Below the pieces are notes generated by a model. The model ran no database searches, was not told the DNA's origin, and saw only the letters and a list, made by a program, of their open reading frames with translations. This document shows, piece by piece, positions 1 through 38,363 of a stretch of 38,363 bases of DNA; the first letter of the stretch is position 1, and each line of letters begins with the position of its first letter. This DNA is from Deltaproteobacteria bacterium (GTDB lineage: Bacteria > Desulfobacterota > WTBG01 > CAIYCZ01 > CAIRTM01): NCBI GenBank assembly GCA_024276465.1, contig JAJRXD010000151.1, positions 1-38,363 of the forward strand, in the 5' to 3' direction. The translations under genes and the position numbers were made by a program.

Positions 1-8
1 AAAAATTC

Positions 9-138
9 GATGGCAAAGTAAAAAGCTTCAAATTCAAGGCGCGCAAATCCTCCAGGATGAGGCGTACTTACTGTATCCCGATTAATATCGGGAAAGGATG
101 CCGCGCAACGCCGAAGTTGGACTTTTTACGAAGCCATC
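9..138. repeat. MITE-like structured element with imperfect terminal inverted repeats
   Basis: The ends at 9-25 and 122-138 are imperfect inverted repeats: one arm reads GATGGCAAAGTAAAAAG, and the reverse complement of the other matches it at 14 of 17 positions. Inside are a small ATCC/GGAT hairpin near 47-58 and a TCCCGAT-TAAT-ATCGGGA hairpin at 76-93. No reading frame of note is present. The CCCGAT...ATCGGG word recurs in other intergenic repeats of this window. A non-autonomous mobile element or a dispersed structured repeat fits best. It ends about 90 bp before the export gene, so it could also affect expression there. Confidence 0.4.
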
Positions 139-229
139 AACATTGACATTTTTTTTTTATTCAGCTATAGATAATTCCTGTTTTTTAACTTTGACAATAC
201 AGCCCTGCATAAATTATCCGGAGTAATTT

Positions 230-955
230 ATGAATACATCAAAAACAATCAGATTCAGGAAAAACAGTTTCAAATATATTGTTATGTTTTTCATGTTTTG
301 CTCAATTATAACATTGTTAAGCTGTCGGGCTGCACCATTGCCAAGGCCGTCTCCTCCCAGCAACGTGCTTCGCCCTGGAGATGAAATCGAGATCAGGTTT
401 GCTTATGTTGACCCGGACCAGTTCAATGTGGTCCAGACCATCAGGCCTGACGGCAAAATAGATATGCTGATTATCGGTGAAGTAGTTGCAGAGGGAAAAA
501 CCCCGTCTGAGCTAAGGGATGAACTGATTAAACTTTATTCACCGCATATTAAGATACCAAATATCGCAGTTATAATTCGTTCCTTTCGCGGCCGCAGGGT
601 TTATGTTGGAGGCGAGGTTATGCGTACCGGCTATATTGATATGCCAAGCCCCATGACAGTACTTGAAGCCATCATGGAGGTTGGCGGGTATCGGGAAGAA
701 ACAGCAGACATTGAAAATATAATTATTGTCAGGCATACTGATGGAAAGCGGTACAGCTATACACTGAATATTGAGTCATCAATGGCTGGGAAAGCCAATG
801 AAGCTGAAACATTCTACCTTCAGCCGCGTGACATCGTATTTGTACCGCAAACCACTATTGTCAATATTGACCAGTGGGTAGATCAACACATAAGGCAACT
901 AATCCCTATACCCATGAATTCGAATGCATTTATTGCACCCCAGGCAGCACAATAA
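230..955 (+). CDS. Wza-like polysaccharide export lipoprotein (Poly_export/SLBB)
   Basis: This 241-residue protein has a basic N-terminus, a hydrophobic segment at about residues 17-30 and a lipobox (LLSC, Cys32), so it should be a signal-peptidase-II lipoprotein. After a proline-rich linker come the Poly_export domain (LRPGDEIEIRF, DGKIDMLIIGEV, about residues 45-120) and an SLBB-like region (RRVYVGGEV, about 120-200). The family forms the outer-membrane and periplasmic channel for capsule or exopolysaccharide. At 241 residues it is shorter than E. coli Wza, as in many compact export proteins. The start is supported by a GGAG about 7 nt upstream. The Wzc-like partner follows about 100 bp downstream, so the pair probably acts together. 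No polymerase, flippase or glycosyltransferase lies within the window, so the rest of the pathway is elsewhere. Confidence 0.88.
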   Translation: MNTSKTIRFRKNSFKYIVMFFMFCSIITLLSCRAAPLPRPSPPSNVLRPGDEIEIRFAYVDPDQFNVVQTIRPDGKIDMLIIGEVVAEGKTPSELRDELIKLYSPHIKIPNIAVIIRSFRGRRVYVGGEVMRTGYIDMPSPMTVLEAIMEVGGYREETADIENIIIVRHTDGKRYSYTLNIESSMAGKANEAETFYLQPRDIVFVPQTTIVNIDQWVDQHIRQLIPIPMNSNAFIAPQAAQ

Positions 956-1057
956 AACGGTTTTTCTGACCTGTTAAAGGGTTGACTTGCTCAGCTCAGG
1001 CAAAATTATCGCGCTTAACACTTTGATTTTAAATGTTATACATACCGTATTAATTAA

Positions 1058-3349
1058 ATGACAGAATCAATCATGCAGGAAGAACAGCAGTCCTTGTCTT
1101 TAAGAGACATTTATTTTGTAATTTTCCGCCATAAGAAAAAAGCACTGATCTTTGCTGCTGCTGTCATTACAGCAGCCACGATTTACGCCTTTTTATTCAC
1201 AAACAACTATTACATTTCCGAAGCTCACCTGATGGTCAGGATTGGGCGTGAAAGCCTTGCAGTGGATCGTACTGCTGCCCCTGGTGAAATAATCAGAATC
1301 AACAGAAGCCGTAATGAAGAGATCAAAACTGAAATTGAAATTATAAAAAGCCGGGAAACAGCTGAAAAAGTACTGCGATCCATGGGGCTTAAAGAGTTCA
1401 TAAACCGCTCTCAGAAAGTGCCTGATATCAACAACTCACCTGTTTATAAATTGCGTCGTAAGCTTCTGGGATATATTAAATCAGCTGCACTGGAGCTCAG
1501 AAAAATATATGATTCGGAAATCCAGCCGCAACCTGTAACAGACGAACAGCTTTATTCCAAAGCTGTTGATATTATTTCTGGCTCACTTGAGGTCAAACGT
1601 ATCCGGGACACAAGTATTATTAATGTGTCATATACTGCGCTGAATCCTGATTTTGCCCATGATGTTCTTGATAAAATCATTGAAAGCTATATGGGTCAGC
1701 ATATCAAACTGCTCTTCACAGAATCATCATACAACTTTCTGAAAAATCAAACGCAGAAAATTCGCAGTGAGCTTGAGCAGACCGATCAGCGCATCATTGA
1801 GTTAAAGAACAAAACAGGCATAGCATCAATAGATGATCAGCTTACCATAGAACGAATAAACAGCATTCAGCAGGCCATAAATGAGATTGAATCCAATATA
1901 GCTGCATCCTCGGCAAAAATCAAACTATTCAAAAAAAATATCACTAATTTGCAGACATTTTCAGACAATGAAGGCACAGCAGGTTTATTGAATTCTACTG
2001 CTGATGAAATGAGAATACGCCTGAATGAATTAAGAAATCAGGAACTTGTACTTCTTGAAACATACACAGAGCAAAGCAACCCTGTACAGGAAGTTCGTAG
2101 GCAAATCCGGCAGATTCAAAATATGATCTCAAGCCTTGAGCAGTCACCCCAGGCAGTTCATATGCCTTTTGAACTGACACAACAGCTCCGGACAGAGCTT
2201 ATGTTGGAGGAAGGCAACCTGTCATCTCTTAAGGCCAAGCTCAAAGTCATGAAGGATCAAGTGCGCAGTGAAATTAAAAAGCTTAGAAAAGTCAATAAAA
2301 ATTTATCTTTACTTAAACAGCTTCAGCGCAAATGGGCTGCTGATGAAACAAGTTACAGTAAATTTTCCAGCAGCTTTGAGCAGGCCCGCATTGACAAGGC
2401 CCTTAAGCTGGACAAAGTTTCAAACATAAGCATATCACAACCCCCCACATTTCCTGTTAAGCCCATTGATTCAAAAAACAAACTTATCCTTCTTGCAGGT
2501 CTTTTAGTCGGCATATTCGGAGCAATAGGCCTGACATTTCTCATTGACAAAATGGATCACACCATTAAAAAGCCCGATGACATTAAAACAAACATAAACC
2601 TTCCAAACCTTGTCTCAATACCGCATTTAGATAAAAATGAAGCCCTGCTGCCTGACATTGCTGCTTTCAAAAACCTGAGGATGATTCCAAAGCCCAGCGA
2701 CAGTACCCTGAAGAATACATACAGCAAACAGGCCAACAATCTGGAAACCCGCAAATACTTTGAGCCTCTCATGCATAGAATACTTTTCTCGGATAAAAAC
2801 GATTCAGTTATACCTCAGGTAATAGGCATTACAAGCTGCCGTCATGGTGAAGGAGTAACAACAGTAGCAGTAAATCTGGCAGTAAATCTGGCACGCCTTG
2901 ACAAGGGACGGGTTTTGCTTATGGACATGAATCTTTTCAAGCTTGACAAAAAAGAGTCCATAGATGATCCCTATCCTAATCTCGGAAACATTCTTGCATT
3001 GCGCAAAGGCAGCACAACCGACATTCTGGGTCCAAAGCTTGATCAGCTTTATATGCTGCAGTCATCAAAATTCAGCAAATCGACCGGCCTTGATGATTTG
3101 CAGAATTTGTACAAAAGCGAATATGACTTTGTTGTAATGGACATGCCTGCAATCTTTGAAGATAACAGTATTGACATCATAGCCAGATTGGCAGATAAAG
3201 TCGTTCTGGTAATTCAGGCAGAAAAAGAGAGATGGCAGGTAATCAACCATGCCAGAGAGCTTCTGCAGGAGGCAAATGTTAATCTGGTAGGCACTGTCCT
3301 CAACAAAAGAAATTATTATATTCCGGCATGGCTTTACAAAAGATTATAA
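1058..3349 (+). CDS. Wzc-like polysaccharide co-polymerase with degenerate BY-kinase domain
   Basis: The 763-residue inner-membrane protein has a Wzz-type N-terminus with a first membrane helix at about residues 30-49, a long periplasmic coiled-coil region (about 220-460) and a second membrane helix at about 475-497 preceded by a proline motif (PPTFPVKP). A cytoplasmic CpsD/CapB-like ATPase domain runs from about residue 590 to the end. The family sets chain length and couples synthesis to Wza export. The P-loop reads RHGEGVTT, so the Walker A lysine is Val600, and the Walker A' segment is MDMN instead of the usual D-x-D. The C-terminal tail has only a few tyrosines (NKRNYY, then one more) rather than a full Tyr cluster. 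Tyrosine-kinase activity is therefore doubtful, though the co-polymerase role remains likely. It is encoded downstream of the wza-like gene on the same strand. Confidence 0.87.
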   Translation: MTESIMQEEQQSLSLRDIYFVIFRHKKKALIFAAAVITAATIYAFLFTNNYYISEAHLMVRIGRESLAVDRTAAPGEIIRINRSRNEEIKTEIEIIKSRETAEKVLRSMGLKEFINRSQKVPDINNSPVYKLRRKLLGYIKSAALELRKIYDSEIQPQPVTDEQLYSKAVDIISGSLEVKRIRDTSIINVSYTALNPDFAHDVLDKIIESYMGQHIKLLFTESSYNFLKNQTQKIRSELEQTDQRIIELKNKTGIASIDDQLTIERINSIQQAINEIESNIAASSAKIKLFKKNITNLQTFSDNEGTAGLLNSTADEMRIRLNELRNQELVLLETYTEQSNPVQEVRRQIRQIQNMISSLEQSPQAVHMPFELTQQLRTELMLEEGNLSSLKAKLKVMKDQVRSEIKKLRKVNKNLSLLKQLQRKWAADETSYSKFSSSFEQARIDKALKLDKVSNISISQPPTFPVKPIDSKNKLILLAGLLVGIFGAIGLTFLIDKMDHTIKKPDDIKTNINLPNLVSIPHLDKNEALLPDIAAFKNLRMIPKPSDSTLKNTYSKQANNLETRKYFEPLMHRILFSDKNDSVIPQVIGITSCRHGEGVTTVAVNLAVNLARLDKGRVLLMDMNLFKLDKKESIDDPYPNLGNILALRKGSTTDILGPKLDQLYMLQSSKFSKSTGLDDLQNLYKSEYDFVVMDMPAIFEDNSIDIIARLADKVVLVIQAEKERWQVINHARELLQEANVNLVGTVLNKRNYYIPAWLYKRL

Positions 3350-3433
3350 TTTCATAAAAAATGAACTCAGGATTCACAGAAAGACACTCTGTGGTCTGTT
3401 TTGACATAACGTGGTAAACAGCAGGGAGAACTC

Positions 3434-4543
3434 ATGAAAGTACCATTTTTAGACCTGAAAGCCCAGTACGAACCGATAAAAGAGGAAATTGCATCTGCAG
3501 TAAATCAAGTTCTGGAAACAACAGCTTTTGCCGGCGGGCCTTTTGTAGCAGATTTTGAAAAAGACTTTGCAGCATTCTGCCAGTGCCAGCATGCGATTGG
3601 TGTTGGAAGCGGAACAGAAGCTATCTGGATGGCTCTTAATGCGCTTGGTGTAGGCCCCGGCGATGAAGTAATTACGGTTCCCAATACCTTTATTGCAACA
3701 GCAGAAGCCATAAGCTTTGCTGGTGCCACACCGGTATTTACAGACATTGATAAAAATACCTTCAACATGAATCCTGAACTGCTTGAGTCTGCTGTTACCC
3801 CTGAAACAAAAGCCATAATACCTGTTCATCTTTTCGGCCAGATGGCAGACATGGACCCCATAATGGAAACTGCCCGAAAACACGGGCTGTTTGTTATTGA
3901 AGATGCCTGCCAGGCTCACGGCGCTGAATACAGGGGACGCAGGGCCGGATCAATCGGAGATGCAGGCTGCTTCAGCTTTTATCCCGGCAAGAACCTTGGC
4001 GCATACGGTGAGGCTGGTGCAATAGTCACGAACAATGATGAATTAGCTGATAAAATGAAAATGTTTCGCGACCACGGTCAGAACAAAAAGTATCATCATT
4101 CAATGATCGGATGGAACTGCAGAATGGACGGACTTCAGGGTGCGATTTTAGGCGTAAAGCTGAAACATCTTGACAAGTGGAGTGATATGCGCAGAAAAAA
4201 TGCCGGTCTTTATAATGAACTCATGGGCGACATTGACAGCATAACTTTACCACAGCAGCCTGAATACGCCAGGCATGTTTATCATATTTACCCGGCACTT
4301 GTTCAAAATCGTGAAACTCTAATGGCCTGTCTTGCTGAAAAAGAAATTTTCTGCGGTATTCATTACCCTGTCCCTGTCCATCTCACTGAAGCATACCGGT
4401 CTTTGGGCTATAATAAAGGCAGTTTTCCTGTTGCAGAAAATATAGCAGGACAACTTCTTTCACTCCCCATGTTTCCCGAGCTTGAACATGAACAGATTGA
4501 AAAGGTTGCAAAAGAGGTTAAAGCATTCATAAGCAGTAATTAA
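3434..4543 (+). CDS. DegT/DnrJ/EryC1/StrS aminotransferase (nucleotide-sugar)
   Basis: This 369-residue protein matches the family length and its motifs: FLDLKAQY at the N-terminus, GSGTEA at about 58-63, EDACQAHGA (PLP-ring Asp157), SFYPGKNLGAYGEAG with the predicted PLP Schiff-base lysine at Lys186, and a C-terminal HIYP...HYPVPVHL segment. Family members transaminate keto-sugars on nucleotide diphosphates to give amino-sugars for exopolysaccharide, O-antigen or antibiotics; substrate cannot be read from sequence. A GGGAG ribosome site precedes the ATG. It follows the wzc-like gene by 84 bp, which suits an exopolysaccharide role, although supplying an amino-sugar for the downstream metabolite locus cannot be excluded. 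The following ~235 bp hold only scraps of dispersed repeat. Confidence 0.9.
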   Translation: MKVPFLDLKAQYEPIKEEIASAVNQVLETTAFAGGPFVADFEKDFAAFCQCQHAIGVGSGTEAIWMALNALGVGPGDEVITVPNTFIATAEAISFAGATPVFTDIDKNTFNMNPELLESAVTPETKAIIPVHLFGQMADMDPIMETARKHGLFVIEDACQAHGAEYRGRRAGSIGDAGCFSFYPGKNLGAYGEAGAIVTNNDELADKMKMFRDHGQNKKYHHSMIGWNCRMDGLQGAILGVKLKHLDKWSDMRRKNAGLYNELMGDIDSITLPQQPEYARHVYHIYPALVQNRETLMACLAEKEIFCGIHYPVPVHLTEAYRSLGYNKGSFPVAENIAGQLLSLPMFPELEHEQIEKVAKEVKAFISSN

Positions 4544-4778
4544 CAAACAAGTATCTTCGGAATATTTATAATCAATAAAAGTTTTTTTACACCGACATTC
4601 ATCAGAACTGCATCTCATGACTGGACAGATCGTCCTGGCATGATGTCTGCGTGCATCTGCGGTTTCAAAAAAGTTTCTGTCTTTACCCCCCCCTGGATGC
4701 CCGGTCCCCGCATTATTGTATCAGGGCAGGCAAGCCGGGAATGACAAAGCGGGGAGGCAGGATGGCATAACGTATAAA

Positions 4779-6095
4779 TCATCCCAAATCACCATGTCCG
4801 CCAGTAGCCGAAAATGCAAAATACAGGGGAATAAACTTTAATCTTTGTTCAGGAAGATTTGCATAAGGTCTCTCTGAAAAAATAATACCATCAGGACAGG
4901 ATTTGTAGGTTTCAAGAAAGATATGAATGCTTTTAAGCCTTCCTGCAGGTCCGCTTTTTACCTCCACTGGATATATCTTTCCGTCAAGCACAACCAGAAA
5001 ATCAACTTCAGCAGAACTGCTTTTATTACGCCTTGACCAGTAGAACAGGACATCCTGCTTGGAAACCAGCATTTCCTGTCCCACAAACTGTTCTGCCATA
5101 GCACCCCTGTAGATAGACAGCAGGGCAGTCTTGGAATACTCTACATCCACCGGCATATTGCTGAGATAACGCATAAGTCCAATATCAACCATAAGAGCTT
5201 TAAAAATTTTTGCTGATGCTGTGGCACCCGGGGGCAATCCTGACGGATCACAGGAAGGAATCTTTTTTATAATATTTGCCAGGCAAAGAAGATTAAAGGC
5301 TTTCTTAATGGTCGGATTTGAATAACCTTCTACAAGCTTTGAATATTTAATCTGATTTCCGACAAGTTGTGATACTGAAGTGAGAACAATATTAAGGCAG
5401 TGTTTATCACTATTGGGGCTGTATTTTGCAAAATCAAGGCAATAAGTTTCACAAATTTCAGCCTGAACTTCAAAAGCCTCCTGAATTGACCCGGTTTCAG
5501 CATATGCTTTAACACATTCAGGCATACCCCCAAGAAAAAAATAGTTACGCAGCTGCCTGCAAAGAAAATCATGCAATGTTTCAGAAAGCAGTTTAGGTGG
5601 CTCCAGTATAAGCCGGGCAGCCTCCATGTTTCCGGTAGCTTCAAGATATTCAGCAAAACAAAGAGGATACAAATGCAAAAACTGCGTTCGTCCAACCGGA
5701 AACGAGATATCCCTCATGGCAAATTCAAGGAGAGAACCGGCAGCAATAACATGCAAATCCGGAATCTCTTCATAAAAATAGCGCAGCGCTGCTATGGCCC
5801 GTGGGCACGTTTGAATTTCGTCAATAAACAAAAGGGTTTTACCTGCTGTTATCTTTTGCCCAAGAAGAATTTCAAGTTCACCACAAATACGCTTTGCCTT
5901 CAGGTTTGCCTCAAATATACGATGCCAGTCAGGATTGCGCTCAAGATCAATATAAGCCACTGATTCAAAACAGTCCTGTCCAAATTTTTTTACAGACCAT
6001 GTTTTTCCAACCTGGCGAGCTCCCCTTATTATAAGAGGCTTGCGGCGCATGCTCCCCTTCCACTTTTTAAGCTGTACATCAATAAACCTTTTCAT
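4779..6095 (-). CDS. AAA ATPase with DUF4143 C-terminal domain
   Basis: The 438-residue protein has a Walker A motif GARQVGKT (Lys31), a Walker B LLFIDEIQ (Asp92-Glu93), the sensor-like AAGSLLEF, and a C-terminal DUF4143 region ending with AEVDFLVVLDGKIYPVEVK, which resembles a PD-(D/E)xK core. Genes of this class are very common as scattered single genes in bacteria and archaea, and no physiological role is established. No convincing Shine-Dalgarno precedes the start; the ATG was chosen because the family typically begins just before the membrane-free basic region RxxIDVQLKKW. A second, frameshifted member of the broad family lies at 35710-36856. It stands alone on the minus strand, convergent with the aminotransferase gene. 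Confidence 0.88.
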   Translation of the reverse strand: MKRFIDVQLKKWKGSMRRKPLIIRGARQVGKTWSVKKFGQDCFESVAYIDLERNPDWHRIFEANLKAKRICGELEILLGQKITAGKTLLFIDEIQTCPRAIAALRYFYEEIPDLHVIAAGSLLEFAMRDISFPVGRTQFLHLYPLCFAEYLEATGNMEAARLILEPPKLLSETLHDFLCRQLRNYFFLGGMPECVKAYAETGSIQEAFEVQAEICETYCLDFAKYSPNSDKHCLNIVLTSVSQLVGNQIKYSKLVEGYSNPTIKKAFNLLCLANIIKKIPSCDPSGLPPGATASAKIFKALMVDIGLMRYLSNMPVDVEYSKTALLSIYRGAMAEQFVGQEMLVSKQDVLFYWSRRNKSSSAEVDFLVVLDGKIYPVEVKSGPAGRLKSIHIFLETYKSCPDGIIFSERPYANLPEQRLKFIPLYFAFSATGGHGDLG

Positions 6096-6269
6096 AAAAG
6101 AAATATATTTTTATTATTTTAAATAATTTTAATACAGTTTTTAAAAAGCTATTATTTAAATTTACAAGGCAATTTTATCCTATTGAGTTTAAAAAGAAAA
6201 GGTTTTTATTGAAACCCGCAACCCGTTAACCCGGTTTCCTCTGTCCCTGCTTAACAGCCCACTGCCAGC

Positions 6270-7670
6270 TCATATTGAAGCTCCTGTTTCTACATTTAAA
6301 TGCGGATTTTCCGCTTCCAGTCTTTTTTTCAACTCTGCTTTTGCTTTCCTGTCTCCATGCACCAGCCTTATTTTTTCAGGTTTTTTTCGCATTCGCTTTA
6401 CAAAATTCAAAAGGTTTTTCTGGTCAGCATGGGCAGAATAACCGCTTATGGTATGTACGCCGGCATTAATGGTGAACTTTTGTCTGTTGATTATCACATA
6501 CCCCCCCTTGCGCGGCCCGTATTTCTGAATTGTTCTTCCGATGGTCCCTTTGGCCTGATACCCGACAAAAAGAATATCAGTGCGCGGATCCTGGATCAAC
6601 GCGGTAAGATAGTTCAGGATTCTGCCTCCGCTGCACATTCCGCCTGCTGCGATTACAATCGCAGGCCTTCCAGAGCGCTTAAGGTAGTCAACAGTTTTAT
6701 TATGCTCCCTGTGGGAATCAATGGTCAGCACCTGATCAAAGGACAGTGGATGGCGTCCGCCTGCAGTCTTGCGTCTGGCTTCCTTATCCCAGAAATTTTT
6801 AAGCTGTTTATACACAGCAGTAAATCTGGCAGCTAATGGTGAATCAATAATAACATCAATATCATCCCACTGAATTTTGCGGGAAAGCTGTTTGCTGCCG
6901 AAACAGTGGATAATCTCCTCCATCTCATAAAGCAGCTCCTGGGTTCGCCCAATGCTGAAAGCCGGTATCAGGACAATTCCTCGATTCTCAAAGCTTTTTT
7001 CAATTATATTTCTTAAAGCCTCCCGGCGCTCCCTGCGGCCTTCATGAATGCGGTCCCCGTAAGTGCTTTCAAGAACGAGAACATCTGTTGAATATGGCGA
7101 TTTCGGAGCAGGCAGAAGCGGGGTATAGGGGGCTCCGAGATCACCTGAAAATATAACCTTGTCTGTCTTTTTATTTTCTTTTTTTCTCACCTCTATATAG
7201 GCAGAACCTAAAATATGACCGGCCTGCTTAAACTTGATTTCAACTTTTTGCCCTGGCCTGCTGCCTGCCTCAACAAGGCATTTCCACTTTCCATACAGTA
7301 CCGGAACAACTGTATCTTTCATCTTCTTCATGAAAGACCGGATTAAAGCATTATTCTGCGTAATTCCAATTTTAAGAGCATCCTCAAGAACCAGAGGAAG
7401 CAGCAGAGCTGTTGGCTCAGAACAATAGATCTTTCCCTGAAACCCTGCCATCAGCAGATAAGGAATGCGCCCCACATGATCAATATGACAATGGGTAACA
7501 AGGAGCGCTTTAATGCGATCAGTGGGAAAGTCAATGAAGGTTCTGGAACCAGTCTCATCCTCTCCCTGAAACAGGCCGCAGTCCACAAGCAGCGAGTGTT
7601 CAGTGCCAATAATCAGTTCATGACAGGACCCGGTCACGCCATTATATGCACCATGGTGTATGATTTCCAT
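6270..7670 (-). CDS. MBL-fold beta-CASP ribonuclease-like protein (RNA specificity factor type)
   Basis: The 466-residue protein carries the metallo-beta-lactamase signature HCHIDH (His60-His65), a SGDLGAP metal-ligand segment, the ESTYGDR motif, and beta-CASP features: AFSIGRTQE, a central GGMCSGGR block, SGYSAHADQ and VHGDRKAK near the C-terminus. This is the layout of YsH1/CPSF-73-like bacterial MBL proteins, which are metal-dependent RNA endo- or exonucleases acting in the cytoplasm. No good ribosome site precedes the ATG; the start fits the conserved N-terminal strand (IIHHGAYNGVTGSCH). It lies downstream of a VapB-like antitoxin gene, separated only by the remnant of the toxin, so it might be transcribed from the antitoxin promoter. 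Confidence 0.88.
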   Translation of the reverse strand: MEIIHHGAYNGVTGSCHELIIGTEHSLLVDCGLFQGEDETGSRTFIDFPTDRIKALLVTHCHIDHVGRIPYLLMAGFQGKIYCSEPTALLLPLVLEDALKIGITQNNALIRSFMKKMKDTVVPVLYGKWKCLVEAGSRPGQKVEIKFKQAGHILGSAYIEVRKKENKKTDKVIFSGDLGAPYTPLLPAPKSPYSTDVLVLESTYGDRIHEGRRERREALRNIIEKSFENRGIVLIPAFSIGRTQELLYEMEEIIHCFGSKQLSRKIQWDDIDVIIDSPLAARFTAVYKQLKNFWDKEARRKTAGGRHPLSFDQVLTIDSHREHNKTVDYLKRSGRPAIVIAAGGMCSGGRILNYLTALIQDPRTDILFVGYQAKGTIGRTIQKYGPRKGGYVIINRQKFTINAGVHTISGYSAHADQKNLLNFVKRMRKKPEKIRLVHGDRKAKAELKKRLEAENPHLNVETGASI

Positions 7671-7708
7671 AAATCAGAATATTTTCACTGTTCAGGGAAA
7701 TAATTTTA

Positions 7709-7798
7709 TTATTTTTCTAAAAGCTTAACTGACTTCTGATAGAGAGAGTCCTTTATAAATATGCTGAGGAGAATGTTTGAATCAACAGTAATAATCAT
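7709..7798 (-). pseudogene. VapC-like PIN toxin remnant (first 29 codons)
   Basis: On the minus strand an ATG overlaps the antitoxin stop as ATGA, the usual vapBC arrangement. The 29 codons begin MIITVDSNILLSIF, which matches the start of a PIN-domain toxin, including its first acidic residue (Asp6). The frame then ends in TAA, and within 40 bp the MBL gene begins. A normal VapC is about 125-140 residues with three or four acidic residues, so most of the toxin is missing. The remnant is therefore expected to be inactive. No dispersed repeat sits exactly at the break, which points to a deletion. Confidence 0.7.
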
Positions 7799-8028
7799 TG
7801 ACCGTTTCTCAAAACACGAATCTTTTTAATGGCATTTTCCTTCCTGCCCAGTCTGATGCAGCCTTTAACCTTTTCTGTTTTATCACTGTAACTAATATTT
7901 CCGTCATAGCTTATTTTAAGAGCAATATCAATAGCCTCAGAATTTTTTTTAACATTATAGCGTTTTTTCACTAACTTTATAAGACGTTCCCTTGCAGGCA
8001 TGAGTCTAAATGTAATTGATTGATTCAT
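7795..8028 (-). CDS. VapB-like antitoxin (orphaned)
   Basis: The gene encodes 77 residues starting MNQSITFRLMPARERL. An upstream in-frame ATG at 8073 exists, but a strong AAAGGAG lies about 10 nt before the ATG at 8028, which decides the start. The N-terminal strand plus two helices (about residues 3-45) fit a ribbon-helix-helix DNA-binding fold, and the basic C-terminal half would bind the toxin. In intact systems this protein represses its own operon and neutralises a PIN ribonuclease. Here the adjacent toxin is reduced to 29 codons, so the antitoxin is an orphan and may persist only as a repressor. The exact antitoxin subfamily is not certain. Confidence 0.65.
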   Translation of the reverse strand: MNQSITFRLMPARERLIKLVKKRYNVKKNSEAIDIALKISYDGNISYSDKTEKVKGCIRLGRKENAIKKIRVLRNGQ

Positions 8029-8382
8029 AATATTTATTCTCCTTTCATGTAATACAATATTAATGTAACACATTAGTTCAAGCCCTTTTTCTAATGATAC
8101 CTTGTGTTGACTTATATGGATTGCTTTGCTGCTTTCCTCTTCGCAATGTATATGTCCCGTTATACAACGAGGATCTGCGACAAGACATTATAATCATTAA
8201 TATCACTTTCTGTGTGCGTCTTCGGTTACAAAAAAGTTTCTGTTTTCCCTTCGTGCTCTTCGTGACTTCGTGGTAAATATGTTTTTTTAAGAATTCACCA
8301 CAAAGAAAAACCCATGGGATTGCCACGGCCTTCGGCCCCGCAATGACAGTTTTTTTAACCCGCAACCTGTTTTTCCTCTGTC
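8029..8382. repeat. Gene-poor stretch with degenerate copies of the dispersed repeats
   Basis: From about 8155 the sequence resembles part of the ~240-bp block found at 33141 and 37703 (GTCCCGTTAT, CAACGAGGATCT, then a CGTGCTCTTCGTG module at 8250-8275). After a short spacer comes an opposite-facing CACCACAAAG at about 8295. The open frame across this stretch has the low-complexity composition typical of translated repeat and is not accepted as a gene. Confidence 0.6.
8054..8081 (-). promoter_or_regulatory. Candidate promoter of the VapB-like gene
   Basis: On the minus strand TTGAAC (8081-8076) is followed after 16 nt by TATTGT (8059-8054), about 25 nt ahead of the start codon. The region also shows an imperfect TGTTACA/TATTACA dyad, where an autorepressing antitoxin could bind. 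The assignment is by eye only. Confidence 0.45.
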
Positions 8383-9450
8383 CTACCCCATATGACGGTA
8401 ACAAAAATTTCCTATCAGCTGAAAAAGAAAATCAGGAACAATTGCAGATGATTTTCTAATCACCTTATATTTCCATGAAGATTTTTTTGTGCCGTATTTT
8501 TCCGCCACTGGTACTGGATAAAAGAACACCGGGGTCTCCTCAACCCTGGTGCCCCAGCGGTTTTTGAACTGTATCAGGGTTTTATTGTTTTTAAATGTCT
8601 TTCCAAAGCTTAAAATTTCACAGCCATCAGCAGATGCCATCAGTATGGCATGCCAGTACAAAAAATGAAAAGGATACAGCTTTGAATACTTTTCATTGTT
8701 TCCGATAAGCTCTAATGACACCTTATTGTTATATTTAAAGACCATCAGGCCGGCAACAGGCTCGGAATTATAGTCAGCAAAAAGAAATGTTACATCTCCT
8801 GAAAAGCCGTAAACATCCATGAGTGACTTGAAATACAGGTATGGGATAGGGGGTAGCCCAATTCGCTTTCTTGTCCTAAAGTAAAGACTGTAAAATTGTG
8901 CCAGATCATCCACTTTTTCCCCTATTCTTAATTGCAGCTGAGACCTCAATGCTTTAGAAATCAGTTGCCTGACTGCAGTACGATGAAATGTTTTTTTCAG
9001 GTCTTCAGGCGGGCGGTCCAGGGTTATATAGTGGTGCTTAACTGACTTTGAAACTCCAATTTCCGGATTATGCCCCATTAAGCCGGAAAAGGTTGACCTG
9101 ATCTCCACATAAGAGGAACTGTTTTTTTTGTAAAGATCAAGGATAAACGGCAGGAGAATTTCAATATCTTTGTTTGATGATATTAAAGGATCAAAAAGTG
9201 ATGCAAACGGAGCACTTACCAGCCTGGTACCTGTAAGCCGGCTTTTTACCGTATAGATCGGCAAACCAGCCAGAATCCTGTCTGATTCTTCATCGTAAAG
9301 AGCAAGAAAATGACCCTTAATATGTTTAAAGCTTTTTTCAATCACTTTTTTCCATGAAGAAAGGTGGCATATCCACCCAAATGCATGCTGATCTACAAAA
9401 GCATCCCATTGCTCCATATTATCAGGTTTTAGCCAGACAGCTTTTTTCAT
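8383..9450 (-). CDS. FemAB-like acyl/aminoacyltransferase (GNAT fold)
   Basis: The 355-residue cytoplasmic protein shows the FemAB/BioF2-like layout: an N-terminal segment around WDAFVDQH and a SSWKKVIEKSF helix, a central TAVRQLISKALRS, and the second GNAT-like domain with LIGNNEKYSKLYPFHFLYWHAI, LSFGKTFKNNKTLIQFKNRWG, ending IGNFCYRHMG. FemAB-family proteins move aminoacyl or acyl groups onto cell-wall or other acceptors. XrtA/PEP-CTERM exopolysaccharide loci often carry one, but no exosortase is seen here. AAGGAC precedes the ATG. A paralogue at 34073-35131 shares the LxQFKNxWG and FYRHxG ends. The pair brackets the secreted protein and the PKS/NRPS genes, so tailoring of either polysaccharide or metabolite is possible. 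Confidence 0.75.
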   Translation of the reverse strand: MKKAVWLKPDNMEQWDAFVDQHAFGWICHLSSWKKVIEKSFKHIKGHFLALYDEESDRILAGLPIYTVKSRLTGTRLVSAPFASLFDPLISSNKDIEILLPFILDLYKKNSSSYVEIRSTFSGLMGHNPEIGVSKSVKHHYITLDRPPEDLKKTFHRTAVRQLISKALRSQLQLRIGEKVDDLAQFYSLYFRTRKRIGLPPIPYLYFKSLMDVYGFSGDVTFLFADYNSEPVAGLMVFKYNNKVSLELIGNNEKYSKLYPFHFLYWHAILMASADGCEILSFGKTFKNNKTLIQFKNRWGTRVEETPVFFYPVPVAEKYGTKKSSWKYKVIRKSSAIVPDFLFQLIGNFCYRHMG

Positions 9451-9672
9451 TATTTGTCCTTATTAAAAAATCCATATTATCAAAAACAACCCGGATCATA
9501 CAGCATCAGATTGTTTTCCCCGCATAACTCTCTGGTTAATGTCTTTTCCTTTTTTCATAAAACAGGTGTCTTTACACAAAGCTTCCATCCATTAACCTTT
9601 TCTTTTTTCAAAGTATAAAACATTCTACAGTTCTTATGAATTGTTTATTTTTCAAACAGTAGATTAATTACC

Positions 9673-9701
9673 TTGCTTTTTAAAATGTTTTTGTTTATAA
9701 T
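9673..9701 (+). promoter_or_regulatory. Sigma70-type promoter of the cysteine-rich secreted protein gene
   Basis: TTGCTT (9673-9678) and a perfect TATAAT (9696-9701) are separated by 17 nt, the optimal spacing, in an AT-rich stretch about 45 nt before the start codon. A second TATAAT is present at 9724-9729. The rest of the ~290-bp gap before the gene shows nothing else that I recognise. Confidence 0.6.
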
Positions 9702-9744
9702 GCTAAAATAAGTAATTAAATGGTATAATAATTATGTTAATGTC

Positions 9745-12459
9745 ATGATGAAGCAACAACTTCTCAGATATACTCCAAAACAGCTGGTACAAAATCAGCT
9801 CTGTTTTCTAATCTCACTACTCCTCCTTTTATTAATATCAACTCCTGCTCAGGCAACAGGCCCTGAACCCACTGCCTCAACATCAGCAGGCAGTATAAAA
9901 GGCTTCTGCTTTGCTGATGAAAACAGGAACAGCATCATGGATGAATCAGAAATCGGCATGCCCGGCATGAAGGTGACCATTGAAAGATATTTTAGCATTT
10001 TTCCTGCAGAATCCAAATCACAACTAACCGACGAGAATGGTTTTTATGAATTTTCAGATCTAAAAATGGGACTTTACCGCATTCTGGTCAGCTCTGACCA
10101 GGATGTCGAATTTACAGGCAGAAATTCTATTATCAAATGGATAGGTTTTTTCAGCAGAACTCATACTTTGAATATCGGCATTTCAGCTACCGAAGATGAA
10201 AATTTCGAAATATCTCTTGCAATCACTGCAGATCCTGACACCATTGAAAAAGGTGAATCCGCCCTTCTGAGCTGGCATTCCTTGAATACAAAATCTCTGC
10301 AAATTGATCAGGGCATCGGCAGCGTGGAGGACAACAGCACAATCACTGTCTCTCCTGCTGAGACAACACTCTATACTATTACAGCAGAAGGAATATCCGG
10401 CAACATAAAAAAGGCATCTGTTACAATTACCGTACTGGACAGTAATATTGCCCCCCCTCCCCTTTCTTCATCAACAACCACTGCTGTTGTGAGCACAACA
10501 ACCACTGCTTCCTCCGGTGGAGGAGGAGGAGGCGGCGGCAGCAGTAGCAGTAGTGGAGAAGGTCCCTCAACAACCACAACCAGCTTAAAGGAATGTGACA
10601 AAGATACTGACTGTACGGACAACAATACCTGTACGGGAAAGGAAACATGCATAAACAGTGAATGCATTGCCGGAATTATGCTAAACTGTGATGACGGGAA
10701 TCCGTGTACGCATGACACATGTGATCCCACAGGCGGATGTCTGCATGACAACAACACCTTAACCTGTAATGATAATAATGTCTGTACTGCAAATGAACTG
10801 TGTGTAAAAGGTTCATGTCAGCCCGGCACCTCCATAACCTGTGATGACGGGGACAAGTGTACAATCGATACATGTGATCCTGACACGGGTTGCATCTTCA
10901 CACTGATTCCAGATTGTGAATGTGTTGAGGATTCTGACTGCACTGACAACAACGTATGCACCGGGGCTGAGTCATGCGTTGACAACCAGTGCCTGCCAGG
11001 CACTCCCCTGACCTGTGATGACGGAAACCCATGCACGGATGACTCCTGTGATCCCACAGGCGGATGTCATCATGCCAATAATACTTCTGCCTGTGATGAC
11101 AGCAGCGCCTGCACATCAGGTGATCTCTGCTCAGACGGGTCCTGCCAGCCCGGAACACCCATAACATGTGATGACGGAGACGGGTGCACTAATGACACAT
11201 GCGACCCCGGAGCAGGGTGCGTGTTTACGCAGATATCCGGCTGCCAGTGTGATTCGGACAGTGACTGCAGTGACAGCAATGTCTGTACCGGTGCTGAAAC
11301 ATGCTCAGGAATGCTCTGCGTGGCAGGTACACCGCCAGACTGCGATGACGGGAACCCGTGCACAGATGATTCCTGTGTGCCGGCTTCAGGCTGCGCCAGT
11401 GTGGCAGTGCCGGGCTGTGTTTCCTGCAGTTTTGACTCTGATTGTGCTGCAGGTGAAACCTGCATTGCAAACATCTGCCAGGGATCAGACCTGCCCCCTG
11501 ACCCGCCTGAAGTCATAGGCATAACAGATGGCTCTGTTTACACGAATAATGAGATGGTTCGTAATGACAATTTTGTACAGGCATTCTTTACCCCGGTTCC
11601 TGGCACAACCTGCAGTGCAACCCTCCAAAAAGATTCTGAACTTCCTGCTGTCTATACCAGTGGAACAAAAATAATCGGGGCTGGCAGTTATCAGCTTGTC
11701 GTAACTGCGGAAGATACCGGGACTGGCCTTACAGCAGATAAAATTGTTAATTTTGTGATGAACCCATCGGATCAGGGTTCTACTTTTATCACAAACAATA
11801 ATATTTTCGACACAAAACTGGAAATCACCTATAATTACAATACATATTACACAATACGGGCGGGTAAACCTCTGTTTGCTGTATGGGCTGAAGATGCCAA
11901 TGGAAACTTCCTGCATAATCTGTATGTTTCCACAGTCCCTGCAACCAACATCATGCGCTATTCACAGAATTGGGCTGCAAGACCACAGGCCCTGCCCTAC
12001 TGGGCACATAAGGCCTGCGAACCATATGGCGCAGACTCAATATATATTGCCACACCTGACATTCCTCCTGACCTTGATGCTGTAACAGGGGCAACAAACA
12101 TGGCAGGGTTCAAGGTGATCACAAATGTCAATACAGATACAAACCGAATAATCAGGATACTGTTTGAGATAAACCAGTCTTTTGATACTGGCTGGTATTT
12201 TAATGATGCTTTCTCTACTGACAAGTATTATAAGGGCACAGGATCATATGAGCCTGCACTTGTTTATGGAACTCTAATTGATCTTGATAATCTCCAGCCT
12301 GAGTACAGCCTTGATCTGATCGGATACAGCCATTTTGCCGGCAGTGACGGAAACTTATACACTGATTATTATGCAATTGATCCTGACACAGAACTTTCCC
12401 GCTATATTTTTGATCATGCAACCAGCATGGTTGGAAGCATAACAGTTACAGTTAATTAG
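9745..12459 (+). CDS. Large secreted cysteine-rich repeat protein with SdrB-like and DUF2271-like parts
   Basis: The 904-residue protein has a Sec signal peptide (hydrophobic stretch about 20-31, predicted cleavage after AQA at 35-37). Next comes an SdrD-B/CNA-B-like domain at about 47-150 (GFCFADENRNSIMDE, LTDENGFYEFSDL), then an Ig-like domain at about 155-230 (LSWHS, TTLYTITAEG). A Pro/Ser/Thr/Gly linker including eight consecutive glycines leads to about 295 residues of CxDGNPCTDDxC-type repeats (from Cys284 to about 578), and finally a beta-rich C-terminal region. The last part (RPQALPYWAH, DAVTGAT, EINQSFD, LIGYSH, DGNLYTDY) recalls DUF2271, at low confidence. Its place is extracellular or surface. 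Start codons at 9745 and 9748 are both possible. It is divergent from the FemAB gene and lies next to the PKS/NRPS genes, but a functional link is unproven. Confidence 0.75.
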   Translation: MMKQQLLRYTPKQLVQNQLCFLISLLLLLLISTPAQATGPEPTASTSAGSIKGFCFADENRNSIMDESEIGMPGMKVTIERYFSIFPAESKSQLTDENGFYEFSDLKMGLYRILVSSDQDVEFTGRNSIIKWIGFFSRTHTLNIGISATEDENFEISLAITADPDTIEKGESALLSWHSLNTKSLQIDQGIGSVEDNSTITVSPAETTLYTITAEGISGNIKKASVTITVLDSNIAPPPLSSSTTTAVVSTTTTASSGGGGGGGGSSSSSGEGPSTTTTSLKECDKDTDCTDNNTCTGKETCINSECIAGIMLNCDDGNPCTHDTCDPTGGCLHDNNTLTCNDNNVCTANELCVKGSCQPGTSITCDDGDKCTIDTCDPDTGCIFTLIPDCECVEDSDCTDNNVCTGAESCVDNQCLPGTPLTCDDGNPCTDDSCDPTGGCHHANNTSACDDSSACTSGDLCSDGSCQPGTPITCDDGDGCTNDTCDPGAGCVFTQISGCQCDSDSDCSDSNVCTGAETCSGMLCVAGTPPDCDDGNPCTDDSCVPASGCASVAVPGCVSCSFDSDCAAGETCIANICQGSDLPPDPPEVIGITDGSVYTNNEMVRNDNFVQAFFTPVPGTTCSATLQKDSELPAVYTSGTKIIGAGSYQLVVTAEDTGTGLTADKIVNFVMNPSDQGSTFITNNNIFDTKLEITYNYNTYYTIRAGKPLFAVWAEDANGNFLHNLYVSTVPATNIMRYSQNWAARPQALPYWAHKACEPYGADSIYIATPDIPPDLDAVTGATNMAGFKVITNVNTDTNRIIRILFEINQSFDTGWYFNDAFSTDKYYKGTGSYEPALVYGTLIDLDNLQPEYSLDLIGYSHFAGSDGNLYTDYYAIDPDTELSRYIFDHATSMVGSITVTVN
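10594..11490 (+). repeat. In-frame cysteine-rich tandem repeats with two-unit higher order
   Basis: Five units of roughly 45-55 residues and a final partial unit each contain two halves: an NxCTxxExC half and a CDDGxxCTxDxCDPxxGC half. Units 1 and 3 resemble each other (ending TGGC-HxNN), as do units 2 and 4 (ending GC-F-T-x-I-x-x-C-x-C), so the array has a two-unit period of about 100 residues. Cysteines are very regular and should form disulphides outside the cell. Confidence 0.75.
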
Positions 12460-12535
12460 CATCTGAACGAAAAGTCCATTAATCACACCCTGTCTGTCAT
12501 TACGGGTGAGGCATTCTGCTGCAGCGTGAAAGCAA

Positions 12536-12553
12536 TCCCGAAGAATATCGGGA
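12536..12553. repeat. CCCGA/TCGGG palindrome, dispersed-repeat fragment
   Basis: TCCCGA at 12536-12541 and TCGGGA at 12548-12553 flank a 6-nt loop. It belongs with the palindromes of the tandem arrays near 35246 and 37974. It lies in the ~247-bp gap before the first methyltransferase gene, where no other feature stands out. Confidence 0.45.
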
Positions 12554-12706
12554 CTTCACAAAATATATTGAAAAGGCTGAACAAAAATCTGAATTTCAGG
12601 TCAATGCCAGCCTTTTTTTACAATATAGTGATATTTAAAATGTTTTCATATTTCCAGAGAAAGCATTTTGACATGCCTGACAGTAAATTTAAAATCAAAT
12701 ATTATT

Positions 12707-13996
12707 ATGAAACATAAAACATCTTATAAAATCCATTCCTTTTCAATAGATGCTGAAAAAGAAATAAAGCGCCTGAAAGCGCAGGTTGAACTGTTCTGGG
12801 ACAGGGAACTTGCATTTTATAAAACATTCGGTCTCAGTAACGGAATGAAAATTGTTGAATGCGGCTGCGGGCCGGGTTTTGCAGGACAAAAGCTTCATGC
12901 TGTTTTTCCTGATAGTCATGTAACAGCCTTTGAAATTGATCCTTTTCTGATGGAAGCAGCTAAAAGAAATGCTCGCCTGCTGGAGCTTGAAAGATATGAA
13001 GTAAGTGAAAGATCCATTATGGACACTGGCTTACCTGACAATACATTTGATTTTGCAGTAACACGTCTTGTTCTGGAACATCTGCCTGATCCAGTTGCTG
13101 CTGTAAAAGAGGTTTACAGAATTCTCAAACCCGGGCAAAAGGCTGTATTTATTGATAATGATTTTGAATTTCACATGAGAACCCATCCTGATATTCCTGA
13201 ACTGAGAGATTTATACAGCGCATATTGTGCTGCAAGGCAGAAACAGGGCGGAAACCCTAAAATCGGACGCGAGCTGCCGGGCATACTTAAGCTTGCCGGT
13301 TTTTCAAATATAGATCTGCGGGTTATGGAGGCCCACAGCCATGTCACAGGAGACGAAATATTTTTAAAATCCGAGGGATCCGGCATCCCTGCTCAGTTAG
13401 TCAAAGACGGATATTTGTCTAAGGAAACATATTCCAGAATAGCCCTTAAATGGAACAGATTATTAAAGATAGAAAATCATTCAATTTTCAGGCAATTATT
13501 TATCTGCGCGGGAGAAAAAAAGCCAGGCAATGATTCTACAGATAACAGGGTGGATCAGTCTGCTTTTCAATCACAGCCCGGGCATAATCAGGCTGAACAG
13601 CAGGAGATAAAACCGCCTGATGAGGGATGGACTTCAGACAAAAACAGAGTCTATGAGGCTCCTGTAACCCTGACAGAAAAAAAAGTAGCCGCAGTATGGC
13701 AGGAGATCCTGGGAATTGAAAGCATAGGGATAAATGAAAATTTTTTTGAAGCAGGTGGAAGCTCAGTCCACGCACCTGAAATTATTGAGCTTTTAGAAAA
13801 AAAATTCTCAAAAGAGCTGTCACTGGTTGATCTTTTTGATTATCCGACTATCGCTCTTTTTGCAAAAAAGCTTGCTCCCGGGGAACAGGTAAAAGAACAT
13901 CTTTCATCCTCACAAAGACAGGCAGCAAGACGCAATAAAGTTACAGAGCGACGAGAGATGATTCAAAAGCTCCGCAAACAAAAAACAGATTCATGA
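12707..13996 (+). CDS. Class I SAM methyltransferase fused to a carrier domain (MT-A)
   Basis: The protein is 429 residues from the ATG at 12707. An upstream in-frame ATG at 12668 would add 13 residues, but the paralogue at 23303 aligns from the very first residue with the 12707 start, so that start is preferred. Residues about 20-260 form a UbiE-like methyltransferase (motif I VECGCGPGFAG, then GLPDNTFDF, TRLVLEHLPDP, GNPKIGRELPGIL). Residues about 315-395 form a phosphopantetheine carrier with FFEAGGSS and the predicted attachment Ser353. A basic tail (RRNKVTERREMIQKLRKQK) follows and may dock to the next protein. It sits 13 nt upstream of the KS-AT-NRPS gene. The likely role is methylation of a carrier-bound intermediate; whether C-, N- or O-methylation is unknown. 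Confidence 0.85.
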   Translation: MKHKTSYKIHSFSIDAEKEIKRLKAQVELFWDRELAFYKTFGLSNGMKIVECGCGPGFAGQKLHAVFPDSHVTAFEIDPFLMEAAKRNARLLELERYEVSERSIMDTGLPDNTFDFAVTRLVLEHLPDPVAAVKEVYRILKPGQKAVFIDNDFEFHMRTHPDIPELRDLYSAYCAARQKQGGNPKIGRELPGILKLAGFSNIDLRVMEAHSHVTGDEIFLKSEGSGIPAQLVKDGYLSKETYSRIALKWNRLLKIENHSIFRQLFICAGEKKPGNDSTDNRVDQSAFQSQPGHNQAEQQEIKPPDEGWTSDKNRVYEAPVTLTEKKVAAVWQEILGIESIGINENFFEAGGSSVHAPEIIELLEKKFSKELSLVDLFDYPTIALFAKKLAPGEQVKEHLSSSQRQAARRNKVTERREMIQKLRKQKTDS

Positions 13997-14009
13997 TTAA
14001 AATTTTCCA

Positions 14010-17000
14010 ATGGAAAAAATTGCCATAATAGGAATGGCTGGACGTTTTCCAGGGGCAGGTAGCGTAGGACAGCTTTGGGAAAATGTTAAAAACAGTGTTG
14101 AGGCTTTAACAGAATTTTCTGACAAAGAGCTGCTGGAGTCCGGTGTTTCACAATCCCTGATTGATAACCCTGATTATGTTAAAAGCAGGTTTATTCTAAA
14201 AAATGCTGAAATGTTCGACGCAGCCTTCTTTGGAATGTCTCCACGGGAATCTGAATGCACTGACCCCCAGCATCGCATTTTTTTAGAAACTGCCTGGGAA
14301 GCACTTGAATCAGCAGGCTATGATCCGGAAGCATACAGCGGCTCCATAGGTGTTTTTGCCGGGTGCGGCATGAATCAGTATCTGCTGCAAAATCTAATTG
14401 CAAACCACCGTGCCCTGAATTCCATGAACGAAAGACAAACCCAGGTTTGCAGCGATAAAGATTTTCTATCAACGCGAGTTTCCTATAAGCTTAATTTAAA
14501 GGGGCCAAGCCTCGACATACAAACTGCATGCTCAACATCTCTGGTTGCTGTCCACATTGCCTGCCAGAACCTGCTTGATTATCAGTGCGACATGGCATTA
14601 AGCGGTGGTGCTAATGTGCAGCTGCCCCGCGTCGGAGGGTATCTTTACAGTGATGGAGATATGCGATCACCGGATGGACACTGCAGGGCCTTTGACGCTG
14701 CTGCGAATGGAACTGCTTTTGGAGATGGTGTGGGCATTGTTGTCCTGAAAAGACTTCAGGATGCACTTGAGGATCGTGATACAATCCTTGCTGTTATCAG
14801 TGGCACTGCCATAAACAATGACGGTGCACATAAAGCTGGATTTTCCGCTCCGAGCATTGATGGCCAGGCTACAGTTATTTCAATGGCACATGAAATGGCT
14901 GCTCTTGACCCTGAAGCAATTACCTGTATAGAGGCCCACGGCACAGGAACCGCACTTGGTGATCCAATTGAGATTGCTGCCCTGACAAAAGCATTTCGCA
15001 GATCTACAAATAAAAAAGGATATTGTGCCATTGGAACTGTCAAAGCCAATATCGGCCATCTTGATGCAGCTGCAGGTGTAGCCGGCTTAATAAAAACCGT
15101 ACTTTCCATTTACCATAAGCAGATACCGCCAAATATAAATTTCAACAACCCAAAACCTGAGCTCAGGCTTGAAGCAAGCCCATTCTATGTAAACAGAGAG
15201 ATTAAAGAATGGAAGGCAAACGCGCAGCCCAGGTGCGCCGGGGTGAGCAGTTTTGGCGTTGGGGGCACAAATGCCCATGCTGTTGTTGAAGAGGCTCCCA
15301 TGCCTGTCCCCGCTGACAGGGGGGGGGAATGGCAGCTTTTAACTTTTTCAGCCAGAACAGAGGTTTCTCTTGGAAAAGCCTCTGATAATCTTCTGGAACA
15401 CCTTGAACAAAACCAGGACATCATTCTTGCTGATGCTGCATACACGCTGCAAACAGGACGGCGTCATTTTGAGTACAGGTGCACTGTGCTCTGCACTGAC
15501 AGGGACAGTGCAATATCTGCAATAAAAAACCGTGATGCAACCAGAGTACATACTGGCCAGGCTGTTTCCTCAAAAACCCCGAAAGTTTTTATGTTTACAG
15601 GCCAGGGCTCTCAGTATGCTGGTATGGGCCTTGAACTTTTTGAAAACGAAGCCTGCTTCAGAGATGTAATAGATTACTGCTCTGAGGTGCTCACGCCCCT
15701 GCTGAACATGGACTTGCGCAGCCTTATCTTTAAAAGCAAACCCATTGATAATAATTCCACAAATATTCTCAACCAGACTAATATAGCTCAGCCAGCACTC
15801 TTTATGATTGAATACGCACTTGCAAAACTGTGGAAAAAACATGGTGTAAAACCGGATGCCATGATAGGTCACAGCATCGGAGAATACACAGCAGCATGTT
15901 TTTCAGGTGTATTTTCACTGGATGAGGCTTTAAAGCTGGTTGTGCTGAGAGGGGCTTTAATGCAGCAGCAGGCTTTCGGCTCAATGCTCAGCGTAGCCCT
16001 GTCTGAGGATTCAGTTCTGCCTTATTTAAATGATGACATTGAGATTGCAGCACTTAACAGTCCTGAATCTTCTGTATTATCCGGAGAAACTGAAAAAATT
16101 CAGTTATTAGAGCAGGTTCTAAAAAAAGATGGGATCAATTTTTTTCGGCTTCATACATCACATGCATTTCATTCCAGAATCATGGAGCCAGTACTTGAAC
16201 ATTTTGAAAGAGCCTTTGACAACATAAACCTGAAAAACCCTGAAATCCCTTTTATCTCAAACCTGACCGGTGACTGGATAACACCATCTCAGGCAACAAG
16301 CCCTGCTTACTGGGCAGATCATTTAAGAAAAACAGTCCGCTTTAAAGACGGGATCAAAAAACTTTTAAAAGATTCAAATCGGATTTTTATAGAGGCTGGT
16401 CCTGGAAACACCCTGTGCAGCCTGGTAAAACAGTCTGAAAGGTTTTTTAACAGCCATGATAATACCGGCAAAATTCATGTTATCCAGTCGCTTCGGCACC
16501 CCAGGCAGCAATTTTCTGACACTGGACTGTTTTTGCAATCCCTGGGCAAAGCCTGGCTTGCAGGAGCAAAAATCAACTGGCTGGATCTGTATAAAAATGA
16601 AATTCGCTACCGCATCCCTTTGCCAACCTATCCTTTTGAGCATAAAAGATTCTGGCTGGAGCCTGACAGCCTCATTAAAAAAAACAGATCATCACCCTGC
16701 AAAATTTCTAATGAGCAGACTTCTACTTCAAACGAGACATCCGGCAATGCTTTTACTCTATCTGCTGATGATTTGCAGTCTGGCGCTGAAAAAACCTGTA
16801 ATCACACTGTCCAGACTGTAACTTCTATCTGGCAGGATCTTTTGGGAATCAATAATATCGATTCAGACAGTAATTTTTTTGATCTTGGCGGAGATTCTGT
16901 ATGGGCATCCCAGGTGCTTTTACGAATAAGTGACAAAACAGGGATTACCCTTTCCCTGAAAGAGATGTTTGACAACCCGACAATAAACAGCCTTGCCAGG

Positions 17001-20000
17001 GTACTTAAAGCTAAATCAGATGATCATGAAAAACCTCAACCCGTTCCAATTCAGAGGATTAATCGCAAAAAAAAGCTTCCTCTTTCCCAGGCACAAAAAA
17101 GATTATGGTTTCTTTCACAGTTAGAGCCTGAAAATCCGGCATTCAACCTGGCCCTGGGCCTGCAGATAGAGGGGCCACTAAAAGCAGATCTGCTTTGCAA
17201 TGCCATTGATGCTGTTGTGCAGAGACATGAATCTCTCAGAACCACGTTCATTAACGACCAGGGCGATCCCAGGGCTGTTATAAACAATCACACGAGCATT
17301 ATGCTTAACAAAATTGATGCAACTGAGATGGGGCATGACGAAAAAGCATCTTTACAGATAATCAGGCAGGCTGCTGCCCGTCCATTTGATCTTGAGAAAG
17401 GCCCTCTATACCGCTGGTTTTTAGTGCACCTGAAAAAAGATTTCCACATTTTAGTTTATATTGTTCATCATATTGTGTTTGACGGCTGGTCTCTGGGCAT
17501 TGTTTTGAAGGAGATAGCTGCTCAATATGATGCACTGCAGCAGAGCAAAGAACCTCTTTTGCCGGAATTAAACATACAATATGTTGATTACTCTGCCTGG
17601 CATGAAGAATGGCTTAAAACCCGAAATTTAACTGGCCAGATGGAGTATTGGAAAAAACAGCTGGCAGGCGAGCTCCCTATAATGCAGCTTCCCTTTGACC
17701 GGCCCAGGCCAAAAATCCCTGACTATAAAGGTTCTCTCGAATTTTTCGAGCTGTCCGAAAACCTGTCAAATCAATTAAGGGTTCTTTCAAAACAGGAAGG
17801 TTCAACCTTTTTTATGATTTTTCTAACTGCATTCAAAATTCTGCTTTTCAGATATTCAGGCCAGGATGACATAATTACAGGGACACCTGTTGCTAACCGA
17901 AACCATGTCGAGTTTGAAAAGCTTGTCGGTCTGTTCATTAACATGCTGGTCCTGCGCTCTGATCTTTCAGGAAACCCTACATTTAAGGAATTACTGGCAC
18001 GAGTACGAAAAACATCCCTGGACGCTTTTTCCCATCAGACATTTCCTTTTGAGCAGCTGGTTGATCTCCTGAAACCATCTCGCGACATGAGTCATCACCC
18101 GCTGTATCAGGTGATGTTTGCGTTTCATAATTTTTCATTCCCACCTGTAGCACTGAAGGATGTTAAATTTCAAAATATCATAATAGACAGGGGCTCTTCC
18201 CAGGTAGATCTCTGGATGTATCTGTGGGAGGAGAATAATATTTTCAAAGGAGCTGTGGAATACAGCACTGAGCTGTTTGACCAGGCTACAATATCACGAA
18301 TGACCGGGCATTATTTGAATCTTTTAAACGCTGCAGCAGATGATCCCCTGCAAAAAATTGACAGCTGCCCCCTGCTGAATGAGAAGGAAAAAAAACATAT
18401 CCTTTTTGAGAGAAACAAAACTCAATTAGAGGTCCCTGAAACATCCAGCTTTCACCAGCTGTTTGAAAACCAGGCAAACCGCCTCCCGCACAATAATGCT
18501 GTAACTTTTGGAAACAGGGAGATTACATATCAGGAGCTTAATAAGCGCTCCAGCCAGCTTGCCAATTATCTTCGAGATCTGGGGGTGGGCACAAATACTC
18601 TAATTGGCATATATGTCGAACGGTCAATCGAAATGATCGTGGGAATCCTTGGAGTTTTAAAAGCAGGGGGTGCCTATGTTCCTCTGGATCCGACCTACCC
18701 ACAGGAACGAATTGCTTTTATAATTGAAGATACAGACATGCCGGTTATTTTAACCCTGGACCATATGGAAACTGCTCTTCCTGAAAACAGGTCAGCCATA
18801 CTTTGCCTTGATGCAGACTGGAATGAAATTGCCAGTGAAAAAGACAACAACCCCGAACATTCTACAAAAGGCAATAATCTGGCATATGTTATTTATACCT
18901 CAGGGTCAACAGGCAGGCCCAAAGGTGTGAAGGTACAGCATCGGGCAGTTGTCAATTTTTTATCCAGCATGAGGCAGGAGCCTGGTTTTGCTGAAGATGA
19001 TGTTATGCTGGCTGTAACAACGCTCTCTTTTGACATTCATGTGCTGGAAATCTTTCTGCCCCTTATCACAGGAGGCCGGGTTGTTATTGCTGATCGCGAA
19101 ACAGCCTCAGATGGCAGCCTGCTTCTCAGAGCCCTGCAGGACTCCCGGGCAACAGTCATGCAGGCCACGCCCGGCACCTGGCGGCTCCTGCTGGCAGCCG
19201 GCTGGCAAGGCACTCGGAATTTAAAGCTGCTTTGTGGAGGAGAAGCTTTCCCTCTGGACCTCTTAAAGGAGCTTCTTCCGCGTGCAGGAAGCGTATGGAA
19301 CATGTACGGCCCCACAGAGACAACTGTCTGGTCAACCTGCTTCCGCATCACAGACAGCCAAAGCCCCATTCTGATCGGACGCCCGATTGCCAACACGCAG
19401 GTTTATATTCTTGACCGCCTGATGCAGCCGGTACCTGTGGGGGTTCCCGGAGAGCTTTACATAGGGGGTAATGGCGTAACACCTGGCTATTTAAACCTTC
19501 CTGATCTGACGCAAAAGCAGTTTTTGCCTGATCCTTTCAGTCTGGATCAGGGGGCACGCCTCTACAAAACCGGTGATCTGGCCCGCTTCCGCCCTGATGG
19601 AAATCTTGAATATCTGAGCCGGATTGATACCCAGGTCAAAGTCAGGGGCTTCCGTATTGAGCTTGGAGAAATAGAGAGCGTTCTGAACGAGCACCCTTCA
19701 GTGGACAAATGCGCTGCAGCGGTCTGCGAAGAGCAGCCCGGGGATATGCGCATGGTTGCCTTCATTGTTCCAAAGGCAGGCATGGATCCAACAGCCTCAA
19801 ACCTGAGAAAGCACCTTCAAAACAGGCTTCCTGACTACATGATCCCCCAGCATTTTGTTCTGCTTGAGGAGCTGCCCCTGACCCCTGCCGGAAAGATCGA
19901 CCGTAAGAACCTTCCTGTAGCAGAAATCAGGGAATCCCCGGCACCTGCAGAGTATGCTGCGCCGCGAAATAAAACAGAAGAATTGCTCACAGGCATCTGG

Positions 20001-21014
20001 CAGAATATTACAGGCCTGAGTTGCATCGGGATCCACGATGATTTTTTTGATATTGGAGGTCATTCCCTGCTTGCTGTTCGATTGTTTTCTGCAATTGAAA
20101 AAAAGCTTGGTGTAAGGCTGCCCCTCGCACTGCTGTATCAGGCATCAACCATTGAACAGATGTCACAGTTTATAAAAGAGAAAAACTGTCAGGCTCCATG
20201 GTCGTCTCTTGTACCCATAAAGCCTGGTGGATCAAAGCCACCCCTCTTCCTTATACACGGTGCTGGCGGCAATGTTCTTCTCTACCGCCAGCTCGCTCAC
20301 CACCTTGGTTCAGATCAGCCAGTGTTCGGACTGCAGGCAAAAGGCCTTGACGGGAAAAAGCCGTTTCACACAAGCATTGAAGATATGGCTTCTGAATATA
20401 TTTCTGAAATACAAAACCTGCAGCCCCACGGACCCTATTTTCTCGCGGGCTACTGCATGGGTGGCACAATCGCCTATGAAATGGCCTGCCAGCTTGAAAA
20501 AAGCCACCACAAAACAGCACTGGTTGCAATGTTTGACACTTATAACGGGTGGGAAAAATCAAGTTTGCCCAAGCTGATTTATCATAACTGTCAGCGCATT
20601 GCATTTCACATCCTTAATTATAATATGATAGACAAAGCTGGCCGAAAAGCGTTTTTGAAAGAAAAAGCACTGGAATCAAAACGCAGGGTTTTTCTCAGCC
20701 TCGAAGTCAAACTTACGCAGCTGTTACATAAAGCAAAGCTTCGCTCCAGACACCCGCTTGTTATTATGGATCATATAAATGATGCTGCTGCTTATAACTA
20801 TTTTCCCAGGCCATACCCTGGGAAAATAGATGTTTTTAAAACTATTTCAGCATACTCGGGGTATGAGGACCCACTTCTTGGCTGGGGCAGCAATCTGACA
20901 GGCAGCATTGAAGTTCACCAGCTTAATGTATATCCAGCCGGGACTCTTAATGAGCCTTTTGTTGCTGAGCTTGCATCAAAGCTCAGAGACTGCCTGGATA
21001 GAGCCAGGTTATAA
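14010..21014 (+). CDS. Hybrid PKS-NRPS: KS-AT-ACP-C-A-PCP-TE
   Basis: The 2334-residue protein holds: KS (about 4-430; Cys174, His310 in HGTGT, His350 in NIGH), AT (about 525-850; GHSIGE with Ser622, HAFH at 718-721 as in malonyl-selective ATs), carrier (Ser963 in GGDS), C domain (about 1020-1450; HHIVFDG, His1154, Asp1158), A domain (about 1480-1960; YTSGSTGRPKG, GPTET), PCP (Ser2019 in GGHS) and TE (about 2063-2330; GYCMGG, Cys2149). No KR, DH or ER is present. By alignment to PheA I read the A-domain pocket as D-I-L-A-L-G-M-V-W plus the usual Lys, closest among remembered codes to glycine (DILQLGLIWK). The TE has Cys where Ser is usual, and Pro2309 where the catalytic His normally lies. 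The KS starts at residue 4 with no N-terminal docking coil. It should extend an acyl chain by malonyl and then an amino acid, leaving a beta-keto group. Confidence 0.92.
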   Translation: MEKIAIIGMAGRFPGAGSVGQLWENVKNSVEALTEFSDKELLESGVSQSLIDNPDYVKSRFILKNAEMFDAAFFGMSPRESECTDPQHRIFLETAWEALESAGYDPEAYSGSIGVFAGCGMNQYLLQNLIANHRALNSMNERQTQVCSDKDFLSTRVSYKLNLKGPSLDIQTACSTSLVAVHIACQNLLDYQCDMALSGGANVQLPRVGGYLYSDGDMRSPDGHCRAFDAAANGTAFGDGVGIVVLKRLQDALEDRDTILAVISGTAINNDGAHKAGFSAPSIDGQATVISMAHEMAALDPEAITCIEAHGTGTALGDPIEIAALTKAFRRSTNKKGYCAIGTVKANIGHLDAAAGVAGLIKTVLSIYHKQIPPNINFNNPKPELRLEASPFYVNREIKEWKANAQPRCAGVSSFGVGGTNAHAVVEEAPMPVPADRGGEWQLLTFSARTEVSLGKASDNLLEHLEQNQDIILADAAYTLQTGRRHFEYRCTVLCTDRDSAISAIKNRDATRVHTGQAVSSKTPKVFMFTGQGSQYAGMGLELFENEACFRDVIDYCSEVLTPLLNMDLRSLIFKSKPIDNNSTNILNQTNIAQPALFMIEYALAKLWKKHGVKPDAMIGHSIGEYTAACFSGVFSLDEALKLVVLRGALMQQQAFGSMLSVALSEDSVLPYLNDDIEIAALNSPESSVLSGETEKIQLLEQVLKKDGINFFRLHTSHAFHSRIMEPVLEHFERAFDNINLKNPEIPFISNLTGDWITPSQATSPAYWADHLRKTVRFKDGIKKLLKDSNRIFIEAGPGNTLCSLVKQSERFFNSHDNTGKIHVIQSLRHPRQQFSDTGLFLQSLGKAWLAGAKINWLDLYKNEIRYRIPLPTYPFEHKRFWLEPDSLIKKNRSSPCKISNEQTSTSNETSGNAFTLSADDLQSGAEKTCNHTVQTVTSIWQDLLGINNIDSDSNFFDLGGDSVWASQVLLRISDKTGITLSLKEMFDNPTINSLARVLKAKSDDHEKPQPVPIQRINRKKKLPLSQAQKRLWFLSQLEPENPAFNLALGLQIEGPLKADLLCNAIDAVVQRHESLRTTFINDQGDPRAVINNHTSIMLNKIDATEMGHDEKASLQIIRQAAARPFDLEKGPLYRWFLVHLKKDFHILVYIVHHIVFDGWSLGIVLKEIAAQYDALQQSKEPLLPELNIQYVDYSAWHEEWLKTRNLTGQMEYWKKQLAGELPIMQLPFDRPRPKIPDYKGSLEFFELSENLSNQLRVLSKQEGSTFFMIFLTAFKILLFRYSGQDDIITGTPVANRNHVEFEKLVGLFINMLVLRSDLSGNPTFKELLARVRKTSLDAFSHQTFPFEQLVDLLKPSRDMSHHPLYQVMFAFHNFSFPPVALKDVKFQNIIIDRGSSQVDLWMYLWEENNIFKGAVEYSTELFDQATISRMTGHYLNLLNAAADDPLQKIDSCPLLNEKEKKHILFERNKTQLEVPETSSFHQLFENQANRLPHNNAVTFGNREITYQELNKRSSQLANYLRDLGVGTNTLIGIYVERSIEMIVGILGVLKAGGAYVPLDPTYPQERIAFIIEDTDMPVILTLDHMETALPENRSAILCLDADWNEIASEKDNNPEHSTKGNNLAYVIYTSGSTGRPKGVKVQHRAVVNFLSSMRQEPGFAEDDVMLAVTTLSFDIHVLEIFLPLITGGRVVIADRETASDGSLLLRALQDSRATVMQATPGTWRLLLAAGWQGTRNLKLLCGGEAFPLDLLKELLPRAGSVWNMYGPTETTVWSTCFRITDSQSPILIGRPIANTQVYILDRLMQPVPVGVPGELYIGGNGVTPGYLNLPDLTQKQFLPDPFSLDQGARLYKTGDLARFRPDGNLEYLSRIDTQVKVRGFRIELGEIESVLNEHPSVDKCAAAVCEEQPGDMRMVAFIVPKAGMDPTASNLRKHLQNRLPDYMIPQHFVLLEELPLTPAGKIDRKNLPVAEIRESPAPAEYAAPRNKTEELLTGIWQNITGLSCIGIHDDFFDIGGHSLLAVRLFSAIEKKLGVRLPLALLYQASTIEQMSQFIKEKNCQAPWSSLVPIKPGGSKPPLFLIHGAGGNVLLYRQLAHHLGSDQPVFGLQAKGLDGKKPFHTSIEDMASEYISEIQNLQPHGPYFLAGYCMGGTIAYEMACQLEKSHHKTALVAMFDTYNGWEKSSLPKLIYHNCQRIAFHILNYNMIDKAGRKAFLKEKALESKRRVFLSLEVKLTQLLHKAKLRSRHPLVIMDHINDAAAYNYFPRPYPGKIDVFKTISAYSGYEDPLLGWGSNLTGSIEVHQLNVYPAGTLNEPFVAELASKLRDCLDRARL

Positions 21015-21039
21015 TAATAAAAAGAATAATGATGGTGCT

Positions 21040-21059
21040 GCTGGCCGAAAGGAACCAGC
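21040..21059 (+). terminator. GAAA-tetraloop hairpin after the PKS-NRPS gene
   Basis: GCTGGCC-GAAA-GG-AA-CCAGC forms a stem with an AA bulge 25 nt after the stop codon. It has no following U-tract, so it could be an RNA-stability hairpin or weak terminator only. Confidence 0.35.
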
Positions 21060-21158
21060 CTGAGGTACTTTCAAAAGACCACAGAGCTCTCAGAGACAAT
21101 TGGGTTGACGGGTTGCGAGTTTCGTGTTGCGGATTTAAGGCGTGAGCCTTTTATTTTT

Positions 21159-21233
21159 ATGAAACCTTTACAGGTTAACTCCGGATTAATGAAATCTTTA
21201 CAGGTTAACTCCGACAGATTAACTCCGGGTTTG
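21159..21233 (+). repeat. 30-bp tandem repeat, two and a half copies
   Basis: The unit beginning ATGAAACCTTTACAGGTTAA at 21159 repeats at 21189 with one or two changes, and a third partial copy (GATTAACTCCGG) follows near 21217. It lies about 40-110 bp upstream of the radical SAM start. The GGTTAACTCCG core could be a regulator-binding half-site, or a slippage product. Confidence 0.6.
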
Positions 21234-21270
21234 TTTTGACAATACACTGGATTTTTTAAGGACAAAAAAC

Positions 21271-22638
21271 ATGCGAGTATTGCTGATTCAATCACATTTA
21301 GGCAGAAGGAGTTCTCCTGTCATTTTTCCCATAGGGCTCTGTTATGTTGCAACAGCCTTGACCAGGCAAACTGTAAAAATCCTGGATCTAAACCTGTGGG
21401 ACTTGTCTCATTCCTGTAAAATGCTTGAACAGTGCCTGCTGGAATTCAAGCCGGATATAGTAGGGGTTTCTATCAGGAATATTGATACCTGCATCAGGAC
21501 TGATGTTTTTTTGCATTTTCAAACAATTATACCAACGATCCAATTGATAAAAAAAACAGATCATAAGATCAGGATACTGGCTGGCGGACCTGGATTCACA
21601 ATGTTTGCACAGGATATAATGGAGCGGATTCCTGAAATAGATTTTGGAATTTATATGGAGGCAGATGAATCTGTTTCAGATCTGATAGAGAACCTTGATT
21701 CACCTGAGAACGTCAAAGGAGTTTTTTTCCGCAAAGATAAAAGCATACATTTTACAGGCTTAAGAAACCTGCCTGATTTTGAAAATCTCCCCATGCCCGG
21801 AAGAGACGCTGATTTGATTGATATTAAGCCCTACATTGCAGCTGACTCCGGCAGCATCGGCATTCAGACCAAGCGTGGCTGCGTGCTGAAATGCACATAC
21901 TGTAACTACCCATTTTTAAGTGGCAACCAATTGCGGCTCAGACCACCCAAAAATGTTGTTGATGAAATAGAATACCTTATGGGTTTAGGGGTAAAATCAT
22001 TTTCTTTTGTAGATAATATTTTTAATGTTCCATTGAGTCATTCCATGGAGATCTGCAGGGAAATTGTCAGAAGAGATCTTGATGTAAAATGGTGTGCCTG
22101 GTATGAAATAAAAAATGCAACAGAGGAGCTTTTGAGCCTTGCAAAAAAGGCGGGCTGCTACCAGATGGAATTTTCGCCGGATGCAGCCACAAACAGGGGG
22201 CTGTCAAGCCTGAACAAGGGTATTAGCGTAAAAGATATTAAAAAGGTTCAAAAAATCATAAGAGGTATGAGTGGCATTAAAGCAAAATACAACTTTTTTT
22301 TCTCACTGCCAGGAATAGGATTACAGGACAAGATTAAAACCCTGGCAGCCTTTTTTGGATTGTTAGTACGTCTGTTTTCAGGCAAAGGTGGGGGCGGGGG
22401 CAGAATAGGCTGGATTCGTATAGAGAAAGACACCCGGATATATAAAAGTGCTCTTGAAGAGGGGGTGCTTACAGAAAAAATCGATCTGATGCCAAACAGC
22501 AAAAAAGATTTGTTGAAATTATTTTATTTTAACAAACCTTATAAATATCTTGATTATTTTGTTTTATATTTTATGAAAATTACTGAACAGATCATTAAAC
22601 CAGCTGGTAAATTTTTACAATCCCTTCTTCGGTCATAA
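21271..22638 (+). CDS. B12-binding-type radical SAM enzyme
   Basis: The 455-residue protein has an N-terminal Rossmann-like B12-binding-type domain (about 1-140: MRVLLIQ, FKPDIVGVSIRN, ILAGGPGFT), though no DxHxxG is evident. A radical SAM core follows with CVLKCTYC (Cys204, Cys208, Cys211) for the 4Fe-4S cluster, and then TIM-barrel strands (FSFVDNIFN, YQMEFSPDAAT, KYNFFFSLPGIG). Members of this broad family catalyse methylations at unactivated carbons, ring contractions, cyclisations or epimerisations. It is preceded by AAGGAC at a suitable distance and by a TTTTGACAATA element. Its position between the two halves of the PKS/NRPS locus points to tailoring of the product. A polyglycine patch (KGGGGGR) near residue 374 is unusual. 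Confidence 0.85.
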   Translation: MRVLLIQSHLGRRSSPVIFPIGLCYVATALTRQTVKILDLNLWDLSHSCKMLEQCLLEFKPDIVGVSIRNIDTCIRTDVFLHFQTIIPTIQLIKKTDHKIRILAGGPGFTMFAQDIMERIPEIDFGIYMEADESVSDLIENLDSPENVKGVFFRKDKSIHFTGLRNLPDFENLPMPGRDADLIDIKPYIAADSGSIGIQTKRGCVLKCTYCNYPFLSGNQLRLRPPKNVVDEIEYLMGLGVKSFSFVDNIFNVPLSHSMEICREIVRRDLDVKWCAWYEIKNATEELLSLAKKAGCYQMEFSPDAATNRGLSSLNKGISVKDIKKVQKIIRGMSGIKAKYNFFFSLPGIGLQDKIKTLAAFFGLLVRLFSGKGGGGGRIGWIRIEKDTRIYKSALEEGVLTEKIDLMPNSKKDLLKLFYFNKPYKYLDYFVLYFMKITEQIIKPAGKFLQSLLRS

Positions 22639-23302
22639 CAGTACTTTGTGCCACGAGACAAGCCCGGGATCTGCAACAGATACATCAGGCCCCTGGTTTC
22701 CCGCTAAAAACATGTGGGAATGACAAAGGGGTATGGCTTTTCCCTTTTTTCACCATCATGTCCGGAGTTTATCCACGCCTGTCGGGATGGTTCACTTCTT
22801 TTTCTTTTCACCACGAAGAACACGAAGAAAAAACTTTGAGATTGCCGGAGCCTGTCCCGATTTATCGGGACAGGCTCCGGCAATCTTTTACATTTAAAGC
22901 AATAATGCTTTCTTAGCTATTCTTATCACTTTTTAATTTGGAATATTCAACAGTTTTGTTATAGTTTTCAATTGCATCATAGTTCACCACCTGCAAACCT
23001 GCTTTTGCAGAAAAATCTTGCTGTAACAGGCTGAAACCAGGTAACAGCTTATTATTTAATTGTGCTGAAATTCACTGCCAAAACTTTTTTAAAAAAGCAC
23101 CGGAATTTATTAATTTACGCACAGATATTGCCGAGTTATAATTGACGTGGTGTTTGATAGAAACAATGACAAAAAATTAATAAATACAGTTGAAAATCTG
23201 CAATGACTCCTGAAGCAGTGCAGTTTGTGGATGTAGCTGAAAGGCTCACCACTTAAGCACCTGAAAACTGCATATTGACAATAACTCTATACAGATACTT
23301 CC
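22639..23302. other. 664-bp gene-free region between radical SAM and MT-B
   Basis: The first 200 bp contain repeat scraps (GGGAATGACAAAGGGG, then CACCACGAAG at 22810 in reverse orientation) and the 44-nt palindrome listed separately. On the minus strand a 52-codon open stretch ending at about 22918 has no start codon and no family I know. A TTGACAATA element sits at 23275, 28 nt before the next start. I see no further gene. Confidence 0.6.
22841..22884. repeat. Perfect 44-nt palindrome, possible terminator
   Basis: The arms ATTGCCGGAGCCTGTCCCGA and their exact reverse complement give a 21-bp perfect stem around a TT loop, extendable by two more pairs on each side. It equals two head-to-head copies of the 'GTCCCGATAA...GGCTCCGGCAAT' end of the tandem-array unit. 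On the plus strand it is followed by CTTTTA, so it could terminate transcription from the radical SAM gene. Confidence 0.7.
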
Positions 23303-24547
23303 ATGGAACAAACCGGATCATACCAGCTCCAGACCTTTACAGCTAATGCCGGCAGCGAGGTCAAGCGATTAAAAGCCCAGGTGGATCTCTTCTGGAAAAA
23401 AGAGATCAAATTCTACCGCATGTTTGGCCTTAAAGATTCCATGACTGTTCTGGAATGCGGAAGCGGCCCTGGATATCTAATTGAAAACCTTTCAGCTGAA
23501 TTCCCGAACAGCAGCTTTACTGCCCTTGAAGTGGATTCTTATCTGTTCGATATATTGAAGCAAAACGCTGCCATGAATGGTCAGAAACGCTATGATGTCA
23601 TTCAGCAATCCATCATGAGCACCGGCCTTCCGGACAACACCTATGACTTTGTAATCACCCGTCTGGTGCTTGAGCACCTGCCGGATCCGATTGGCGCGGC
23701 AAGGGAACTTTACAGAGTCCTGAAGACTGGTGGCAAAGCAGTATTTGTAGCCAATGACTTTGACTTTCATTTAAGAACCTGTCCTGATATCCCTGAGCTG
23801 AAAAAACTCTACGATGCATATTGCCGCTCCAGGCAGGCCGGGGGCGGCAACCCTAAAATCGGACGTGAACTGCCGGGAATCCTCAAGCAGGCAGGATTTG
23901 TTAATATTGATATGGAGATAGCATGCGCCCACAGCGAAATAACCGGAGACAGGCTGTTTCTGGAATCTGAAGGCATTGGCATATCATCACAGCTTGTAAA
24001 GGAGGGCTATTTGACACGCGAAGCCCTGGATGAAATTGCTGTTCAGTGGCATGCGCTGCTGGGCAGTGACAACCATGCTTTTTACAGGCAGATTTTCATG
24101 GCAGTTGGTGAGAAAAACCCCCGGGCCATGCCGAAAAATTTTATTAAAAAACCTGAACAATCAGTTAGACACAATTACAATAAATCTCTTGCTGCTGATA
24201 TTAAAACCATTGAACAACCCCGAAAACTTGAGCTGATTGAAAAATATTTGTGCGAGCAGGTTGCAGGTGCTCTGGATGTTGAGGTGTCCGGGCTCAGGTC
24301 TGACCTTTCGCTTATAGACCAGGGCTTTGATTCCCTGTCAGCTGTTGAGCTGAAAAATATTATCAAGTCAGAGACCGGGGCAGATATTTCAGTTGCTGAA
24401 TTCTTTGAAGGTCGCTGCATTAAAGATATATCCAGGCTTCTGCTTGACAGCCTGATGAAAAACAACAAGAAAACAGAGCGCATTTCAGCTGATTCCAGAA
24501 ACAATCATGCCCGGAAAGAAAAAAAAGATTCTGATATCTGGGAATAA
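23303..24547 (+). CDS. Class I SAM methyltransferase fused to a carrier domain (MT-B)
   Basis: The 414-residue protein is a paralogue of MT-A: motif I VLECGSGPGYL, GLPDNTYDF, TRLVLEHLPDP, GNPKIGRELPGIL. The methyltransferase part runs through about residue 265. The C-terminal carrier (about 310-385) differs from MT-A's: it carries GFDSLSAVEL with attachment Ser344, a PKS-type ACP signature, rather than an NRPS-like GGxS. A charged, mostly disordered linker separates the domains. The stop is 8 nt from the next start, with AAGGGGA in between, so it is cotranscribed and translationally close to the C-FkbH gene. It probably methylates a carrier-bound acyl intermediate, or presents a starter for the second half-cluster. 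Confidence 0.85.
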   Translation: MEQTGSYQLQTFTANAGSEVKRLKAQVDLFWKKEIKFYRMFGLKDSMTVLECGSGPGYLIENLSAEFPNSSFTALEVDSYLFDILKQNAAMNGQKRYDVIQQSIMSTGLPDNTYDFVITRLVLEHLPDPIGAARELYRVLKTGGKAVFVANDFDFHLRTCPDIPELKKLYDAYCRSRQAGGGNPKIGRELPGILKQAGFVNIDMEIACAHSEITGDRLFLESEGIGISSQLVKEGYLTREALDEIAVQWHALLGSDNHAFYRQIFMAVGEKNPRAMPKNFIKKPEQSVRHNYNKSLAADIKTIEQPRKLELIEKYLCEQVAGALDVEVSGLRSDLSLIDQGFDSLSAVELKNIIKSETGADISVAEFFEGRCIKDISRLLLDSLMKNNKKTERISADSRNNHARKEKKDSDIWE

Positions 24548-24555
24548 GGGGAAAT

Positions 24556-27500
24556 ATGAAGGCTGCGGATATTATCACTGTTGCCAGTGCAAACCAGATA
24601 GAGCTTTGGGTCGAAAGCAGCAGCCTTAAGTTCCGGGCTCCTAAAGGTGCTTTGACGCCGGAACTGCAAAAACTGTTCAGGGATAACAGGGACAGCCTGA
24701 TTGCAGAGCTGACGAAACCGGCACAGGCAGTAAAAGCCCGAATACCTTTATCCTGTAATCAGCAGTCACTGTGGTTCCTCCATCAAATGGCACCTGAATC
24801 CCCGGCCTACAATGTTGCTGCCGCCTGTCAGGTCCTGTCCCCTGTAAATGCCGATGCTGTTAAATTTGCTCTGAAAAGCCTTGTTTCCAGGCACCCAATA
24901 CTCAGAACCACCTATACTCTTTCAGAGGAAAGCAAAACAGTATTCCAGGAGGTCCACAGCACAAAAGATATTGCCTTTGAGCACATTGACGCTGCTGCCT
25001 GGGATGACATTGAGCTGAACAAAAGAGTTATTGCCAGTTATAAAAAACCATTTGACCTGACAGCAGGACCCGTATTGCGGTTTCAGATTTTCAGCCGCAA
25101 TAATAATAATCACCTTTTTCTTATTACCCTGCACCACATTGCCTGCGATGCTCATTCCATACATATTCTGCTTGAAGATTTTATCTCTTTTTATGAAGCC
25201 GGCCCGGGCAAAACAGCTGTTCATCCTGAGCCAGTTTCATGCAAATATACTGATTATATCAGCCATCAGGCTGAAATGCTGAGGGGCCCTCAAGGTGCCC
25301 GCCTTCTGAATTACTGGAAAAAGAAGCTGCACGAAGCACCAGCCAGCCTTGATATGCCACTTGATCATAAAAGGCCTTCAGTACAAAGCCATAACGGATC
25401 TTCAGTCTGTTTTAACATTGAAGGCACGCAGTATGACAAGGTAAAAGAGTGTGCAAAAACCTGCAACACAACAGTATATGCCCTGCTGCTGTCTGTGTTT
25501 CAGCTGCTTCTGTCAAGGATGTCAGGGCAGAAAGATATCTGCATCGGCACACCTGTTGCCTGCCGCACAAGAAAGGAATATCAAAATGTTTGCGGATATT
25601 TTGTCAACCCTGTTGTCATTCGCACCAGGGTCGATCTGTCAATGACATTCAGAGAATATCTTGGCCATACCAGCAAAACAGTCTTTGAATCCTTAGACTA
25701 CCAGGAATATCCTTTTGCACTGCTTGTAGAAAATCTTGAAATCAGCCGCCAGCCCGGCACTGCCCCTGTTTTTCAGGTTATGTTTAACATGCTTAAGCGC
25801 AGGATGCTCGGCGCTGCAGCAGACTTTTTATGCCCTTCAAACAGTAACAGCCCTGTGGCATTTGGCCCGCTCAAAATCCTTCCCTACCCTGTTCACCAGC
25901 AGGAGGGCCAGTACGATATGACTCTTGAAATAATTGACACTGAAAAATATCTTTTTTCTGTTTTAAAGTACTGCACGGATATTTTCACTTCTGAAACAGC
26001 TTACAGGATTGTCAGCGACTACAGGTTAATCCTTTCCCGAATTCTTGAACATCCGGATGAGAAGGTTTCTGTTTTTGTCAGCCAGTCTGACAATTTCAAA
26101 ACCAGCCCTCCTCCTGTCAAAAAAACCTTGGCAATTGCTGCAACCTTTACTGCCGAGCCAGTAGCACCTGCCCTCAGCTTCTGGACAGAAAAACTTGCCA
26201 TTAATACTGAAATAGTATTTTCCCGGTACAGCCAGGTGTTCCAGCAGCTGCTGGACCCTGCCGGCATCTTCTCAAAAAACAGTAATGGTATAAATATTAT
26301 TCTTGTTCGCCTTGACGACTGGATGCAAACCAGATCTTCTGAGCCAGGCAGTGCTGAATGTATCTCTGAGGCAGGTATTAAAAGCATAGGACACAATGCT
26401 CATGAATTCCTGCATGCAGTTGAATCAGCATCAAAAAAAATGACGGCTCCACTTTTAATTCTGTTTTGCCCACCCTCGCCAGAACGTATGCTTGTTAAAG
26501 CTTATCAGTCAGCTGTCAGCAGGATTGAAAATGAATTGTGCCGGGATTTAAGCTCCATAAATGGTGTGTTCCCGGTCCCGGGCTCTGAAATCCTTGAGAC
26601 CTGTCCGGTTGACGAATATTACGAGCCTCTGGGGGAAAAAATCGGTCATATCCCCTATACAGATCAGTTCTTTGTCTCTGCTGCAACCCTGATAGCGAGA
26701 AAAGCTTTCACTGTTTTCAGCGAGCCCTGTAAAGCAATTGTCCTTGACTGCGACCAGACACTCTGGAGCGGGGTTGTCGCAGAGGATGGTGCACTGGGGG
26801 TCACAGTAGACAGGGACAGGAGATGGTTCCAGAAATTTATCTTATCACAGCACAATGCCGGCAGGCTGATCTGTATCTGCTCTAAGAACAATGCTGCTGA
26901 TGTACATGAGGTTTTTGACACTCACCCGGACATGATCCTGAAGCGATCTCACCTGGCAGCAGCAAAGATCAACTGGTCCCACAAATCAGTTAACTTGAGA
27001 GCTCTTTCAAAAGAACTGAATATCGGCCTTGACAGCATAATATTTATTGATGACAGCCCTTTGGAATGCGCTGAGGTCGAGGCAGGCTGTCCCGGAGTTT
27101 TTACAGTTCAGATGCCGGAATCTGATGTTGACATTAAAAAATTTTTTAAAAACCTGTGGATTTTTGATCACCTGAAAATTACCAGAGAAGACACAATACG
27201 ATCTGAGTATTATAAAAACTCTCAGGAGCGCAAGCAGTTCCTGAATGAGACCCTGTCTTTTGCTGATTTTATAAACAGGCTTGAGCTGGATATCAGGATT
27301 TCCGAGCTTCAGAAATCCGATATCCCAAGGGTTTCCCAGCTTACCCTGAGGACCAACCAGTTTAATCTCAGGACAATAAGGCGCAATGAAAACCAGATTG
27401 AATCTCTTTGCCGCCAGGAATCAATAGTGTCCCGCGTTGTGAATGTAAGGGATCGATTTGGTGATTACGGGCTTGTAGGGGTAATTATTGCTGAAAAAAA

Positions 27501-28320
27501 ATCAGGTCATCTTGATGTTGATACTTTTCTCCTGAGCTGCAGGGCCCTGGGACGAGGGGTTGAGCACTGCATGCTGGCCCATATTGGAAAAATCGCCCTG
27601 CAGGAAAACCTTGATCAAGTATGCCTGCATTACAGGACAACAGAAAGGAATCAGCCTGTCAGAAATTTTTTAGATGAAGTCGCACAAAATTTTAAAACCA
27701 CAAAACATGACGGCCTTCTCTATGAAATACCTTCCCCTGCAGCTGAAAAAACAGTTTTCAGGCCAAAAGAATCAGCGCCTGATACAGCAGCCCCTGAAAG
27801 CAAAGATCCGGCATACAACGCTGGTTCCAGGGATTCAGACAGAACATCCCGGCGTGCTTTTATGATTGAAATTGCGACCAGTCTGTTTGATGTGAAGAGG
27901 ATTCAAAGCCGTATCACATTAGAAACCTCAAACTTGAAAAATTGCCATAAAAAAACAGCTGGGTCCGTCCCTGGCAGAGTGCTTCAAAACAAGACCGAAT
28001 CCCGAATTGCAGAGGTCTGGAAAAAATACCTTAATCTGGATCTGATCAGTGCTGATGCCAGTTTTTTTGACCTCGGCGGCCATTCAACACTGATTCCTCA
28101 AATTGTTATTGACCTGATAAAGATATTCAATACTGACATTACCATTGTGGATATGTTTCAATATCCAACAATTACTGCGCTTGCCAGGCACATTAATAAC
28201 AATGCTGCACCGTCCCCTGATAAAGAAAAGGAAAAAGTCAGGATGCAAAAATCAGCAATCAACCGGCAAAAGCTCCGGACAGTAATGCTAAGGGCCAGAA
28301 TGCAAAGAAAACAATTATGA
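24556..28320 (+). CDS. TubC-docking / condensation / FkbH-like HAD / carrier protein
   Basis: The 1254-residue protein starts with a TubC_N-type docking domain (about 1-58: ANQIELWVESSSLKFRAPKG). A condensation domain follows (about 70-500: LSCNQQSLWFLHQMAPESPAYN, active site His193-His194-I-A-C-Asp198-Ala199, so the usual DG is DA). Next is an FkbH/HAD-IIIC region (about 523-1080) with D731-C-D733-Q-T-LW, FIDDSPLECAEVEAGCPG, the TLRTNQFNLRTIRR motif and a GNAT-like tail. The C-terminal carrier has Ser1177 in GGHS, followed by a basic tail. There is no adenylation domain. FkbH relatives make glyceryl-carrier units from 1,3-bisphosphoglycerate in some pathways; for the NRPS-fused subfamily with DCDQT the reaction is not known to me. 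The stop overlaps the next start as ATGA. Confidence 0.88.
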   Translation: MKAADIITVASANQIELWVESSSLKFRAPKGALTPELQKLFRDNRDSLIAELTKPAQAVKARIPLSCNQQSLWFLHQMAPESPAYNVAAACQVLSPVNADAVKFALKSLVSRHPILRTTYTLSEESKTVFQEVHSTKDIAFEHIDAAAWDDIELNKRVIASYKKPFDLTAGPVLRFQIFSRNNNNHLFLITLHHIACDAHSIHILLEDFISFYEAGPGKTAVHPEPVSCKYTDYISHQAEMLRGPQGARLLNYWKKKLHEAPASLDMPLDHKRPSVQSHNGSSVCFNIEGTQYDKVKECAKTCNTTVYALLLSVFQLLLSRMSGQKDICIGTPVACRTRKEYQNVCGYFVNPVVIRTRVDLSMTFREYLGHTSKTVFESLDYQEYPFALLVENLEISRQPGTAPVFQVMFNMLKRRMLGAAADFLCPSNSNSPVAFGPLKILPYPVHQQEGQYDMTLEIIDTEKYLFSVLKYCTDIFTSETAYRIVSDYRLILSRILEHPDEKVSVFVSQSDNFKTSPPPVKKTLAIAATFTAEPVAPALSFWTEKLAINTEIVFSRYSQVFQQLLDPAGIFSKNSNGINIILVRLDDWMQTRSSEPGSAECISEAGIKSIGHNAHEFLHAVESASKKMTAPLLILFCPPSPERMLVKAYQSAVSRIENELCRDLSSINGVFPVPGSEILETCPVDEYYEPLGEKIGHIPYTDQFFVSAATLIARKAFTVFSEPCKAIVLDCDQTLWSGVVAEDGALGVTVDRDRRWFQKFILSQHNAGRLICICSKNNAADVHEVFDTHPDMILKRSHLAAAKINWSHKSVNLRALSKELNIGLDSIIFIDDSPLECAEVEAGCPGVFTVQMPESDVDIKKFFKNLWIFDHLKITREDTIRSEYYKNSQERKQFLNETLSFADFINRLELDIRISELQKSDIPRVSQLTLRTNQFNLRTIRRNENQIESLCRQESIVSRVVNVRDRFGDYGLVGVIIAEKKSGHLDVDTFLLSCRALGRGVEHCMLAHIGKIALQENLDQVCLHYRTTERNQPVRNFLDEVAQNFKTTKHDGLLYEIPSPAAEKTVFRPKESAPDTAAPESKDPAYNAGSRDSDRTSRRAFMIEIATSLFDVKRIQSRITLETSNLKNCHKKTAGSVPGRVLQNKTESRIAEVWKKYLNLDLISADASFFDLGGHSTLIPQIVIDLIKIFNTDITIVDMFQYPTITALARHINNNAAPSPDKEKEKVRMQKSAINRQKLRTVMLRARMQRKQL

Positions 28321-31300
28321 ACCAGATTGTTAACAGCACAGAAGATGCTCTTGACGGGATTGCCATAGTCGGCCTTGCCAGCCGTTTCCCTGGCTCTGAT
28401 AATACGGAAAAATTCTGGGAAAATCTTGTCAATGGTGTTGATTCAATTACAACATATACTGATGAAGAGTGCCTGCGCTCCGGTGTTCCGGAATACATCC
28501 TCAACAACTCAGGGTTTGTGAAAAGAGGCGGAACAATGCATGGCCCGGAGCTTTTTGATGCTGCCTTTTTCGGCTACAGCCCTGGCGAAGCCCGCCACAT
28601 CGACCCGCAGCAGCGCATTTTCCTTGAGTGCGCATGGGAGGCAATAGAGAGTGCTGGATATGATCCTGAAAAATATGAAGGCACCATTGGCGTATATGCA
28701 GGCTGCGGTATTAACAACTATCTTCTTAAAAACCTTCTCTCAACATCACCCCAGATGGAATCTGTTGTTAATCCCATGATATTCATCGGCAATGACAAGG
28801 ATTTCCTGACCACCCGCGTTTCATACAAGCTCAATCTGACCGGCCCGAGCATTGTCATACAGACAGCCTGCTCAACAGGACTTGTTGCGATTCAGCTGGC
28901 ATGTCAGGGTCTTCTGACATATCAGTGTGACATGGCCCTGGGCGGGGCAGTTTCTCTTCAAACTCCCCGAATGAAAGGTTACCTGTACACAAAAGGCCAG
29001 ATACTGTCATCAGATGGATACTGCCGTGCTTTTGATAAAGATGCCTCCGGAACCATCTTTGGCGAGGGCGTTGGCATTGTTGTGCTTAAACGGCTTGAGG
29101 ATGCCCTGTCTGACAGGGACACCATCTATGCTGTTATAAGGGGAATCGCTGTAAACAACGACGGTGCAGACAAGGTCGGCTACACAGCCCCGGGCGTTGA
29201 GGGTCAGGCAGCAGTAATTGCAACAGCTCAGGCCATGTCAGGTGTTACAGCTGATGAGATCAGCTATGTAGAGGCTCACGGAACCGGAACTCCCCTTGGT
29301 GACCCTGTAGAAATTTCAGCCCTGACCAGAGCTTTCCGTGAAACCACAGACAATACAGGATATTGCGCAATCGGATCAGTTAAACCTAATATCGGCCATC
29401 TTGATGTTGCTGCTGGAATCGCGGGGCTCATTAAGGTCGCCCTTGCTTTGAAAAACAATAAAATTCCACCATCTATTTACTTTCGCGAACCAAACCCGGA
29501 GCTTAAACTCAAAAGCAGCCCGTTTTATGTAAATGACAGGCTGACAGAATGGACGGGCAACGGCAAGCCGCGATTTGCAGGCATAAGCGCTTTTGGCATG
29601 GGCGGAACAAATGCCCACGCTGTTCTTTCTGAAGCCCCGCATTATGATACATATATCTCTGCACGCCCCTGTTCCATTTTACTGCTTTCAGCAAAAACAG
29701 AAAGCGGCCTTGAAAAAGCAACCAGGAATTTATCTTCCTTTTTCAGGCGCCATCCTGAAACAAATCTCTCTGACGCTGCGTTTACGCTCCAGGTCGGCCG
29801 CCGGCATTTCAAGCACCGTCGCTTTATTGTCTGTGACCTGATTGAAACTGCGATTAAATATTTAGATGAGCCAGACGCAAAGCAGGCATGCACCGGGGTT
29901 GTGGAGCAGCCTGACCGCAGGGTTGTTTTCATGTTTACCGGCCAGGGCTCCCAGTATGTTAACATGGGAAAGGAGCTTTATGAAAAACTGCCTTCTTTCC
30001 AGAAAGACCTTGATCACTGTGCTGCTGTACTGAAGCCGTTTCTAAACCTTGACCTGCGCAATCTCATCTACCCGGATGAGACAGGCATGGACAAAGCAAA
30101 AGACCTTTTGAACGAAACATACATTACCCAGCCAGCTCTTTTTACAATTGAGTACTGCCTTGCAAAGTACTGGATGAGCATCGGCATTGTACCAATCTCA
30201 ATGATCGGACACAGCATCGGTGAATTCGTCGCAGCCTGCCTTGCAGGCGTTTTTAACCTTGAGGACGCTCTTTCGCTTGTTGCCCTTCGCGGCAAACTGA
30301 TGCAGGAGCAGGAGCGCGGGTCAATGCTTGCTGTATCACTCCCTGAAAACAGGCTGCAACCCCTGCTCAATGATGAACTTTGCATCTCTGTTATCAATGC
30401 CCCCTCACAGTGCGTAGTGTCAGGCTCAGATGAAGCGATTGAAAAATTTCAGGCCCAGCTCAGGCAAGGGATACCGGGAAAAAGCACTGAAATACGCACG
30501 CAGAAGCTGCATACATCTCACGCGTTCCACTCAAAAATGATGCAGCCGGCTGTGGAACCCCTGATGAAATCAATCCTTAAAACAGATCTTCATCCCCCTT
30601 CCATACCCTTTGTTTCAAATATCAGCGGCACATGGATAACATCCGACCAGGCCACAGACCCGGCATACTGGGCAGATCACCTGAGAAAAACAGTCAGGTT
30701 TTCAGACGGAATTAAAACACTCATGGCAGACTCTGACAAAATCATGCTTGAAATCGGACCCGGCAGCACCCTTGCGTCACTTGCACGCCTTCATTTCAGT
30801 TCCGGCACTGACTGCGTTTCTCTGTCCTCACTTCGCAACCCTGAACAGCATGAGTCAGACTATGCATTTATAACATGCACCCTTGGACGACTCTGGATAG
30901 AGGGTGTTGAAATTGACTGGGCCCGCTATTACCATGATGAGCAGCGCAGACGAATTCCCCTTCCCTGCTATCCCTTTGAGCATAAAAAATACTGGGTCAA
31001 AGCCAAAAACATATCCGTCAACAGCAACGACACTGACTTTGATGATGAATGTGCGGAAGCAGAAGACAGATCCCTGCAAAACCAAAGTCAGAAAGCCCAG
31101 AACCCTCCCCATGACGATGTTGAAGCAGAGCTTGCCTCCATATGGGAAAAGGCTCTTGGAATCAAAAACATTCCGAGGGATGCCGACTTCTATGAGCTTG
31201 GAGGACACTCACTGCTGGCTGCTCAGATTTTTATGGACATTGAGACTGCTTTCGGCAAAAACATACCACTGTCAACCCTGTTTCAATCCCCAACAATTGC

Positions 31301-32201
31301 ACTCCTGGCTGATGTCCTGAAAGAGGATAACACCACATCGTTCTGGTCCTCACACCTTGTGCCGATCCGCAAAAACGGCACAAAGCGCCCGCTTTTCCTT
31401 GTGCACGGCGCAGAGGGCAATGTGCTGCTCTACCGCCTGCTGACACAGCACCTGGGTGATGATCAGCCAGTGTACGGCCTGCAGTCAGCCGGCCTTGACG
31501 GGCAGGAGAAATTCAATCCTGATTTCAAGCACGTTGCTGCAAAATATATTAAAGAGATTAAAACAGTGCAGCCCGAAGGGCCTTATCTGCTGGGGGGCTA
31601 CTGCCTGGGCGGAACAATTGCACTTGAAATGGCTCAGCAGCTGACAGCCAGTGGTGAAAAGGTCAATTTCCTCGGCATGATTGAGATTTATAATATTCAA
31701 TCCCTGAACTGGCCCCTGCCCTTTCACATCAGGGCCTTCAACAGCCTGCTGAATATCTGCTACCATGTTCTGAACCTTTTTTCATCAGAGAATAATATGA
31801 AGCTTGAATTTTTCAGGCAAAAGGCTCGGGTTGAGATAAGCCGCCTGAAGGTTTCGCTGAAAATAGCTCGTACCAGACTGCTGAAACTCCTTGGAATATC
31901 CCCGGAAGTTCCATATTACCACCTGAGGGTCGATGAGGCCTATGATCAGGCTCTGACCGAATATTATCCTGAAAAATATCCCGGAAGAATAACTCTTTTC
32001 GGAGCTAAAACCCTGCCTGCCGGGTTTACTGACCCGATATATTACGGATTTGGCGGGCTTGCTGAAAAAGGTGTTTGCCTGCAGATAATCCCTGCATATC
32101 CGAGAGGAACCCTGGTTGAACCTTATGTCAGGATCCTGGCAGAAAAGATTAACCAGTGCATTAAGCAATCAGAAGCAGACACACTGAAATCTCCAGACTA
32201 A
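28317..32201 (+). CDS. PKS module KS-AT-ACP-TE
   Basis: The 1294-residue protein has KS (about 13-440; Cys185 in ACSTG, His321 in HGTGT, His361 in NIGH), AT (about 535-860; GHSIGE with Ser633, HAFH at 735-738, malonyl-type), carrier (Ser965 in GGHS) and TE (about 1008-1285; GYCLGG with Cys1096). Again there is no KR, DH or ER, so a beta-keto product is expected before release. The TE resembles that of the 14010 protein: Cys nucleophile, and the YPxGTLxEP end with Pro1262 where His is usual. Its acid position reads MIEIYN (Glu) against MFDTYN in the other. ATGA overlap with the C-FkbH gene implies coupled translation. The 3' end overlaps, convergently, the open frame of the broken YdcF-like gene. 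Confidence 0.92.
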   Translation: MNQIVNSTEDALDGIAIVGLASRFPGSDNTEKFWENLVNGVDSITTYTDEECLRSGVPEYILNNSGFVKRGGTMHGPELFDAAFFGYSPGEARHIDPQQRIFLECAWEAIESAGYDPEKYEGTIGVYAGCGINNYLLKNLLSTSPQMESVVNPMIFIGNDKDFLTTRVSYKLNLTGPSIVIQTACSTGLVAIQLACQGLLTYQCDMALGGAVSLQTPRMKGYLYTKGQILSSDGYCRAFDKDASGTIFGEGVGIVVLKRLEDALSDRDTIYAVIRGIAVNNDGADKVGYTAPGVEGQAAVIATAQAMSGVTADEISYVEAHGTGTPLGDPVEISALTRAFRETTDNTGYCAIGSVKPNIGHLDVAAGIAGLIKVALALKNNKIPPSIYFREPNPELKLKSSPFYVNDRLTEWTGNGKPRFAGISAFGMGGTNAHAVLSEAPHYDTYISARPCSILLLSAKTESGLEKATRNLSSFFRRHPETNLSDAAFTLQVGRRHFKHRRFIVCDLIETAIKYLDEPDAKQACTGVVEQPDRRVVFMFTGQGSQYVNMGKELYEKLPSFQKDLDHCAAVLKPFLNLDLRNLIYPDETGMDKAKDLLNETYITQPALFTIEYCLAKYWMSIGIVPISMIGHSIGEFVAACLAGVFNLEDALSLVALRGKLMQEQERGSMLAVSLPENRLQPLLNDELCISVINAPSQCVVSGSDEAIEKFQAQLRQGIPGKSTEIRTQKLHTSHAFHSKMMQPAVEPLMKSILKTDLHPPSIPFVSNISGTWITSDQATDPAYWADHLRKTVRFSDGIKTLMADSDKIMLEIGPGSTLASLARLHFSSGTDCVSLSSLRNPEQHESDYAFITCTLGRLWIEGVEIDWARYYHDEQRRRIPLPCYPFEHKKYWVKAKNISVNSNDTDFDDECAEAEDRSLQNQSQKAQNPPHDDVEAELASIWEKALGIKNIPRDADFYELGGHSLLAAQIFMDIETAFGKNIPLSTLFQSPTIALLADVLKEDNTTSFWSSHLVPIRKNGTKRPLFLVHGAEGNVLLYRLLTQHLGDDQPVYGLQSAGLDGQEKFNPDFKHVAAKYIKEIKTVQPEGPYLLGGYCLGGTIALEMAQQLTASGEKVNFLGMIEIYNIQSLNWPLPFHIRAFNSLLNICYHVLNLFSSENNMKLEFFRQKARVEISRLKVSLKIARTRLLKLLGISPEVPYYHLRVDEAYDQALTEYYPEKYPGRITLFGAKTLPAGFTDPIYYGFGGLAEKGVCLQIIPAYPRGTLVEPYVRILAEKINQCIKQSEADTLKSPD

Positions 32202-32812
32202 CGCATATAGATAACCAAATAAAAACTTGAGGGTCACCTTTAAGCCTCTAAAAGATCTCCACCAGTAAACAGGGTCATAATGTTTGATTTTACACGATAT
32301 AATGCCAACATTAATGTCTTCACCTAAAGTTTTTTTGTAAATATGATAAGTTTTTCTGCCATGGGGACCGCCGGTGAAAACATTAACAGATTTTATTTTA
32401 TTCTGTTTTAACCAGGCTTTTACAGCACAGGCAGCATTAAATGTTTTGTGCTATTTACAGGGAGGAGCTGGAACAGCAAAAACAATCGCAGGGTCTATGC
32501 CGCGCTGGCACAGCTGGTGCCTGCACTCTTCAGCATAGCTTTTTAATTCCATATGACCTGGCCGTGCTGAAAAATTTTTTTGCGCCCGGTTGTTACAACA
32601 GTTAAATATTTGCCTTTTCGGATTTCGCGAACAGCATCATCAAGCATGTAATCAAAAATCCATCCTTCCACAACCAGGGTTTGCGCATCTATGGGGCGGG
32701 TAATGGACAGGAATGAATGTATTGATATCAATGCCGGCACCAGTAATTTATATAAGGACCAGGGGAGTAATAAAAATGCCAGAATTATAGCTGTTTTTTT
32801 AGCTGTGGGCAT
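32169..32812 (-). pseudogene. YdcF/SanA-like (DUF218) protein, frameshifted and interrupted
   Basis: The first frame (32812-32543) encodes an N-terminal membrane helix and TLVVEGWIFDYMLDDAVREI, then VTTG, typical of the YdcF/ElyC/SanA family. About 32553-32560 the frame shifts. The continuing frame reads MELKSYAEECRHQL...IVFAVPAPPCK, meets an in-frame TAG at 32453-32451, and then goes on with AVKAWLKQNKIKSVNVFTGGPHGRKTYHIY...DPVYWWRSFRGLK to a stop at 32169. Two independent lesions in one recognisable protein argue for a pseudogene rather than a sequencing slip. Such genes are common in envelope and exopolysaccharide loci. The 3' end overlaps the PKS stop region. Confidence 0.7.
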
Positions 32813-33140
32813 TTTACTGTTTTTTCAGATTTTGCAGATAAAGAAAATCTTACCACAAGTACGGCAAAAATAGTGTTGTTCTCTGAAACAGTATAAAAAA
32901 CATGACTCTGTTGTCAAGCAAACAACCAGGCACAGAGGGACAAAGTTGGACACTCACTGAGGAAAAATTCTGGATGCAGGTTAAAGCAGAAGGTTTTTCT
33001 TCGTGTGCTTCGTGGTGATATGAAAAACATGCACTGCCTGTCATTGTCCCGATAAATCAGGACGGCAGTCTCAGGGCAAACATATAGGCACAGAGGGACA
33101 AAGTTGGACAGGCACAGAGGAAAAAACGGGTTACAAGTTA
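32813..33140. repeat. Gene-free repeat-rich stretch
   Basis: AGGCACAGAGGGACAAAGTT occurs at 32928 and again at 33086. Between them are a CTTCGTGTGCTTCGTGG module (about 33000-33022) and a GTCCCGAT/ATCAGGAC half-palindrome at 33046. No credible gene was seen. Confidence 0.6.
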
Positions 33141-33380
33141 CCAGGAGTTTCCCCGAAAAACAGGGATATGACCTTACAGTTTATGATGCCCATCAGGCGG
33201 GCAGGCCTGTCCTGCCGTAGTTTAAAAAAACGAAGGCTGATCGTCCGACTGATTGTCTGTCCCGTTATCCAACGAGGATCTTCGACGGATATTTGTAATA
33301 ATTAATTTTTCTGCGTGTGTCAGCGTGTGTCTGCGGCTAATATTCTTTTTCTTCGTGATCTTCGTGTGCTTCGTGGTAGT
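33141..33380 (+). repeat. Copy 1 of a ~240-bp direct repeat
   Basis: It begins CCAGGAGTTTCCCCGAAAAA, runs through CGGGCAGGCCTGTCCTGCCG (itself an inverted repeat) and CCAACGAGGATCTTCGACG, and ends in a TTCGTG module. A near-identical copy in the same orientation starts at 37703. Confidence 0.8.
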
Positions 33381-33397
33381 ATTAAAAAAAGATTTTT

Positions 33398-33426
33398 CAC
33401 CACGAAGCTCACGAAGTACACGAAGG
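33398..33426 (+). repeat. Left 29-bp inverted repeat flanking the GxxExxY gene
   Basis: It starts CACCACGAAGCTCACGAAG and ends 4 nt before the ATG at 33431. Its reverse complement matches 33804-33832 at 27 of 29 positions. It also faces a forward module at 33352-33377 across a short spacer, giving a second possible hairpin. Confidence 0.75.
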
Positions 33427-33430
33427 AAAA

Positions 33431-33802
33431 ATGGAATTTGATGATTTGTCAAACAGAGTTATTGGCTGTGCAATTGAAGTCCACAGACATCTTGGGCCGG
33501 GTTTGCTTGAATCAACTTACGAGCAATGTCTCGCCCATGAACTCTCTTTAAAAGCAATTAAATTCAAATTACAGCATCCTCTTCCTGTGATTTATAAAGA
33601 CACACATCTGGATTGCGGATATCGTATTGATTTGCTGGTTGAGAATGATTTAATTCTGGAACTGAAAAGTGTGGAAGCACTCAAGGGGATTCATGAAGCG
33701 CAACTCTTGACATATATGAAACTGGCATGTGTCAGGAAAGGTCTTCTGATAAATTTTAATGTTAAGAAATTAAAAGATGGGATTAGAAGGTTTGTTTTAT
33801 AA
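33431..33802 (+). CDS. GxxExxY family protein (PD-(D/E)xK nuclease-like)
   Basis: The 123-residue protein begins MEFDDLSNRVIGCAIEVHRH, carries the family signature GLLESTY (Gly24, Glu27, Tyr30), and then RIDLLVENDLILELK, giving Asp67, Glu77 and Lys79 as a PD-(D/E)xK-like core, with Gln91 in EAQLLTYM. Length matches the family (about 120-135 residues). Its function is not established; nuclease-like activity is inferred from the motif. Inverted 29-bp repeats sit immediately on both sides (4 nt before the ATG, 1 nt after the stop), and no ordinary ribosome site is visible except the AAGGAAAA contributed by the repeat itself. That arrangement suggests the gene belongs to the repeat element. Confidence 0.8.
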   Translation: MEFDDLSNRVIGCAIEVHRHLGPGLLESTYEQCLAHELSLKAIKFKLQHPLPVIYKDTHLDCGYRIDLLVENDLILELKSVEALKGIHEAQLLTYMKLACVRKGLLINFNVKKLKDGIRRFVL

Positions 33803-33803
33803 C

Positions 33804-33832
33804 CCTTCGTGCTCTTCGTGAGCTTCGTGGTG
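33804..33832 (+). repeat. Right 29-bp inverted repeat flanking the GxxExxY gene
   Basis: It starts CCTTCGTGCTCTTCGTGAG one base after the stop codon of the GxxExxY gene and ends with CTTCGTGGTG. It has the same sequence as the head of the tandem-array units further downstream. Confidence 0.75.
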
Positions 33833-34010
33833 ATATGAAAAACATGCACTGCCTGTCATTGTCCCGATAAATCGGGATGGCAATCTCAAAAGGTTTTTCT
33901 TCGTGCTCTTCGTGAGCTTCGTGGTGATATGAAAAAAACCTGCGTTCATCCCTGTAATTGTCACGATAAATCGGGATGGCAATCTCAAAAGGTTTTTCTT
34001 CTTCCTGTTC
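33833..34010 (+). repeat. Two tandem units of the TTCGTG/CCCGAT repeat
   Basis: GTCCCGAT-AA-ATCGGGA cores are found at 33861 and, with one change, at 33960, a period of 99 bp. Between them is a CTCTTCGTGAGCTTCGTGG module (about 33899-33926). The second unit runs up to the FemAB gene. Confidence 0.7.
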
Positions 34011-34072
34011 TATGATCCAGCCAGGTGGACAGGCTTTTTAGAATAAATAAAAATAACTGGAACTACAATATT

Positions 34073-35131
34073 ATGCATGCGCATTCTTTCAACAGCTCAG
34101 ACCTGCAGGTAATTAACCCCCTTAAGTACAATGGCTGGGACGAGCTGATAAAATCCAGCCCCCAAAGCTCAATCTTCCACTCATCCTGCTGGGCCAGGGT
34201 CCTGACCAGTTCATACGGATACAAACCAGCCTATTTTTCAATATTTGATGGCAATGAGCCACTTCTTATAATTCCATTCATGGAGATCAGAAGCGCTCTG
34301 ACCGGAACCAGGGGCGTATCCCTGCCATTTTCCGATTACTGCCAGCCAGCAGCAGGCAAAAACATAAACTCTGCTGATGCTTTGAACTGGATCATAAAAT
34401 ACGGCAGACAGGCTGGATGGCTTTCCCTGGAATTCAAGGATGCTTCAGCCCTTCTGAACAGTTATACCCCATCAAGGCTTTACCATGTTCATACCCTTCG
34501 GCTGTCGCAAAACGAGGAAGATATTTTTTCAGGGTTTCGGGACAGCACACGCAGAAACATTAAAAAAGCTGTTGGATCAGGAGTCAGGGTAACACTGAGC
34601 AACTCCCTTGAAGCCACCAGGCAGTATTACCGGCTTCATGTGCTGACACGAAAAAGGCAGGGTTTGCCACCCCAGCCCTTTTTCTTTTTCAAGGAAATTT
34701 ACGCGCATATTCTTTGCAAAAATTATGGCACTGTTGCACTTGCCTCCCAGAATGGAAAAAATATAGCAGGAGCCATGTTTTTTCAGTTTCACGATAAAGC
34801 CTACTTTAAATACGGTGCATCAGACAGGACAAAGCAGCATTTAAGGGCATCAAACCTGGTTATGTGGGAATCGATCAGACTGTTTTGCAGCCAGGGAATT
34901 AAAAGCCTCTGCTTTGGCAGGACAGCACTCACAAACAAAGGCCTGCTTCAGTTTAAAAACGGCTGGGGATGTGAGCAAAGGACAATCAGCTATTACAGAT
35001 ACAACATGAAAACAGGGGGGTTTGTAAGCGATAAAACGCACCTTGAAACAATAGGAACAAGATTAATGTCAAAGCTGCCTTTACCTGTTTTAGAGCTGAT
35101 GGGAAATATTTTTTACAGGCATGTTGGCTGA
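34073..35131 (+). CDS. FemAB-like acyl/aminoacyltransferase, second copy
   Basis: From the ATG at 34073 the protein has 352 residues; a GTG at 34025 would add 16 residues but begins inside repeat-adjacent sequence, so the ATG is preferred. Motifs parallel the 8383-9450 protein: SSIFHSSCWARVL, FRDSTRRNIKKAV, LTRKRQGLPPQPFFFFKEI, FKYGASDRTKQHLRASNLVMWESI, SLCFGRTALTNKGLLQFKNGWG, and an end of MGNIFYRHVG. It is expected to transfer an acyl or aminoacyl group in the cytoplasm. It is flanked on both sides by repeat arrays and sits downstream of the PKS/NRPS genes on the same strand. Either polysaccharide modification or metabolite tailoring is possible. Confidence 0.75.
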   Translation: MHAHSFNSSDLQVINPLKYNGWDELIKSSPQSSIFHSSCWARVLTSSYGYKPAYFSIFDGNEPLLIIPFMEIRSALTGTRGVSLPFSDYCQPAAGKNINSADALNWIIKYGRQAGWLSLEFKDASALLNSYTPSRLYHVHTLRLSQNEEDIFSGFRDSTRRNIKKAVGSGVRVTLSNSLEATRQYYRLHVLTRKRQGLPPQPFFFFKEIYAHILCKNYGTVALASQNGKNIAGAMFFQFHDKAYFKYGASDRTKQHLRASNLVMWESIRLFCSQGIKSLCFGRTALTNKGLLQFKNGWGCEQRTISYYRYNMKTGGFVSDKTHLETIGTRLMSKLPLPVLELMGNIFYRHVG

Positions 35132-35245
35132 CAAGCCTGCCCGTGTCTGCGGTTAATATGGCTTTTCTGGAACCGCAGACGCACGCAGACTGACGCAGAT
35201 GACAGGACGACCTGTCCTGCCATGAGGATCAATTAGTGTGTCATT

Positions 35246-35610
35246 GTCCCGATAAATCGGGACTGGCTCCGGCAATCCCATCTGTTTTTCTTCGTGCTCT
35301 TCGTGAGCTTCGTGGTGATATGAAAAAACCTGAGTTCATCCCTGTCATTGTCCCGATAAATCGGGACTGGCTCCGGCAATCCCATCTGTTTTTCTTCGTG
35401 CTCTTCGTGAGCTTCGTGGTGATATGAAAAAACCTGCGTTCATCCCTGTCATTGTCCCGATAAATCGGGACTGGCTCCGGCAATCTCAAAGTTTTTCCTT
35501 CGTGCTCTTCGTGAGCTTCGTGGTAATATGAAAAAAACCTGCGTTCATCCCTGTAATTGTCCCGATAAATCGGGACAGGCTGTGGTAATCTTTCTGTTTT
35601 TCACCACAAA
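35246..35610 (+). repeat. Tandem array of ~104-bp palindrome-bearing repeats
   Basis: The perfect palindrome GTCCCGATAAATCGGGAC starts at 35246, 35350, 35454 and 35559, so the period is 104, 104 and 105 bp. Each unit also carries CTGGCTCCGGCAAT or a variant, and a CGTGCTCTTCGTGAGCTTCG module followed by GATATGAAAAAA. Units are nearly identical, which rules out CRISPR spacers. A reverse-type CACCACAAAG follows at about 35602. Confidence 0.85.
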
Positions 35611-35640
35611 GGGAAAGATTTTTTACCACGTCTGAACAAC

Positions 35641-35672
35641 TTGTTAATATAACATTATTATGTTATATTAAC
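35641..35672 (+). promoter_or_regulatory. Promoter-overlapping palindrome upstream of the DUF4143 gene
   Basis: A perfect 13-bp inverted repeat (GTTAATATAACAT, loop TATT, ATGTTATATTAAC) spans 35643-35672. TTGTTA at 35641 and TATATT at 35664, spaced 17 nt, could be its -35 and -10, lying within the palindrome. A further half-site, AATATAAC, follows near 35677. This is what an autoregulated operator would look like; the binding protein is unknown. Confidence 0.5.
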
Positions 35673-35709
35673 TAATAATATAACAACAATGTGTTGTGCG
35701 GGCAAAAAA

Positions 35710-36856
35710 ATGCTGTTTGATCGAACACTAATCCTGAATAATTTAAAGAGTTCAGCCTTTGTTTTAGGACCAAGAATGACAGGCAAAACAACTCTGCTGA
35801 ACAAACTGTGCCCAAAGGCAAGCTTTAATCTGCTTGATCCTGAGCTTGAGCTTGAATATCGCACAAAGCCTGGAATGTTCTGGGAAAATATTTCAATTTT
35901 GCCCCAGAACTCTCTTGTAGTTGTTGATGAAATTCAAAAAATTCCATCAATCCTCAACTATGTACAGATGGGAATTGACCGTTTTAACCACAGATTCATT
36001 CTTTCCGGTTCCAGTGCAAGAAAACTGAAACGGGGAGGAGCTAATCTGCTTGGGGGAAGATGCCTTGATTTAAGGCTCCATCCCCTGACTTTCGAGGAAA
36101 TTGATCAGCATTTTTCAATTGAAAATGCACTCACATACGGGACATTACCTAAAATATATTCCCTGCTTGTTGACCAGGAGAAACAGTTAGCCATAGGCCA
36201 TCTTAAAAGCTATGTTACAACCTATATTAAAGAAGAAATTCAGGCTGAAGCCCTGACCAGAAATCTTGGTGGGTTTCAGCGTTTTTTAAGTATTGCAGTA
36301 CAGAGTAATGGACAGATCATTGAATTTGCAAACATTTCCAGGGAATGCTCAGTTCCTTCAAGCACTGTTAAGGAGTATTATCAAATTCTTGAAGATACAC
36401 TGATAGGTTTTTTTTTTATGGCCATTTGACAGAAATGAAAGGAAAAAAGCCCGCCCAAAATTTTATTTTTTTGACTGTGGCGTGGCAAGGGCTATTCAAA
36501 ACAGGCTGAATGATCCGCCAACCGCAATAGAAAAGGGATTTCTTTTTGAAACATGGCTTCTTACTGAATTAATCCGCATGCGTGATTATTATGGAAAAGA
36601 ACATACGTTTTCCTTCTGGCGGAAAAGAAATCAGGAAATAGACATTATAATTTCCGGAGGACATGGGCCCATACTTGCTCTTGAGTGCAAATCAGGAAAA
36701 ACAGATATTGCCGGCTCAACAGTAAAATCATTCAGATCAGCTTTCCCCCGCACTCCACTTGTTGTGGCTTCCCTGAATGACAGAAACCCAAGAAAATCAG
36801 GCGATACTGATATCCTGCCATGGCACAGAGTTCTGGAAATGTACAGAAAACTTTAG
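35710..36856 (+). pseudogene. AAA ATPase/DUF4143 protein, single frameshift in a T10 tract
   Basis: The first part (from MLFDRTLILNNL, with 7 optional residues upstream at 35689) has Walker A GPRMTGKTT and Walker B LVVVDEIQK, then SGSSARKLKRGG. The frame closes at 36429 just after ten consecutive T (36408-36417). Removing one T joins IGFF to LWPFDRNERKKARPKFYFFD, the expected DUF4143 continuation, which runs to 36856 with the PD-(D/E)xK-like EIDIIISGG...LALECKSG end. The missing link is therefore a single base in a homopolymer: a sequencing or assembly error, slippage-dependent expression, or recent inactivation. All other motifs are intact. It shares a family with the 4779-6095 gene, but the two sequences differ widely. 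Confidence 0.78.
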
Positions 36857-37249
36857 TTTCGTTTTGCCGGGAAAACAACAATACGAGAGTTGTGTCAACA
36901 ATATCCCCACTGTTATTGCGAGGATCCACGATAAATCGGGACTGGCTCCGGCAATCTCATCTGTTTTTCTTCGTGCTCTTCGTGAGCTTCGTGGTGATAT
37001 GAAAAACCTGAGTTCATCCCTGTAATTGTCCCGATAAATCAGGACGGCAATCTCAAAGTTTTTTCTTCTTTGTGTCTTTTGAGGCTTTGCAATTATGCGA
37101 CCAGAGAGTTGATAATCCTGCAAGCGGTCAGTTGCTTCAAATAGCCGTTCAACAAAAAGGTTTGCCTGGTCAATCGAATCTCGTGCAATAAATTCGGCTA
37201 TTGATTCAATATCATTCAGTGCAGAAGGAGCCCATATCACCTTAACCAC
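36797..37249 (-). pseudogene. RelE/ParE-family toxin, truncated by repeat insertion
   Basis: The first ~54 residues (MVKVIWAPSALNDIESIAEF, QANLFVERLFEATDRL, SGRII) match the N-terminal half of ParE/RelE toxins, roughly 95 residues long in the family. Beyond about 37088 the frame continues to 36797 through translated repeat (basic, low-complexity KTQRRK, SRRARRK), not ParE. The missing C-terminal strands, which carry the usual catalytic or gyrase-contact residues, are not found on the far side of the repeat in this window. It overlaps the antitoxin gene by about 13 nt, the normal TA order. The toxin is probably dead. Confidence 0.7.
36905..37087 (+). repeat. TTCGTG/CCCGAT repeat units interrupting a ParE-like gene
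   Basis: An imperfect palindrome (ACGATAAATCGGGAC) near 36929, a CGTGCTCTTCGTGAGCTTCG module near 36972 and a second GTCCCGAT core at 37029 make one full unit of about 100 bp plus a partial one. The unit ends in TTCTTCTTTGTGTC, at the point where homology to ParE stops on the opposite strand. Confidence 0.65.
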
Positions 37250-37425
37250 TTTTCCAGCCTTTTTTCAGCATCCTGCTGAGAAACTCCTTTACCATTTTGT
37301 ATTTCACTTTCTCCATGGACAAATTTAACATTCACATATAAAGCATGGATGATGTCATCCATTGTAACGTTTTCCGGTAAAGCATCAATAACTTGTTTTG
37401 CTGTATCTTTTACTGCCACATTCAT
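37237..37425 (-). CDS. Small addiction-module antitoxin-like protein
   Basis: The 62-residue protein (DTAKQVIDALPENVTMDDII, HALYV, EIQNGKGVSQQDAEKRLEKWL) resembles the short helical antitoxins that accompany ParE/RelE toxins. Its ATG overlaps the stop of the AbrB-like gene as ATGA, and an AGGAGG lies just upstream, within the AbrB-like coding end. It overlaps the truncated ParE gene downstream. Function as an antitoxin is inferred from position and resemblance. Confidence 0.65.
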   Translation of the reverse strand: MNVAVKDTAKQVIDALPENVTMDDIIHALYVNVKFVHGESEIQNGKGVSQQDAEKRLEKWLR

Positions 37426-37631
37426 ATTAAAACCTCCTTTTTTTCCCGGTAGTCAGTTGTTTTGGCGCCTGCTGCAATACCTCTCAACTCCTCAAGAGAA
37501 GACTGAGGAATAAGAATAAGCAGTTTGTCTTTCTCTATAACAGTCAACTTTTGTTTGGGTTTCAGGTTAAGATGTTCTCTAACTGACTTAGCCATTAGCA
37601 CCTGATATTTGTTAGAGATAGTTGTCTGCAT
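37422..37631 (-). CDS. AbrB/MazE/SpoVT-type DNA-binding antitoxin-like protein
   Basis: The 69-residue protein starts at the ATG at 37631 (a GTG at 37634 is immediately before it), with AAAGGAG about 6 nt upstream. The N-terminus (TTISNKYQVLMAKSVREHLNLKPKQKLTV) is the swapped-hairpin AbrB/SpoVT fold. Such proteins repress their own operon and usually partner a PIN or MazF toxin; here the next genes are a helical antitoxin and a ParE fragment, so this is an unusual three-gene arrangement. No toxin partner of its own is seen. Confidence 0.72.
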   Translation of the reverse strand: MQTTISNKYQVLMAKSVREHLNLKPKQKLTVIEKDKLLILIPQSSLEELRGIAAGAKTTDYREKKEVLI

Positions 37632-37702
37632 CACATTCTCCTTTTAAAAGTAATTCAAAAAAGGGTAAGTAATTTTTAATTGAATGTCAAGAGGCAAATG
37701 GG

Positions 37703-37942
37703 CCAGGAGTTTCCCCGAAAAACAGGGGATATGACATTATAATTTATGATACCCGTCAGGCGGGCAGGCCTGTCCTGCCGTAGTTTAAAAAAACGAAGGC
37801 TGATCGACCGCCTGATGGTCTGTCCCGTTATCCAACGAGGATCTTCGACGTATATTTGTAATAATTAATTTTTCTGGATGTGTCAGCGTGTGTCTGCGGT
37901 TAATATTCTTTTTCTTCGTGCTCTTCGTGAGCTTCGTGGTGA
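37703..37942 (+). repeat. Copy 2 of the ~240-bp direct repeat
   Basis: It repeats 33141-33380 with a modest number of substitutions (for example GATCGACCGCCTGATGG in place of GATCGTCCGACTGATTG) and the same orientation. It leads directly into the second tandem array. From 37635 to the end of the window no gene is supported. Confidence 0.8.
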
Positions 37943-38310
37943 CATGAAAAAATCTGCGTTCATCCCTGTAATTGTCCCGATAAATCAGGACAGGCTCCGG
38001 CAATCTCATCTGTTTTTCTTCGTGCTCTTCGTGTGCTTCGTGGTGATATGAAAAAAACCTGCGTTCATCCCTGTCATTGTCCCGATAAATCAGGATGGCA
38101 ATCTCATCTGTTTTTCTTCGTGCTCTTCGTGTGCTTCGTGGTGATATGAAAAAAACCTGAGTTCATCCCTGTAATTGTCCCGATAAATCGGGACGGCAAT
38201 CTCAAAGTTTTTTCTTCGTGCTCTTCGTGTGCTTCGTGGTGATATGAAAAAAACCTGCGTTCATCCCTGTCATTGTCCCGATAAATCAGGACGGCAGTCT
38301 CATGTGTATG
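37943..38310 (+). repeat. Second tandem array of TTCGTG/CCCGAT repeat units
   Basis: GTCCCGAT cores begin at 37974, 38079, 38177 and 38275, periods of 105, 98 and 98 bp. The shorter units lack the GGCTCC segment before GGCAAT. Several palindromes carry ATCAGGA instead of ATCGGGA. Each unit has a CGTGCTCTTCGTGTGCTTCG-type module. The array runs to near the window end and may continue beyond. Confidence 0.82.
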
Positions 38311-38363
38311 TCTGCAGTTAATAAAGCTTTTAAATTCTCTGTGTTCAGATATTTTAAACAGTT

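Follow-up and report, generated by a model that had tools for sequence, protein, structure and literature searches.

Does a locus that holds two parallel assembly lines, each with its own release domain, make two products or one, and how is either line started? This question is raised by a contig from an uncultured bacterium (Deltaproteobacteria bacterium, assembly GCA_024276465.1, contig JAJRXD010000151.1), which was analyzed over its whole length of 38,363 nucleotides (the window). Between positions 12707 and 32201, five intact assembly-line proteins are encoded by open reading frames on the same strand. No contig end truncates the cluster, since the window is the whole contig and unrelated flanks of 12 kb and 6 kb surround the cluster. 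A preliminary description, made from the sequence, had assigned a domain order to each of the five proteins, with which Pfam and NCBIfam agree in every case; the radical SAM gene that it placed between two half-clusters is present, intact, and on the same strand. It had not mentioned the TubC_N docking domain that we found at the N-terminus of P0005. The order of genes and intergenic features is as follows:

12707 to 13996, plus strand: P0001, MT-PCP didomain; class I SAM methyltransferase (MT) and PCP-type carrier (GGSS), from Pfam/NCBIfam and motifs.
14010 to 21014, plus strand: P0002, 2334 aa, KS-AT(malonyl)-ACP-C-A-PCP-TE, from Pfam/NCBIfam and motifs.
21271 to 22638, plus strand: B12-binding-domain radical SAM protein of BzaD/ladderane-like class, with scores below cut-offs.
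22840 to 22885, no strand: terminator-like 20-bp perfect inverted repeat with a T-run; its core is a dispersed repeat also found at 35.2-38.2 kb.
23114 to 23142, plus strand: sigma-70-like promoter match TTTACG-17-TATAAT (10/12), upstream of the second half.
23303 to 24547, plus strand: P0004, MT-ACP didomain; ACP-type carrier (GFDSL).
24556 to 28320, plus strand: P0005, TubC_N docking-C-FkbH-PCP; the FkbH domain is of the HAD-IIIC, glyceryl-loading type.
28317 to 32201, plus strand: P0006, 1294 aa, KS-AT(malonyl)-ACP-TE, from Pfam/NCBIfam and motifs.

Every catalytic motif sought in the assembly-line proteins is present. Both KSs have Cys/His/His, both ATs carry GHSIG together with HAFH (a combination that we take to be malonyl type), and all six carrier serines are in place. 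The C domain of P0002 (C1) has HHxxxDG and that of P0005 (C2) HHxxxDA, with Gly changed to Ala; the FkbH domain has DxDxT and CSKN and matches TIGR01686 with 284.7 bits (cut-off 146.65). Both TEs use a cysteine nucleophile (GYCMGG in P0002, GYCLGG in P0006), and the radical SAM protein has CxxxCxxC. The A-domain code of P0002, read by eye from anchored motifs rather than predicted by software, is DILQLCMVWK; it is presumably glycine-like, resembling glycine codes (DILQLGLIWK). P0001 could start at a TTG at 12668, although the ATG at 12707 is likelier. Basic C-terminal tails occur on exactly the MT-PCP and FkbH-PCP proteins (P0001 and P0005), and that of P0001, read by eye, is of the kind found ahead of KS domains.

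The KS, integrated AT, carrier, C, and A domains, all with catalytic motifs, are those of a cis-AT hybrid type I PKS/NRPS, and a PPTase able to activate the carriers is encoded outside the window, where the genome (4.1 Mb, 181 contigs) has three ACPS/PPTase-family matches. The preliminary description had noted that no loading ligase, reductive domain, or PPTase lies here, and none was found in the window; for the PPTase this means little, because such enzymes are encoded elsewhere in the genome. Seven other AMP-binding enzymes are likewise encoded elsewhere. With P0005 as query, the cluster was the only one with C domains found in the genome. A test for dsrA, meant to place the organism, gave no match above cut-off. 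A separate contig carries two large KS-containing open frames (C67:14000-33500; 2777 and 1808 codons), perhaps a PUFA- or glycolipid-type synthase, the second of which also has a PPTase-family match (C67:20719-20958).

Sequence comparisons between the halves revealed that the proposed parallel between them is real for MT, KS, and TE: identities are 59% between the MTs, 58.5% between the KSs, 50% between the ATs, and 40% between the TEs, and each half opens with an MT-carrier protein and closes with its own TE. A tree of 44 KSs groups KS1 with KS2 as sisters (support 92/94) inside an 18-row clade (support 99/96), most members of which follow an NRPS carrier in hybrid lines. Among the loci compared, no other MT exceeds 40% identity to either window MT, and the best match of each TE is the other. 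The C domains share 30%; C1 has relatives of 44% elsewhere and is nearer to other C domains than to C2, and C2 reaches only about 30% with any C domain sampled. The two C domains, and likewise the two MT-linked carriers, are not paralogous as the MTs, KSs, and TEs are. Judged by these comparisons, the halves share an ancestral skeleton of MT-carrier, KS-AT-ACP, and TE that was duplicated long ago. One copy would then have acquired C-A-PCP between ACP and TE, and the other C-FkbH-PCP before the KS. A recent tandem duplication was considered and rejected, since DNA identity reaches no more than 66-78%, and this in patches, and cyanobacterial ATs are no more distant from the window ATs than these are from one another.

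Genes within each half are tightly spaced (13 bp in the first; 9 bp and a 4-bp overlap in the second), and the halves are set apart by 257 bp, the radical SAM gene, and a further 665 bp. Two transcription units are likely because the hairpin separates the halves, and two products from two lines are likely as well. The region holds six terminator-like sites against 2.2 expected, and seven promoter-like sites against 6.0 expected, a count that is not above chance and is uninformative. Because its core is a dispersed repeat of the contig, the hairpin may have come in by insertion instead of being a designed terminator. The right contig end (33000-38363) is full of copies of this non-coding repeat (TTCGTG-GC-TTCGTGGTG and GTCCCGATAAATCGGGAC hairpin units), and one palindromic copy lies at 22809-22886, between the halves. 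The preliminary description had left a choice between two products and two halves joined by transfer. The hairpin and the promoter-like site favor two products or transcription units, and transfer found no positive evidence. A single pathway with one product, in which the product of one line passes into the other, with TE1 working as a transferase or the MT-ACP taking over the chain, is in our judgment rather unlikely: the halves are adjacent, on the same strand, and related in their domains, no separate regulator or exporter accompanies each half, and the P0004 carrier has no obvious charging enzyme, but this reading must contend with the terminator-like hairpin and the 665-bp gap, with a complete, nucleophile-bearing TE in each half, and with the lack of a C domain at the junction that could accept from P0002 after its TE.

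We tentatively favor, at somewhat less than even confidence, two short cis-AT hybrid PKS/NRPS lines that derive from a common skeleton, were elaborated separately, and are each primed by an MT-carrier and released by their own TE. In the second line (23303-32201), an acyl starter on the MT-ACP would be modified by its own MT, while FkbH would put a glyceryl unit from 1,3-bisphosphoglycerate onto PCP2. The C domain, reached via the TubC_N dock, would move the acyl group to a glyceryl hydroxyl and form an ester, as in vioprolide; KS2-AT2 would add one unreduced malonyl unit, and TE2 would free a 3-oxo product, possibly by lactonization, to give an acyl-glyceryl polyketide. In the first line (12707-21014), the MT-PCP would donate to KS1, one malonyl unit would be added, C1-A1 would join a glycine-like amino acid, and TE1 would release a polyketide-(Gly-like) amide. 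Glyceryl loading by FkbH, predicted by analogy, is the best supported of these biochemical steps. The basic tails and the TubC_N domain of P0005 fit the order MT-PCP to KS1 and MT-ACP to C-FkbH-PCP to KS2, and the position of KS1 and KS2 in a clade that follows NRPS carriers fits donation from MT-PCP and FkbH-PCP. A methoxymalonyl-ACP pathway (FkbG-K) was rejected, as the two dehydrogenases expected beside FkbH and an MT were not found in the window.

In both lines, the MT-carriers would act as priming modules that replace a loading ligase. Most likely, the malonyl-specific ATs would charge them in trans, and the MTs would methylate an oxygen of the bound acyl group to give a methyl ester or enol ether. 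Two competing precedents bear on the MT-carriers and are counted for the two-line reading. LynB2, BarF, and JamN are free-standing MT-ACP didomains; the LynB2 carrier is proposed to receive its acyl group from an AT that sits on a different protein, and its MT O-methylates the bound 3-oxoacyl chain (PMC10127204). Art28 of the aurantinin pathway is a UbiE/BioC-like MT that methyl-esterifies malonyl-ACP as chain starter; its partner is the esterase Art9, which one cluster in the same paper also lacks (PMC8302727). We recognized no Art9-like esterase in the window besides the TE domains.

Sequence matches place the window MTs decisively with neither precedent. For the P0004 MT, the best NCBIfam match is BioC, at 40.7 bits against a cut-off of 185, and the P0001 MT matches BioC and UbiE, also far below cut-off; such matches are common to class I MTs. 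The StiE/StiD structures (6ecx/6ecu), which are solved relatives of the LynB2 MT, are not among the PDB matches listed for either MT. A structure of the MT-PCP predicted by AlphaFold from two sequences had a mean pLDDT of 33, too low for use. The weak BioC/UbiE matches and the missing StiE/StiD match among those listed count against the two-line reading, as do the absence of a FAAL or other loading enzyme adjoining the MT-carriers, the lack of a recognized Art9-like esterase, the HHxxxDA motif of C2, and its low identity to the C domains sampled. Furthermore, the closest assembly-line MT, in Blastocatellia AA13, is a separate post-TE gene that looks like a late-tailoring enzyme, and this too is counted against the two-line reading.

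A different role of the MT-carriers was weighed, in which FkbH or A1 loads glycerate or an amino acid onto them in trans and the MT then O- or N-methylates it, or in which they accept a 3-oxoacyl chain after KS-AT, as LynB2 does. We hold this to be unlikely, if a serious contender. The P0001 carrier is PCP-like, with NRPS PCPs as its best solved matches, KS1 lies within the hybrid KS clade, and examples exist of MT-ACP didomains acting after KS-AT (PMC10127204), all of which would suit such a role; it is opposed by the sequences of the MTs, which by the PDB matches listed fall outside the StiE/LynB2 class, and by the ACP that each KS-AT has in cis. The latter feature cuts two ways. It differs from the split LynB2 module and so counts against the two-line reading, and it is also why we prefer, with moderate confidence, a starter role over a LynB2-type role. 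A broader version, in which the MT-carrier is a general ligase-free priming module, loaded in trans by the AT of its own line, with an MT that makes an ester or ether of the acyl group, and duplicated to feed two different downstream lines, seems improbable to us; its products may be an N-acyl glycine-like acid and an acyl-glyceryl 3-oxo compound (ester or lactone), which would perhaps be combined or attached to exopolysaccharide.

The genes around the cluster suggest a further possibility. The left flank encodes polysaccharide export, Wzz/kinase, DegT, ATPase, metallo-hydrolase, and FemAB proteins and a secreted CTDC-repeat protein; the latter (9745-12459, plus strand; 904 aa) has five Dictyostelium-type CTDC repeats and an SdrD-B-like domain. 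The right flank contains decayed ORF pieces, a GxxExxY gene, a second FemAB gene, and a frameshifted AAA_14/DUF4143 gene. The pieces (32202-32824, minus strand) are two ORFs in different frames that by eye resemble a decayed small membrane-anchored gene (SanA/YdcF-like) and have no Pfam match. The AAA_14/DUF4143 ATPase gene lies in two frames (35689-36856, plus strand) and is probably a frameshifted pseudogene, with an intact relative at 4779-6095 (minus strand). The FemAB-like genes, of XrtA-associated type, lie on either side of the cluster (8383-9450, minus strand; 34025-35131, plus strand), are 26% identical to each other, and have XrtA-type scores below cut-off.

The radical SAM gene has relatives in nine other genomes of the phylum, the closest of which (45%) lies, in the one context opened, in a polysaccharide/lipid locus without PKS. 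We therefore no longer count it as a sure member of the pathway, and it may stand outside it. That the whole cluster serves the neighboring polysaccharide locus, with FkbH and TE delivering glyceryl or acyl groups to an exopolysaccharide or its lipid and no free small molecule being made, we regard as very improbable. Polysaccharide export (SLBB), Wzz/tyrosine kinase, and the two XrtA-type FemAB genes flank the cluster, an FkbH-PCP-TE protein of Aquisphaera (FkbH 44% identical) lies within an exosortase/polysaccharide locus, and the context of the radical SAM relative points the same way. Against this, the SLBB-Wzz-DegT block lies about 8 kb away from the assembly line, with unrelated genes in between, the window has no exosortase gene, and the families that mark an XrtA/PEP-CTERM locus (TIGR03027, TIGR03007, TIGR03019) all score below cut-off. 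We know of no full PKS modules in polysaccharide/exosortase loci, and the searchable papers yielded none that join exosortase, exopolysaccharide, polyketide synthase, and nonribosomal peptide.

Searches for relatives returned no close copy of the cluster in 395 genomes of the same phylum, 72,556 plasmids, and a limited scan of 84,980 genomes, and no match to its gene order in the genomes and plasmids searched. P0005 has no close match among 58 relatives or in a limited contig scan, whose hits were confined to ordinary NRPS loci and distantly related C-FkbH proteins. Niallia (KS-ACP-C-FkbH-PCP-reductase), a Saprospiraceae MAG (C-FkbH-reductase), and Rhodococcus encode C-FkbH proteins too. For P0004, the 395 phylum genomes contain only other short MTs, and two genomes of another phylum, that of AA13, have MTs of 33-35% identity. 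In AA13 the MT gene directly follows a gene that encodes C-A-carrier-TE, which shows that MTs of this family do occur together with NRPSs. Plasmid relatives are short MTs of about 30%, one of which, in Stanieria, lies outside any biosynthetic cluster. The MT-carrier proteins that seem to start each line had no close match in the collections searched.

The preliminary description had recognized no described pathway in this layout. This stands for the gene order within the collections searched, and less so for the parts, which are all of known module types; as far as the collections searched tell, their pairing is unreported. If the two-line reading is true, the cluster is a compact system that evolved by duplication of a whole skeleton and insertion of different NRPS-type modules. 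In that case it also brings an FkbH-glyceryl branch and, possibly, a way of starting without a ligase, by an MT fused to a carrier.

Within the phylum, KS-AT is matched best by a KS-AT-ACP-TE protein of 1285 aa, whose gene follows one for a C-PCP protein (G219 C5). This locus has the order of P0005-P0006 without FkbH, which is counted for the two-line reading, and its KS-AT is 48% identical to KS1-AT1; unlike the window, it has no MT-carrier. It also contains two sulfotransferases, a HemN-like radical SAM protein, an ABC exporter, an aldehyde oxidase, and a ligase (L096-L097). In Aquisphaera giovannonii (plasmid pOJF2_1; L057 17902-20985), FkbH is followed by a carrier and a related TE, but as a single short protein without KS or C; this assembly-line fragment may decorate polysaccharide. 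LynB2, BarF, and JamN share with the window a free-standing MT-carrier in a hybrid PKS/NRPS cluster, beside a malonyl-specific KS-AT. They differ in MT sequence class, judged by the PDB matches listed, and in a KS-AT that is split from its ACP, and the window has two MT-carrier copies with unlike carriers. Art28, a UbiE/BioC-like MT, has in common with the window MTs a proposed action on an ACP-bound starter, but it stands alone as a protein of a trans-AT cluster, whereas the window MTs are fused to carriers in a cis-AT cluster.

Finally, vioprolide and corramycin initiation uses FAAL-ACP-C-FkbH-T, and the order ACP-C-FkbH-T yields an acyl-glycerate ester (PMC8949500, PMC10099666). Similarly, P0005 represents a C-FkbH-T module after an ACP, in which FkbH replaces the A domain between C and carrier. 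Corramycin also has a radical SAM gene, with a proposed role in glycerate methylation; a link to the radical SAM gene of the window is uncertain. The systems differ on either side of this module: directly upstream, vioprolide and corramycin have FAAL-ACP and the window an MT-ACP without FAAL, and downstream a long NRPS follows in the former and one PKS module with a TE in the window.

Follow-up and report, generated by a model that had tools for sequence, protein, structure and literature searches.

The window, by which we mean the whole 38,363-nucleotide stretch of DNA analyzed here, carries two paralogous assembly lines. In line 1, a methyltransferase-carrier (MT-T) protein is followed by a KS-AT-ACP-C-A-T-TE protein; in the other line, a second MT-T protein is followed by a C-FkbH-T protein and then by a KS-AT-ACP-TE protein. 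The genes concerned are as follows.

12668..13996, + strand: MT-T1, a paralogue of MT-T2, preceding line 1 (Pfam)
14010..21014, + strand: line 1 protein, KS-AT-ACP-C-A-T-TE, TE motif GYCMGG (Pfam)
21271..22638, + strand: B12-binding radical SAM protein, CVLKCTYC (Pfam B12-binding and Radical_SAM)
23303..24547, + strand: MT-T2, class I methyltransferase with a DSL-type carrier, presumed to act as donor to the C domain (Pfam)
24556..28320, + strand: C-FkbH-T open reading frame, 1254 aa, with its ATG downstream of a GGGG-containing leader
28317..32201, + strand: KS-AT-ACP-TE protein, AT motif HAFH, TE nucleophile Cys in GYCLGG (Pfam and motifs)

MT-T1 and MT-T2 are 44% identical, and the line 1 protein matches the KS-AT-ACP-TE protein at 49% identity over the KS-AT-ACP part and 40% over the TE part. 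The MT-T2 stop lies 8 bases ahead of the C-FkbH-T start, and the C-FkbH-T and KS-AT-ACP-TE genes overlap by 4 bases. Pfam confirmed the KS-AT-ACP-TE protein, which a preliminary description had placed next in line, and matched no KR, DH, or ER within it. The A domain of line 1 has the code D-I-L-Q-L-G-M-V-W when read by motif anchors, which we take to specify glycine. The radical SAM protein is a possible C-methyltransferase; it scored under all the NCBIfam equivalog cut-offs listed.

Neither MT-T1 nor MT-T2 gave an FkbM-type match. A loader for MT-T2, whether an acyl ligase, an AT, or an A domain, was seen neither in its own protein nor in a separate adjoining gene. The C-terminal tail of MT-T2 was judged by eye to be a candidate docking motif. 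A methyltransferase search matched 320 of the 395 genomes in the phylum sample; no MT-T kin were seen among the matches listed, of which the best by E-value, the window's two genes aside, was 31% identical. A tblastn search of plasmids with MT-T2 returned 65 records, none reaching 80% query coverage.

Domain architecture and motifs of the C-FkbH-T protein

The protein is ordered as TubC_N, C, a NEX region of ~190 aa, FkbH (a HAD phosphatase with a GNAT-like acyltransferase), and carrier, at the following positions. The name NEX is taken from PMC12304814.

24571..24705, + strand: TubC_N (beta-hairpin docking), residues 6-50 (Pfam PF18563, 34.8 bits, cut-off 26)
24739..26094, + strand: condensation (C) domain, residues 62-513, HHIACDAHS (Pfam PF00668, 299.7 bits)
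26143..26715, + strand: NEX region (N-terminal extension of FkbH), approximately residues 530-720 (alignment with relatives L051, L058, L059, L061, and L048; model match to PDB 3slr)
26731..27693, + strand: FkbH domain, HAD-IIIC phosphatase and acyltransferase half, residues 726-1046 (TIGR01686)
27289..27726, + strand: GNAT-like acyltransferase subdomain within FkbH, residues 383-528 of the model (AlphaFold model, Foldseek)
28003..28194, + strand: carrier (T), residues 1150-1213, DLGGHS (Pfam PF00550, PP-binding, 41.9 bits)

The TubC_N score rose to 40.0 bits when the N-terminal 100 aa were searched alone. In NCBIfam, the FkbH model TIGR01686 scored 284.7 bits against a cut-off of 146.65, and the HAD-IIIC model TIGR01681 scored 55.1 bits against 35.75. 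No AMP-binding (A) domain was matched in the protein by Pfam. The architecture proposed earlier, with TubC-type docking, C, FkbH, and carrier but no A domain, was borne out by Pfam and NCBIfam, and the motifs HHIACDAHS, DCDQTLW, and DLGGHS lay where they had been placed. The NEX region, the GNAT-like half of FkbH, the flanking MT-T proteins, and the existence of two paralogous lines had been overlooked.

In a 24-row alignment, the window FkbH kept all HAD motifs (DCDQT for DxDxT, SKN, K, and DD) and all acyltransferase motifs (TNQFN, RFGDYG, and SCRALGR for SCRxxGR), single residues of which have catalytic roles. The loss of key residues, named beforehand as an argument against glyceryl transfer and phosphatase activity, was not seen. 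The same intact motifs occur in a Streptomyces FkbH (L063) from a tetronate-like cassette, where it has a 3-oxoacyl-ACP synthase III on one side and an ACP on the other. An AlphaFold model of the NEX-FkbH part was of moderate quality (mean pLDDT 69, pTM 0.48); in Foldseek searches of the PDB, it matched 3slr across NEX and phosphatase over 362 columns, and its acyltransferase part matched GNAT acetyltransferases with E about 1e-5.

The FkbH tree comprised the window protein and 23 of 45 search matches, the remainder being duplicates or omitted for brevity. The nearest FkbH relative was L051, with the architecture FkbH-FkbM methyltransferase-T. In L060 and L065, which we take to be PKS-embedded FkbH of the BryA type, FkbH lies in large PKS proteins with KS domains; they resemble the window protein in carrying FkbH within an assembly-line protein but differ in that no C domain was matched. 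A GTDB genome scan with the NEX-FkbH part as query gave two relatives only. In the phylum sample, 24 of 395 genomes matched, the source genome counted, and domain architecture was read for two of these matches besides the window (G213 and G287).

Phylogeny of the C domain

To place the C domain, a tree of 51 C domains was built after removal of duplicates and of rows shorter than 340 aa. The window C domain grouped with CrpC and several further sequences in a clade of nine rows (support 100/100), and the other C domains adjoining FkbH fell outside it. Given this grouping with CrpC-type C domains and apart from the FkbH-adjacent ones, the C-FkbH fusion in the window protein looks, on sequence grounds, to have arisen independently. 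Four of the six clade members checked have TubC_N, namely the window protein, CrpC, L109, and L110.

CrpC here is L108 from Nostoc sp. ATCC 53789, presumed from strain and gene order to be the cryptophycin protein. In it, as in the window protein, TubC_N precedes a C domain with an identical HHIACDA motif (38% identity); unlike the window protein, it contains an A domain. In the window motif, Ala stands where Gly is usual, with both active-site His and the Asp retained. The CrpC C domain is amide-forming and active. The tree, which does not include SgcC5 or VioA, holds only one presumed ester-former, the second C domain of CrpD, which we assume to have this function and which lies in a different clade from the window C domain. 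The C-domain phylogeny suggested in the preliminary description did not separate ester-formers from amide-formers among its 51 rows; with the nearest C domain presumably amide-forming and the presumed ester-former elsewhere, it lends ester formation no positive support.

Comparison with known modules

The C-FkbH-T type of module is already known; what is unusual is its surroundings, with an apparent MT-carrier donor before it and a reductase-free KS-AT-ACP-TE protein next. PMC8949500 and PMC10099666 describe glycerate loading by C-FkbH-T in vioprolide, corramycin, and cystomanamide, with an ester bond in vioprolide, where VioA (FAAL-ACP-C-FkbH-T) forms an ester to glycerate. The window protein shares with VioA the order C, FkbH, T, in which FkbH replaces the A domain. 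The donor differs, being FAAL-ACP in vioprolide and presumably a methyltransferase-carrier protein with TubC_N docking in the window. The upstream fatty-acyl ligase-ACP of vioprolide and corramycin, perhaps not a defining trait, is absent here, MT-T2 having no AMP-binding match, and we therefore regard the window module as a variant of the vioprolide type. The module after the glycerate module is an NRPS module in vioprolide, whereas it is KS-AT-ACP-TE in the window.

Corramycin ComK (FAAL-ACP-C-HAD-T) resembles the window in combining C-FkbH-T with a radical-SAM gene in the cluster, which there is ComJ; its next module, unlike that of the window, is a histidine-activating NRPS. ComJ is proposed to C-methylate the corramycin glycerate (PMC10099666). 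In malleicyprol BurF (C-NEX-T-Red), as described in PMC12304814, C and NEX likewise precede a carrier, which holds an alpha-hydroxy acid, and ester formation by the C domain was demonstrated in vitro. BurF differs, on the same source, in being a reduced form without phosphatase and acyltransferase, loaded in trans and ending in a reductase. A BurF-type module was ruled out for the window protein, in which phosphatase and acyltransferase are present and TE takes the place of Red.

Discussion

We consider the C-FkbH-T protein to be, with fair probability, an elongation module that incorporates glycerate and forms an ester. The analysis itself shows its domains, its unbroken motifs, the folds predicted for it, the order and coupling of the genes, and the kinship of its C domain to TubC_N-bearing C domains such as that of CrpC. 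In the proposed sequence of steps, the HAD and acyltransferase halves of FkbH would use D-1,3-bisphosphoglycerate, drawn directly from glycolysis, strip off its phosphate, and transfer the glyceryl group to the protein's own carrier. MT-T2, translated just upstream, would dock through its C-terminal tail on TubC_N and present its acyl chain, which the C domain would link to a hydroxyl of the glyceryl thioester as an ester. The acyl-glyceryl chain would then pass to the translationally coupled KS-AT-ACP-TE protein for one malonyl extension without reduction, and the Cys-type TE would release it by hydrolysis or lactonization. Judged from sequence, structural model, and analogy, glycerate loading and esterification by this protein are likely. 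No amino-acid loader adjoins it among the 15 ORFs of at least 230 aa searched with Pfam; the single NRPS-type A domain in the genome is that of line 1, and the other seven of eight AMP-binding matches resemble acyl- or acetyl-CoA ligases. The earlier interpretation thus stands in part: glycerate loading with ester formation is the best reading of the motifs, the fold, the lack of an adjacent amino-acid loader, and the vioprolide precedent, while the proposed product class found no support.

FkbH might also, or mainly, load glycerate in trans on the MT-T carriers for O-methylation there, in which case O-methylglycerate would start both lines and C-FkbH-T would add a second glycerate. Such cooperation of FkbH with an O-methyltransferase appears in the suomilide and varlaxin proposals (OMT-FkbH-PCP-ST) and in methoxymalonyl-ACP formation, according to PMC10143770, PMC13122637, and PMC7489565. 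The methyltransferase in the nearest FkbH relative, the lack of a loader within either MT-T protein, and the presence of one FkbH against two MT-T genes in the window would also fit. We nevertheless hold this to be unlikely: both MT-T proteins are without an FkbM-type match, no named O-methylglycerate enzyme was matched, and an FkbH next to its own carrier is expected to work in cis. Decidedly unlikely, in our view, is glycerate loading with no ester, the C domain using another acceptor or being silent and unacylated glyceryl going to the KS as a starter. The C-less FkbH domains of KS-bearing PKS proteins and the Ala in HHIACDA are compatible with this, but the active-site His pair and Asp are in place, the presumed CrpC domain with the same motif is active, and TubC_N together with a carrier gene 8 bases upstream argues for a functional upstream interface.

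It is highly improbable that FkbH loads some other hydroxy acid or acyl phosphate, or that it has lost part of its activity and the carrier is charged in trans. The latter has a precedent in BurF, which retains NEX alone and whose carrier receives trigonic acid in trans via BurJ/BurH (PMC12304814); the window protein, however, has phosphatase and acyltransferase parts with all motifs, and an AMP-binding domain occurs in line 1 only among the 15 ORFs of at least 230 aa.

The tetronate-like or depside product suggested before gained no backing. No KAS III (FabH-like) enzyme was matched among the window's 15 ORFs of at least 230 aa, nor was a dehydrogenase; the tetronate pathway of the RK-682/tetromadurin type, with its FabH-like glyceryl-ACP-joining enzyme, and methoxymalonyl-ACP supply, with two dehydrogenases beside FkbH, an ACP, and an O-methyltransferase, were both rejected because needed genes are missing from the window. 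Nothing indicated a depside (an aromatic ester), which was rejected solely for want of an aromatic starter or aromatic PKS. The product of the C-FkbH-T line could, as a guess, possibly be a tetronic acid, which is chemically possible through lactonization of the KS product. A doubtful route to an acylated tetronic acid or ring lactone would have the C domain esterify the FkbH-loaded glyceryl thioester, the KS add malonyl, and the Cys-type TE close the free hydroxyl on the beta-keto thioester. If true, a tetronate-like ring would be formed on the assembly line without a FabH-like enzyme.

If the C-FkbH-T protein is indeed a glycerate-incorporating, ester-forming module, a ketosynthase can receive glycerate esters from such modules, and C would have joined FkbH on more than one occasion. 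The cluster places an amino-acid module, whose A code we take to specify glycine, and a glycerate module at different positions in two paralogous copies of a line, and these would offer a natural experiment on module placement.

Domain content and predicted fold of the C-FkbH-T protein

The window is a complete contig of 38,363 bases from a 4.1-Mb draft genome of 95% completeness. Pfam and NCBIfam searches confirmed the domain order previously read from the sequence, in which a docking domain, a condensation (C) domain, FkbH, and a carrier occur without an adenylation (A) domain.

C-FkbH-T and its domains, each domain above the curated Pfam/NCBIfam cut-off
24556-28320 (+), C-FkbH-T open reading frame, 1254 residues
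Residues 6-50, TubC_N
Residues 62-513, Condensation
Residues 726-1046, FkbH
Residues 1150-1213, carrier

No A domain was detected in this frame by Pfam/NCBIfam, and residues ~530 to 720 gave no Pfam match. The start of this stretch was alignable with other FkbH proteins in a 24-sequence alignment (the window and 23 relatives), and it corresponds to the N-terminal extension (NEX) described for the malleicyprol protein BurF in the accessible text of PMC12304814. Residues 530-1060 were modeled with AlphaFold from an input of three sequences, at moderate quality (pLDDT 69, pTM 0.48). Against the PDB, Foldseek matched the model to 3slr, which covers the N-terminal phosphatase portion of BF1531 (E 8.7e-16), to MDP-1 type HAD phosphatases, and to GNAT acetyltransferases; because of these matches, we read the modeled FkbH as NEX plus a predicted HAD phosphatase and GNAT-like acyltransferase.

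The active-site comparison proposed in the preliminary description was made with the same 24 sequences, and every motif listed was retained in the window: DCDQT, SKN, the motif-III Lys, DD, TNQFN, RFGDYG, and SCRALGR. Motif I reads DCD instead of DLD in the window, its nine most similar aligned relatives, and two others. One aligned relative, L063, belongs to a Streptomyces gene set (ketosynthase, 3-oxoacyl-ACP synthase III, FkbH, and ACP) that looks like a tetronate cassette.

Two paralogous lines in the window

Sequence comparison indicates that the window holds two paralogous lines, MT-T1 to KS-AT-ACP-C-A-T-TE (line 1) and MT-T2 via C-FkbH-T to KS-AT-ACP-TE (line 2).

Genes of the two lines around C-FkbH-T
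12668-13996, MT-T1 (upstream second set)
14010-21014, KS-AT-ACP-C-A-T-TE (upstream second set)
23303-24547, MT-T2, methyltransferase fused to carrier; stop 8 bases ahead of C-FkbH-T
28317-32201, KS-AT-ACP-TE; 4-base overlap with the C-FkbH-T gene

MT-T1 and MT-T2 are 44% identical, the KS-AT-ACP parts 49%, and the carrier-TE parts 40%. The A-domain module follows the KS module in line 1, and the C-FkbH-T module precedes it in line 2. From motif anchors, the line 1 A-domain code is D-I-L-Q-L-G-M-V-W, which we take to specify glycine, and both AT domains carry HAFH, presumably of the malonyl type. Reductase domains are absent from both lines. The nucleophile motif of each TE reads GYCxGG, with Cys, a rarer nucleophile that occurs in two TEs that form rings, ObiF and SulM (PMC11298585, in part). 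Lines 1 and 2 are separated by a gene for a B12-binding radical-SAM protein; the corramycin cluster likewise has a radical-SAM gene, its enzyme being proposed for glycerate methylation (PMC10099666, available sections). No fatty-acyl-AMP ligase was evident among the genome's eight AMP-binding matches, because the seven outside the window resemble CoA ligases.

The C-terminal tails sort by downstream partner, an observation on three tails only. MT-T1 and C-FkbH-T, each ahead of a KS protein, have basic tails (net +6 and +8 over the last 25 residues), and MT-T2, which precedes a TubC_N protein, has DSDIWE at its C-terminus (net +1). TubC-type docking domains can be bound by short C-terminal motifs, as described in PMC13324335 (in part).

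Two FemAB/GNAT-like proteins flank the cluster, at 8383-9450 (-) and 34025-35131 (+), the latter matching an XrtA/PEP-CTERM FemAB model below its cut-off. The 904-aa product of 9745-12459 contains an SdrD_B-like domain and matches the Dictyostelium CTDC repeat five times. Intergenic repeats occupy 32918-34010, in families of 38, 50, 60, and 76 nt, together with inverted repeats that span 30-34 nt and contain TTCGTG units. A second megasynthase locus of the same genome (G000:C67, ~20719-32222; L116, L117, L120) encodes two ketosynthases, and also a phosphopantetheinyl transferase domain, which sits in an open frame of the same length (1808 aa) as one KS.

Kinship of the C and FkbH domains

The C-domain phylogeny suggested earlier, built from 51 domains, placed the window's C domain in a nine-row clade (support 100/100) and showed no ester-specific clade. 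The closest C domain (38% identity) is that of a cryptophycin producer's putative CrpC, as we take it to be, and the putative CrpD C domain, presumably ester-forming, groups with C domains preceding A domains. Among six of the nine clade rows examined, TubC_N was N-terminal in the window protein, CrpC, L109, and L110, and was not found in L101 or L102. The other three C domains preceding FkbH (loci L048, L049, and L061) fall outside this clade, their exact places being unsure because their branches are long; starred branches of the C tree require at least two changes. In the 24-row FkbH tree, the window's FkbH pairs (99/96) with L051 of the same phylum, which comprises FkbH, an FkbM methyltransferase, and a carrier without a C domain. 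Taken together, the two trees suggest that the window's C-FkbH fusion originated separately from those in L048, L049, and L061.

Related loci varied in architecture. L061, on Niallia taxi plasmid pMEGANia (4320-11342), encodes a single KS-ACP-C-FkbH-T-reductase protein that looks like the terminal module of BurF in intact form; in BurF this module is supposed to have lost its phosphatase and acyltransferase parts (PMC12304814); L061 is possibly a glycerate-based butenolide maker. In L049, from a Saprospiraceae MAG (8585-13948), a thioester-reductase-like (NAD_binding_4) domain comes after C-FkbH, with no Pfam match to a carrier between them. L058 (genome G287, 471-3620, minus strand) is a free-standing FkbH-carrier-thioesterase protein with 41% identity across NEX-FkbH. 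L048, from Flexibacter sp. ATCC 35208 (5507-12462), is a C-A-T-C-FkbH protein with an overlapping sulfotransferase ORF, reminiscent of the FkbH-sulfotransferase pairing of suomilide.

Precedents and proposed mechanism

The C-FkbH-T module is a variant of an already known type, given the vioprolide, cystomanamide, corramycin, and BurF precedents. The accessible text of PMC8949500 describes FkbH domains in place of A domains in the cystomanamide and vioprolide synthetases, and a fatty acid linked to glycerate by an ester-forming C domain in vioprolide. Corramycin has FAAL-ACP-C-HAD-T, and 3-phosphoglycerate activation was shown for the vioprolide FkbH, according to parts of PMC10099666; BurF formed an ester in vitro (PMC12304814). 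A KS-AT-ACP-TE protein directly after C-FkbH-T had no described case in the literature searched, which included few subscription papers.

The analysis establishes the domains, motifs, predicted folds, gene order and coupling, and kinship; the mechanism is proposed. Glycerate from 1,3-bisphosphoglycerate would probably be placed on the protein's own carrier, and an ester would probably form between the glyceryl unit and the acyl group of MT-T2. We hold these two steps, the better supported part of the earlier interpretation, with fair confidence. More tentatively, a single malonyl extension might follow, then release, perhaps via lactonisation to a tetronic acid.
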